Part shown: positions 1 to 64,000 of the stretch, one piece after another | Numbering within the stretch: position 1 is the stretch's first letter | Layout: the number at the start of each line of letters is the position of its first letter | Assembly: GCA_021234155.1 (NCBI GenBank) | Contig: JAJEKV010000101.1 | Location: 2,833,089-2,897,088 of the forward strand | From: Isoetes taiwanensis | Lineage: Eukaryota > Streptophyta > Lycopodiopsida > Isoetales > Isoetaceae | Direction of reading: 5' to 3' | DNA length: 64,000 nt | Position numbers and translations under genes: made by a program | The notes under the pieces: model-generated | What the model was told of the DNA's origin: nothing | What the model saw: only the letters and a program-made list of their open reading frames with translations | Databases searched by the model: none

Positions 1-490
1 AATCACAAAAAAAGGCTCAAACATGTGCTCTCAAGAATTCTTTGAAGGTTACTGTGTCCAGTCCAGTATGCAGACCAAGAACTGGTTCACATAACCCAGT
101 CATACTTGAAAAATAACAACACAATCAGGTTGATTGTAAATAACTTCAAATTTCAAACACAATACAAATTCAATAGCCTCTATTGGAGAAAATTATTTAA
201 AAGGTAATAGTAGGGATGTTGATGCACATTTTATGGTTTAGTACCAAATAATGTTATGCTATTGTGCTTTGAAAAGTTTTTAAAAATACACCTCGTTTGT
301 TTCATTCATCTCTTTCAATTCCTAAATAGAGACATTACAAATGGTTGGTGTGTTTGCAGCAGAAAATACAAAAAGGAACAAGTACACAAATTTTTGGAAG
401 TAGAACTGTTTTGGAGACCAATTTTGGTCCATAGTATACAAAATATAAAAGGCATTCATTTAGTTAGTTTTTTAGTCCATGCAAACAATG
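1..490. other. AT-rich sequence without a supportable gene
   Basis: Only short unconvincing frames occur here. The stretch lies downstream of the minus-strand piggyBac-derived gene and may be its 3' untranslated or intronic sequence, or the inner part of the element. No terminal inverted repeat matching the right end at 4430 is visible. Confidence 0.4.
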
Positions 491-789
491 ATTTGAGTTG
501 TCTACAAAGTGAATAGAGAGTGAAAAATCAGATTGCATATAGAGTCTGAAAATTTAGCCTTATTGGCAATCTAAACCTGCAATAAAAGGAAAGCATGCCA
601 ATTTTTGAAGCAGACAGAAATAGAACAGCAAAAAGGCTGACTTGAGTTGCCTACAAAGTGGATAGAGAATGAGAAATCGGATTGCATTTAGAGTCCAAAA
701 ATACAGCCTTGTTTGCAATCTAAATCTGCAATGAAAGGAAAGCATGCTAAGTTTTGAAACATGACAGAAATACAACAGCAAAAAGGATG
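491..789. repeat. 149-bp tandem duplication, two copies
   Basis: 491-639 and 640-789 are two diverged copies of one unit of about 149 bp. Each begins with TTGAGTTG and ends with ACAGCAAAAAGG. On the minus strand each copy carries a polypyrimidine tract ending in TTGCAG, a good splice acceptor. The duplication may therefore have duplicated an intron 3' end downstream of the piggyBac-derived gene. Confidence 0.8.
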
Positions 790-982
790 GTTTACCTTTG
801 CAAAATGAACGAGCAACCTGCATGCTATCATGCAATTGTAATTTCAGTGCAAGGTCTGCCATGCATCCTGCATTCAAACATTCAAAGTATATCACAAAAA
901 AGCTATCAAAGTATATCACAAAATTCAAAGTATTCAAAGCTATAAAAAACATTCAAACAAGAAAGTATATCAGAAATTACAC

Positions 983-2563
983 TTACCTGCTTGCTCTTTC
1001 AGATTTCCTCATGGCATTGTCCGCTTTCTTGGCATCCTCTTGCAGGGGACTCCACATCTCTGAATGGTATACAACATCACATGCTCCTGGGCAAATATAA
1101 ACCTTACATATTGGACAATAAAACTTTGTTCTTCGTGCACGAGCGGTCTCATGCACAACACCAGCTTCTTTTTCTATAATCCTATTGGCAGCACATACTA
1201 CACATGTTCTATGCTGCCCCTCAGATTTATAGTAAGTAGCATGCCTTGTGGAAGTGTGCAAATAGTTCTCCCTCGTCAAATTGGCTCCATCAAGGTCATT
1301 AGCTATCAATTCTTTCTGTAATAAAGAAAGAAAATCATAATGTGTTACTTCTGGATTCCAATGCTTATAAATAATGTAAGCGTTAGTCAAAACAGAATCG
1401 AGCATTCCCCAAAAGAGAGAATGCCACCATTTCCAAGAAACTTGCTCCCTCTCCAAGCTATAGTTTGAAGCCAAGCACATTTTGTTGTGCACATCACACC
1501 CGGCCTTGTGTTCATTGTATGCTACTGCAATCTCTGGAGCAGCAACCTCTTGACGGTTGCCTCTCTCCACCAAACGCATGACCGTAGACATATCTACACC
1601 GTGCACATTAGAAGCAAACAGAATTGCTTCTTTATCCTGCCATGCACTAACGACAATGCCGGTTTCTTTACTAAATGCAAATTTATTAGTCCCCTTTGGG
1701 ACCTCTTTCTTTTTTCCATCAAATTTCAGCAGCTTTATGGGAAACATTTTGGTCTTATTAGGGTTGATAGTACCTGTACCACCTTGCTTTCTCTTTGATA
1801 ACCATTGGAGCAGCTTGATACTTGTAAAATAACGGTCAAAAAAGACATTATGGCCTGGTGGAAGCTTCTTCACTAGGGCTGATACCGCATGAAATCCCAA
1901 TCCCTCTTCTCGTTTGAGCTTGTCATAGATCTCAAATTGTAGACAATATCCAGAAGCCGAATCACATAAAGTCCAAAGCTGAATACCAAATTTATGAGGC
2001 TTCTTTGGATTGTAAATACGTAAGGGATTCATGGCATTTCTCGATGGAATAATCCTCTCATATACAGTCACCTGTTTACCTGGTGTATACAAGTCAATAA
2101 ACTTTTTGTTCCATTCTTTCTCAACATTCTGAACTTGGAAAATTCTACACTCTCTTGTATTCTTATCATGAGGCCGCAAATGATTGTCTCTCAAGTGAAA
2201 GAATCTTTTAATCTGTTGAGCTCTTTTGAGGGACATAAATCTGCCAAAGTTTGGCCAATTCACTGCTCCAACTTCACCTGATTTCCAATAAGATTGAACT
2301 TTATTGTATGGATTTAGTGCCATGGCCACAATCAGACCCAAAAACCTGAACATGGTACTCACATCGACAGCAGACCAGCTCCTAATATTCTGAAATTTTT
2401 GTCTTGCTTTATTTCTCGCTTCATCTGCATACCTATTAGTTTGACAGATCTGAGACATCAATGTATGTGAGAAGAAGCATGTGAACAACTGAAATGGAGA
2501 CATTCTTTTTGTTCTTGTAGCTGGTCCTCTCTCAAGGTCATAAGAAGGAAGCTTGTGCAGCAA
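983..2563 (-). CDS. piggyBac transposase-derived protein, catalytic half (first Asp lost)
   Basis: This 526-residue frame has the piggyBac (DDE_Tnp_1_7) order of blocks. The second and third catalytic Asp are at D243 (FFDRYFTS) and D357 (AGCDVHNK). The C-terminal Cys-rich finger starts near residue 454 (CVVC, CPIC, CPGAC). The first catalytic Asp, normally in a V-D-E block, is Tyr168 (VTVYERI, codon 2060-2062), a change explained by one base, so strand transfer is unlikely. The stop codon lies inside a perfect donor, CAG|GTAAGT, at 983, so the frame may be spliced to further exons below 983. It overlaps the frame carrying the N-terminal half by 106 bp and is out of phase with it. Possibly domesticated, possibly only decayed. 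Confidence 0.85.
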   Translation of the reverse strand: MLHKLPSYDLERGPATRTKRMSPFQLFTCFFSHTLMSQICQTNRYADEARNKARQKFQNIRSWSAVDVSTMFRFLGLIVAMALNPYNKVQSYWKSGEVGAVNWPNFGRFMSLKRAQQIKRFFHLRDNHLRPHDKNTRECRIFQVQNVEKEWNKKFIDLYTPGKQVTVYERIIPSRNAMNPLRIYNPKKPHKFGIQLWTLCDSASGYCLQFEIYDKLKREEGLGFHAVSALVKKLPPGHNVFFDRYFTSIKLLQWLSKRKQGGTGTINPNKTKMFPIKLLKFDGKKKEVPKGTNKFAFSKETGIVVSAWQDKEAILFASNVHGVDMSTVMRLVERGNRQEVAAPEIAVAYNEHKAGCDVHNKMCLASNYSLEREQVSWKWWHSLFWGMLDSVLTNAYIIYKHWNPEVTHYDFLSLLQKELIANDLDGANLTRENYLHTSTRHATYYKSEGQHRTCVVCAANRIIEKEAGVVHETARARRTKFYCPICKVYICPGACDVVYHSEMWSPLQEDAKKADNAMRKSERASR

Positions 2564-3906
2564 ATTATGAGGTAAAGAATCCTCACCAAGGGTCCATGTG
2601 GCAATTGTGGGCTTAGCAATTCATCCTCGTCCACATCTTCACGCAATGTTGGACCCTCTCTCTCAAGCTGTAAATCATCTCTTTCATGCAATTCCTCTTC
2701 CTCATCACTGGATATACAATCACCCTCGGGCGTATCTTCTCTCATACCAGAAGTAGATGCCACATTGCTTGCATCCTCTTCACTAATAGATCTTGATCTA
2801 TTAGGGGGTTGTGTTTCAACATCAAAGGATTTACGTGGACGACCACGACCCCTACTACCTTCCTTCTTCAAAGGTTGCAATTTCCTTTTCTTTGGTCTTC
2901 CTCGCTTACGAGTAGTAGCAACAACCTGCTCTTCATCAGATATGTGCTCACCATGTGGCTGATAATCAGCATCCTCGATCACATCCTCCACATCATCAAT
3001 CTCATCTTCAATATCTTGCCCTTCACTCATAGCATCAAGTAACTCTTCTTCTACAATTTTTGGAGGCATTACATTCAAAGGTTCTATGAAAGAAATCTCT
3101 TCAACTATAGTTTTGGAGATAAGAGTTTCTGCTTCAGATTTGGAAGAAAGAGGTGGCGAATTCAATACATCAGAAGGGGCTACAACAAATGGTAGAACTG
3201 GTTTTACAATAATTTGTGGTTCAGGGACGATATTTTCTGGAATTTGAGGAACTGGTTCAATTATATCAGGGCTTTTAGTTACAGGTGTTGAAGGTGTTGA
3301 AGCTTCGGCATGATAAAGAGCATGTTTAGAAGGAGAGAAATGTCTCTGGTCAGAGTATAAGAAACATCTCTGATCATTTGCATCAAAAGCCTCTCTTCTA
3401 TTCTCAAATTTCATAAAGGAAGGAGTAGAAGAAGGCCATTGTATGGTCTTACTTTTTGGAGTGAAGAGGGAACCAATTGGTACATTGTCTTCATCCGGTT
3501 CTTCTTCTTCCAAATCTGTCTCCAAATCTTCAGTAGGCAGCTTCTTCTTCTCATTTGCGTTACTTTTGGAGGGACTTGCACCGAGAATTTCATTGTTCTT
3601 CTCAGATTTTTCAAGGTTTGCATGGCTGTCTTCTGCTTCTGGCACCAAAAATCTCTCTATTTGGCCCCAATTTAACTTTTTATCTCCATTTGCTTCGAAA
3701 TACACCTCAAATAACTTCTTCTTGCTGTCATAAGAACAAATTTTCCCTACAAGAGTCGCTTCTTCTGCAAATTCCAAGTATCTTTCCCTTGCCCATTCTT
3801 CACCAAATTCAAGCGCAGGTACCAAGATCATACGTCCCTCTAAACCCTTGAAAAAAACATCACCATGTAGCCTCTTCTGTTGGTGTTTCATTGCGACCAG
3901 AATCAA
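2458..3906 (-). CDS. N-terminal half of piggyBac-derived protein: tudor-like domain and AT-hooks
   Basis: Residues about 50-90 (GKICSYDSKKKLFEVYFE and following) resemble a tudor/chromo-like barrel. A long acidic Pro/Ser linker follows. Two AT-hook motifs lie near residues 330-362 (KRGRPKKRK and GRGRPRK). The last 40 codons are probably not used. The transposase frame is already open upstream of its first Met and reads naturally from about 2590, so a 1-base frameshift or an unseen short intron near 2590-2610 separates the halves. The start at 3906 is the first Met before the tudor-like block. A chromatin-reading and AT-rich DNA-binding role is inferred from the domains only. Confidence 0.7.
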   Translation of the reverse strand: MILVAMKHQQKRLHGDVFFKGLEGRMILVPALEFGEEWARERYLEFAEEATLVGKICSYDSKKKLFEVYFEANGDKKLNWGQIERFLVPEAEDSHANLEKSEKNNEILGASPSKSNANEKKKLPTEDLETDLEEEEPDEDNVPIGSLFTPKSKTIQWPSSTPSFMKFENRREAFDANDQRCFLYSDQRHFSPSKHALYHAEASTPSTPVTKSPDIIEPVPQIPENIVPEPQIIVKPVLPFVVAPSDVLNSPPLSSKSEAETLISKTIVEEISFIEPLNVMPPKIVEEELLDAMSEGQDIEDEIDDVEDVIEDADYQPHGEHISDEEQVVATTRKRGRPKKRKLQPLKKEGSRGRGRPRKSFDVETQPPNRSRSISEEDASNVASTSGMREDTPEGDCISSDEEEELHERDDLQLEREGPTLREDVDEDELLSPQLPHGPLVRILYLIICCTSFLLMTLREDQLQEQKECLHFSCSHASSHIH

Positions 3907-4376
3907 GAAAAATGGTGGAGTATAGCTTTAGAAAGAAAGGGAAGATCAGAGATGGGTCGTTCCTCCTCCAAAGCTCTGTTTCACAGAGCCAATTTTGGGG
4001 GAGAAACGGATCTTTTGGGGCTTCTCTCCCATCCGTCGATGAAGTCGACGTGGCGTCCGGGACGCCGTCCGATAAAAAAATGAGGGCTTCATCTTCATTC
4101 GCGCCAATCTAATGATGGCGGTACTTCCTCTTTTTGCTTTTTTGGGAAAAGTTCATAGCTAACTGCGGGAATTATTTTTAACGGACGCATGGAGTTGAGG
4201 GAAAAAAGGGGTAAAATTGCCCAATTTCAAATGATTATAACTTTAGTAATCATTGTCCAAATGTTATGAAATTTTATAGAAGCATTCGAAATCCAGTTGA
4301 GAACCATGTTTAGTTTTTAAAATCCAAAATTGGTATTTACATTATGAGAATTATGGGTTTATGTGCTAGGGGGTCA
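3907..4376. other. 5' untranslated/promoter side of the piggyBac element
   Basis: No convincing coding sequence is present. The stretch lies between the start codon at 3906 and the presumed element end at 4430. I see no clear TATA box on the minus strand that I would defend. Confidence 0.4.
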
Positions 4377-4430
4377 GGGGGACCAATTCTGGTCCATGGA
4401 TCCAGAATGGTCCCCGGGACAACTCTAGTG
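4377..4430. repeat. piggyBac right end with subterminal inverted repeat
   Basis: 4377-4391 (GGGGACCAATTCTGG) and 4402-4415 (CCAGAATGGTCCCC) are inverted copies with one base missing, around a short centre. Read from the TTAA inward on the minus strand the end begins CACTAGAGTTG. A matching end outside the window would confirm it. Confidence 0.5.
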
Positions 4431-4434
4431 TTAA

Positions 4435-6361
4435 AGGTTTTTGTCTTAAGACATTTGTCATGCAAGGATTTCTGCAACTGTTGTCCATGAAGAACACGAA
4501 TGTAAGCGTCTCGCCTAAGTTCATCCAATTGTTCCAATTGATAAACCCGTTCCTTGAGGGCAGCAGGTGGATTATGTGCTGTAGCAAGTTGGAAACAGAG
4601 AGTCGAAAGAATATATTCAAAAGGCATGAGAGCTTCTTGACCATAAACTAGTTTGAAAGGAGTGTGGCCAGTAGCAATTTTGAAACTGGTGTTGTAAGCC
4701 CAAAGAACAGTAGGCAACTTGTCTTGCCAATCTGTACGAGAAGCGTCACAAATTTTCTTGAGAACAGTGATGAGAGTTTTGTTGGTGCTTTCAGCCAAGC
4801 CATTTCCTTGAGGATAGTAAGGTGTACTCTTCCTGTGCTGTATGTGAAGATAGTCCGTCAGCTCCTTGACGATATGATTAACAAAATGCACGCCACGATC
4901 ACTAACAAGTTCCGTGGGACAACCAAAACGTGTGATGATGTGCGTGTAGAGAACCTTGGCGGTGCTGGCAGCAGTGTTGTCTGAAAGTGCACAAGCTTCC
5001 GCCCATTTGGTAGCATAATCTGTGATGACCAGAATATAGCGGGCACGGGTGTGCCGCACCGGTGGGTCCATGGGCCCCACAAAGTCCATTCTCCATTTGC
5101 GGAAGGGAAGTGGCGTGGCGACCGGCGTCAATGGAAGAGCGTCACGGGCCGTGGGCTTCCCCACACGCTGACAGACGTCACACGTGCGAGCATAAGCATG
5201 GGCATCTTTGAAGAGCGTGGGCCAGAAGTATCCTGCCAAAAGAATTTTGCGTGCCGTGGCGTCACCACTAAAATGACCACCACCAAGCCCATCATGAGCT
5301 TGTCGAACAATATCGGGCACCTCATGAGGGAGGACACAACGACGGAGGACCATGTCTTTACCGCGTTTGTATAGATGGCCTGCAACCATGGTGTAATCAC
5401 GGACCTCTCTGAGAAACTGACGGCGGCGTGAGCGAAGCTTTTCTGGAGAGAGCGTCGGATCGTCGGGAGGAAGAGCACCAGTGAGAAGATATTGCTGAAA
5501 GTTGTGAAACCAATGGGGCGTGGCCGTGACCAAGAACAATTGAGCGTCTGGAAAGGTATCAGAAACACCCGTGGAGGGATCATCTGTGTGGATGCGCGAA
5601 AGATAATCAGACACCACATGAGACTTGCCTGCCTTATGAACAATTTCAAAAGGAGCGAATTCTTGCAGAAGAAGGACCCAACGAGCAATTCTACCCGTGG
5701 GCGTGGCTTTGTTGATTAAATAAAGAAGAGCTTGATGATCAACAAAGAACTTGATCTGGCTTCCCAACAAATAATGACAGAAACGTTGGACACAGAAGAC
5801 TAAGCCCAAGGCTTCCCGTTCCGTGGCAGAGTAATTGCGCTCAGCAGGATTGAGTTTCCGGCTGGCATAGCGGATGGGTTTATCCGTGTGCTCATCATAG
5901 GCCTGAGAAAGAACAACACCAATGACAAAAGCAGAGACATCAACATGAACGTGGAAGGGCTTGTCCCATTGAGGAGGAACAAGTACCGGGGCCTGAGTAA
6001 GTAACAGCTTCAACTTTTGAAAAGCAGTTTCCGCTTGGGGATTCCAACCCCAAGTGGATTCATCACCCGTGAGTTTATGAATGGGATCAGCTATAGCTGC
6101 AAGTCCAGGGATGAAGGTGGAATAGTAATTAACCTTACCCAGAAAGGAACATGTCTCTTTGATATTGGAGGGTGCTTGAGCCTTCAGTACACAACTTATT
6201 TTAGCAGGATCCATGGTGATGCCATCTTTACTTACCACATGACCCAAAAGAACGCCTGAGGTGACACAGAAAGTGCACTTCTCAGGGTTGAGACTAATGC
6301 CAGATTCATCACATTTTTGAAAGACAAGCTCTAACTTCTCCAAGTGATCATCCATGGAGCT
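4435..6361 (-). pseudogene. gypsy pol: RT end, RNase H and integrase
   Basis: The open frame starts in the RT just after its catalytic block, at the inner-element insertion. It continues through RNase H (Asp in DVSAF, Glu in TEREALG, Asp in VDHQAL) into an integrase. The integrase has an HHCC finger (H-D-G-L-G-G-G-H, then CDVC) and the three acidic core residues in MDFVGP, VSDRGVHF and LAES. The frame runs past 4435 into piggyBac end sequence, adding about 30 foreign residues. Integrase catalytic residues are intact, but both ends are cut by insertions, so no full Pol can be made. Confidence 0.9.
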
Positions 6362-6366
6362 GTAGG
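6362..6366. repeat. target-site duplication GTAGG, left
   Basis: GTAGG at 6362-6366 immediately precedes the LTR start TGTTAG and is repeated at 13391-13395 directly after the second LTR. A perfect 5-bp duplication is the usual mark of an LTR-element insertion. Confidence 0.9.
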
Positions 6367-6946
6367 TGTTAGTCCTGTGCCTCCTGGTACAAGACTATTC
6401 ATGCATACGACGGACCAGGTCAGGTCCAAGGATCCACAGTTAGGCACGGGTCAGTCGTCAAACGCCCAGCAGAAGACCAAGCAGTCAAAGCCTGGGTCTG
6501 CTACCAAGAGGCGCCGCTCAGACAAGTGACGGCCCGTCACCGCCCGCGTCAGCGTCAGCGTGATTTCAGGCTTTTCAAGAGGCACCGCCAGCATTCCTGC
6601 AAATCAGGCCTCCTTCCAGGAGTCGGCACCGAAATCAGTCAGAGTGTCTATATTGGGCCAAAGGCCATTGTACTATATATATGAGTAGAGCTAGCACATG
6701 AGTTTTTTTAGATGAGTTTTGAGTCTTGTCTCACTTCAGTTTTCTCTCGGTTTCGAGAACTCATGTTTCATCATCATTGATATCAAGGAAGCTTATCATT
6801 GTTGTCTCATTGTTCTTTGTTTTCTTTCCCCTTTCCTTTGTTTTCTTGCAAATCCCGCGTGATATAGTCCCCGGATCCTCCTGTTAGATCCAAGGGTCCT
6901 CACAGAGGGCTGTCTTGCAGGAGTTCCCGAACCCAGACCCCAAACA
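6367..6946 (+). repeat. 5' LTR of the nested element (580 bp)
   Basis: It pairs with 12805-13390. A TATA-like run, CTATATATAT, at about 6673-6682 is a plausible transcription start region. In the last roughly 370 bp I count only about three substitutions and one indel against the other LTR. The first roughly 220 bp differ by many substitutions and indels, so divergence is very uneven along the LTR. Confidence 0.92.
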
Positions 6947-6947
6947 C

Positions 6948-6968
6948 TGTCGCCGCTGCCGGGTCTGA
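6948..6968 (+). other. putative primer-binding site (tRNA-Asp-like)
   Basis: Just after the 5' LTR, TGTCGCCGCTGCCGGG resembles the TGGCGCCGTTGCCGGG primer site complementary to the 3' end of plant tRNA-Asp. It differs at a few positions, including one base of the TGG. Position is right for a primer site; the tRNA assignment is by memory of that motif. Confidence 0.5.
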
Positions 6969-6993
6969 TTCGATTTTCCCTTTTTCTGTCGCC

Positions 6994-7956
6994 ATGTCTG
7001 CCCGAAACTTCACGCCAGAAGAACTCCTTTCCCAGACGGCGTCTCGCTTGGAGCGCCATCATCGAAGGGAAGCTGTTCGCGACATGTATGGATCTGCTTA
7101 TGACATTGAGGGAGGCCACATTCGGTCTAGGGCTCAGTCGGCGCCACCCACCCCTCGTGTCATGTCTCGTCCCAGTTCCCCGCCTCAAGCGTGCAAACAT
7201 TGCTCACAGCCTCAGTCACCTCATCATTATCAGGAGCCCTATCAGGCTCAACCTTCTCAACCTTATTTTCATACCCCCGAACATGCCTACATCCATCCTT
7301 CTTCTGGCCATACGCCTCTGCCTTCACAACCATCATCTCCTCCGGGTGGACAGGGATATCCACATGTCTCTTTTGCTCGTCCCCAGGAATTTCCCTTCCC
7401 TACATTTTCCACCGCTCTTCCTGTTTACAACCTTACCGACCTCAAAACCAATGATCACGTACCTCCAGTACCTCCCCCTCAGTCACCCCTTCATCAGGGT
7501 CTTTCCGGCACCATGCCACCTCCAACTCCACCTCAATATAATCCCTATCCCGTTCCTGTCCAGCCAAGCACTTTCACCTCTACCTTTCAGACCCTTAAGC
7601 TGACTTATCCAACCTTTGGCAACACGAAAGGCAAACCATTAGACCAAAGTGCTCAGGCCCACATGGAAGAATTTGAGGCTCTGGCTGTTCTAAATGGTCA
7701 TGCACAACCTCAACTGAAATTCCATATCTTTTCCACCACACTGCGTGGCTCTCCTCACCAATGGCTTATGTCCAATAAAAGCCACTGGAAACAAGATTGG
7801 TCAGAAATGAAAACTGCTTTTCTTTCTCACTATGGAACCACGGATGATGATCAACTTCATCTCAAGCAACTCAATGACCTTCAACAAGAGCCCACGGAGT
7901 CCGCCAGGGATTTTGCGGATCGACTTCACATCCCTTTCGGCAAACTCAAAGAGTAG
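6994..7956 (+). pseudogene. gag of the nested element, truncated by stop
   Basis: The frame opens with MSARNFTPEELL, has a long Pro/Ser/Gln-rich segment, and then the retrotransposon gag block (about residues 205-315). That block includes HMEEFEAL, HQWLMSNKSHWKQ and ESARDFADRLH, closely matching the gag at 15765-16559. It ends at a premature stop at 7954-7956, where the older copy continues. Related sequence resumes at about 8014 in a shifted frame (MTEYLRPK). Confidence 0.85.
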
Positions 7957-8013
7957 AACCGCGAGCGGATCTTGGTCTGGTTTCTTTAAGGACTTCTTCC
8001 AGCTATCCGACTC

Positions 8014-8863
8014 ATGACTGAATACCTGCGCCCGAAGACTTTGGAGCAGGCTATCGACCTTGTCAATCACTCCGTCAATGTTTCCTCCCGTGGCGTGGTT
8101 CTTCAGGAGCTCCCTTTCATTCCACCAGTCATGGTTCCACATACTGCTGTCCATCCATTTTATCAATCATACCATAAAGGAGCTAACGGATTATCTACTG
8201 ATCCATCATCACAAGAGCACACCTTACTATCCTCAAGGGAACGGTTTGGCTGAAAGCACCAACAAAACTCTGGTCACAATTCTCAAGAAACTTTGTGACG
8301 CTTCTCGCACTGACTGGCAAAACAAGCTTCCTACTGTTCTTTGGGCTTACAATACTTGTTTCAAAATAGCTACTGGTCACACTCCTTTCAAATTGGTTTA
8401 TGGTCAAGAAGCTCTAATGCCCTTTGAATACATTCTTCCAACTCTCTGTTTTCAACTAGCTACAGCCCATAATCTGCCTGCTGCACTCAAAGAAAGGGTT
8501 TATCAGTTGGAACAGTTGGATGAACTTAGGCGTGATGCTTATATTCGTGTTCTTCATGGACAACGGTTGCAGAAATCATTGCATGACAAAAGACTTAAGA
8601 CAAAAAGATTCAAAGAAGGCGATTTGGTTCTTCTTTATGATTCTCGTTACAAAAATTTTCCGGGCAAGTTAAAGTTTCGCTGGCTTGGCCCTTATCAAAT
8701 TGTTCAAGTGGTACAACCCAGCGTTTTCAAGCTGGCTGAATTAGATGGAACTCCATTACCTACACTAGTTAATGGCTTTTGCCTCAAACCATTTCATACA
8801 ACAGAAAGTGACAATCATACAACAGCTGCTGTTCAAGACAAAGACACAACAGATAGTGACTAA
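8014..8863 (+). pseudogene. gag remnant fused to integrase C-terminal part
   Basis: 8014-8150 continues gag (MTEYLRPK, NHSVNVSSRG). At about 8150-8165 the sequence jumps to integrase (INHTIKELTDYL, the Glu block GNGLAES, a GPYQIV-type C-terminal domain) and runs open to 8863. Protease, RT, RNase H, the zinc finger and the first two catalytic Asp are missing. The junction shows similar bases in both partners (around CATTTTATCAATCAT), consistent with a deletion or template switch during reverse transcription. This copy preserves the integrase C-terminus missing from the older element. Confidence 0.85.
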
Positions 8864-9003
8864 CTAGCGGCATATTTATATTATATAGGTGGAATTTTTT
8901 TACAAAATGTGGGCAGAGCCCATCTATTTCCGCTATGGGCAGCGCCCTATTTACAAAAACGGGCTCAGAGCCCTATCCACTAAGTCCTAAGGAGAAAACT
9001 CCT

Positions 9004-9270
9004 CTACTCCGGGTTGGGAGCAGAGGTGATACGCAGGATGTGGTAGTAATTCTGCTCCGGATCCCAGCGCAGGTGAATCACCACCTCCATCCCGTTGGTA
9101 AGGGGGTCGGGATGCTCAGCCATCCCGGCACACCACCCGTCCATGGCAATGCCACGATTGTGGCACCGCCAGAGGTCCAGGCAGTCCATTTTACAAGTAA
9201 TCCACTCCAGACAGTTGGAAGGCATAGTGCACTTATCGTGCAGACCAGCAGCAGACATACTGAGCGCCAT
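9004..9270 (-). CDS. antisense ORF inside the nested LTR element
   Basis: This 88-residue frame runs opposite to gag. It is Cys/Trp/His-rich (KCTMP, EWITCKMDC, LWRCHNRG) and then has a beta-like tail (VVIHLRWDPEQNYYHIL). A TATA-like box, CTATATAAG, lies on the same minus strand at about 9299-9307, some 30 bp upstream of the Met. Additional, sometimes antisense, ORFs are known from Tat/Ogre-type plant elements; membership here is inferred and the function is unknown. Confidence 0.45.
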   Translation of the reverse strand: MALSMSAAGLHDKCTMPSNCLEWITCKMDCLDLWRCHNRGIAMDGWCAGMAEHPDPLTNGMEVVIHLRWDPEQNYYHILRITSAPNPE

Positions 9271-9298
9271 CGGATGTATCCGCTTCGCTCCCTGTTCG

Positions 9299-9307
9299 TC
9301 TTATATA
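9299..9307 (-). promoter_or_regulatory. TATA-like box for the antisense ORF
   Basis: The minus strand reads CTATATAAG about 30 bp before the start at 9270, which would put the transcript start almost on the start codon. Spacing is suggestive only. Confidence 0.35.
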
Positions 9308-9803
9308 GCCAACCGAGGACCTTCCTGTCGACGTGGACCAATCAGAAAATTTGCCAACGTGTTTGCAATGCAAGGCTGTTTCTAAATGGGGAATCTTTTC
9401 TCCCGCCGCATATCTAGCCATGGTACCTTCTGACACCTTCGTTTTAATGATATCTCACTTCGAGTTGCCAGCATTCAATGCCATTCCTTCTTTTCACGCC
9501 CGTCGAACATTAATGTGCGTCCTTTCGCCAGCTGTCACATCCGATCATTCTCTTACGTCTCATCACCACCGTTCACTGCTTCTCCCTTTACTGTTTGGGG
9601 ACTTAGCCAAAATTTTGCCTCTCAATCGCCTACTTCGCATCTGTCGCCACCTGGCATCATCAACGGTTGCCGGTTCGCCCTCATCATGCCCCTTCGCCTA
9701 CACTTGCGCGCCCTAAAACCTTTTCGTCTATCTGCGCCTTCGTCTTCTGTTCTCTGCTCTCCGCCTCCTCCAGACAGTTCCTTCTGTTCCGACGCTCTTC
9801 GCC

Positions 9804-10901
9804 ATGGCTGCGCCCAAATTTCCTACCCTTCAAGCTTCTGCTCCAAGGGATCCGGCTCTTTTCGAGTCTGTATCTTTTTTGACGCCCACCTTTCGTGAAG
9901 CCCTCGTTGGCCCAAATCGTGAAGTCGCGGAACGCCAAAAGCTTTATGAATTCTCGCAAATGGAACTCCTGGCCCCAAATCCAGAACAATTGAAGCAGTT
10001 CATCGCTCACATCGTCAACAGCCCGAATGGATACGCTACTGTGGTCGATGGCACCACCATTTTGCTTACCCAGCCCTTGATTTCTGAGGTATTCCGTGTT
10101 CCTTTGCAAACACCTTGTTTATCTTGGGCTGCCTTACAGGATATAGATGTCACTGAATTCGGCGCTCCTGCTTATCAAGCAAATATGCATCGCCTCACCA
10201 ATATTGCAAAGTCACATGACACTTTTGTGAAGTTTCTGTGGCGCAAATTGCTTGGGTATTCTATCAAGAACACCCACATCAATAAGCCGTTCTATAATAT
10301 GGTAATCACAACCATCTGCTCTAACCACCACATTGATTGGCCCCAGCTGTTGTTCTACCGCCTTCTTCAAGAAGTTGACCGTATTCGGGCTACCCCCTCC
10401 TCTGTTTCTGAAGTTTCAGTGGGTGGCCACCTTCAAGCCATCATCCGTCGTTACCTTCCTCCATCACCTTCTGTTTCTCATGATTCCACTCAGCAGTCCT
10501 TTCATTCCCTTCCTCAAAATCAACCAGTTGGCACTTCACGCCCTTCTTCTTCTGGTCATGTCCAGCATAACACCACGCATGTCACTGTCTCCTCTTCCTC
10601 TACAGAAACGAGGCCCTCCAGTTCTCATCATGTCTCACAAACGTCACAAACACGGCGGCCCGGGCCCCTCGCCTCCACATCCTCGCCCTTCAGTATCAAT
10701 ACCCGGCGGGATGTTCAAGTTCGCCGCTGCTCTAAAGTTACAAGAATCGAGGATGCTCTCATGAATGGGGTTCAAGCGTCCTGGAGGCCTCGGACGCCGG
10801 TTCACCGAGACCTTCCGCAGCTGCTACCACGCAAGTTCACACTCACCGGAGACCCGGCTCAAGCAAAGCACGAGGCTCTTTTACAGCCCGTGAGGATCTA
10901 A
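9804..10901 (+). CDS. additional ORF (aORF-like) of the nested element
   Basis: This 365-residue sense frame lies between the integrase remnant and the 3' LTR. The first roughly 210 residues look globular (FVKFLWRKLLGYSIKN, DWPQLLFYRLLQ). A Ser/Thr/Pro/His-rich tail follows. It recalls the unassigned proteins encoded by extra ORFs of plant Tat-lineage elements. I recognise no enzymatic motif. The reading continues, broken, in 10902-12757. Confidence 0.55.
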   Translation: MAAPKFPTLQASAPRDPALFESVSFLTPTFREALVGPNREVAERQKLYEFSQMELLAPNPEQLKQFIAHIVNSPNGYATVVDGTTILLTQPLISEVFRVPLQTPCLSWAALQDIDVTEFGAPAYQANMHRLTNIAKSHDTFVKFLWRKLLGYSIKNTHINKPFYNMVITTICSNHHIDWPQLLFYRLLQEVDRIRATPSSVSEVSVGGHLQAIIRRYLPPSPSVSHDSTQQSFHSLPQNQPVGTSRPSSSGHVQHNTTHVTVSSSSTETRPSSSHHVSQTSQTRRPGPLASTSSPFSINTRRDVQVRRCSKVTRIEDALMNGVQASWRPRTPVHRDLPQLLPRKFTLTGDPAQAKHEALLQPVRI

Positions 10902-12757
10902 AGGCTGCCCAAGATCAAAGATAGTGCGCTTGGCGATCAACAGCTCAATTGCAAACCACCATTCGGGAATTGTTGGAGCAGGTCAAGGCAAGGGAGACTC
11001 TCTTGGTTGACAAGGATAAGAACATTGCCAAGCTGGACCGCCAGATATCTGAGCTCTCGGCATTACAACACTCAAGCCCAAGACCTTACAGCGCGTGACG
11101 CTCAAATTGCCTCTTTAGAAGCACAGCTTTCCACGCTGACCTCTAAGCTCACGCCTATCCAAGATCAGCTTACGGAGGCTCGTAAAACGAAAAATTATTG
11201 ATGACGCCGAGATTGCCACGCCCTGACTCAATGTTCCCGGCAATCTTCTTCATATGCCACTTCTCGAAACGGGTTCGTGATCGGATCCGCTATACGGTAA
11301 AAAGGAGAACCGCATCCGTGACCTTGAACAACAGCTACTGACAAGCTATTTATTCACCACCGGATGAGGCCTGCACCAAACAGGAAGGCTACATTACCAT
11401 CGCCCTCAACATCTCTGTTGACTTCCCTATTCCTTCCAGTTATCTCGATTATGTGGTTGCCCGCCGCCACCTCTTTCTTCTGAAGTGGTATGCGGCTGAT
11501 GGTCCAGTTGATGTCCACCTGCGCACGGAGGATTTTCTTCGGATCTGGCCAGACCTCTCCATTGAAGACAAAGGTTTACTCTGCGCCCTTTTAGTCTTTG
11601 ACCTCATTCACCGCGGAAGATCAGGATATGATCACCTTCTGCGTTGTTCAGCCGATGGCGTACATTTTCCATGATTTCTATCTGGCTGATACACAGGATA
11701 AATTTCGAGATGGGCCACATCAGAACTTTCAGGGTGACTCAACAGTTCAATGGTTGCTTTTGGATAGCAACCCCTACCTGTCTGATCATGATAAGACACA
11801 CGCTCTTCATCAAGAGTACATGCCTGAGCTTGCTCATCATTTACCTCTATGGTGAAGTCTTTGAGTGAGATACGGAAGAATCTTGGACATCCTGAGGATC
11901 TTCCCTTTGCCCAAGTCTATATGCAAAAGACTTGGCGGTTACAATCAACTGCGTGCTCTTCTGGATAGCAAGACAGTTCCCACGGGTTGGGATAGCCCTC
12001 CTGTATACTCTCAGCTCCCTGCTTCTGCTTGGGACCATTGGTGCAAAGCTCTTGATCCCGACCTTGTCCATGACTTCGAGGAGCGGGCTCGGCCACCCCA
12101 CGGGCATGGCCCCCTCTCCATATGCTTCCCTGGGTGTCCCTCCACGCCCTCGGTTCCTCACCTCTGATTGACGTCTCCCCTTTTGGACCAAGGTCATGGA
12201 TGGCCACGCTGGATCGACTCCGCCTCAGATCTCGACGGATCTCCGGTGGGATCCCAGATTTGTCAGACGTTCAAATTGGGAGGATAATGCCACCTTGGAC
12301 ACTACTGAAACTTGGATCTATATTGCAAACGAGCGTGGTTGGCAATGACCCGCTGATGCTATTCATGGCCTCGACACCTTCTTGCAGAATGCTGCCACCT
12401 CACCAGACCCTTCAGTACACCGTCAGGCTGGTTTCTGTGCTGCTCTCAAATGCATCCTGGTCAGCTCCTTAAATCGGCAGCGTCCCATCTTTTATCGCAA
12501 CCCGGACGTAAGCGTCGATTGCCTTCGTCTGACACTGCCTACTCATGGAGTGTCAGTTTGTTTCTTCTGAAGCCCATGCTGCCCTTGAAGACATGGTGCA
12601 CTCTCATTTCCTCCTTGATGCTGATCCTGCCCTTGGGATCAACACTCCTGCTGCTCTTCAAATCCGTCCCGGATCTCATAGGCACTTTACCATAATGGTG
12701 CCCGGCCCTCATTCCCCGCGGAGGATCACTTTCGACATCACGGTTTCCGCCCTCTAA
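10902..12757 (+). pseudogene. broken continuation of the extra ORF: coiled coil and C-terminal remnants
   Basis: Coding-like pieces alternate between frames. A heptad-rich segment lies at 11007-11201 (ARDAQIASLEAQLSTLTSKL). Globular pieces occur at 11453-11674 and 11865-12167, and a final piece at 12545-12757 ends just before the polypurine tract. Frameshifts and stops interrupt it throughout, so it is a decayed larger protein whose function I cannot assign. Confidence 0.45.
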
Positions 12758-12792
12758 ACACTTCCTCCTTTTCTTCAGACTGAGTGTCGTTT

Positions 12793-12804
12793 GGTAGAGG
12801 GGAG
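12793..12804 (+). other. polypurine tract before the 3' LTR
   Basis: GGTAGAGGGGAG directly precedes the 3' LTR start at 12805, the expected place for the plus-strand primer of an LTR element. Confidence 0.7.
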
Positions 12805-13390
12805 TGTTAGTCATGTGCCTCCTGGTACAGGACTATTCATGCATACGACGGACCAGGTCAGGTCCAAGGATCCACAGTCAGGCACGGGTCAGTCGTCAAA
12901 AGCCCAAATAGAAGACCAGAAGCCGGACCCACGATCAAAGCCCGGGTCTGCTATCAAGAGCCCGCTCGGCACAAGTGGCCCGTCACACCGCGTCGGCGTC
13001 CAGCGTGATTTCAGGCTTTTCAAGAGGCACCGCCAGCATTCCTGCAAATCAGGCCTCCTTCCAGGAGTCGGCACCGAAATCAGTCAGAGTGTCTATATTG
13101 GGCCAAAGGCCATTGTACTATATATATGAGTAGAGCTAGCACATGAGTTTTTTAGATGAGTTTTGAGTCTTGTCTCACTTCAGTTTTCTCTCGGTTTCGA
13201 GAACTCATGTTTCATCATCATTGATATCAAGGAAGCTTATCATTGTTGTCTCATTGTTCTTTGTTTTCTTTCCCCTTTTCTTTGTTTTCTTGCAAATCCC
13301 GCGTGACATAGTCCCCGGATCCTCCTGTTAGATCTAAGGGTCCTCACAGAGGGCTGTCTTGCAGGAGTTCCCGAACCCAGACCCCAAACA
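12805..13390 (+). repeat. 3' LTR of the nested element (586 bp)
   Basis: It begins TGTTAGTCATG and ends CCCCAAACA, followed by the duplicated target GTAGG (13391-13395). It is slightly longer than the 5' LTR because of indels clustered in its first 220 bp. The TATA-like run is at about 13119-13127. Confidence 0.92.
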
Positions 13391-13395
13391 GTAGG

Positions 13396-13870
13396 CTGAA
13401 AAATCATCTTGAAAGATCTGGAGAAAAGGTTTTTCCTTCATATAGTCTTGAAAGACAGAGAGCATGATGCGCTGAAAGATTGAAAGAGAGTTTGATAGAC
13501 CAAAAGGGACTACCTTGTAGGCAAAAGTGCCCCACGGGGTGGTGAAGGTAGTTTTCAGTTGATCTTCTTTCTTGATAGAAATTTGATTGTACCCAGAGAA
13601 ACTATCCATGAAAGAGTACATCTCATGACCAGCAACTTCTTCAAGAACCTGGTCTGTGAAGGGAAGCGGAAAGTGATCACGCTCCGTAGCTTGATTGAGT
13701 TTTCTGTAGTCCACGCAAACGCGGATCTTACCATTGTGTTTGAGAGCTATGACGATGGGGCTCACCCATTCCAAGTGTTTGACCTCATAAATCAGGCCAG
13801 CAGCTAAGAGTTTGTCAATTTCGGCCTTGATGCGGTCACGGTAATTTGGGTTGAGCCTGTACTATCGTTG
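13396..13870 (-). pseudogene. gypsy reverse transcriptase, N-terminal part
   Basis: Minus-strand RT blocks are clear: VSPIVIALKHNGKIRVCVDY, KLNQAT, DHFPLPF, FMDSFSGYNQI, WGTFAYKVVPFGL and the catalytic FQDD. The frame is then broken by the nested element. In-frame stops just upstream (around 13858-13873) separate it from the protease frame. The remaining RT resumes at 6361 on the other side of the insertion. Confidence 0.9.
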
Positions 13871-14992
13871 CTAGATTGGGCGTGCATCAGGCTTGGTAGG
13901 AATGGTGAGTTCCCCCAACTCTGTTTTGATACCTCGAAGGTCTTTGTAACTCCAAGCAAAAATATGTTTGAACTTCTTGAACAGCGTCACCGCGCGTGCT
14001 CTATAGGTGGATGGAAGATGAGCAGCTAATCGGACCGTTTGATTGTTACCAATGTCGACGATTTCCACTTCTGGAGTTTGAATATGAGGAACGACCTCCG
14101 TGTCCTTAACCTGATGAGCAGGAGGTTGAAGCATGATAGGAGGAGCAGTATTTTGAGTAGTGAAGAAAAAAGGCTGCTGAGTGTCATCAAGCAAGGGTTG
14201 CTTCATGACGTCATTAACATCAACAGTCTCCGAAGAAGGGGTACTGTCTGAAAAATGATCAAGACGTTGAATGCAGTTGCAGGAAGCCAGGTATGGGTCC
14301 AAAAGAGCAGCCACAGCCTGGTCCTGATCCAGCATCATCTCCCCCCAAGGATCAGCGTACTCCGGGTAGGAGGAAAGAGGCAGACCCGCGGGTGGAGCTT
14401 GAACATGATAAATATTTTGTGCTTCCTCCGAGTCAGTGTCTGAGATGGAAGGTTCTGCATTCTCGACAGAGATCAATTTGCCAGTTTCCAGATCCATTGT
14501 GGCATTGAGATGTCCATCAGTGATAACAAGTTGGTCCGTGGCCCAGTAATGAATACTCTTAGCCTGGCGGAGAAAAGGTCGTCCAACCAGCATTTCATAA
14601 TCACCAGGATCTTCTCCAGCTTTCCAAACACCAAATTCCAATGGGAATTTGAGATCACCAATGCTGATATGGAGAAGAGGGGTGACACCTTGAGGGCGCG
14701 TGATATGGCCATTTGCCAACTTGATGTCATAAGGAGCACGGTATAATTGTTTGATACCCAATTGCTTCCGGAGTTTATCAGTAATAAGATTGACGGAACT
14801 ACCACCATCAATTTGGACATGATTGATGTGCTGATTGCCCACCGTGGCGTGCACCGTGGGTGTTGAGGTCGCAACAGCTCCAACCAGAACCGTGGGAAGA
14901 GGTAACTGATCTTTGAGAGCCGGACAGAGTTTCAAAATGGTGGCCAGGCTCAAAGGAATCTTGATCTTGGCGAGTTCTTCCTGAAGTTCCAA
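13871..14992 (-). pseudogene. gypsy aspartic protease region and spacer to RT
   Basis: The frame holds a retropepsin-type core, VQIDGGSSVNLI near residues 60-70, with partner block EMLVGRPFL near residue 134. An acidic linker follows up to the RT. The catalytic loop is DGG, as in several plant gypsy proteases. The frame closes at a TAG where RT coding would continue, with further stops soon after, so Pol expression from this copy is blocked. Confidence 0.8.
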
Positions 14993-15645
14993 AGGAACAT
15001 CGCAGGGTCCAGTGGAGCTAGAGTCTGTAGTAAAGAAGCGGAGACTTCTTTGAGAAGCTCTACCTCAGCAGCAATATTTGGATACGGTTGAGAGCATGTG
15101 CCAGTAGATGATGACGGCGCTGTCTGACGCTGCTGAGCTCTGGTGGTCGCGTGAACATTTGCCAGTGTGCGACCTTTCGCAGCCTGCATGAGTTTCAGAA
15201 TACTTTGTCTCACTTTAGGCATGACGTGAGGCATGAGTTTGTCAAGATCAGGCACGAAGTGAACTTTTTTATCATCGTCATGAGGGACTGTTTCCACAGC
15301 AAAAGCAAGTTGCGTATCGTGAGGAATGATAGTCAAAGGGCGTGAAGCCCGTGTGTGACGTGAGACGAGATCAACCCAATTTGACTGCTATACTGGAGGG
15401 TTCAGTGCCTGATAAATCTCCTCTTGGGCTTGCTGATCCATGGGATTGGAGGTAGTTGCAGCTTGCTGAGGTCGCTGTTGTTGAGGCGGCCGTGGTGGCT
15501 TCCTCAAAACAGGACGGGGGCCTTGTTTACCGTTGGCCACCCAGAGTTGATAAGCCTGAGACGTACTGAAGCTGGTTGATTTGAACCTGGAAGTTGGACT
15601 TGAACTTAAGGAAGTTGAGGACACGCCGTGGTGGTGTGACCCCAT
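14950..15645 (-). pseudogene. gag-protease connecting region
   Basis: Frames 15336-14950 and 15645-15388 lie between the zinc knuckles of gag and the protease. They carry low-complexity Gln/Pro sequence and an unremarkable linker. They are separated by frameshifts and have no motif I recognise. Confidence 0.5.
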
Positions 15646-16996
15646 TCATGACAATGATAACATTGAGCCTTGGAAGGATCAAAGGGAGGACGGTTGCCTT
15701 GTCCCCGTGGCTACTGAGTTTGCTGCGTTTGTTTATACTGCTGCGGTTGTTGAATTTGATATTGCTAAGGCTGATATGATTGTTGTTGTTGAGGCGTGGT
15801 CTGGACTTGAAAAACCATTTTGTTCCTGAAGGGTGTAGGATGAGAACGAGTGCATTCCTCCGTGGCGTGATTACACATATTGCACCTTTTGCAGTGAGGA
15901 GGTCCATTGGAGGAGTTGCATTCATTTGCCAGATGGCCTGGGTGTTTACAAATATGACACCAGATCTGTGAGTGTTGTGGATTTGTTTGCTGAGGTTGAA
16001 CAGAATTCTGTGGAACCATGACGGGCGGCATGAAAGGGAGTTCCGTGAGAGCAACACCTCTAGAAGAAACATTGACCGAGTGATTGACCAATTCAATGGC
16101 CTGCTCCAAAGACTTTGGACGCAGGTATTCTGTCATGAGTCGAATGGCAGGAGGAAGGCCCTGCAGAAACCAGACAAGAATCTGGCTTTGCGTGGGGTAC
16201 TCCTGAAGTTTGCTGATCAGGATGTGAAGACGATCCGCAAAGTCCCTTGCTGACTCCGTGGGCTCTTGCTGAAGGTCATTGAGTTGCTTGAGAAGAAGTT
16301 GATCATCATCGGTGGTACCATAATGAGAAAGGAATGCGGTTTTCATTTCATTCCAACTTTGTTTCCAGTGACTTTTGTTGGCCATTAACCACTGATGAGG
16401 GGCGCCTCTGAGCGTGGTCGAAAAGATGTGAAATTTGAGTTGTGGTTGCGCATGACCATTCAGAATGGCCAAGGCTTCAAATTCCTCCATGTGGGCTTGA
16501 GCACTCTGATCCAGAGGTTTGCCTTTAGTGTTGCCAAAAGTGGGATAAGTCAGCTTCAAATTATGAGTGGGAGATGAAGGTGGAATGTGAGCATAGACGG
16601 GTGGATTTGGTGGAGGATATGCAGAAGCATAGAGAGGTGGAACAGCCTGGGACTGAGAGCAAGGGGTTGGAACTGAAAAACCCGGTGGTCCATAGAAAGT
16701 AGCATCAGGTGGGGAAGGGTCATGAGAGCCCTCCCCATTAGGCTTGAGATCGGTGGTTTGGTAAACAGGAAGGGCGTGCTGAAAGGATGGAAAAGACTAA
16801 AATTCGTGAACGTGGGGAGGGCCAAAGGACACTTGATGGTAGCCCATCCCACCAGGAGGTGAAGAAGGTTGCGACGGCTGAGGGGTGTGGCCGGAAGGTA
16901 TATGAATGTGGGTGTGTCAGGAGTCTGGAAATAGTGAGGCGTGGGCTGAACAGGTGTATGTTGTGGGGATTGAGGTTGAGAGCAATGCCTGCACAT
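15646..16996 (-). pseudogene. gypsy gag with three CCHC zinc knuckles, 5' truncated
   Basis: The gag core runs from about 16559 to 15765, with the HMEEFEAL and ESARDFADRLH blocks shared with the nested copy. Three Cys-x2-Cys-x4-His-x4-Cys knuckles follow: CHICKHPGHLANEC, CKRCNMCNHATEEC and CYHCHEWGHTTTAC (the last near 15640, in a shifted frame). The Pro-rich N-terminal part begins at about 16996 with RHCSQPQSP, which corresponds to about residue 68 of the nested gag. The true gag start and 5' LTR are therefore missing. Confidence 0.8.
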
Positions 16997-16999
16997 AGG

Positions 17000-18763
17000 G
17001 GAACCATGCCCAAACTTGCAATGAGACCATCATCCATCACTTTATGGAGCAGCTGTGAGAGTCCCTCGACTACAATAGTGAAGAGAAACGGGGCAAGCAG
17101 CCTAATGCTTCTTTTCACTGTGAAGAACTGTGACGGATGCACTTGAAAAAGCACTGCTGCTTTAGCAGACATCAATAGCTTCTAGACAATAGAGGATAAA
17201 GAAGGAACAAAACCTAGCCTGTCCAAAATATGACGGAGGAATGAGGAGGAATGACCAGGAGATACTATCATAAGTTTCATAAATCCAATTTGAGGTACAC
17301 TACCTGACCAGTTTTCCTTGCCTAATATATGCCCTCATACGCTATAGCTACGTTATCCAAAATATGTCTGCCAAGCAAAAAACCAGTTTGTTCTTCATCA
17401 ATTGAGATGGCCAAAAATCTTCTTCAGCTTCCTTAGGGGTAAGGGCAATAAGACCTGTGTTAAATATGCTTGAACATCCACATATGCTCGAATATAGATA
17501 ACACTGTAACAGATCTTGATATGCTTGCCACATAAGCTTGAACATCCACTCCCAACTAGACTGAAAGAAAATGGGTATACCATCCATGTCTGGGCACTTT
17601 GTCTTAGCCATCAAGAATATCGCAGACTCCAAATCTACTTCGTGAGAGGAGCCTCGAGTTCCTGACATTGCATAGGAGAAATAATAGGCGAAACTTTTGA
17701 AAGTACAACATCCATTGCCTCCTCTTGGAAAGGAAGTGTTTTCCTCTGAAAATGGAGATGAAGTAGGAGACAAGAAACTGCTTTACTTGCTCAGGAGCGG
17801 AAATGGGTCCATTCCTCTCTCCGAATAGAAGTGAGAGTTGAGCTTTGACATTGCAACCAGGCGGATGAGAAAATGGACTTCGTGCACCTATCACCTTCCC
17901 TCAGCCACGAAAGGCCTGCTTTCACTTTGTCTGCTTTGATACTTTTGGACTCAAGTTCACCGATCTCTCTGACCAACTCGTCTTCCCTGGCATGAGGATC
18001 TCCCTGATTCTAACATGTTCGAGGTCACTGTATTTCTGGCTCAGAAGGCATCATTCCCGCTACAGAAGTCCCTACCCCACTGCTTGGAGAAAGTTTTAAG
18101 ACTTGCGAGCGCATTCATAAGTCTCCTCATTGGACTCGGATCAAGGGGCAGTGGACTCATACACCTGACGATACTCAGCCAGGAAATCCTGGTTCATTAA
18201 GTGCTGAACATTCAGTTTGAACACAATCTTACTAAGAGCCCGAGACGAGAGATCCATTGAACTAATAATCTGAGGATGATGGTTAGAGACAATCTGAAAA
18301 ATATGGTTCTTCTGATGCAATCCATGTAGTGCATGTCGAACGTGCATGTTAGCATAGCACCTATCATGCCTAAGCAGCACGTGCGCCCCCCTGAGCGCCA
18401 TTGCACTAAGTGAAGGCCTGACCGTTTGCAATCTCCAAAAAGCCATGTTCAAACAAGAACTTATCCCATTGCTCCTCCTCAAAACTTGAAATGGTCTCAC
18501 CACCACCAAGCCTGTCAACATTGTCCTCAACCATGTTGAAGTCTCCCAAAAGCAGCCATGTTGTATCATCACCCATTTTTTCATTTATTCCTCAAAGTAG
18601 CACACATGGCCACTTGCTGCCTAGGCACATTGGAAGCATAAACATTTATGATGTTCCACGCCTTCTCATCCTGCTTCCACTTGATGGCCGACCACCTGTC
18701 CCACTTATCCTTTGTAGTAAAGATCACTTTAGTGTCCAACCACCATGAAATGAAGGACCTCAT
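17000..18763 (-). pseudogene. L1-like LINE: endonuclease and RT fragments
   Basis: Read on the minus strand, the endonuclease part comes first (WNIINVYASN at about 18650, LLLGDFNMVE at about 18540). The pre-RT block follows (LSWLREGDRCTKSIF, about 17900), then RT blocks (KTKCPDMDGIP at about 17600, INTGLIAL-like at about 17460, APFLFTIVVEGLSQLLH at about 17080). Frames shift repeatedly and stops are frequent. At about 17000 the RT ends abruptly against gypsy gag, before its catalytic YADD block. Confidence 0.8.
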
Positions 18764-20600
18764 CCTGTATCTGTTTTTCCGTCCATTATCCTTGTTGGGA
18801 TGGTGGCTGCTTCATTGGAACTGCTTGATGGGTCAATTGTGATCCTTTTCTTTTTTGTCATTGCCTTGGTGCTTACACTCTTTTCTTTATTGTGGGAATG
18901 TCCGCATCGTTGTCAAGCCAAGATCTAGTGTGGGCCATCTTCTCCCAAATTCAAATTCAGAAGCAAAGACATGCTCTGCATTGAATAATCTAGACATCTG
19001 TTTGGCCTCAGCCTAGTTTTGGGCCCACCATAGTTAGAAGTTAGTAGTTAGCTAACGCCTAACGTATAATAATGTCTAACTAGCTATTCTCAAACATACT
19101 AACGCTGTTAGTTTTAGCACAAAAAAATAAATAAATCAGATTTTGCAAATTTACTATATCAACTAGACTAATTTCGGCACGTAAATTACGAATTTGCAAT
19201 AAAAACAACTAAAATTATACTCTATCTTATTCGAATCACAGTTGTAATGTTAATATAAACCTGTCACAGTTGCAATTTGGAACAAAAACCATACACTTAG
19301 TTCATTCTTAAAAGTAAAACATAATTGTCAAGTTCATTCTTAAGCATGCAATAGCTTATGGCATGCATGTCATTATAACGCAAGACCTCCAATCATTATA
19401 AACGTAATCCAAATGGTCTGATCTGATACAAGCTGATACATGCTACAAAATGGCTAGCATCCATATTAAGATGTAGAGAATATGACTTGATCAATGCAAA
19501 ATTTCGTAAATTAGAGTAGGGAATTCTGCAATCCAGCTTGACGAGGATGAGGTCTCGCAGGCTATGATGCAAAATCTGGCCAAAGCTGCAGAGTTGTTCT
19601 ATAGCGATCAAATCAAGAAGGGAAGAAAGAACTAGAAGATTTCTTCAAAAATCTGGATGCAAGCAAATGGCGATGGTAAGATGATTGTCAAGGAGCTGAG
19701 AACACCCGGCCAACATGAAATTGTATGAGCATTCAGTTATCAGTTCTTCGTAATATCTGTTTTATCGGTTCTTTATCCGAATCAATGGCATTGGCTTGGC
19801 AGCAACATAATGATTGACAATCGAACAAAGAGACAACAAAAAACCCTTACCTCTATTTTGAGATAGTCTGAGACGAATCAAATCAATAGAACTAAGAAGG
19901 ATAACAGAGACTTCCATAGCTCTTCCACGATGTTGGGCAGGATTCGCCCCTCTGGCCGCCAAAACAACCACACCACAATCTTCGGGAGGGAAAACCAACA
20001 CAGGGTTTTTTTTTATTTTTTATTTTTTAATTATAAATGGACATCTGTAAAATCTGGGCAAAACTAACCTTGTTAGTATTAGGTTAACATTTAGTAAGTT
20101 ATTTTTAACGCGTTATGTTCTAACCATGGCCAACACACAATTTGGAGTTCTAAATAATGGTCAAGACCTCCAGAAAGGTTTGAAGGGCACAATTCAAGCC
20201 TTTGTGCAAAGCAATAAATGCAAACGTAATGACATACACGACAAAAAATTGACTATGCTAGAAACTGGCACGGCCAAATCAGGAGTTATTTTTCTCGCAC
20301 AGCACATGTCTTTAAACCACTAGCCTACTTGTTTCAAGACGATTTTGACAAAGAATCCCACGATTTTGGTTTTGGCAGTATATGATCTTGAATTTGATGT
20401 ATCTGATCCACCAAATCCAACTATTATAGACAATTAAATAGACACAAGACCTATGGCAACGGAATATAACAAGAGCAGACAAAATCTCTCAACTCAATAT
20501 TCAAAATTTATAAAAGATATAATAAGAATTTATGGCATCATGACAAAGCTGTGCAAGCTATCCCCTTGCAATCGGCCTGTGTGTTCTTGTGATCTGATTC
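18764..20600. other. AT-rich intergenic sequence, possible remnant of a TIR element
   Basis: No credible gene is seen. GTTAG-type words cluster at both sides (19031-19080 and about 20070-20130) in partly inverted order. This could be the worn ends of a roughly 1.1-kb element, but I cannot align them well. Confidence 0.25.
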
Positions 20601-20605
20601 CCCCT

Positions 20606-20675
20606 TATAGAATAGAATAGAATAGAATAGAATAGAATAGAATAGAATAGAATAGAATAGAATAGAATAGAATAG
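20606..20675. repeat. (AATAG)n microsatellite, about 13 copies
   Basis: AATAG is repeated perfectly from 20611 to 20675, with one imperfect unit before it. It follows directly on the 3' end of the minus-strand LINE, so it is probably that element's simple-sequence tail. Confidence 0.95.
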
Positions 20676-22392
20676 TTTTTTTTTAAAGTCCACGGAGACC
20701 AATAGGTCATGGGACCCACCCATACAATGGGCTAGTACAATCATTACTACTAGGAGTAAAAAACCCCTGCCTCGAAAGGTTTTCAAGGGAAAAACCTTTG
20801 CAGTAATGATGATAGTAGACAAACGGAGATATTGACTACTGAGGGCTCAGTAATTGCAGATGTTTATCTAGAACCTCAAGTATGTATAATGCCAAGTCAT
20901 GCACAGATGGTGCTCTGAGAAGTTGTGGAAGCGTGGGAATGGAATGCTAAGGTCAAAAATGATTGGGACTATCTCAAAAGCGTGGCAACTCAGAAGAGTA
21001 TGGCATCTTCAATAACCTTGGAATCGAAAACAGCACATAGTCTCGCTTCCACGCAATTGCGCCGGCTCCCATCTACTGTCTCAATCAACAGTAGCATTGT
21101 GGGACCTCGCGGCGAATTGATGCAATAGCTACAAGCTTGTTCCTGGACAATGAAGCAAGCAAATAAGCTTGGGGCCCCGTGCCAAGGTGGGATTTATGTG
21201 TGCATGATAATGACCCGGTTTTCACTTGGGCCAAAGTAATCTGCGCCCCATATCTTTTGAGAAAAACGATCATTGAGATATTGTTGCAAAAGCTCGGGAT
21301 CGAATCGCAAGCATCATGCAAAGGTTTCAGTTGTAATGACCAACGGGCAAACCATGTAGTGCAATGCTCTTTCTAACATCGTTTCAAACGCCGAGGAGAT
21401 TCAGCCATGGCAAGTGCAAGAACGGGATACCTAACATCATCCATGTGGTGCACCTTTGATATAGTGGAGATGGCGCTTCATGGCAGAATGTTGAAGAGGC
21501 CAAAACCCGTCTCTTGTAAAATAATAGCATAGGGCACCGTTGTTTTAACTCCGAGGTCGTAAGTGAGAAAGGACTTTTGCACCCGCTCCAAGCTCTCCCA
21601 AGCACTAGCACTAATGGCAGCCCCCACACTTGAGTAACCATACAAGAAAACATGCTCTACCAAAGCCCCAAAACAAGTGGGCTTTTCCGTGGCTAATCAA
21701 ATTTCTCTAGCGAAAACAATTGTTTTGCATTGCATAGAGTGCTCTCCATCCAGCAGCCCACCGCTTGGTAATACAATCGCTCCCAAAGTGTGTTCTTACA
21801 GAATTCTACACCAAGATACTTGTAGCTACTTCACGGCTATCATAATGCATAGGGGGAACATTGTGATGAGAAGATTGAACTACCAAAAGCTTGGTCTTTT
21901 GGAGATTAACACGCTTGAGACTGTTGTTCTCACAAAAACCGTCAAGCGAGCATGTAAATGTCATTTTGCATACTAGCGGCGGTATGTGCGGAAGTGAAAC
22001 ATCATCAGCATACATAAGTTGCCTAATGATATAGTGTGCCAAATGTGGACCTCTGCCGCCATGATTATCAAGCCATTCTTCCAATTGATCAATGTACAAG
22101 CCAAAGAGTGTAGGAGATAAAGGGCAACCCTAATGAACTCCAATATTGCTAGTGATTTGAGTACCTGATGCTGGAAATTTAGCAAAAACCCTTTCATAGA
22201 GCCGATAAACTGCATTTTGAAGATCTTGTGGAACCCCAAGTGCCTGCAAGCGCTGCCAAAGAAGCTCGCGTGGTACTGTATCAAAAACCGACTCCAGAAT
22301 TTAGAAGGCTTGCACCAAAAACCGACTCCAGAATTTTTGTCTTGATCCTTTTTTGGCATCGAAACATGCCCAAAATATGAAACCGCATTCAA
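20606..22392 (-). pseudogene. second LINE: RT fragment to 3' end with pentanucleotide tail
   Basis: Minus-strand RT blocks are clear: a premature TAG replaces the Gln of the usual QGCPLSP block (about 22130), then LSPTLFGLYIDQLEEW and LMYADDV (about 22000). The connection region follows (EHVFLYGYSSVGAAIS, TTVPYAI, about 21650-21530). The element ends in a 3' segment with GGSHDLLVSVDFKK-like sequence (about 20700), followed by an ATTCT-type tandem tail. It is of a different subfamily from the LINE at 17000-18763. It is disrupted by several frameshifts. Confidence 0.75.
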
Positions 22393-23287
22393 GTTTTTTG
22401 ATCTCTTCTATAAAAAGGGAAAAAATGGGGGAAATTTTCCAATTCAATATTTGGGGCCAACCGAAATCGATAAGCTAAAGGTTTGGACTTAGACATGAGC
22501 AAAAAAATCAAGGTTATGGGAAATCAAAGATAAGACTTACAAAATGTCAACTGTTGGCTATGGGGCCAACAACACCCTTTCAAGCTTGTAGATCGAAATC
22601 CATGGTATTTCGATTAGCATTCCGTTTAAAGAGGGGGCTTGAAAGATATGAGTGCCAATTTGGAGCGTGTGAGATTTGCGTAGCAATTCTACTAACATTT
22701 GCTAATCTGGCTTGAATAAACCCCTTTGCAGGGATTCCTATCTACACATTCGCCCGAGCAATGTTGCACCCTGAAAAATCCAGCCATCCTTAAAAATTTC
22801 TGATGTGGTAAAATCAAATTCGATAATTTTCCGATAATTTTGCACAAAAATCTCGAAGATCCGTTTAAATAAGAGAGATGCGAGAACGGATACCAGAGAG
22901 GTGAAGAGTGGCAGAATAAAGGGGGAATACCAGATTGAACTAGTTTGTGAGGATGCTTTCCCTGCTGAAGTGGAAGATTGAAAACTAGCCTCCGACTTCA
23001 GATGGAGATCCTTTTTGCATCAAAATCTGCCAATGAAAGCAAAAAAATGATCATGTAGCCACTGGCCACTTCTATTTTCTCCAGGTGGGTGGGCCGGCCA
23101 GTGTTGAACAAAGTCCTGGGAACACTATAAACCAGCCGGTTGAAACTGTAATTTTTTCGGTTAAGTTAGCGTATTGCAGGATTTTTTTCGGCAAGTTTTC
23201 TTATGGTTTTCTATTAAGACAATGAATAGTTCCGGCTCTAAACACAAGATATCCTACTAGTCAAAGGAAATTTTCTGATGGGACCTA
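22393..23287. other. no gene recognised
   Basis: Unique-looking AT-rich sequence between LINE debris and a small MITE. No coding, RNA or repeat structure is visible that I can support. Confidence 0.4.
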
Positions 23288-23719
23288 GGGGAGGGTGCCC
23301 TTCTTTTACCCACTCCCCTTCAATGGCCCACTTTTTGCCCCTTAATAGCCCACTTTTTACCCGTTGATAGCTCACTTTTTCCCTTTAATAGCCCTTTAAT
23401 AGCTCACCTTAAGAACTATTAAAAATTGAGCTAAATGCATGGTCTATTGTTGGGCACTTGTGGTCCAATGAAGGTCAATTGTGAGTATTTAGTGGTCCAT
23501 TGGAGGGCTTTTTGGTGGTCCATTGAAGTGCATTTGGGGGTCTATTAAATTACCATACAACTTAAAATCTTTATAGCATTCTTCCAATACGTCGAAACGA
23601 CAATTGAAAGCTAAATTTGAAATTTCATAACGTTATTTCAAAATAAGAGATTAAAAAAAACTAAACCCATCGTAATAAAATTTTTTCGCTTAAGTGGGCG
23701 GTTTATAGGCACTCTCCCC
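23288..23719. mobile_element. 432-bp MITE with TA flanks (mariner/Stowaway-like)
   Basis: The ends are inverted: GGGGAGGGTGCC at 23288 and GGCACTCTCCCC ending at 23719, with TA on both sides (23286-23287 and 23720-23721). A TA duplication fits Tc1/mariner-type MITEs. The interior has repeated words such as TAGCCCACTTTTTACCC (about 23320-23410) and GGTCCATTGAAG (about 23460-23540). It has no coding capacity. Confidence 0.6.
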
Positions 23720-23723
23720 TAAT

Positions 23724-23823
23724 CTAAAAAGTTTTCCCCACGTTGGGGGCGGCCATTAAATTCGACGCCTAAAAAGTTTTCCCCATGTTGGGGGCGCCCA
23801 TTAAATTCGACGCCTAAAAAGTC
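23724..23823. repeat. 45-bp tandem repeat, two copies plus a partial third
   Basis: Units start at 23724, 23769 and 23814 with CTAAAAAGT. The unit contains TTTTCCCC and GTTGGGGGCG blocks, partly self-complementary, and ends ATTAAATTCGACGC. It lies directly beside the MITE. Confidence 0.85.
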
Positions 23824-24900
<1,077 letters not shown>

Positions 24901-25064
24901 TATAAGTAGCTAAGCACGTGAACATGCACTAAATGAACCCAAACCATGGGTTCTGAGGCCACTGGTCTCGGATGATTGCTGCAACCTAGCCTCTCGCACT
25001 TTACACAATTCCGTCGTCGCCTGGTCAGCTGGAAAGAGGGGAACGATGCGTTTTAAAATTATTT

Positions 25065-25930
25065 TTGGATAAGGCCAATGACAGTTTACAGCAGCAGAAG
25101 GAAGAATTGGAAAGGAAAGTGAAATTGGTTGAAGAAATTGAGGCTAACTCTTTAGCAGTAAAGAGCAGATGTAAATACATAAATGTAATGGATAAAGGGA
25201 ATTCAAGCTTCTTTTTAAGAACAGCTAAGAGCAGAATGGTTAATAATGGTATTGTTCAAGTCAAAAGAGCAGCAAGTGCACTACTTGAAAAGCAGCAAGA
25301 AATTGAAGACTTCTTTCATATGGAATATGGAACAAAGTTTGGAGCAATACTTTGAAATGATTCCAATGGAGCCTCAAACTCATGAGGATAATGATCTACT
25401 GAAGATCCCTGATGAGAAGGAAATATGAGAGACAATTAGGTCTATGGCTAAAGGTAAAAGTTCTGGGCCTGATGGCTTTCAACCTGAATTTTATGAAGAA
25501 TTTTGGGATATTCTTAAAGATGACATGATCACTTTTATCCAAGGGGCTTGGAAAGCTAAGAAATTGAATCCTGCTATCAATGCTGAACATATCACGCTGA
25601 TTTCTAAAGTGCAGAATCCAATGCATTTGGCTGATTGGAGACCTATTTCATTAGCAAATACAACATATAAAATTCTGGCCAAGATTCTTGCAAATAGATT
25701 GAAACCGGGACTTCATAAGCTTATTAGCCCGTGTCAAACAACTTTTTTTGCAACAAAGAAATATCTTGGAGAACTACATTGGGATAGCAGAGGGATTACA
25801 TTGGAATGAACTATCAGGCCAAAGATGTATGTTACTTAAATTGGATTTTCAAAGGGCGTATGACACAATAAATTGGCAGTTTTTGGAAAGGGCTATGAAA
25901 CACTTGGGATTCCATGAAGATGTTTATTAG
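25065..25930 (+). pseudogene. third LINE fragment: pre-RT and RT N-terminal part
   Basis: Plus-strand L1-type blocks are present: a coiled pre-RT part (LQQQKEELERKV, NSSFFLRTAKSR) and RT blocks GKSSGPDGFQPEFY, HITLISKVQNP, DWRPISLANTTYKILAKIL and LDFQRAYDTINW. Stops at 25353, 25426, 25807 and 25928 and frame changes break it. It ends before the catalytic YADD block. It is probably a truncated dead copy. Confidence 0.85.
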
Positions 25931-26523
25931 AAAATATGGAGTTTGAATTGTACAACATCTTCAGCTCTAATTATTAAGCACGATTTAATTAATTAGAGAA
26001 TTTCGGAATTCTCGTTGAGCATGAAATAGGTTCTTGGTTGTCTATAAAACACCGCAAGTGGTTGCAGTAGAGTAAAAGTTGACGGTTTTTTCGCTGTTTT
26101 TTGGTCACAACCAGTGATGTATCCGACTTTGACATGTATAAGGCTATCCCAAGCTCCTTTGTGAGTAAGAGCAGTCCACAAGAAAGAGTAAAAATACTCA
26201 GCAGGATCGCGATGGCGAAGATTTGAAGCTGCCTAGCTAGCCCATAGATATAATATCACAAGTCCGTTAAGGTCTACACATGGATAAAAAGAAATCAAAG
26301 TGATAATGAGGATCGTGGTGGCGAACATTTTGAGCTGTTAAGGTACCCAATAATTCTGCCAATAATTCTAAGAAAGTGCTAGCAAATATCGAGTGAAGGA
26401 AAGTTTAGACAAGAAACAAAACTCAAACAATAAGAAAACTCAAAGATGTGGAAAACTTCAAAGCATTGTAAGTTATATTCCTCAAACATTTCAATGTACA
26501 TTACTTTGCCAGAGGGGCAGAAA

Positions 26524-29500
26524 TTAGTCCATCTGGGTTTCTGATACTGACTCAGGTACAACACCTATCTCAGCAGCTATCCTAGCAACATGTTCCTGCC
26601 CCCTTTGTATAACCTCTGCTGTGTCCATCTCACTATAGCCTGTTACATCTGGGATGTCTACAGACATGGCCTGTGCAAGGACTTGGATATGTGGATCCGG
26701 TCCTTCAGTCTCAGTATCCATAGCGCTGCCTTCGACCGCTGCGCCACTCTGCACAGCACAGGCGATATCGGGTGCATGGAAGAGCTTCTGTTTCTTGGCT
26801 GGAACCTGATGCTCTTGTGTACCTGATGGCTCACCCTCTTGATCCGCAGGGTCCACGTCCATGCCTACGTATTCGAAACTCGACCCGCCTGTCAAGAAAG
26901 GCATGTAGGCATCAAATTTTTTGTTTAAAGCCCCCAATTTTTGAAACACGGGCTCTAGCGCAATAATACCTTTCTCAGTAGACTCCAGAAGTCTTTTCGT
27001 TTCCTGCATCCTTTCCTCATAGCTTTTCTCATCCATTTGATCCAAGATTTCATCAATTTTAGATATATCTGTTTTCTGGGTAATGTTTAAATTGATCTTG
27101 TCAGGATCATTTACAGGCTCTGCCTTCTCCTCTTCAACTGTCTCCCCAGTGCCCTGGCCAACCATTTTTTCGAGCTTATCCAGGAAAGCCCTCAAAAATC
27201 AGCATACTTTACCCTGGCTTTCGAAAGAAATACTTTTCTTTCTCTGCATTAAGGCGACACGGGAAGCAGTACCTGCTGAGAAGAAATCAAGGACACAACC
27301 ATCCTTGGGCACAAGCTTGTCAACTATGTAGTAAGCATATGATGTCTTCAACTGGCACTTCAGCACGTGATCACCTTCCATTCCGACAAACTTGTACCTG
27401 GGTTTACCCGTGAAGTAAGTCTGCCATTTTTTCTTCATTTTCTCATCAGTTTCTTCGTTACCAGTGACAGGCATTGGTGGCAAGGGGGTGTTCTTTGGTG
27501 CAGTGCTCACCTGTGTGAAATGAAGCTCCAGCTCCGGCATTATCGAGTTGACCCTGGAGTCGCTTCTGTTAATACACATATGGGTGATGTAATACTGATA
27601 TTCCTTCATCCTTTTCTTGTTCACCCATCCTGGCTCGTCCGATGTGCCTACTGAAATATGGGACCCGCTTTGAATCTGTTTTTGGCTGTACAAGCAATCT
27701 GGCAAGTTCACAGACCGCATCAGAATCACCAGGTGATAAATGTTAGCAGTTGTCATGCTGGATATTCTTGTGAAGAGTTCCATGTATTTTTTGCACGTCC
27801 ATAATGCAGAGAATCCTCTAATGTCTATGAACACCAAAGTTGCATTCTCAGATACTGGAGTGGAGGTAGGAATCCCTTCCTTTGTCACAGCATGTACAAC
27901 ATTTTTCTTCTCCTTGATTTTGATAGCCTCTTCAGGCTTCAAAATCGATCTAATGGGTTCTAGAAATGCAACGGGCAAATTACCCACAACATGATCCTTA
28001 TTATAATTGGCTTTCACGTACTCTGTATCCGAATCAGATATATCCAGAATCCGCTGTTCCGTGAAAGCAGGAAATTCAGAAAGCAATTCTTCCCAAAAAG
28101 TGTATTCTTTCTGAAGCAAGGTGGAAGCGTATGACAAAATCTCTTTCCGCATGAAAATCAAGCTTCTAATATCAATGGCGCACTGCTTGCAATCAAACCT
28201 GCCATGATATCCGGCTTGCACCTTAATGTATGTCTTTCCTTCCAAAATCTCATCAAGAAGTTGAGAAACCTCTGCATTAGACATGCCTCGAAGGTATCTT
28301 AACCAGGTTTTGTTGAAGAACTCCTTCGAGGGCTTATCAGGAAAATCTCCATGCTCATCACAGATTTTTTTGTTGACCCATTTGTTGGCCACTTCCATTA
28401 ATTTTCTGAAGACCCGCTCCTCCATAAAAATAAATTGTTTTTCGTCTTTTAGCTCCTTCACCTTCAATGTTGTGGTAGCTATCTCGTGGAAGTCCTACAA
28501 AACAAATGGTCAGGAAAATCGCGGCCGCGATGTTCATGAGCTAAGATAAGAAAAATACCTTCCATGCTGAGGTTGTAGCAGTACCAATGGGACCTTGCGG
28601 AGGACATCCATACGCCTTATGTTGATGCCGCAGCTGTTGAAGCTTCTCTAACAATGGCTCTCTATATACAGTGCTAGCAATGACTTCATTGCACTGAATG
28701 CTCAATTCAATATATTCTCTATCTGTCAAGTTTCTATTAAGCACTCTTGTTCTTCTCCTGGCGTAGGCTTTAGCAAACTCTAGCCGTTGTTCCAGCTCTC
28801 CAACAATACCGCAGAGCAATTGAGCTGCACATATACTGTGGTTACCAGATATTATCCAAAATTTCTTGCCCTTCAAATCAGCTTCTGTGCTCCACGTGAT
28901 CTTTTTCCTGAAATAATGTGCACTTATAAGTTAGGAAGCCACAAACCAGAAATGATGGACAATAACAATCACCTGGTAATGGGATCGAAGGGGACAACAT
29001 CGGCCGGTGTGAGCACCTCCGTAGGATATGTCTTGAAACTCTTCACGAGAGTCTGCACATGGTCGTTTGAACGCATTCGATGCGTGAGGTTAGCAGGAGC
29101 TGGCTCGCAATCAAAGATAGAGACTTTCATAAACCAGTTCACACCAAGCGGATAGAACCGTTTGAATTGTTCAAGCTTCTGTGCAGTTTGTTCTGCCAAT
29201 TTGCGTTCTTCCTCAGGATTGAATTTAAGCTCGGTCGGCAGTTCAGAAACGACGGGCCATATTAAGCTCTTCGACGATGAAACACCTGAGACGGAAGGGG
29301 GTGTGCGGGAAGAAGAAGGTTCTCCTGTCAGAAGTAGTCAGTTTGCGGAGGTTGATCGTGAACTTAGATATCTTACTTGGGACAGTAGTATGTGTCATCA
29401 CAATAGGGGGAGCACAAATAGCCAAAGGCTGAGTAGGAATAATAGCAGAAGGTTGGGCAGTGGCAACCAGCTCCAGACAGGGCTCTGGTGTGGGTAGAGT

Positions 29501-29567
29501 CCTCTGCTAAAGAAACGGGCTTTACATGCTTTTTCTTCGCCTGAGCTCTTAACCAGTTAGTGTTCAT
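26524..29567 (-). CDS. ParB-like / permuted DNA methyltransferase-like protein (copy 1)
   Basis: Proposed exons are 29567-29377, 29324-28973, 28907-28559 and 28494-26524. All introns are GT-AG, and phases agree across the last three. A ParB-like region spans exons 2-3 (MKVSIFDCEPAP, an R-rich helix, then ISGNHSICAAQLL and LTDREYIELS). In exon 4 a methyltransferase-like part follows: motif IV region NATLVFIDIRGF (about 27820), where copy 2 has DIPYGF, and motif I region VLDFFSAGTASRVAL (about 27270). An acidic tail ends the gene. An in-frame TGA at 27199-27201 splits exon 4, and exon 1 needs a 1-base frame change. Both catalytic motifs are degenerate, so enzyme activity is doubtful. Pseudogene or regulator are both possible. 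Confidence 0.65.
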
Positions 29568-29584
29568 TACCGAATATGGCTGCC

Positions 29585-30006
29585 ATTTTTTTTTTATAAG
29601 TTATTAGTACTGTCATCATATTGGAACAGGTCCATTTGGTTCAAAAAGCATGATAGAGCATGTATGGCTGCCATTTTTAATAAGTTATTAGCATTGTCAT
29701 CAGATAAGTGGAGCATGGAACAGGTCCATTTGGCTCAACTTTTTATCAACTTAAAGCTCCGTCTACATCTTTTATATCATTTTGTGTGATTCTTATCGTA
29801 AGTATATCAAGCAGATTCTTTATTGTTTCATTCAATTTTGAGATTTCACTTTCTTAAGAATGGCTATGTTCCTTAGGCCAGATGCAAGTATATGTGAGAT
29901 TTTTGTTCATATAAAATTTACCTCATCCATTTCCTTTTTCTAGGTCGCCATAATGTTTCTGGTGTACACCTTTGGGACATCTAGCAATTCGCTTCATGAG
30001 TATCAA
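29585..30006 (+). pseudogene. partial duplicate of the gene fragment at 35592-36033
   Basis: This stretch matches 35592-36033 in the same orientation, including the block around TAAGTTATTAGTACTGTCATC and the splice-like TTTTTCTAG before CATAATGTTTCTGG. The match stops at 30005, exactly where the long inverted repeat begins. The reading frame is broken by a T-run near 29590. Function unknown. Confidence 0.7.
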
Positions 30007-30060
30007 CTCTCCAAGATGATGACACTTTACTGGGATCATAAACGATATCATAAATTAGTT

Positions 30061-30086
30061 AAAAAAAAAAAAAAAAAAAAAAAAAC
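30061..30086. repeat. A-tract expanded in one arm of the inverted repeat
   Basis: The left arm has a run of about 24-26 A where the right arm has 8, so this homopolymer changed length after the arms formed. Confidence 0.85.
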
Positions 30087-30899
30087 TAGAAATCACTCTG
30101 TTTTTTCAGCACCCCATTGACGACATCCTCACCATGTACATGATTGCTCTATTAGTGCATTCTTTGACATGGCGGCAGTTATAATACATTACATGCACAA
30201 AGTGCAAAGCCATATTTTATAGCACAAAGCCAGCTCGGCAGAAAGATTTACTATTCAAAAGATTTGCTATTCAAGAGAGCGAGAACTAATGCTCCAGTGC
30301 TGGATTCAATCGATGCACAAGAATTAAGCAGTAAACTACAAACTCAGAGTAAAAGGTAAGCATATTTCCTAAAATATATTGAAAGCATATTTAGAATTTG
30401 TCCACTCATAAATATACTTATAAATCATAAATATACTTATAAATAAAACATATTTATTTTATTCTAAAATAAATATACTTATTTATAAGTATATTTATGA
30501 GTATACTTATTTAAATTCTTGTTTACACTTTATTTCTAAAAATATTTAGAATTCTTATTTATACTTTATTTAGAATTTTTATTTATACTTTATTTATCTA
30601 CACATATATAATCGAGACACACCAAGATTCGATTCCCAGATTCCTCAGATTCCTGGGTGGGGGAAAAAATCGTGAGGGAAAAATATACCTGCAAAAATTT
30701 CGAATGATGCCACGTTTTTGTCCTTATCCGGTTCGGAGAAATCCGCTCCGTCAATTCCGGTCATTTTTGGTAGGGAGGGCAACATCGCAGCAGATTAGAA
30801 GACTTCTGAGAACAAAAGGCAGGCCGCCAGCAGGGTTTTTCACCCTAATTCTCACAGTAACTCATACTGATTGTTTGGGTTAGAAGCATTCTCATTGCA

Positions 30900-32050
30900 A
30901 ATAGCTGGGCTTGGTTAGTTGATCGTTCTTAGTGTGCTGCAAGGTACTGTTTATTTTGCCTTTGATCTTGGTACCGGGCTTTGGATTGTGGCATTTCATT
31001 TGACACTCTTTATTTATATGCAGATTATGGGTCTCCTTGCAAAAATCGCTGGGCTCAGGGGCTGTTCTTTGTCCCCTGCTTTGGCCCCTTTTCTAGAAAT
31101 GCCCTGTTGGTCTGTTCCACAGTTCAGGGGGCACAGAAGTGGTCCGCATTCTTCCGCAGGTAAACTGTTGTTGAATGTGGCCGTAAAGTTGAATGATAAT
31201 CTTATTTCCTGCATGTGATCCAACACGGCAATGATAGTGCATCATTTATTCATGTCGGAACTGGCTATGGCGGTCTGCAGCAGAGAATGAAGAAGAAAAA
31301 ATGAGCAGTCAGATGTTCTGTTGGCCTGTTCTATTCGTTCACGACTATAAATTCATGGCAAATAGCTCCTCTGGATCAACTGCATGGTATACAAGATGAT
31401 TGCTGCTGCTGCAAGCAATCATCGGTCTATTATCAAGTATCTACTTCCTATCACAACGCGCGACAATGTAGAGCTATGGCCAAAGGCTTACCCCATTAAA
31501 CCTGCACGGCTTGGCCTCAGATATGAAGATACCCTTGCTTACCCGAAATTGGTTTATGTGCGGTGATTAGGGTATGAGCAAGGGTTACCCCATTACACAC
31601 CGCACGGCTTGGCCTCGGATATGAAGATGTTTGGTTGCATCTTTGAAGATGGTGTCCGGTCGCACCTGGTTTTTGGTTCGTCAAAAATGCAGACCCCAGG
31701 TCCAAGGTTAGATTTTTTTTTTTCTCGGTGCTGTAGAAGGGCAGTCCACCAAATCGGGCGATGCAAGAACAAAGGCGCAAGCCTTTGGCCTCTGATTTCA
31801 GGATAAACCAATTTCTCCTGGAAGGTTCTGAAGCGAGAACTACACAAGTAAAAGCAAGGCCACTGACGCCATAGATCAGCCCATTGATCCAATTTCCGAT
31901 CTCCATAGCCGAGGAAGCAAGAGCAGAGGGCTATTAAATCGATGTGCCAGCCGGCAGCCATGGCTGCGCCAATGGCAATGCTGATAACGGGTCCCGTAAT
32001 GCCCATCGGGCTATGTAACAAAAGTTTTGACAAATTTCTATTCTGTTTTC
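30900..32050. other. exon-like captured sequence inside the long-TIR element
   Basis: About 31000-31163 on the plus strand reads ADYGSPCKNRWAQGLFFVPC and then a splice-like CGCAG|GTAAAC. 31517-32033 on the minus strand has open but frame-shifted sequence (IGAAMAAGWHIDLIAL). A partial direct repeat of about 43 bp occurs at 31485-31531 and 31580-31627 (CACGGCTTGGCCTC). It may be captured host-gene sequence as in Pack-MULEs. I cannot identify the source gene. Confidence 0.3.
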
Positions 32051-33600
32051 AACCAGCAAGTCTTTAATTTTCATGCTTTATATGTTGGGTTTAGCACATA
32101 GAGATGCATATTATAGTTCTGTTGCTTTATTGAAATCTGTCATGTCCTTTTCCACAGATTGTAAAAATCGATACACATGTAATACATAAATATTTTCTTT
32201 CTTTTATATTATTTTTAAAATGACTTATATGATATAGGTGCACATTATATCCTTCTAGAGTAGAATATTTGCTAGCTTAAGTAGATACATTGCCCTGGCC
32301 TATCTTCAGCACACATGTCCTAGAAGGCCTTGCCCTTACTTCTAATGTGATATTGGCAAGCCGAGGTGCATATCCCCATCCCCAAGATAATAATTAAAAC
32401 TTATGGAAGGGGATATCAAACGAGGCGTTCCTTTCATGATGTGAATGATAATTGAATGACTTTTCTCTCTACGTTATGAGACAACATATTTGCGTTCTAA
32501 CTTTTCACTACTTTGTCATTTCTGGGTTGAGGCTCAAAATAGGAAAACAAACTTGGAAGTCATGGCCCTCTAAATGGGCCATAGTGAATCAAAATTTCTT
32601 TGCGTGTCATAAATATGCAACCTCTATGTCATAAATATGTTAGGTAGTTGTGGTCCTTTCCGTTGAAGAGAAATGTTCGCGGCGGCCTTGGCCGCCGCGA
32701 TAAATTTCTTGTAGGTATAAATTATACTTATTTAAGTATAAACTATATTTATTTATACTTACAATTTTTTGCCAATTATTTTTCTATTCCTAATTTTTTT
32801 CCCCACTCAGTAATCTAATGCATCGAATCTTAGGAATCTAGCAAAAATGATTTATATAAGAGTAGAAAAGGCTACCGCGGCAAAAATTCGAGAACGAAGA
32901 GCAGAGCTATGGCTCGAGGTTATGGTTATCGCGCATCATTTTTCATCAATTGCGCTCAACCAGGTAACCCGTCTAACTCCTCCAAAATCGTTTGTATGAG
33001 GAATCAGACCGTGACACAGGACCTTGCAACTGTAGCAATTTTTGGTGATGAACAATCTGTTTGTCTTTTGCAAAGTAATATTAGATGCTTTCTACATTAC
33101 ATGGTAAGCATTTTTTAAGCTTAAAACAATAGACTCTGTGGAATGATGAAAAAGATGTAGATCTGATCTTTGCACAATTTTGGATCCAAGAATGTGTGCT
33201 AGATGGCATGAGATTTTCCAGTTCTTTGACCTTACTTATATTCACAATTTGACTGGTAGATTAAATTGGAATGTACACCCCATTTTTTATCTTCAGAATG
33301 TGCAACACTAGAATATATTTTGCATTGCGGAGTGCTAAATTAATATATACATCATATAATCATCCTTCTCTGATGTGTTCCCAAAGCCATCTCTACATGC
33401 TGCAGCCATTGTAATGCTTTACACATTGTAACATTAGATAATTAATGAAGTAAAACAAGGTTCAGCACATTTGCAATTCAAGATTCAACACATTTGCAAT
33501 TCAAGCATTGATCTCTGTTGCTCTTCTGCTCTCTTCCATAGTTTCTTTATACATGTCCATAGTCAGCCTATGTTGTTTCTCTTCCTGTATTTGCCACCTT
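32051..33600. other. interior of the long-TIR element, one small plus-strand ORF
   Basis: Most of this is AT-rich without structure. A 69-residue frame at 32909-33118 opens MARGYGYRASFF and ends at a possible splice donor (ATG|GTAAGC). Its sequence is not recognised and it may be chance. Confidence 0.25.
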
Positions 33601-33875
33601 TCTTTCTTTCTTTCTACAAGTAAAAATATAAACTTATAATTATAAATTATAAGATTTATAAGTATAATTTATACTTAAAATATAAGTATATACTTATAAA
33701 TAAAGTATAAATTTATACTTTATACTTAAATAAGTATAAATTTATAATTTATACTTAAATAAATTTGTATTTGTAATTTATACTTATAAATAAAGTATAA
33801 ATAAGTATAATTTATACTTAAATAAGTATAATCTATACTTAAATAAATTTATACTTATAAATAAAATATAAATAA
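33601..33875. repeat. AT-rich satellite-like stretch
   Basis: Interleaved words ATACTTAAATAAGTATAA and TTATAAATAAAGTATAAAT repeat irregularly. They are strongly self-complementary, resemble the AT-rich inner ends of both terminal repeats (about 30430-30600), and could form cruciforms. Confidence 0.7.
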
Positions 33876-34795
33876 GGGTAGTTTCCCACTCGTAATTAGG
33901 TTAGGTTAACTTAACCAGTTGGTTATCTCTTAACTTAATGGAAAGTAGGTTGTGATTTCCCATTAAAGTCATCAAGTTAAGACTAACTTAAAGGATTGTG
34001 AAAATATGCATTCGCACTATACCATTTATGGACCACTTAGGTTAAGCTCATGAAATCAACTTAACCTAACCTTTATAATAAGCTTGTGCTTCACACTAGT
34101 AGTTAAGAAGTTTTGTTAGGTTAGAGATAAATGTGTTCGTTTCTCACTTCAGTTAAAAGATACGGTTAAGTTAAATGGAGGATATGACTTTTTTTGTCGA
34201 GTTACTATTTTTGTGAATTGTTTGACTACCTAGTAAAATCTAGTAAAGTGGTTGACTCTCTAGTCAATGAGTTGACTTTTTGTTAACTTAGACAATTTCT
34301 CGCCAATAAATTGTCTTGTAGTCAACTCTTTCCATTTTAATACTTTCTAGTCAAGTACTACGTGACCAGTTAATCAATCGTAGAATTCTTAAAACCCACC
34401 TCCCATTTTAATGTTTTTTATTCAATCTATCAAACTAATAAGACACTTGGTCAACTAGCTGGCATCCTTGTTAAAATTATGATTTAAGAGTCTAACCTAA
34501 CTGGAACTATTTCTCACTCATAGTTAAGTTAGCTTAATGCTTAACCAAAAAGTTAGAAGTTAAGTGGACCTTGCTTAGGTCACTTAACTTTTGCACTAGT
34601 TGGTTAAATATTTTAAAATTTGGTTAAAAAAATAACTTAACTTTTTCTAGTGAGAAGGATGCTCAGTTAAGTTAACGAACAGTTAAAAATTAACTGGAAT
34701 TAACTTAACTGGTATTAACTTAAGGGTCAGTGGGAAAGCAAGTTCCAGTTATTTTCCCTATTTAACTTAACTTAATGGCAAGTGGGAAATGATCC
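33876..34795. mobile_element. 920-bp PIF/Harbinger-like MITE
   Basis: The ends are inverted: GGGTAGTTTCCCACT at 33876 and AGTGGGAAATGATCC ending at 34795. They continue imperfectly into ATTA-GTTA-GTTAA words. TAA flanks both sides (33873-33875 and 34796-34798), the 3-bp duplication typical of PIF/Harbinger. It has no coding capacity. It sits directly against the right arm of the long-TIR element, so it inserted later. Confidence 0.7.
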
Positions 34796-35326
34796 TAAGA
34801 ATTCTAAATAGATATACTCATAAATATACTTATAAATAAGTATATTTATTTTAGAATAAAATGAATATGCTTTATTTATAATTTATAAGTATGTTTATTA
34901 GTGGACAAATTCTAAATATGCTTTCAGTATATTTTAGGAAATATGGTTACCCTTTTCTGTACTCTGAGTTTGTCGTTCACTACTTAATTCTCGTGCATCG
35001 ATTGAATCCAGCACTGGAGCAATAGTACTCGCTCTCTTGAATAACTCTCTTGAATAGCAAATCTTTTGAATAGTAAATCTTTCTGCCGACCCATGGCTCC
35101 ACATTTTTTATAAAATATGGTTTTGTGCTATAAAATATTGCTTTGTTCTTTGTGCATGTAATGTATTATAGCTGCGGCCGTGTCAAAGAACGCACTAATA
35201 GAGCAATCATGTACACGTTGAGGATGTCTTCAATGGGGTGCTGAAAAAACAGAGTGATTTCTAGTTTTTTTTAACTAATTTATGATATCCTTTATGATCC
35301 CAGTAAAGTATCATCATCTTGAAGAG

Positions 35327-36262
35327 GCCATAAAATCAGTAATCCTTTATTGCCAGGAATTGTGCACCAAAAGCTTGTTAGTCCTGCAGTTAGAAAGCAC
35401 ATAATGCAAGTTGTAAGAGAGGTTCATGGGCTTCATCAGAAGGATTGTGTGAGATCTTTGATAAAGATCATGGTGTGATAGGCCCAAAACCAAAGGTAAA
35501 CAAGATTTATTTTCATTTACTTTTAAGTCATATTATCCCTTTCAGTGGCGAGGAACACATTTCTTTTGTTTTAGGTCACATGTGGTTCCAGCAATAAAGA
35601 GCATGATAGAGCATGTATGGATGCCGTTTTTAATAAGTTATTAGTACTATCATCAGATTGGAACAAGTCCATTTGGCTCAAAGAGCATAATAGAGCATGT
35701 ATGGCTGCCATTTTTAATAAGTTATTAGTACTGTCATCAGATAAGTGGAGCATGGAACATGTCCATTTGGCTCAACTTTTCATCAACTTAAAGCTCCGTC
35801 TCAACCTTTTATATCATTTTGTGTGATTCTTATTGTAAGTATATCAAGCAGATTCTTTATTGTTTGATTCAATTTTGAGATTTCACTTTCTTAAGAATGG
35901 CTATGTTCCTTAGGCCAGATGCAAGTATATGTGAGTTTTTTGTTCATATAAAATTTACCTCATCCATTTCCTTTTCCTAGGTTGCCATAATGTTTCTGGT
36001 GTACACCTTTGGGACATTCAGCAGTTCACTTCATGAGTATCATGGAGCAGAACATTTATTTAACAATGTTTTTTTTAAGTTTCTTGGATATGTTCATGAA
36101 AAATACTGTGCTGATATATTGCATCCTAATCACTATTCAATTTTATACTATCCATTTCACAATGCTAATCACATCTGTCCCTCTGGATTTAGTCTATGCC
36201 CTCAAATGGGGGACATGGTAAACCACACATGGCTATGGGATACATTACCTGGAAAATGATTT
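35327..36262 (+). pseudogene. unidentified spliced gene fragment with an internal exon duplication
   Basis: Coding-like segments alternate with GT-AG-like introns: 35370-35480 (VSPAVRKHIMQVVREVHGLH), 35575-35826 and 35983-36259. The middle segment holds two tandem copies of one motif (RACMDAVFNKLLVLSSD, RACMAAIFNKLLVLSSD). Part of it recurs at 29585-30006. The first segment faintly recalls a protein-kinase catalytic region, but no catalytic motif is convincing. Function unknown, probably decayed. Confidence 0.35.
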
Positions 36263-36317
36263 ACAAATGCCTCATGATGATGTTGATGAAGATAACAAAG
36301 CCATAACAAGAATGCCA

Positions 36318-36345
36318 CGGTTCTATTGCGATAGCAATAGAACCG
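36318..36345. repeat. perfect 12-bp inverted repeat with 4-base loop
   Basis: CGGTTCTATTGC, loop GATA, then its exact complement. Partly paired flanks (AATG and CATT) extend it. It lies upstream of a TATA-like CTATTTATTT at about 36381. It could be a small hairpin RNA, a protein site, or a chance palindrome. Confidence 0.85.
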
Positions 36346-36349
36346 ACAT

Positions 36350-39300
36350 TCCTTGGATGGGGACGTCTCTCCTCACATCGCCTATTTATTTCGACTTTTC
36401 TTTCATTTTCATTCATCGGCGTTCTCTTGAGCTAGTTTTTCTCCTCCTCCTTTATCCTACCAGTTTCCCTCACCATCACCATTCTGCTAATTTGTTTCGG
36501 GTGATGCCCTACCAGATCTTAACCTTGTTCTTCATCCCTTACCCTGTGGGGTTTTGTTTCTGGGTGTTTCCTTCCGGCTCCTTGTGTCTTAGCGCTATCG
36601 GAACTCTGGCCAGACCGATTGAGTCGAATCACTGGAAAGGTACCTGAGGCTTGTTGGCAAGAGTGTCGGCATGGCTTTCACAACTGGAGCGATTTTTCCA
36701 GATAAGTACTATGAACTGAGTTTTTCTTCTGTATTTTTTCTTTCCTTGCCTTTTTTGGGGCCTAAGTTTTCTGTGAAACAGAATGCCTTAACGCTGATTG
36801 TCTTTAACGATGCCTTTTTTCCATGATTGGGGTTCTGGGTTATATGCTCACGAAGCCAAAACCCTGATTGCTTGGTTGTTTTGCAGTTCAAATGCATTCT
36901 TGGCGATTTAGGTAGCTCAAATAGCTGGATCGGTGCCAGATTGAGTTCTTATTTGGTCGGATTGCAGTTAACTTAGATTGGTCTGCCTTCTATCGTTCAG
37001 ATTTCGATTCCGGACCTCTTCTTCACTAGATAATGACCGCTCTAAATCTGCTCTAAATGGAAGGGGATAAGATACAACTTCAAGGACAGTTGGGCCTTTT
37101 TTGAGTCGGATTTTTGCACCATTCGAGTGACATTCGATCGATCCGCCATGATTTGGTTCTACATCGATCGACCTGCGATGCTTCTAGATCGGCGCCGAAA
37201 TAAGGAAGCGGTGCTTTCTGGTTCCAGCAAATCCCTGTTAGGCGGCAAGTTGACCGCCACATGTATGCAATCGGCAGAGTTTCGACCTGTAAGTTCTTTT
37301 TCTTGATTTGAGTATGGGATACCAGGTTGTGGTATTCCTTCCCTTGCTTTTACGACCTGGTTCTTGGTAGTATTGTCTAGTTGTTTTTAATTTGTGCAGT
37401 AGTCTCGTACCCACCACTTTTTCCTTATGTATTTCATGTTCGTGTCCAATCATGTGCAGATCAATTGTTTTGGGCTAGGTAGTTTGATCCAGTTCTTTTT
37501 TCTTTTGTTTGCTTGCATTCTCGGTGCAACGGTTTCAATTGCTCCAGTTATAGGCGGGACGTCTATGCAATGTGGTCCTTTTTTCTAAAGTCTTGCAAGG
37601 TGTTGTTTGGTTCAGTACACAGAGATTCCGCCGAGCTTGCACATCCATTAAAGCAAGTGGTCGCTTCGTCATGTTCCTTGAAACGAGTATCTTTCTCTTA
37701 TGGTTATTGGCGTTTTTTGTATATGACTTAATTAATTATGCTTGTTCTACTTGTGCTCTTGAGGTCTATACTCCCCCTTGTTGCCCTTTGCTCCATGGTT
37801 TGTTTCCATCTAGTGCATTTATCCCTGTAGAGTCATTTTTCCTCTCCGTCATTTTCACTCTCGTGCATTGAATTTTCATGGGCCGAGCCCAGTTCTGACT
37901 GCGTCTAGACTGAGCTTTTAATTTTCACCATTTTTTCTTCCCTTCTTACTTCAAGCGATTTTTTGATTTGTCTAGTTCATTTCCATTGTGTCTCTGCGGG
38001 GATACTTATTTGGGAATCCCCCTTGCTAATTGGGGCCATTCTCAATATTCTCCCTTTCTTTTCTATACGTCTGGCTTTGGGAATAGGTTTTCCCTTTGGA
38101 ATGTACAGATGGAGGTTTTGATATTTCCATTGGACATGTCGGGATGGAGGTCGTTTCAGGTAAATATTAGACAATTTTATATTTATGGCTATTTGGTTGT
38201 TTCGAGTATTCTTTAGTACCTTAAAGGTCATTTCAATTTCATGAAACCTTTGTAACGGGTTCTCTTCTCTTTTTTCCATATCGCTTTGAGTGTTTTACGG
38301 TTCTTTATGTTTTCTTTGTCCGCAAAGATAGTTTCCACATTAAGCTTTTTCATAGAAACATAGTGATGTCACGTTTGCATTTTTTGCTGCTAATCGGGTT
38401 CTTTCTAGCGGTTTATTTTCTCTGTTTGGTTGGTTGGACTCCTCTTTGTCTTCTTCTTGGAGGTTATTGCCATGTTTTGGTGCTAGTATTTGGCATGGTT
38501 GTTTTTCATTCCATTCTAGCTTTGCTGGTCATCTCCCATATTTACATGCAGTTTGTTTGTAGATCCGATTTGCTATGCATTTGGTGCTGACATTTTGGCG
38601 TAGTATTTTAACACCTTTAATATGTCAACTACAGGTCTTGCCCCATAGACGGTTGTTTGTCATTTTCCAATTTTTTCAGATTTCATAGTGTGATTCCATT
38701 TGTTGATTTCGTTGGAAGTATTGAAGAGCCTAGTGCTTTTGCAATTTCCCTATACGTTATGAACTTTTATTTATATTCTTATTCGTCTTGGCCACTCATG
38801 GTACATCTTGATGATTAGTTCTTCCACGTATTCATGGTGGGTTGGTCGGCCACATTTGGTCACCCATACTTGGTAGATGTTGTTCCATTGTTAGACATTC
38901 TTCATGATTTCATTTAATGCGTGCATTTGGCTATGTTGGTTTTGCTCTTGGACATTACATCCTTGTTTCTCTAGTTCATATTTTCGATTGGTTGTGAGTA
39001 CTTTCCATTGTCCAAGTTCCATTGTTCCTTCCATTATTCTAGTTCAAGATTGTTTTTTGATTGTCCTATTCTTTATTGTTTGATATGTTATGTAGCGTTG
39101 TTTCCTAGTTCCCGTAATGGGCTGGATGTTTGACTATGTGTTTGTTGGCCATGTTTCCTGCTCCATTTTTTATGCTCACGTTCTTCCTCCTTTGCTCCAC
39201 TTTATGTTTGTTAGGCCACTTTGTCTAATCATTATCGTGATGAGAAGCTAGCAAGCGAATCCTATCTCCGTCAAGATAATGATTCTCGTCATTCTCATTA

Positions 39301-39422
39301 TTTGGTTGTCTTTTCACACTTTGTCATTTAGCCTTTCTGAGGACTGCATCCACCACTGCATCTGGTCCCATTTTTGTTCTGGTCTTTATTGTGGATATTG
39401 ATTATTTCTTCATTTTTACATG
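36350..39422. other. T-rich, strand-asymmetric sequence without a supportable gene
   Basis: The plus strand is strongly T-rich with few A-rich stretches. Open frames are numerous but Phe/Leu/Ser/Cys-rich, as T-rich sequence produces by chance. It has the look of a long intron or the untranslated interior of a transposon. The first 300 bp could be a promoter/5' leader (CTATTTATTT, then ATG at about 36671), but nothing supports a product. Confidence 0.4.
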
Positions 39423-39614
39423 TTGGCCTATTATTGCACTGACGTTCTTGTTGTGTTCGCTTTGCAGACGTTGTTTGATGATCTGTATTAGGCACATGGT
39501 TCACTTTATTGTTGCATATTGGCCTATTATTGCACTGACGTTCTTGTTGTGTTCGCTCTGCAGACGTTGTTTGATGATCTGTATTAGGCACATGGTTCAC
39601 TTTGTTGTTGCATA
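39423..39614. repeat. 96-bp tandem duplication
   Basis: 39423-39518 and 39519-39614 are nearly identical, each running from TTGGCCTATTATTGC to GTTCACTTT.TTGTTGCATA. Only a couple of bases differ, so the duplication is recent. Confidence 0.9.
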
Positions 39615-40490
39615 TATTTCACGTTCTCCAGCATGAAATGATGCATTTTGGATTTTGGTAATCTTGGCATTCTGGTTGCATCTTGGGTTTGCAAACTTTA
39701 ATCTTTGTTTTAGCTTTTTGTTGCTCGCTACTTGAACTTTTCGGATTTCTCTAGGGAATTGAATTTAATTTGTGCACCTTTTGGGCTATTATGCATCGTA
39801 GAGGATATCTTTGCTTCCATTGGCTTATCTCAGCCCGTGGTATTTCCTTTAGTTATTTTTTTCTACTATCTTGGCTCTTCTCTTTCTTAGTGTTCTATTA
39901 TTGCATTTGCACCTCCAAGATCTTTAGTTCCAGTTGGCTCCTTTAGGTCTTTGCCACATTAGTCCTTTCCCTCTGTTCCTCTCTATCTTCTTGGTTTTTT
40001 GTACTTCATTCATTCCCTTCCTTCTATTATTGTTTTATTTTCATTGCTTCTTGTGGTCCATTTTATATTCTATTAGCCCTTCGCTTCCCACTGTTTCTTT
40101 CTACTAACATGTTTATTGCAGCTGCTCCTTCTATCTTGTTTATGAGAGCTATCGGATGGGCATATTTGCCCTTTATTCTAAGATCTGGACCGTACATAGC
40201 GATCCTCGTTTGTGGGGTATGCATGTACAAGTTTTTGTATACTGTATATTAAGGTTTGCAAAATACTATAAGGTTTGAGAGAATGTACTTAATGGTGTTA
40301 ATTTTGTACGTGTATTGTAAATTTTTTGAGGCTCTCGCTGCCCTACGTAACCCCCCGTGTGAATATGCACCCAAACCAAAGGGGGTTTAAGGGGGATTTT
40401 AATTTAAATGTGTCAAATGCAATGGTTTGTGTTAATAATGTTAGTTGTGTGTTAATGGTTTGTGTTAACTAAAAAAAATTTTGGCCCCTT

Positions 40491-40607
40491 CGGGGCATAA
40501 GGATGGTGTAGGGGATGTTAGCTGTGTGTTAATAGTTTGTGTTGGTAGCATGTTCGGGGAATAAGGATGGTGTAGGGGATGTTAGTTGTGTTGTGTTGGT
40601 AGCATGT
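40491..40607. repeat. 64-bp tandem repeat, nearly two copies
   Basis: The CGGGG.ATAAGGATGGTGTAG unit begins at 40491 and 40555 and includes GTTGGTAGCATGT. A short palindrome, GCCCCTTCGGGGC, lies at the left edge. Confidence 0.8.
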
Positions 40608-43100
40608 AATAATAGAATTTATTAATAATGAACAAACAGTTAAATCCTCGTTGTTTTTTCTCCAAGTTATTCCTTCACATATATCGTACAAAATATAACA
40701 AGTATACGTTCAAAATACATAATTGTATTATTATTATATTCCAACCAAAAAACACTTGCTTAATAACAAATGAAGTTGAGGTGTTTCACCACTGAGCATT
40801 TCTATATGAGAGTCCGCTTATTGTTAGATTTCATGATTTGATGAAAAAGATATGAAGAGAAGCTGCAAAACAATACTTGGTATTTTAGGAAATCATTGCT
40901 TGGAGAGGAAGAGATTCAATATTTGTGGGCTCCCTATGTCAAAGAACATCATGAAATTAATATTTCATACAAATAACTAAGAACATCATGAAATCATTAT
41001 TTCATACAAATAACTTGCAGAAAAATGGCAAATACCTGGAATGCAATACATGAATCTAGTACCCAAGTGTTGGTGCTGAATATGTCATCATTGCAAGAAA
41101 CGGGCTTAATCCTTGACGTAAACAACTTTCATGCGACCCCTTTCAATGTTTAGAGTGTTTCGTCGATGCACTTACATTTCAAAGATAAACTTGCACATGT
41201 TTTCTTTTCCGAGTTTGTAAATGAGAACCATGCATGAATGCTTCAAAGTGACCACAAACAAAAGTTATCATGGTTCTTATTTGTGCTACAATAAAGCTTA
41301 AGAAAGCAAATGCAAAGAATCCCTGCTATGACAGCCGGAATTCACAGAATTCCAGCTGCAATAAGACATAGAGATATGCTAACACATTTGCAGAGCAAGT
41401 TTAGAAAGGACCAAAGCATAAGAAGACATGTTTTTTTCACCCTTGCAAGTCGTTTTGTCTATTGTGCATGTTAAATTCACATTGCATGTTGAATTCATGC
41501 TTCAATTCTTCTCGCAACAACACGCTTTGATGGAGCAAGCAACTAAATCGGGCGATTCACTAGAAAAGCCAAAGCTGCCGGTGTAGCCAACATAAAAAAA
41601 TTAACCCGGCTATTTCTAGATTCCAGAGAGATATATTGTGTATTTGTGCACTATTCATGCAAAATTAGAGAGTCTTAGGAACATGTTACCTCTTTCCATA
41701 GCTTCCGCCAACAATCCTTGCCACACCATATTTTATAAAGTCCGGTCCCTGTTCATTCTTGCAAACCTTTACTCAGATTCACTTTCGGGGAGAAGGAAAA
41801 CATGACGAACTTGGCTATGATGCCGTGAGTCTCATGACTTCCATCTCAGAAGACAAGCCACTCCTCCCATGAAGTTTACATTTCCCTGAATTTTCCCCTG
41901 TTCATCACCTCTCCTAGTATCCTTTCCGGACTTTCGAAATGAATAAGTAGCTCATTAGCATTCTTAGGGCAGAGTTACTTAATTTTAGTACACTAGCCGC
42001 ATCTTGCTCATAAGCCAATTGAAGCCCGGCCCCGAAAGTGCCAGTCTACATCTACTTTTTGTTTCGGTGTGCTCTATCACTTTACCTTACAATCTGCATA
42101 ACAAGTCTACTTAAGATCTTGGCTTGCCTTTATTATGCAAAGAATAATAAAGGCATAATAAAGGCTTCATCCTATTGTCTTGCATCATTGCAAAAATAAT
42201 TGATGCAATGGCTATGGCTCGTGGAGCTCGGCCAGACCGCAATTTTGTTCCCCGAAAGGTGTAAGGTAGCGGATGTCAAAAGTGTGCTTCTCCTATTGCA
42301 AGATATTTCTATTATTCAGCCTACTCTGGAGGCCCTTGTTTTTCAGAGAAGCAACCAAAGGCATCGCTTAGATTCTGTTGGTTTCCAAAGGTTTCTAGAG
42401 ATAGCATGCTGCTTGCATACGAGTATTGAGATATAAGGGAAAGAATTTAAATCATATGCTTTAGATAACAAGTTTGCTGAGGAACATTTTTAGAAAACTT
42501 GGGATGCTTACTTACCATTTGAAGACTCAAAGAGGAGAGAATTGGCGGATCGAGGAGATGAGCTCCACGCCTACCTGAAGCCCTATGGCTACTCCAATGA
42601 TTTGAAAATACTTGCTTTCTTTCTCCAACGCGTTTCTTACGCAACCTAGGGCCTTGTCCATGATCTGGAACCTTCTGAAGGGCCATCAACGCAAAACTCG
42701 GGAGGTAGGGTTTTCCGGAACAGAGAAAACTGGGGAGGTTTTTGGCAAGGCTTTTCCGGAACGCCTAATCCCTTTAAATTTTGCGAAAAGCAGGGTCTAT
42801 TAAGTAAATAGTACAACAACGCTTTTTTTTGGGGGGACATAACACTCCACCCAATAAAATTTAGAGGACAATTCACAGGAAAAAGCAATAAGAAATTTCA
42901 TGCACAAGACATGCCAAATCTGTTGTGAACATGCAAGGAAGTACAATCATGACCACATGATTTACTTTTGATAAAAAAATCAACGGTCGAGAAAGAGTGC
43001 ACTCTAGAAATACTATTCAGTACACTTGCACGAATACAACCACCAAATCATAGGAAAACCATATGAAAAAACGTATAAAAACTTAAAAACAACCCCCTGT
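40608..43100. other. no gene recognised
   Basis: AT-rich and unremarkable. Open frames at 42200-42436 and 42612-42803 lack motifs or splice context that I can support. No RNA gene or repeat is visible. Confidence 0.35.
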
Positions 43101-45090
43101 TATTATGCTAGATATTTCCATTTGCTTTATGGGCCATATTTGTACTCAATTTTGTTCTTCTGGTTTGTTTATTTGCACCCTTGGCCTGTTTACGCCTAAT
43201 TTGCTGGAGTCTTATCTTCTCCCTTTTTTGCTTCATACGGCTCGCTTTTAGTGTCTAGTTAGTTTCGTCAGCATTTTAGCATCTAGCTATTTTTGTAAGT
43301 AGTTGTCTTGCTTTCTCCCATTTTTCTTCTGTTCCTACTCGCTCTAGTTACTTGGTCATTTCATGAATTTTTTCATATCTATCTAGGTTTTAGTTAGCTT
43401 TTTATTTCATGAGTTCCATCCCTTCTTGAGCTTTTCTTATCCAGGACTGTCTCATCCACGACTCTCCTTTCTTGGGCACCTTTTAGTCATGCTTAATATC
43501 CTTGAGAGGTTCTGCTTTTAAATTAATTCTTTGTTGGGGGGACGCATTGGTTGCCGTTGTACGCAGTTAGATGATTGTTTTTGTCTAGCGATACGATTGT
43601 CTTGCCTCTATTTTTGCTCGTCCTTCAGTTGTTTGGATGTGCTTTATATTCAGTTTGCTTCTATTGGCCTTGATGCTCTCATTTAATATGCATTATTTGG
43701 CATTTTTTTTATAGCTATGATTCATCTAGCACATATTATTGCTGTCCTTACAAGTTAGATGTAGCTCTTTATTCATGTGTGCTTGATTTTAGCTATAGTA
43801 GCAGTTGTTATTGTCATTTTTGGTGTTGCAGTCATTGGTTATCATTATTTTTTGCCTTATAAGGTTAATATTTTTGTCGGTTTTCTCTGTTGTCGTCTCA
43901 TCATCTCTTGCGACCTCATTTCTTACTGCATTATTTTTCATCTTATGGGTTCCTTTTGTTTCAGGTGTTCTATCGGTTGGCCATTTAGTTTCAATTGACC
44001 CATTTGCTCAATCTAACCTTTGCCTCGTTACTTTTTATGTTTTATTCTCCATCTCAATTCTCCCTGGAGCCCCATTGACTTCTATATTTTCATCCTCCAT
44101 TCCACTAATCCCTTTGGCTTCTATCCTTTATATTTTAGAGCCCCTCTTCATTGCATCCATTCTATCTTAGTGTTTACATCTTTCTTCTCCTTTCATTCTG
44201 TTATTCTTGGTGCTCTTTGGTTTCATAGTTGATTATTAGTTATGCTTTGTTGCTTTGTGGTCTTATCTCATGTAACTTGGCTCCGTCAAGTTTATACTCA
44301 GTTTGTTCTGTCATTATTCGTTTGCGAGGTTTTTCTCATTGCCTTGGTAACCCTTTAGCTTTCTTGCTCAGTCCATCCTGTTTGCCATGCTCCATCCAAG
44401 TTCGTCTTGTCGGTTTTTGGTCCAAATTTGTCCCTTTAGCCTCCTATTGCTTTAGCACTTTAGCTTGTTCTTTATCCCACTTAGTTTTGGTCATAGCTTC
44501 AGTTTATCTCATTTGCCCTTTAGGCTGTGTCTTTTTTCTTCGCATCTTGTCCCCTGTTCTTCATTTCCTTTTTCTTATTTGCTCCTTTAATCTATTCTCT
44601 GTTTTTCTCTATTACCCCCTTTTATTCTCTTCGTTTTGTCTTTTAGGACGACATCATAGTCGCATCGTTTTTCTCCATTCATTCCTTTTATTCTTTGGCG
44701 CTCTTTCGTTTGTATGGTTGGTTGCCAGATATGCTTTGGGGTCTTATCTCATGTGAGTTGGCTTTGTTAGGTTATATTCAATCTACTTTGTCCTTATTTG
44801 TTTAGTTTGTCTGCGACGTTTTCATTGCCTCGGTAACCCGTTAGCTTTCTTACTCAGTTCAACTTGTTTGACATGTTTGATCCGAGTTTTTCTTGTCATT
44901 TTTTGTTTCAAATTTGTACCATCAACTCCCTTTTGCTTTAGCATTTCTTGTCGGTCTTAATCTTTCGTCCCACTTATTTTATGTTTCTACTTTGTGTATT
45001 TGGTTTGTTCAGTCGTGTTTTCTCCTTTTCTCTCACGTATGTCACGTAAATCTTTGTCTTCACTGCTTTGTATGGGTATGCTGAACCCGC
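43101..45090. other. second T-rich, strand-asymmetric block
   Basis: It resembles 36350-40200 in base skew and vocabulary (TTTGCTC, CCCATTT, GTTTGTT), but I cannot align the two by eye. Long open frames such as 44229-44756 are very hydrophobic, as expected of T-rich chance translation. Confidence 0.4.
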
Positions 45091-45270
45091 CTCGAGGCAA
45101 TAATGAAAGATTCGCAGACGGAGATAAAAAACTTTTTCTTGAGTGGCTGCCGTCCATGCTGCAAATGGACAAAGACCTGTACTCAGAAACAGACATGCAC
45201 CACACCTACTGTGCATGTACTAAGTAAGGAAGTACACTAACTAATTAAAATAGTATTAGTAGCAGCTTGC

Positions 45271-45325
45271 CTATGAGCGCATAGCCCGGGTGTAAGATGA
45301 ACTCTTATTGCCCATGCGCGCATAG
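45271..45325. repeat. palindrome pair upstream of copy 2 (41-bp spacing)
   Basis: CTATGAGCGCATAG at 45271 and CCATGCGCGCATAG at 45312 each have one mismatch to CTATGCGCGCATAG. Their starts are 41 bp apart, as in the intron clusters. They lie about 250 bp upstream of the proposed TATA box. Confidence 0.85.
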
Positions 45326-45569
45326 ACAAGATGTCATAAATTACTGTGAGAGATAAGCCTGTTACCTACTTGAGCACAGGGAAGACGTAATAATAAAGTC
45401 TATAGCTCAAGCGACGGAAGACAAGATAAGATAAACAACTGTAAAGGAAGAGCGGGAAATACGAAGAGACTTTGTGTGGGCTTGACACTCCATAAAGGAT
45501 CGCATGAAATGACACGCTACACTCTTCGTGTATAATCTCATAGAAAATATCCAAGTACTAACGTAGACA

Positions 45570-45577
45570 ATAAATAG
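45570..45577 (+). promoter_or_regulatory. TATA-like box of copy 2
   Basis: ATAAATAG about 30 bp before a plausible transcript start near 45600 and 124 bp before the proposed start codon at 45701. Confidence 0.4.
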
Positions 45578-45892
45578 GGAAAAAGGGCGCACATTTCTGC
45601 ATACAGACCGAAGCTCCTGGGCGCTCGACCTCCGCCTTCACACTCAGTCCGCTTTTTTTACATATCGAAGTCTATAAGAAGCTGCATAGACTCGCGGCAA
45701 ATGGCAGGTGGAAGGTACATCAAGATCTTAGCTGCTAGTTAATTAGCTCACCCTTTTTTTTTTGTGCATTATTTGCTTAATTAGGCTGCCTCCAAAACGA
45801 TTAAAAATGTCAATTTCTTAAGTATTTCTGGCCTTCTTCCTGTATTCTAGATATGTTTTGTTTGTTTTAGGTCATTTTGTGATTGGGTTTGT

Positions 45893-46187
45893 CTATGCGT
45901 GCATGAGAACAATGGTGTTTTTAGTGCTTGTCCTTTTAGCCTATGCGCGCATAGACACAAATCTTTTTTCTTAAGCTTAGCCTATGCGCGCATAGACACA
46001 AATCTTTTTTCGTAAGCTTTGCCTATGCGCGCATAGACACAAAGCTTTTTTTCTCAAGCTTGACTATGCGCGCATGGGCTTCAGCCTTTTTTTTAATCTG
46101 ATCCTATGCGCGCATGGGCATAACACTTTTACTAAAGGTCGCCTATGGGGATAAGATTTTCTGAATTGGTTGGCTATGCGCGCAAAG
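45893..46187. repeat. intron-1 array of the CTATGCGCGCATAG palindrome
   Basis: Exact copies start at 45941, 45982 and 46023. One-mismatch copies start at 46064, 46104 and 46174, and weaker ones at 45893 and 46143. Start-to-start spacing from 45941 is 41, 41, 41 and 40 bp. Within the array the intervening sequence is also related (ACACAAATCTTTTTT), so part is a true 41-bp tandem repeat. Confidence 0.95.
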
Positions 46188-47801
46188 TTTTAATACCTTA
46201 CTATTTTTAATATTTCAGTAAGAAGAGAAACCTTGCACGGGGTAGCCAGGATGATGAAGGTGGATCCTCCCAGAAGGCAGCCAGGAAGAGGAGGACGACG
46301 AAGGACAAGAGTCAGGATGCAGTTCTGGCTCCAAGTCAGCAACAATTTCAGGAGGCCGAAGATGGCTCCCATTTTTGTAAGGATCAACAGTGGTTGCTTG
46401 TCAGGGGTACCGGTGATCTAGCAACTGCGCATTTTTTGTATTTGTACATTTGTTCTGAGACCGGCAAGCAAACACAAGACCTGGAAAGCTTCAGAAGATG
46501 TGACAGGCTCGTGGATGTTGGTCTGTTTGGTATGTTCCACATCAAGTGCACAACCACCACCAAGGGCAGTGAACATGTATATTCCGTGGATAGTTCATTT
46601 TTTAAGCTGAGTTTGTCTTCTCTAGAAGATATGCAAGGCTACATTCAGGCAAGAATGAAGAGTAAAATTGTAAGTGTTATTTTCCTGCACGAGAAGACTT
46701 TACCAACGTGTTTGGTCTATGACATCATAGGTTTTATTTGCAGGATCTTCTTTCTATACTAAAGGATCTTCTTTTGAACAAGGATGCTCTGTTAAGTTCT
46801 AGCGCACCTCCTGCTAAGCTGCTGGGATGCCATGCCTCAAGTTGCCAAGCTAATCATCCCCAGAATCTCAGAAACTGTTGAGGTGGCAACATTGGATGAA
46901 GATGAACCTTCGGATCCCGAATCTGAAGAGGAAGAGTTTGAGGTTGAAGTGGTGGAGAGGCCAAAAAAAAAGAAAGCCAAAAGAAATTATTACAAGGCAG
47001 GCCTGGTGACTGACACTGCTCCACCAACTAGCAAGGCATCAAGAAAAGCCACTAAGGTAGTTTTGCCTCCAGCACCGGGTACAAGGATTGCCAGTAAGGA
47101 AAAAGACATGGCTTCTAGGAAGCTCGAAGAAATTGAGCTGAGATGTCGTGTGCCTGGGATCATGCACCTGCAGGTTGATTGTGTTAAGTTGTGCCCAAAG
47201 GATGAGTCTGGTGAGAGACCTTTGCAGGTGAGGAAAATTTACTCTGGTCATTTGTTTGCTCTTAAGGAACGTATAAGGGACAGACCAAATGCAGCTACAG
47301 CACCGGACATTTGCATTGTTGACCCTTCCCAGTGCACGGAAAGGGATTTGTTTGTAAAGGAAGAGGATGAAAGCTACATGTAGTTTGTTTTGGGTGGCAT
47401 TCACAGCTTTAAGGCGAGGAGGCAGCTTTTTAAAGAAACTAAAGAACACTGCTTCTCTCAAATATTTGCATTTGTTTACGTGGGTGTCACTGACTCTGAA
47501 GCCAAGTTGCTTGCCATGAGCCACAATGTGGACAATGAATATCGGATGAGCATGAGCTTCACTGACAAAATTAAGTTTATGCATAAGGAATACGAGCTTT
47601 TTAGGTCGGAGCATAAGGGTGACAAAGGTATAAAGGATGATCAAAACCTTTATCTGGCTCTTAAAGAGCAGTGTGCTACAGAGTGCTGCTTAACATACAA
47701 CTCCACTGATGCCAGAGCATCTCTTGTGAAGTACGACAACTACTTCCAACTAGCTTTTAGGCATGGACGTGTAAGATAACTTTCTTCTCCAAGTTCTTTG
47801 A

Positions 47802-47815
47802 CCATGCGCGCATAG
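47802..47815. repeat. single palindrome in intron 3
   Basis: CCATGCGCGCATAG, one mismatch to the consensus, between exon 3 and exon 4 of copy 2. Confidence 0.85.
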
Positions 47816-48347
47816 CTGTTCAGTTTTCTTACCTTTATTTCTTTCTTGTTCCTTTTTAGGTCTGGGAGCTTCAAGAAAAAAAATTTGATATGTTTGCTGA
47901 GGGTACACTAAAATCCAAAGGAAAGGTGAAGGATCCAAAAAGAAAAAAAACTGAACCTGCAAAACAGAATGACATGGGTATCATGGTCTGGAGGGAAATG
48001 CAGGGTTTAGAAAATACAGAAAAAGTTTGTGAGGTGCTACAGAAGGTGGTCAATGGCCACTTTACCTTGGAGGAGATGCAGGGTGAATTCAAACAGTAAG
48101 TTAAATTCCTGATCCAAAACACTAGCCAGTTCTTGTTGGTAGTTTACGTTCTAGAGTTTTTTAAGACTCCTTACTTTTGCAGCCAAAAGGATTGTGCACT
48201 CTGTCAGCAGCAACTCATGGTCCACCTTAACTGTGACACATTGGAAAAAGTTAAAGAATTATACCCTACTTGGTCGTCGGATGAAAAGATAAACCAATAC
48301 GCTTCGAATTTCACGAACTGGGTAAAATTTGTTGTTCCCCTACTTAT

Positions 48348-48575
48348 CTTGTTGTGTGCCTATGCGCGCATAGCACTACAAGAAGTCCGTTACTGTGGTG
48401 CTATGCGCGCATAGGCTGACACTCGGAACTTTTGTTTTCTTCTTCTTACTAAAGCTGTTTTCTTGTTGTGTGGCTATGTGCGCATAGCACCACAAGAAGT
48501 CCGTTACTGTGTTGCTATGCGCGCATAGGAAGAAACTTTGCACTTTCGTCTTCTTGTTCTTACTAAAGCTGTGTT
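48348..48575. repeat. 114-bp tandem duplication in intron 5 with four palindromes
   Basis: 48348-48461 and 48462-48575 are two copies of one unit, each with two palindromes. These are at 48360 and 48401 (both exact), and at 48474 (one mismatch) and 48515 (exact). Starts are 41 bp apart within each copy. The sequence between the palindromes (CACTACAAGAAGTCCG) differs from that of intron 1. Confidence 0.92.
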
Positions 48576-49037
48576 CTGTGGTTTTAGAAAAATAAGGACC
48601 CGATGACGCCAGGGTTTCTTAACATGGTTAGACTTGCTAAGGAAGAGCGCGCCAAGCTAAAGAAGAAGGAAGAAGCTGAGCAAAGTTTTGTACCAACAGA
48701 ATTTGAAAGGTTTGACATGTTTGGTCAGAATTGTTTATACCAAATATATCATGGAAATTGTGTCAAACTTGACCATACATTGAAATCTGGCAATTATTCG
48801 TTGTGTATTGCTGATATTCCTTATGGGTTCAAGCTACCTGATAGTCGAGGAGATGATTCTCCATTTACTTATGCTGAATTTGATTCTTTCTTGAGTCGTT
48901 TCGTCAAAATAAATACTGCACCGCTTTGGAGGATAATAGTTTTTCATTCAAGTAATCAGGCAGGTGGTACAAGCTGCAATGAGAGAGCACTGCAAAGCTG
49001 GTTACAAGCCAGCCATTTGGTAAGTTATTTCTTTTTG

Positions 49038-49051
49038 CTATGCGCGCATAG
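49038..49051. repeat. palindrome in intron 6
   Basis: An exact CTATGCGCGCATAG lying in the short intron between exon 6 and exon 7 of copy 2. A weaker form, AAGTGCGCGCATAG, occurs at 49772 downstream of the gene. Confidence 0.9.
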
Positions 49052-49584
49052 CACACAATAACTCATTGGTTGCGGTTGCAGGTTGAAGACGAATGTAAGA
49101 GGAAATGGCGGTGGTGCAAGGCTTATAAATGTTTGGGAACGGATGCACATTGGTTACCACATCATTGCGAGAAGCATTTTGCACTATAATCGGGCTTTGG
49201 AATGGATTTCACGCGCGTTTCAATTCCCCAGCCATTCAGAAATTAATGTAGACCAGTACACCGTGGTCGTGATAGTCAATCCCTATCAAAAGCCTCAATG
49301 ACTTATTAATACCCTTTTAGAGATGTTTTCACGGCCGGTGGCCGGGTCGTCGATGCCTTTCGTGGTCGGGGACCACCTTGGCGTGTGCTTTAAAAAAAGG
49401 GTCGCGAAGCGCCTTTGTAATTGATTTTGATAAGGATTACGTGGTTTATATAAAATCGAATAAGTTCTCGACGACCTCCCCGGATGAGCGAACCAGGAGG
49501 TTGGCCTTAAGGATAAGGATGGTAATCCATGCCTTCAAGCTCGAGCCTTTGCCGCCACTCAACGGGAACACCAACGATCCGTAG

Positions 49585-50489
49585 GAATTTCGCCGAAAGC
49601 TTGTTCCTGTAGAAGAGCTTCAAAGGTTGTGGAAGAGAAGGATGCCTCGGACGAGGGAAGTTAATCTCGACAACTCTACTAAGGTTCCCTCTCCTCCGTT
49701 CCGATGACTAACTTGTTCACAAGGATCCTCCTCTTGATATTTAATGTGTGCTAAAAAAAGGACATTTTTTTAAGTGCGCGCATAGACATTCTTCCTTCCT
49801 TTTGTATTTTTGTGTCGTAAGAAAGTGCATCTTCTTAGTGTGTCTTAACACAAAATCTGTCGCTCGCTTTTAGAATTGGCCATATTTGGAATGCAACTTT
49901 ATTTTTTGGTATTTGTTTTTTTTTAAATGGTCAAAACCGCCGAATTTCGTTTTTGAAAAGGAATGCACGCAATTGCACCTGTGAGGTCATTAGTGCGTTT
50001 GCACCGTCACCTTGTTTGATCCCAAAAGGTCAACCAATGTCTACCCATTTTCCTCAGTGCCTCCACAGTATTCTTGATGTTCTGGAGTTCCATGTTGACC
50101 AAATACCAACTCGAAATAACCTAAATGCCTCATCTAGCATCTCCTTCAAGTGCGGTCGTGGATAGATCCACTTGGAATTTGATTCTACTGGTGTCTGGTG
50201 AAACTGATCTGGAGCCACTTTATTTTTTGGAAAAGTCCTACAAAGAACTCCATTTAGGTCAAATACGTCAACCTTCTTAGAAACACAAGGGAAGCTGAAA
50301 CATCAAACATGTATCTGGTCAGCAAGATATGATTAATATGCACACCCTTATATTATACATTGCAATAATACAAACGCCCCAGACATGATTTGTATTAGGC
50401 TTAACCAAATCGCACTCGACGTGATTTAGTCTAACAATGAAATGTAATCAAAGCACGTTTGGCGCGATTTAATTCAAACTGAAGATAAA
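49585..50489. other. 3' side of copy 2, no gene recognised
   Basis: It contains one weak palindrome copy at 49772-49785 and otherwise AT-rich sequence. The open frame at 49953-50165 is not supported by any motif. Confidence 0.35.
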
Positions 50490-52060
50490 CTAAATCATGT
50501 GTGACGCGATTTCATCTGCAAGGCGAGCAATACTAAGTACATACAATGAGCGTCCTGCCATACCTATCATCTTCAGTTTCGCTGTCGTCGTCGGGACCTG
50601 TCTCCCCTTCGCCATCCTTATCTTCTGACTGTTAAAATTGTTATTTTCTATTAGTTCGTTTACGTCCTTCACAATTGACATTATTTTAGTGTTGATTTGG
50701 CAAATCCCAGAATCACTAAGGTCGCTTGGGTTATCAATGGCCCCTTCTCTCTCGGTTGCCTTATCAATTAAATCCTTGTTAAACTGTGAATCTATTGTAT
50801 TGTTGGTTGCATCACCCGCAAGGGAGGCAAGGATATCCCTCATGTTCTGCATTATCACACTACTTTGAGCAGCCAGTTTAGCAGCTAGTTGCTCATTACT
50901 TTCCTTATCAGGCTGCGGATTACTAGTTCGCTCACCAGAACCATCGTCCATTTTTGAGTTGGACAAGTCCACGAGGCTTTTGATTGCTAAAGATTTCAGG
51001 TTGCCATAAGGGCATTTAGGAGATTTGGCAAGTACAAGCATGATGAATGGTTTAAGACAGTCTTTTGTCTTCTCATCACTCACAAAACAATGACATCTTC
51101 TAACACCCATTAGAGCCTCGGGCAATATAATCTCCAACATGAAGCTCCAAGCACGTTGTGTCAATTAGGATTTTTATTTAAGGGGCACTTCTCCTTAGTT
51201 AGTAGCCCGTACTTGATCTCACCACTTAGGAGAGGGTCCCGATCCTCATCCTCTTCTGATTCATCCTCATCCCCGATCCCGGATCCCCGATCCGATCCCC
51301 GATCCCCGATCCTCGATCCCGATCCCGATCGATCGATGTCACGTATGATAGAATATAGTTGTTAAGTCTGGATCATCTAGAAGAAAACATTTTCATGCAC
51401 TGCTTTTGTCACTCTTGGCTTTAGCATTATCATATTCCTCATTTGACAGCATAGATATCATAATGAAGATCACATATGCCATCTCCAGTGCTCTTCGCAG
51501 CTCATTATCCCTAACATCAGATACAGGGCATCCCTCCCTAATAACTTTGAGGCACTCGGATCATGAAGCGTGAGATAGTGCATGTAGATGTGAGTCACTG
51601 AAGGACAAGCGATGACAATAGTAAAGGACCTCATTTATCAATCCTTCTGGCTAGTAAAAGATGATATAGTCCTTACGGTTCATCTCCATGTCTCCTCTCC
51701 TACCTCTCTGTCCAATACAAAGAGTGATATGTTTCTAAAGGCAAAGTAGTTGATTTACGGCAAAGAGACCTTTGTACCCAATGGAGACCCTTTGGACTGA
51801 TTGTCTTCTTCTCCAATAATCTTCTTCATACTTTTTCTTCTCCAACCTCGACCGAAGATCTTAGGGGTGAGTCTCTTTATGTTTTTACATTTTAGCCTTC
51901 CAATTCTTTGGGGAAGTCCTTAACCAAAAATACAAACTTCTTAATGTCATCATTACTGACCTTGTACTTGTCCAAAGAATCCAAATTCGGATAATGCAAC
52001 ATCCATCAATAGCCTTTATAATTCGGTTCCTATAGTTGTCTTGTACGCATATCCTTCACA
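50490..52060 (-). pseudogene. unidentified decayed minus-strand gene
   Basis: 50490-51164 is open for 224 residues with natural composition (CHCFVSDEKTKDCLKPF, SNEQLAAKLAAQSSVIMQNM, a probable helical region). Upstream on the same strand, coding-like text continues with stops: about 51450-51560 (SDVRDNELRRALEMAYVIF) and about 51900-51990 (KYKVSNDDIKKFVFLVKDF). I do not recognise the family. A simple GATC-rich repeat interrupts it at 51230-51340. Confidence 0.4.
51267..51335. repeat. GATCCCC-type simple repeat
   Basis: Irregular repeats of GATCCC/CGATCC and finally CGATCGAT. The tract is palindrome-rich and very dense in GATC sites. Confidence 0.85.
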
Positions 52061-52846
52061 TGGGCGGCGGCACTCATGAGCGAAGGACATCCTATCCTTT
52101 AAAAGCACTCTTCTTGTACAAGGCTTCCTTTTTGAGAACCGGTTTTAAAACCCAAATGGTGCCCCGATTGTCGTCTAGCCCTTTGAGAGAGTCATTTTTC
52201 ATCTCACCCATTACATTCAAGTCAAAGATGCTTTACATCAGCATTATCAAAGACTCCAGCTTCTTTTGTGCATAAGCGTCCGCGGGGAATTCATTCCACG
52301 CCATACTACCTCCTTAAAAAGGCAATCTTATACGAAGTTCACTGTTGGACTTGACATGCTAGATGTGTTATCGGAAGGATGCATTGTCATCACTACCTTT
52401 TTTTTCTTGATTTTCTTGCGGTCTTTTTTAGATCTCTGTATAATTATGCGGCGACGGACTCCGCTCAGCGGCTTGAATGCCTCGGACTTTGACCGCCTTT
52501 TCACCGTGGGTAATGGGCAGCCATATTCCATCCATTCTTGCGGGCATGGCAGGATTACTCGGCATATGGACTACAATAGTACTGAAATTGGATCGGTATC
52601 TTAGAAGCGAACCGCCCTTAGCTTAATTGAATTGATTTAAAAGCCTTTGTTAACACAATTCATGTCGGTGATTGTCCTCATCAACGCCAATTAAATTGCG
52701 GGCGTGCTGCGCTATGTAGAAAGTATGCAGATGCGGGTGAATTGATCAACATAGAAGCTGCGCTGGCGTGGGTAATTGAATTAACCGCGCCTATTAGCAA
52801 TTCACGCCCATTTCCGGGCTTTTGATACCACAAATCAAGGTCTAAG
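52061..52846. other. no gene recognised
   Basis: One frame at 52266-52604 is open but without motif. GC rises slightly towards 52800. I see no repeat beyond scattered TTGATTTAAAA words, which also occur near 60570-60610. Confidence 0.3.
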
Positions 52847-53164
52847 TTAGATATTGGGGTACAAAAAGCACCCGGTCAGGGGCCTTTTTCGTGCTTGATC
52901 GGGCGTGTGTTTGGGGGTGCTTGGAGAGCGGGAACCACGATGATCCGTTTTAGCAAATTGCTTAGGATCGATGATGACATGGCTGCTCAGAAAATCAAAT
53001 CAAATTGGTTCTAAATGATCCGGGCGCGGTCTTTTGAGATGGCTGGTTTCTTGAATTTTTTGTGGCGGGAATGATCATTCAAATTTTGTACCTAAACAAA
53101 ACTGTTCTTTGTAGATCGGTTTCCTGCATCTTTGCAAAATTCTCTTTGTACATCACGATCCTCA

Positions 53165-53665
53165 ATGGATCAATCAGTTTCTGATTTGGATGAGGAAAAG
53201 AGACTCAAAGTTTTAAAGGGAAATTCAAGCCGAGGAGAGAAGAAGGCAATCAAGACAAAAGCGAAAAGAGAAAAAAGAGAGAGAGAAAGAAAAACTTGCA
53301 CCTCGAAGGTCTGAACGAGGCCCGAGTGTGAGAAGGCTTCAGAAGAATTGTCCAAAAAAATGGGCGATTATTTCAACGAAATCTAAAAGCCTTTGAAAGA
53401 AGGGGATAAAGCAATGGTGGTGCCAGTTTTTGTGAAGAGAGTGAAGGCTTTAAATTACCCTTTGGAAGTGGATTTTGTTGATCATGATCAAAGCAAGATC
53501 ATGAAGAATGTGACTAAAAATGTTCGGGAGACACTCAATGAACAAAAGAAATTAAGGAAGAGGCGGATGTATTGCAAAAAAGAAAGTCTACTTTGCAAAT
53601 GGTATCTTCATCGAAAAAATCCATCAACCAACTGGTGCCACATCGCGTCTCCTTCATATATCTAG
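53165..53665 (+). pseudogene. unidentified lysine-rich coding remnant
   Basis: Two open pieces, 53165-53314 (SDLDEEKRLKVLKG, then a Lys/Arg-rich run) and 53393-53665 (KPLKEGDKAMVVPVFVKRVK, DFVDHDQSKIMKN), are joined by a short stretch with stops. Further broken coding-like text follows to about 55500. No family recognised. Confidence 0.3.
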
Positions 53666-55750
53666 AAAATCATTTATTTCTTTTAACCCGCAGGAAAGAA
53701 GAATAATGGCGGGACCAAGAATGTGGTCCGTGGTCAATGTTTTTCAAGGAAAAAAAGAGGTGTGATACATTGAGTGGCAGGGTTAGGAATTGTGTTTACA
53801 AGTTCTCGACAGAAAAACACACGAGTTTCACCATCTGGAAGCATGTGAGAAAGTTTATTCTGGCCGAGATGGCGATAAAATTGATCATCAATACAATTGC
53901 TTGAAATATCTCAGGTGATTTCCACACTTAGTAGTATGTTTCTTATTTGCATATATCTGTTTCTATGTAGATCTTCTTTGTTTGCGGTTGCAATTTTACA
54001 TGAACTTCAAGAAGGAATATAATGACATTAAGATTACCTAAAGTACATTTGAATTCTTTGAAGCCATCATTTGTGAGAAGCTTAAATGAAAGAAGAAACT
54101 TTTGCTTTCGCCAATATCACATGCACTTTGAATATGTGATGCAAGCACTCAACAAAATCGGAAGCAGTCAAATGGAAATTGCATAAAGATTGCAAATTTG
54201 TACTTGTGTTTGTTTGTGGTGATGGTAACTTTTGTGCAGACCAAGAACCATGTTTATAAATCCACTACTAGTGATTTTTGGAGGCAAATGATACGCCCTA
54301 AGGGATGAAGATGAAAGCGTGGGTACAAAACATAATTGTTACATGATGGTGGCATGCAAGGATTGTGGATTGAAAAAGGTACTCTTTTTTTTAATGTTAA
54401 GATGTTTGAACATTCTATTTTGAGTTGTTAAGATGATTGATGCAACATCTTACAAACAAATTTCACGTATTGGTATTACAAGCGGGTTGCCAATATGTCC
54501 AAAGGGAAGGAGGAGTCGATTACAAAGTGGAGTGGAAAGCAGTTTGAAAAGGTAGTGTATTTGGCATTTGTGCTTAAATGATTTTTGTGCTTGTGATTGT
54601 TGTGCTTTTTTGTAAACTTACTGGTGATCTTTTTTTCAAAAAAGCGACAAGAGGTTGGTTACATGAAGGAGACCACCAAGAAAAAATGGCGGGGGAAAGA
54701 AACGGCCAAAGGTAACTAGACTTGCATACAAGAAGAGCCTGCCCCAATTCCGGCAGCATGCTTCAAGACACCGGTACAATTCATCCCACACAATTATAAT
54801 TTGCTGCTTGGCGGCAAAGCAAAGCAATTGGGGAAGTGCTTGGATACTTTTTAAGGTGCGCTTTGTCTCTGGTTATTGATTTTGCTGAAAATTCTGATTT
54901 TAAAAAATTGAGAAGAGGCACAATCTTACCCTTTCGGGCGCACCAGTCGGCATCAATTTTTGGTTCATATCACATATAGACATGCAACACGGGATGAGAT
55001 AGAAGATATGGGAAGCTAAGAGGCGAGAGAGAAGGAACTAGAGAAGGAAAAGCAGCAAAGAAAGAGGAAGACAACCTTCGTGAGATCATCGGCAGTGAAT
55101 GAGGAGAATCATAAAGGAAGTTTTTTTATATTTCAGATGATAGAGATCATAGCGGTGAGTTTGTACAACATTGCTTGAAAGTTCATGCGGTGGCTGGAGT
55201 ACAAAATATTTTGTACAACAAACATATTTTTGGAGTGATGGTTTGCAACCCACGGGTTCAAAAGGAGCAAGACCTTTTTGGTATTTAGGAAGGAACTATG
55301 TCAATATTTGAAGGAATTGAGTATGAATGGAATTTTTTTTGCTCTCATGGGAAAGGAGAACATGATGGACAAGGTGCAATCCTAAAAGGATTTTGGCAAG
55401 AGAACAATTGAAGTATGATTCACGGAAATTGGGCGTGCCAAAGGCGTTGTGGATTTCATGAATTGGTATATGATGAACAACCCACGGGACCCAAATATAA
55501 GAAGGTAAATTCAATAAGTACCATTGCATTCTTCTTCATTTGAGGTGACATTTTTACGTTCTATATTGCGAGGTTTTTTGGCATATTGAACCGAAAATGT
55601 AGACAATCAAAAAAGGGAATGGAGATCACTTTGTGGGAGCTCTAAACTTCATTCCATCGGACCATGTGATAAAAGCAAATCCCCGCAAAAGTTGCCCCTG
55701 GTGCCTCTCTTGTTTTACTGTCCCTTTTTTTGCTTTCATGGGAAATGGGA
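53666..55750 (+). other. stop-ridden coding-like sequence
   Basis: Short runs look like exons (KVYSGRDGDKIDHQYNCLKY at about 53855, TKHNCYMMVACKDCGLKK at about 54325, NGIFFALMGKENMMDKV at about 55330). None is long or clean enough to name. Probably a decayed transposon-borne gene. Confidence 0.25.
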
Positions 55751-55753
55751 TGA

Positions 55754-55966
55754 TTGCATGAACAAAGCTTGATTGGGAGCTTGGTCCACAAAGCAGGCGA
55801 AGTTGAAGAAATCTACGTAAAAAACAATCAGCCAACAAAAGCGATTCAAGATGAAGATGAGGATGAGGATGAAGAAGAGGATGATGATGAGGCTAATGAA
55901 TACCCCGATTACGTTCTAGAAGTTGGAGATAACTTTCTTTGTAAATCACGAGATCGAGGAGGATGA
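55754..55966 (+). CDS. small acidic ORF with GAT/GAA repeat
   Basis: A 70-residue frame containing a run of Asp/Glu (55848-55893, DEDEDEDEEEDDDE) encoded by GATGAGGATGAAG repeats. It could be an exon of the broken gene upstream. No function can be assigned. Confidence 0.25.
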   Translation: MHEQSLIGSLVHKAGEVEEIYVKNNQPTKAIQDEDEDEDEEEDDDEANEYPDYVLEVGDNFLCKSRDRGG

Positions 55967-56218
55967 TTAAGAGGAGTTGACTTTTATGTTCTTAGGTGTC
56001 TGAGAGACTAAAAATACATTGTTAGATGCATATGAAGACTCATGGGGTTACGCATTTGGTGTGGGAGAAGTCATAGTTTAAGCCTACTACAAGCGTGAGC
56101 AGATGCACTCAACTTTGAGTTATTAGTGGACAAGCCGGGTTGCTGGGTATTATGTGTACAATCACCTTATTAGACAAGTGAAATTTGATATGAGAGTCTT
56201 GGCAACAACAAGTTCAAG

Positions 56219-56860
56219 ATGAGTGAAGAGACATGCCAAAAAGTGATGGCATCCCTTCACGTAAGCAATGCTGCTGCTAGCGCCAGTTTTTTATACGCCG
56301 AGAAGAAGGCGAAGCACATCATCTCACATGTAAAGTGGCTCATTGCTGCTACATTGTTTCTAACAAACCTATCAATGGAAGCTAACAAATTCTTTTATTT
56401 GCACGTAAATTTGTAGTCTGGCCCGACTTGTGCAATGTCTGCTTCTTTGGTGCTTTATACCATTTTACCTTTTGTCTGTTGGCAATGCTAATTGTTTTGA
56501 GTTTATGCTTAAGCATGCATCCCTTGATTTGGTCCTTGAAACAAATGGTGGGAAACTTTCTGCAAGTGTTCAATTGGGGAATTTTACTCAAGACAATGCA
56601 CAAAGTAAATACTCTAAACCCTTTTACATGTATATGTTCAAAGATTGGCTTCATATCTGAGTTTGTTTGTTTAACCAATTAGGATTTGGACTTCATCTTT
56701 TGGATCTGAGGAACAAGCATAGGAGAAAACCATTACATTCAAATATAAAAACTGGGACAACAATAATTTTGCAAGTAGAAACTTCTGCAAGTAAGTGCAA
56801 AATATTATTATTCATTAGATACAAAATTGTTACAATATATGTACAAAAGTATTAAACAAC
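56219..56860 (+). pseudogene. unidentified spliced gene fragment (VPS13-like?)
   Basis: Coding-like exons occur at 56219-56410 (EETCQKVMASLHVSN), about 56430-56610 (HASLDLVLETNGGKLSASVQ and then LGNF) and after an acceptor at about 56682. The words of the second exon recall the repeated beta-strand region of plant VPS13-type lipid-transfer proteins, but the match is short and may be chance. The frames are interrupted. Confidence 0.2.
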
Positions 56861-57059
56861 TCACTTGTTGTTTTATTCTGATTACATCTGAGCTAAGTTA
56901 TATAAATATTGAAAAGAATCTATAGACTCTTATTCTATACATGAGAATTCTGTTCTTTGCATCATTTGGAAGTGCGGTGTCGGCCAATAAGAGTAGTATC
57001 GTGTGTTTTATCTTCTCTTACGGGCTCTTCATCATTCATTGACAAAAAATCATTATTAT

Positions 57060-58170
57060 TACCCCGGGATTGTTGTTATTATTATCTTCATGTACTTTTA
57101 TCTCCCACCTGCATCAAAGATATGTTTATACTTATATCATCTATGAAGCCTTGTAGCTTAGACATCTCCACGGCTACCAACTTGGCCTTACTCGTTTCTA
57201 TTTTCTCCAAAACATGCTCCATGTGAACACATTTGTTTATCTGTTTCTATGTTGCTATCATTTTTTATTATGAGTTGATGCAGCGATAGTTACCTCAATT
57301 GCTTCCTCGAGTAATCAGCAACTTCTAAGGTTCTGTCAAAACCAAGTAATTCAAATCAAACAACATACAAAAATGCAACTAAATGAATTGAAAGCAATGA
57401 CATTACTACAATCACTTCAATAGCATAACAACACGCTAAATGAAATTAAACAACATACCTTAACAATTTCCTTCTTCATTAACTCAATGCTTTTTAGAAT
57501 AATAGCCACTTTCCACCTCGGCCGCAAGCTCTACTTGGATGGTTGGCCCGAAGCCTAAGTATATCGATGTCCTCTTCTTGAACTTTATCTTCAACATATC
57601 TTTGCTCGTGCAACCACTTTGAGGATTCTTGGCATGGAGCCAAGTTTGCGAGGGGTCTGACTAAGAAATTGAAACCTTTGTCATTGATGTCATTATCAAA
57701 TTTTTCAATTATGAAGCAAGAAGTGTCTTATTGGGGACAAAGAAAGTCTTGTACAATGAGTCATCAAACTAGCACTAGCTCCCTACATCCTCAAAAGCCT
57801 CATACACTTTTAACAATTGGCTTCATAAAGCGGCTTGTTAGGATTCTGGAAAATTGAAAGGCATCACGCGCTCTTTCGACCCCAAATGAACTTGAACCTT
57901 CCTATAAAGGAAGGTGGCACTATAACATTTAGGATTTCTATGATGTTGTGCTTCATCATAGAAGACCATATGGCTACCTCAAATCAAAGCACCTTCTAAA
58001 AAACTTTATCACTACAGTGCGCACACCACCACTTTCCCCAAAGCATAATGCTTCTTCATTTCTGTTTGAATTTTAATTTGGTTCTTTTTGGAATGTGCTC
58101 ACGAACTCCATTTAAGTCTAGGATGACAAGTTTTTTCTTTTCTAAGGGTCTCAAGTGCGCATACATTCCA
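57060..58170 (-). pseudogene. FCP1/NIF-type (HAD) phosphatase-like pseudogene
   Basis: Minus strand, in order: KLVILDLNGV (about 58125), the DxDx-type catalytic block with Asn in place of the second Asp; VAIWSSMMKHN (about 57970); DDSLYKTFFVPN (about 57740), the conserved DDS block; and FDNDINDKGFN with LHEQRYVED (about 57600-57700). This is the order of FCP1-homology domains in plant NIF-like phosphatases. Frames change between the blocks and stops intervene, so it is broken. A helical piece (LEKIETSKAKLVAVEMSKLQ) at about 57120-57210 may be its tail. A Lys-rich stretch at about 58400-58550 may be its N-terminus. Confidence 0.55.
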
Positions 58171-58184
58171 TAAAACAAAACTCA

Positions 58185-58345
58185 AACATCAATAATTCGA
58201 CATCAATTTACTTGATCTTAAATTCAATTTCAACAATTGGGGAACATCAACAATTCAGTCTTAAATTTAACATCAACAATTGACATCAATTTATGTTGAG
58301 TCCTAACATCAATTACGACATCAATTTACTTGAGTTATTTCAAGT
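58185..58345. repeat. irregular ACATCAA-type repeats
   Basis: Words such as AACATCAACAATT and GACATCAATTTACTTGA recur several times at irregular spacing. Low complexity, no obvious function. Confidence 0.6.
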
Positions 58346-60470
58346 TTTTTAGGAACTCGCATCTTGAACACGGACTGGCGACCCGATTAACATTTTGTAA
58401 AATAACATCCCGATGATCACCTTTTTTGGAGGTTGTGTTGGCATCTTCTTAGGGGCCTATCCTTCTTCTTCTTCTCCCACTGCGAGTGCTTGTACTTGTT
58501 CTTGTTCTTCTTCTACATTCTTCCCTTATCGCTCAGTGACATTTGTTTGCAATGTGATCCAGCACCACCGGCTTCGCCCATATCTACAACTTCATCAACC
58601 CCCGAAAAACCTCTGCCGATTTCTACTCCCTCAACCTCCTCGACTTTATGGATTGCTCACAATCGCTATAAGGATGCATTAGCTCTTCTTCTTCATCAGT
58701 CTTGCCAACCACTAGTGCACGCTTTTACTCTCTTTGGGCTTTCCTTAGCGATACAGAATGATGAGGAAACTAGTTAGAATAGACATGAAATAAAGTTTAC
58801 AAAACAAAACACATAAAACAATCCAAATGGTTACCTTTTTTAATGCTTCAAACTACTTTGTTGTAACGAGGACTTAGTGATGCCTGACTTTTGTAATGAG
58901 GTTTTGGTGATGCCACGGTTGCTAGAGTATAATCGAGGAACTAATGGAGACTCAAGAACAAAAATTGTAGTGAAGAATTTGACATTTGTAGGGTGAAAAA
59001 AAAGCACTACTAGTGCCTGCTCCAAAACCCACTTACATGGCTACCTCGGCTCCATCTTCACTCAACTTCTAAAACCAAGTTCCACAAACAAATCCAGGGA
59101 ACTTCCTTTAAGCACACGAAGCATGCCTTCTTTTCATCTCGAAGCATGCAAATATGCCAAGTGATGAGGCATGTTCACATGGCAACTTCATACTCAAAAG
59201 TATATTGTGGATTGAATACCAATCCACATCAGCATATGAGTTCTCCATAAAACGGCAATCCTCTTCATGGGTCATGATAGAGATTCCCTGGATGTGTCTG
59301 CATCAACCGCCTAGCGGCTTCTAAAACGACCTCCCCTCTTGAAGTCTCAGATTCTAAAGAGGCTTTTAGCCTCGGGCTTCTTCTCCCTTTCGCCTACCGC
59401 TTCCAACACTTACCTTTGGAAGGCAAGCTTCCGGTTGGGAGCGAGAATAAAAGCTCTCACTTATTTTATGCTTCAAATGCGCAACTGGGTCAAATTCATG
59501 CGTTTATCTCGCTTTGTCATTCAAAAGCGTATAATTCGATCCCCGTAGTCTACTCACCTCCGGTCTTTTAACTATATATCAATCATTACTTGCTCAGTGC
59601 TAGTTAGAGTTGTTTGTCAACCTCAATCTTACTAATAATCTTAGCCAAATCTCGTTTGTGATTATCTAACTCATTTCCAACTTCTTTACTTCCTCGTAAA
59701 TCAAAGAAATATTGAAAACTACAATTGCAAACGTAAAATTCATTTTGGCTGACCCTGATTTCGCTTTTAATTCCATCCGGGGTGTTCTTACACTTTGAAA
59801 GGTAAGGGTGTGCTTTGGCCCCGAAGGATGGATATTCCGTTTTCATTTTTTAACATCTTTCTTTACATCCATATCATCCTTAGTTTTTCTCCGACCAAAT
59901 AGTAACCCAGCTGCGGACTTGTATATCCCAATTTATCTTATGACTTCATGATCTTGCTCAAGACGACCACAATGCTCCCAAGCAAATGCCAAACGAGGTT
60001 TCCTCAACGTTGTTTGGTAATCCCGCCGGGATACGGGAACTCGACCAAGTCCTCAATTGTCGCTTCAGATGAGTGCGGACAAAATAAATTTTATTTTGCC
60101 TTTTTTCTTTAAAAGGATTCGGAATGGTTCTCATTCCATACAATCATTTCAATCTTCTTGATCCACGGTATCCTCAAGACCGCCGGTCGCCGAGAATAAT
60201 CCCTTCCGGCCATCGCAGCAGCGGTGAATTAACCAAAGAGCAAGGTATGAAGCAAGCGGAAGGAAAAAATCTCCAAAGCGAGGGTACAATTCCTGAATCT
60301 GTAAAGTAGGGTATAATCCGCTGTCTGGCCAGATCAGTATCGATTTGGTGACGAATGATTCACGCGTCGACAGCCGCATCATTGTTTAAATGGCGAATGA
60401 AAGCCTTGAGGAAAGTGTGCGGCGAAGAAGCCGCTTCCCGGCGTGCTTAATCTCGCCTCCCGCCGCTTGT
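58346..60470. other. mostly uninterpretable; one minus-strand ORF of 80 residues
   Basis: 59604-59846 on the minus strand is open with natural composition (HPYLSKCKNTPDGIKSEI, FDLRGSKEVGNELDNHKR) but unrecognised. The remainder shows no supportable gene. Confidence 0.25.
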
Positions 60471-60494
60471 CGCTTTTTGTACCCCAATATCTAA

Positions 60495-61735
60495 CAGACC
60501 CTCAAAGGCAATTGGCGTTAGGTGCTTTACGTACTGGTAGAAAAGCACGCCAAGGCGGAATTCAAATTGAAGTGATTTAAAAAGCACGCGGAATTAAATT
60601 GATTTAAAACACGGGCTGAATATTAAAAATGATAACATTTTCTGTAGTTAATTACCTTTTTGTATAGAAACATTTTTCCATTTCGTTTGGTTAATCTTAG
60701 CCATATCTGCTTGGTGGAAGTAATTAGCATCAGAATCACATCTCCTATCACGCTTATAGTGATTGTAGAACATTGTTTGGCATTTTGTTCTACCTCAAGC
60801 ATAATAAGGGGCCTTTTTATTGCCTCAACTAAATGCCTGCCATGCATGATGAGCCAATTTAATCTCATCATTTCTAATAACTCCTCCCATTTAGAGCCAC
60901 CACACACACAGTTTGTTCAGCGTCCAATCCCAATTACATCTGTGCTGGCGTAGGCATTTGACCTCGATTACTAATCATGCTCTAAACAATCTCCATGGCA
61001 TAAAAGGAATCATATATTCCGCTAACATAAAATGGAGCTTGGTGAACTAATGAGGTGTTTCTACATATATAGAGCTGAAAATTGTCTTAAGACCACATGG
61101 ATAATGGTAGTAGTACTTTATTGACTTGTTTTATGGCCCTCCATTTGCTTCATACCTATTCTATCTTATTCTTTCTCTCAAACAGGAAGCCTCTATGCCC
61201 TCATTAACCCGCGGGTTGAACATCCTTCCCCTTGATCCGGGACCCTCCTAAACTCCCAGTCAGCCTAGTTCTCTTAGCTTCTCACTGCAATTAGTGACTT
61301 TTGGTGTCAGTTATATTGAACATACCTCTACTCACATTTTGTAACCCGCGGGAATAAAATATTGGTGTAATCAACTACATTAGTGGGCCAACCATACTTA
61401 AAACATGTCTCACCGATTTCACATCCGGCTCTCATGAAAGTATCTTTGTATCGCAAAGAGGCTCTACAATGAGTAAGTGACGGGATCTTTCTTCGCTATG
61501 TGTCACCCTCAAGAGCAATTTGCGATTGTGATCGCCCCTCTTCCTCACAAGACATTGCTGATCCCTTGTTTGGTCATTTTATCCTGCTTCCTTTTTTTCC
61601 GAGAAGGGGTGTTAACTTTCGGCTTGCCATTTGTCTTGGCGAGGTCAGCGAACCACTCGGCACTTTCATCTATTTCCTCTTGGGAGGGGTGGTGGTTGCT
61701 TCATCATCTAAGGTGAGATCATATGGTATTACATG
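60495..61735. other. no gene recognised
   Basis: AT-rich sequence with incidental open frames (60660-60953, 61477-61716). No structure beyond scattered GCACGC and GATTTAAAA words. Confidence 0.3.
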
Positions 61736-62215
61736 CGTAACGCGTTCTAACAAACATGCGCAACAACTAACCGGGCAAAACGTCTAGACGCGTTTATGAG
61801 TATAAGCTTCTACCCATTTATACGGTGTCACCGGGAACGCCTACGCAAAAGTACGTTCAAGGTTCGAATGCTGAAGGCGGTCTACCGTGGGCCGTTACGG
61901 TCTCTCCTACTAAGACTATGCTCGGCCTCGAGCATCCGCTATACCATGTCTATGTCATACCACATCACAATGATTACCAAGTCTTTGCAAATTACCCATG
62001 CATATAGGCACCCATGGAGACTCGAACTTCGAGACACAAGCTTTCGATATCGATCGTAACGTTCCTAACCGGCACATGCGCTTAACCAGCTGGGCAAAAC
62101 CGTCTAGGCGTTTATGAGTAGTCGCTTCTACCCATTTTATGTGTGTCTCGGGGCATACGTGCACAACATTCCAAGGTTAGAATACTTTCGGCGGTCTACC
62201 ATGGGCGTTACAATG
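61736..62215 (-). mobile_element. tRNA-derived SINE-like unit, partly duplicated in tandem
   Basis: On the minus strand, 62095-62071 reads GCCCAGCTGGTTAAGCGCATG, like a tRNA A-box region. About 50 bases on, TTCGAGTCTCC (62028-62017) resembles a B-box. The surrounding unit recurs about 315 bp away: CGTCTAG.CG, TTTATGAGTA and CTTCTACCCATTT occur at both 61781 and 62097, and GGCGGTCTACC at both 61878 and 62191. So the SINE-like unit is at least partly duplicated head-to-tail. Confidence 0.5.
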
Positions 62216-64000
62216 GGTCAGTCACCCTTGGCTTCTACCGTGAATAGATCCCATTATTAGGGGGTCGTCTTCCTCTTTAGTCTTCAAAAGAAAAATGAAC
62301 ATGATTTAGGAAAACTTTTCAACCACGAGATCATGCTTAGCGTGAATTTAAAGCTAAACTAGTATAATTCAATTTTGGCATATTTCTAGCTCCTATTATA
62401 GATCCCTTTATCCATCCATATTTTACACTCACGTATCCTTATTGAAGACTACTATCTCTAATTGTCAAACCTCCGGTTCATCATGTACCCCTCTGATTTA
62501 AAACTACTAAGAACTATGTTCTAAAAAAATCGAAACAAAAATTATATTTCTAAGTAGAATCCCGAGCATTAAAAGAAGGTGGTAGTATAGGTAATGATTG
62601 TAAGGAAAGTACTCAAATTCATGCAAAGCATATCCTTTCTACTACAGTCCGTATTTTGTGGTGAAAAGGCAGATTAAATACCTTGAATAGGTCCTGATCA
62701 ACGTCCTAAAAACTTCTGAGAAGAGCCGGTTTTGAGTTTCCTCGGCCACCCCTCCACCTCGGCCCGTCAGCCTGGGCCACCTATCGTTTTTAAGACATCT
62801 CAAATCTCCTAGTGTAACAGAAGCCGGAAGGTCGCTTGGATAACCGCTCGGGCTGCTTGAAAAAAAAGAGCCGCTAAAAATATTCTACACCGCATGAAAA
62901 ATTGAATTTCAAGAGAACCCAATATGTGATTTGAAATATTCTTGACCTAAAAATAATAATGATGAAGATTCACTTTAAAAAAAAGAACCCTCCGGCCCTG
63001 GACTTCTTTCATTGAGTTTTTAAATACCAATCTACCGAAGTTCTTTCTATTGATTATTTTTATCCGTTGTTGTGTATTTTATCTTGACTAATTTTGCATG
63101 ATGTGCTTAAATTGATGAAATCGTGCATAAATTGAGAACAATATGGGTGTAAATGTGGAGACCCATATGTGCAAAACAAAGAGCTAAGACTAAGAAAAAA
63201 AATAAATTTTGTTTGATCTTACTCACAAATCTATGATTTCATTTACGCCATATATTGTGCTTTTTTGCATTTAAGTTTTGCCCCCTTGGACACCTTGCCG
63301 CTTGACACGGAAAAAGTTGTTTTGTGCCTATAGCACTATAAAACACATTGATGACATTTTTTCTTTTCCTCAATTTATCGCCATGATATATATAATCTTA
63401 CCCACCGCCCCCGCTTGCATAAAGCATGCTCTTATCATGATCAAATTAAAAGAAGCCAATCTGCATGCCTTCTTGCCCTTTTAGTTTCATTCTTTTTATT
63501 TCTAACCTTTTTCTTCCATATTCTATCCATCTTTTTCTCGGGCCATGAATCATTCCCGCCCGTAATCGAGAAGAAGCTTTTGCCATTCTTTGTGCCTTTA
63601 CTATTTGGCGGTAAAATGACAGGAGAAAAGGGAAGGAGCAAGTGAAGGCTAATGTTTGAATTCCTCCAATATTTGAAGGCATCAAAAAGAAATTGCACAA
63701 GTTTTTTCTTTTTTATTTAAAATGATTATGGATGGTATGATGGATGTCTTGACAGCCTAGAAAGGCGCAAAGCAGATCCCATGAACTATATAAAAAGTGA
63801 TGAAAAAAGTATAAGTGATGTGAAAGGGATAGAGCGCCGCCATACGGCCAGGTAGGCGAGGGTGCCACCGACACGGATGGGACTTGCCACCCTCTATAAT
63901 TGATGAAGATGAAGTGATGTTAGAAGTTTTTAGTATTTTTTCCTTTTGGAAGACTTCTAAGGTATTTTTTGAAGACTTGAAGACATTTTGAAATTGGATT
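62216..64000. other. no gene recognised
   Basis: AT-rich with short incidental frames. No repeat, RNA gene or transposon end that I can support. Confidence 0.35.

Follow-up and report, generated by a model that had tools for sequence, protein, structure and literature searches.

The closest described system is Sola1-1_Ec32 of the brown alga Ectocarpus, a DNA transposon in which an accessory gene on the strand opposite the Sola1 transposase encodes a ParB-like domain and an N4C/N6A DNA methylase (PMC12477816, 2025). Green and red algal relatives are cited in the same paper (Iyer et al. 2011; Petroll et al. 2025), which already proposes self-modification for Sola1-1_Ec32 and in whose main text neither 'palindrom' nor 'iteron' occurs. 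A second comparison is offered by the VANC proteins of Arabidopsis VANDAL elements, described as transposon-encoded anti-silencing proteins that cause methylation loss and that go with short family-specific motifs, tandemly amplified in introns and other noncoding DNA and differing between related families (PMC5735166). The domain pairing itself is also found in viral contigs (probably phage), where two intronless fusions, L065 and L067, join a ParB_N-like domain (24.2 and 18.4 bits, below the curated cut-off of 26.3) to N6_N4_Mtase. Further bacterial- or viral-type DNA modifiers in eukaryotes include the TET/JBP genes carried by KDZ elements, the Dam genes of DIRS elements, the C5 methylases found with retrotransposons and bdelloid N4CMT, but the enzymes and transposition machinery of these differ from those considered here.

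ParB-methylase transposons are thus already known in algae, and the window analysed here, a 64,000-nucleotide stretch of the genome of Isoetes taiwanensis, extends them to a land plant. Two loci in the window had been taken, in a preliminary description made from the letters of the sequence, for captured plant nuclear genes; they are instead decayed right-hand remnants of two related DNA-transposon families of the cut-and-paste type, each with a DUF7869 partner gene on the other strand. The plant nuclear setting itself holds, with 28 exon matches to LOB/LBD, a streptophyte family, in the assembly and none in 14 control genomes, the named ones of which are prokaryotes. Both families are dispersed across the 1.66-Gb genome, which holds at least three families, and their full-length relatives measure about 10 kb (family 1) and about 9 kb (family 2). 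Terminal inverted repeat (TIR) ends number 581 for family 1 and 170 for family 2 genome-wide, against none for a reversed-pattern control, and a chimeric contig, named earlier as something that would undo the reading, does not account for element ends that recur at hundreds of places. Exact 4-bp target-site duplications (TSDs) were found in 18 of the 20 family-1 pairs examined and in all 10 family-2 pairs; mobility, which had been raised as a possibility, is shown by these together with the TIRs. Among the first 100 family-1 ends listed, 27 of 35 inverted pairs stand 9.8-12.0 kb apart, and a left-type end is joined to a right-type end in 35 of 35. LINE-like 5' truncation, suggested by 5' ends that vary while the 3' end stays fixed, was ruled out by the matching left TIR. 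That domesticated plant methylase/ParB genes simply lie among repeats by chance would suit spliced genes in a plant host, but is scarcely credible when homology ends at TSD-flanked TIRs at many sites, and for the window copies it is refuted by the element boundaries.

In both families one strand of the full element bears a transposase-like DUF7869 gene (E=3.6e-37 in family 1, E=5.6e-41 in family 2) and the other the spliced gene that joins the ParB-like region to the methylase. At least 18 methylase/DUF7869 pairs lie within 20 kb among the matches listed (150 of each), against 0.54 expected, and 17 of the 18 nearby pairs are divergently oriented, an arrangement common to families 1, 2 and 3. 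The name DUF7869, by which the transposase-like gene is known here, was not found in the literature searched; judged by their TIRs and 4-bp TSD the elements appear to be Sola1-like, and Bao and colleagues reportedly gave 4 bp as the Sola target duplication in 2009. Their layout appears to fit that of the algal ParB-methylase accessory gene, the ParB half of the likeness resting on profile comparison. Set against Sola1-1_Ec32, which is 21.5 kb long and intact in 2 of the 1989 Sola-1 copies tabulated (PMC12477816), the present elements are shorter (9-10 kb), reside in a land plant, form three or more families within a single genome, one of them with a degenerate methylase, and possess family-specific palindromes.

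Copy 1 consists of an accessory gene without its 5' part, the transposase side being wholly absent. Window positions 25969-25978 are the homology end for 24 of 29 other family-1 loci and positions 29570-29574 for 16 of 29; beyond 29574 the relatives go on, whereas copy 1 stops. Its features are as follows, C910 being a contig handle.

25976..29574, minus strand: copy 1, the right-hand remnant of a family-1 transposon, delimited by the homology ends of other loci
25976..26000, plus strand: family-1 right TIR (AAGCACGATTTAATTAATTAGAGAA), perfect (TIR match C910:2859064-2859088)
26524..28494, minus strand: exon C, degenerate methylase followed by the C-terminal part
27199-27201, minus strand: in-frame TGA in exon C
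28495-28558, minus strand: intron 2
28518..28531, no strand: intron-2 palindrome ATCGCGGCCGCGAT, perfect; 23 of the 30 introns aligned carry it unchanged
28559..28907, minus strand: exon B, with the SGNHS block and the latter half of the ParB-like region
28908-28972, minus strand: intron 1, read from the sequence
28973..29574, minus strand: what remains of exon A; the reading frame changes between two overlapping open frames, 29243-29506 and 28969-29337

The ParB-like region has its first half in the 3' part of exon A. Exon C reads DIRG at the motif IV position and DFFSAGT at motif I, and the position of its TGA is occupied in the 29 other loci by Arg (20), a stop (2) or His (2), or is deleted or frame-shifted (5).

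Copy 2 has lost its left part, including most of the transposase gene, and its right end at 50016/50017 is also the end in 9 of 11 other loci.

45042..50016, plus strand: copy 2, family-2 transposon remnant (the alignment with L046:7355 begins at window 45042)
45271..46187, no strand: two clusters with 8 palindromes like CTATGCGCGCATAG in total, at most 1 mismatch
46211..46762, plus strand: N-terminal exon region of the accessory gene, no assigned function
47105..47773, plus strand: ParB-like region with the GGIHS block, by profile comparison
47802..49051, no strand: six further CTATGCGCGCATAG sites in introns as read (starts 47802, 48360, 48401, 48474, 48515, 49038)
48588..49019, plus strand: methylase exon with motif IV (ADIPYG; phrog_67 E=0.0027)
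49082..49584, plus strand: motif-I exon of the methylase, its reading frame broken here and open in L054 and L053
49986..50016, minus strand: family-2 right TIR, perfect match to AACAAGGTGACGGTGCAAACGCACTAATGAC (C910:2883074-2883104)

A TAG at 47381-47383 breaks the ParB-like region ahead of the G-x-H-S block, where the relative L046 reads through. With truncation, stops and frame changes neither copy is intact, and here the preliminary description does not hold. The G-x-H-S, DIRGF, DIPYGF and later motif-I-like blocks were all located where they had been reported, and both genes look spliced: family-1 introns are GT-AG, about 65 nt long (a few loci longer or shorter) and at the same positions in 30 loci compared, individual sites having decayed, and the splice signals of copy 2 were read by eye. 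The multi-copy character that had been proposed is confirmed, both copies belonging to large families: for copy 1, where 97 of 5415 first-look candidates were scored, there are at least 99 matches, and for copy 2, with 150 of 2007 scored, at least 150.

The methylase half of the proposed ParB-methylase fusion is upheld by Pfam through the relatives of the window copies. Pieces of the window gave N6_N4_Mtase at E=0.017 (15.5 bits, under the cut-off of 26.7) on the copy 1 exon and no ParB match, but the copy-2 relatives L054 and L053 score 64.8 and 66.2 bits. These open relatives place D[IL]PY (motif IV) before FSGSGT (motif I), confirming the permuted (beta) order, and the methylase part matches CcrM, RsrI and MboIIA in the PDB. 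Taking (D/N/S)-P-P-aromatic or a tolerated variant as the criterion for motif IV, families 2 and 3, with the tolerated variant D[IL]PY, are predicted to encode active amino-methyltransferases. The variant also occurs in viral-contig methylases, and L065 and L067 agree in domain order and in the motif IV variant (ADLPYG); their methylases are about 25% identical, and no phage or viral-contig match is close, identity being mostly 21-27% where the match is long and at most 54% where it is short. A scan of genome contigs yielded no prokaryotic relatives. Family 1 differs: in all 30 loci L001-L030 motif IV is absent, the position, which hhalign aligned with ADIPYG, reading D-I/V/F-R-G or a one-letter variant (with a gap in L025), and in L050 it reads DMRS. 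The DIRGF of copy 1, formerly designated motif IV, is degenerate and no working motif, the proline-aromatic pair missing in all family-1 copies inspected.

The ParB half is weaker than had been claimed. No exon in an exon-by-exon search of the genome exceeded the curated cut-off for ParB_N (PF02195), and none of the plant exons and pieces tested, both window copies included, gave a Pfam match to it. In profile-profile comparison with viral-contig ParB-methylases, 0 of 100 column shuffles reached the score of the family-2 profile, as against 38 of 100 for family 1; between families 2 and 1, 0 of 100 shuffles reached 23.6, a narrow margin with the best shuffle at 22.6. A ParB-like identity is thereby suggested for family 2 and, through family 2, for family 1. 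When the ParB region was modelled without an alignment, the predicted structure was uninformative (pLDDT 39.9), and a profile search of the PDB started from the ParB alignment of families 2 and 3 returned only chance-level matches.

Noncoding DNA of the elements contains family-specific palindromes, CTATGCGCGCATAG, GTATTCCGGAATAC and ATCGCGGCCGCGAT; palindrome counts over the whole genome reached 1551 and 3720, against 0 for a reversed control. All 14 CTATGCGCGCATAG sites of the window lie inside 45042-50016, those of the two clusters starting at 45271 and 45312 and at 45941, 45982, 46023, 46064, 46104 and 46174, mostly 40-41 bp apart. Arrays are clear in families 2 and 3 and sparse in family 1, where pieces examined hold 2-7 palindromes, no perfect palindrome is repeated three times and near-palindrome density is not raised (1.7-2.6 per kb, against 2.2 in the rest of the window). 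The idea that palindromes occur only in methylase-active families was dropped, family 1 having ATCGCGGCCGCGAT. The palindromes suggest a self-recognition or anti-silencing system resembling VANC, and the likeness would be one of working alike at most, not of membership: VANC carries DUF1985/DUF287 and brings about methylation loss (PMC5735166), whereas the present gene encodes a bacterial-type methylase, and the exons scanned here gave no match to DUF1985/DUF287.

The probable account, taken as a whole, is that of transposon families with a ParB-like/methylase accessory gene directed at the element itself. The ParB-like domain would recognise the family's own palindromes where they recur in intronic, intergenic and subterminal stretches of the element; the methylase of families 2 and 3 would then write N6-methyladenine or N4-methylcytosine on its own element; and the mark would serve as a self label by which the element escapes or counteracts host silencing, or alternatively by which its own genes and transposase act on the marked element. 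It can be proposed more tentatively that this constitutes a land-plant system of transposon self-recognition, in which a ParB-derived reader of a palindrome array is combined with a 6mA/4mC writer against silencing, one pseudo-methylase lineage being a pure reader and the array acting as a parS-like code in a eukaryote, a new code taking over when families diverge. If true, the transposons of a land plant would control its N4/N6 DNA modification. If the ParB domain does read the palindromes, this would be a modular reader/writer pair and, next to VANC, a second sequence-specific system of counter-silencing, one that evolved independently.

The same transposons could be read differently, with the arrays as transposase binding sites that the ParB-methylase modifies, regulating transposition and not silencing; in En/Spm, subterminal motifs are bound by the transposase. 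Several observations would fit: L046 has sites close to the left end and upstream of the transposase frame (4077, 4140, 7584 and 7625), between 5 and 9 sites persist in each of six short derivatives of family 2, and the family-1 transposase shows weak HTH_23 similarity (E about 0.02). Many sites, however, lie deep inside introns, and two short derivatives of family 1, both with their TSDs intact, moved without any family-1 palindrome. On the whole this reading seems rather unlikely.

The pattern of selection also counts in favour of the probable account. Among 22 family-1 pairs listed, the nine that are resolvable give dN/dS of 0.08-0.38, and among 22 family-2 pairs listed 20 give values of at most 0.25 and the remaining two 0.50 and 1.26, the copies of both families having been chosen by protein score, which lowers dN; for the motif-I exon of family 3 the ratios are mostly meaningless owing to frame shifts in L052 and L144. 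Family 1 has lost the catalytic motif IV yet appears to have remained under purifying selection, and since selection would thus preserve the methylase fold in spite of the lost motif, its accessory protein probably acts through binding alone. As far as the literature was searched, the conserved methylase-dead lineage and the family-specific palindromes are new, and a natural experiment is offered by related families that differ in whether they have the catalytic motif and each possess a palindrome of their own. A passenger gene, captured once and passively carried, would explain the stops in many listed copies, and the 9902 first-look candidates for DUF7869 exceed those for the methylase (5415 and 2007), so that many DUF7869 elements may lack the methylase; passive carriage is nonetheless very improbable given the low dN/dS of families 1 and 2, the divergent arrangement common to families 1, 2 and 3, and the conserved intron positions.

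The two loci in the window that hold a spliced ParB-like/methylase gene are transposon ends, copy 1 (25976-29574, minus strand) belonging to family 1 and copy 2 (45042-50016, plus strand) to family 2. The preliminary description had proposed a multi-copy, possibly mobile gene family, and the 431-amino-acid exon of copy 1 indeed has at least 99 matches in the genome (97 of 5415 first-look candidates scored) and copy 2 at least 150 (150 of 2007 scored), with mobility borne out by terminal inverted repeats (TIRs) and exact 4-bp target-site duplications (TSDs) at the ends of both families. The right ends are sharp: 24 of the 29 other fetched family-1 loci stop at 25969-25978, and 9 of the 11 other family-2 loci at 50016/50017. 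A matching left end with 4-bp duplications was found upstream of three family-1 copies, and likewise for one family-2 copy. The family-1 TIR, AAGCACGATTTNATTAATTRGAGAA, has 285 forward and 296 reverse genome matches at up to one mismatch, and its reversed control none; the first 100 ends listed yield 35 inverted pairs no more than 30 kb apart, every one composed of a left-type and a right-type end, and 27 are 9.8-12.0 kb long. An exact 4-bp TSD flanks 18 of 20 family-1 pairs picked for length near 10 kb (the misses being L103/L104 and L127/L128), and a longer duplication none of them. For the family-2 TIR, AACAAGGTGACGGTGCAAACGCACTAATGAC, there are 85 matches on each strand and none for the control, and each of the 10 pairs examined shows an exact 4-bp duplication, although one, L148, has a flank identical with that of a copy on contig C1018 and so may not be an independent case. 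In the window, the right TIRs of both copies match perfectly. Common flanks were observed between the insertion pairs L103/L104 and L111/L112 (contigs C31 and C103), and between L148/L149 (C987) and the copy in L046 on C1018; such sharing may reflect segmental duplication or contigs of alternative haplotypes.

The window corresponds to C910:2833089-2897088 in an assembly of 1.66 Gb. Because this assembly has 28 exon matches to the LOB family, which is not known outside streptophytes, the host was taken to be a land plant; 14 control genomes, those named being prokaryotes, gave no such match. Both loci are present as first described, but as genes each is broken and neither copy is intact: copy 1 has lost its 5' end and carries a frame change in exon A and an in-frame TGA, and copy 2 contains one TAG and a disrupted motif-I exon. 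Across the 30 loci compared, family-1 introns occupy fixed positions with GT-AG signals, some sites having decayed. The neighbourhood of the two copies, read by eye, includes the following:

983-2620, minus strand: piggyBac-type transposase-like open frame, 545 amino acids
4337-6394, 8018-8863 and 13334-15064, mixed strands: Ty3/Gypsy-like gag/pol fragments
24990-25809, plus strand: LINE reverse-transcriptase fragments, directly adjacent to copy 1 on its right-end side
50054-50302 and 50490-51164, minus strand: possible host gene immediately right of copy 2

The piece at 50054-50302 resembles, by eye, the start of an FCP1/NIF-type phosphatase (DLNGVL). Segments 6367-7026 and 12805-13390 also match DNA adjoining the transposon copies L008 and L019. 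Copy 1 terminates beside a repeat found again 6 kb away, the pair (29590-29994 and 35627-36031) being about 94% identical.

In full-length relatives the opposite strand holds a second gene, which matches Pfam DUF7869 (E=3.6e-37 in family 1 and 5.6e-41 in family 2) and whose pattern LDNxSxxNKN...GHTH was taken, by eye, for a putative DDE-type core. Between 150 listed copy-2-type methylase matches and 150 listed DUF7869 matches (of 9902 candidates), 18 pairs fall within 20 kb against 0.54 expected, 17 of the 18 being divergent and 12 spaced 4.9-6.2 kb. Many of the listed DUF7869 genes stand without an adjoining methylase, an observation that, with 150 matches taken for each gene, supports no conclusion.

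The predicted methylase of permuted order, motif IV before motif I, is recovered in copy-2 relatives with open frames, in which D[IL]PYG lies ahead of FSGSGTT and the N6_N4_Mtase cut-off of 26.7 bits is exceeded by L054 of family 2 (64.8 bits) and L053 of the related family 3 (66.2 bits). These two also match phrog_67 (2.1e-22 and 3e-20), and L054 matches CcrM, RsrI and MboIIA in the PDB. The methylase domains of families 1 and 2 align with hhalign at E=1.4e-4 (one comparison), a score reached by none of 100 column shuffles, with family-2 ADIPYG opposite IDMRSF of family-1 L050; the proline-aromatic pair of motif IV is absent from all family-1 copies L001-L030. Viral contigs also hold methylases with an AD[LI]PYG motif, preceded in two of the four scanned by Pfam by ParB_N similarity (24.2 bits, E=3.5e-05; 18.4 bits, E=0.0023), both below the cut-off of 26.3.

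The region ahead of the plant methylase is likely, though not proven, to be ParB-like. The earlier ParB assignment is favoured by a profile alignment between the family-2/3 region and its counterpart in four ParB-methylases encoded on viral contigs (113 columns, E=0.0059, one comparison), which beats 100 of 100 shuffles. The plant pieces tested gave no Pfam ParB_N match. Families 1 and 2 also align better than 100 of 100 shuffles in this region, narrowly (23.6; best shuffle 22.6). Family 1 does not align with the viral proteins, its score being equalled by 38 of 100 shuffles. A PDB search with the region returned nothing beyond chance, and an AlphaFold model built without relatives was uninformative. 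A further N-terminal region (L054:4716-5141; L053:2358-2800; window 46211-46762), with no Pfam match, precedes the ParB-like region and seems by eye to be common to families 2 and 3.

Coding constraint on this accessory gene is supported, with the caveat that copies were picked by protein score, which biases dN/dS low, less so for deep saturated pairs: of 22 family-1 pairs reported, the 9 with measurable dS give 0.08-0.38, while in the 13 others synonymous change is saturated and dN is 0.16-0.31, and 20 of 22 family-2 pairs give 0.25 or less, the remaining two 0.50 and 1.26. The bias is greatest for family 3, in which four copies whose protein scores are identical or almost so are separated, across the 147-codon motif-IV exon, by 2-6 synonymous and no nonsynonymous changes.

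Elements of all three families also carry palindromes, and the words are not common to the families. Those sites located by eye fall within introns, in the gap separating the divergent genes or close to element ends. The family-2 palindrome, CTATGCGCGCATAG, occurs (up to two mismatches) 19 times in L046, 9 in L033 and 14 in the window, all 14 inside 45042-50016, in runs spaced 40-41 bp, and is absent from L052 and L053. That of family 3, whose motif-IV exon is about half identical to copy 2, is GTATTCCGGAATAC; L053 holds 18 of these sites, with runs spaced 41-42 bp, and L046, L054 and the window hold none. Genome-wide there are 1551 and 3720 exact sites, respectively, against a rough base-composition expectation below 10 each; the reversed pattern of the former and the control for the latter gave none. 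In family 1 no perfect palindrome occurs three times, and ATCGCGGCCGCGAT, of variable centre, is less numerous than the words of families 2 and 3 (up to two mismatches, 7 sites in L043, 6 in L044, 2 in L045, 6 in L050, 7 in L051; none in L046 or L053), part of its sites forming 34-bp series. Its 14 palindrome columns in intron 2 are 96% conserved versus 78% for 37 others, with the exact word in 23 of 30 copies. Near-palindromic 14-mers number 1.7-2.6 per kb in family 1, 2.2 in the rest of the window and 3.6-4.6 in families 2 and 3. The two L053 arrays, walked without a mismatch filter, comprise 15 units, conserved at 92% in palindrome columns, 89% in the six flanking columns each side and 51% in the farther spacer; inner positions pair in 91 of 105 cases and arm positions in 77 of 90. 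Units 1822 and 1861 are poor fits to the 14-mer, apparently because they differ in length by one base, and in unit 4119 several arm bases are changed symmetrically on both sides.

The mobility signatures, the gene pair, the catalytic motifs and the palindromes are all shown. The elements are of the same kind as Sola1-1_Ec32 of Ectocarpus (PMC12477816), a DNA transposon whose opposite-strand gene likewise joins a ParB-like domain to an N4C/N6A DNA methylase; no further paper on ParB-methylase transposons was found in the open-licence PMC literature, and others may exist. The arrays resemble the targets of VANC, the anti-silencing proteins of VANDAL elements, which PMC5735166 places, as family-specific tandem repeats, in VANDAL introns and other noncoding parts. 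In the inferred mechanism the ParB-like domain would bind the palindromes of its family and the methylase would modify the element's own DNA, which would either shield the element from silencing or regulate its transposition. The main rival is that the transposase, not the ParB-like domain, reads the palindromes, and here short derivatives cut both ways: the six examined from family 2 (2.1-3.0 kb; two with common flanks) have TSDs and keep 5-9 palindromes, as the rival would have it, whereas against it the two from family 1 (0.6 and 4.6 kb), likewise flanked by TSDs, lack the family-1 palindrome. The smaller of the latter is:

C952:12216859-12217484 (L172): 0.6-kb family-1 deletion derivative, MITE-like, with intact TIRs and the TSD TAAA
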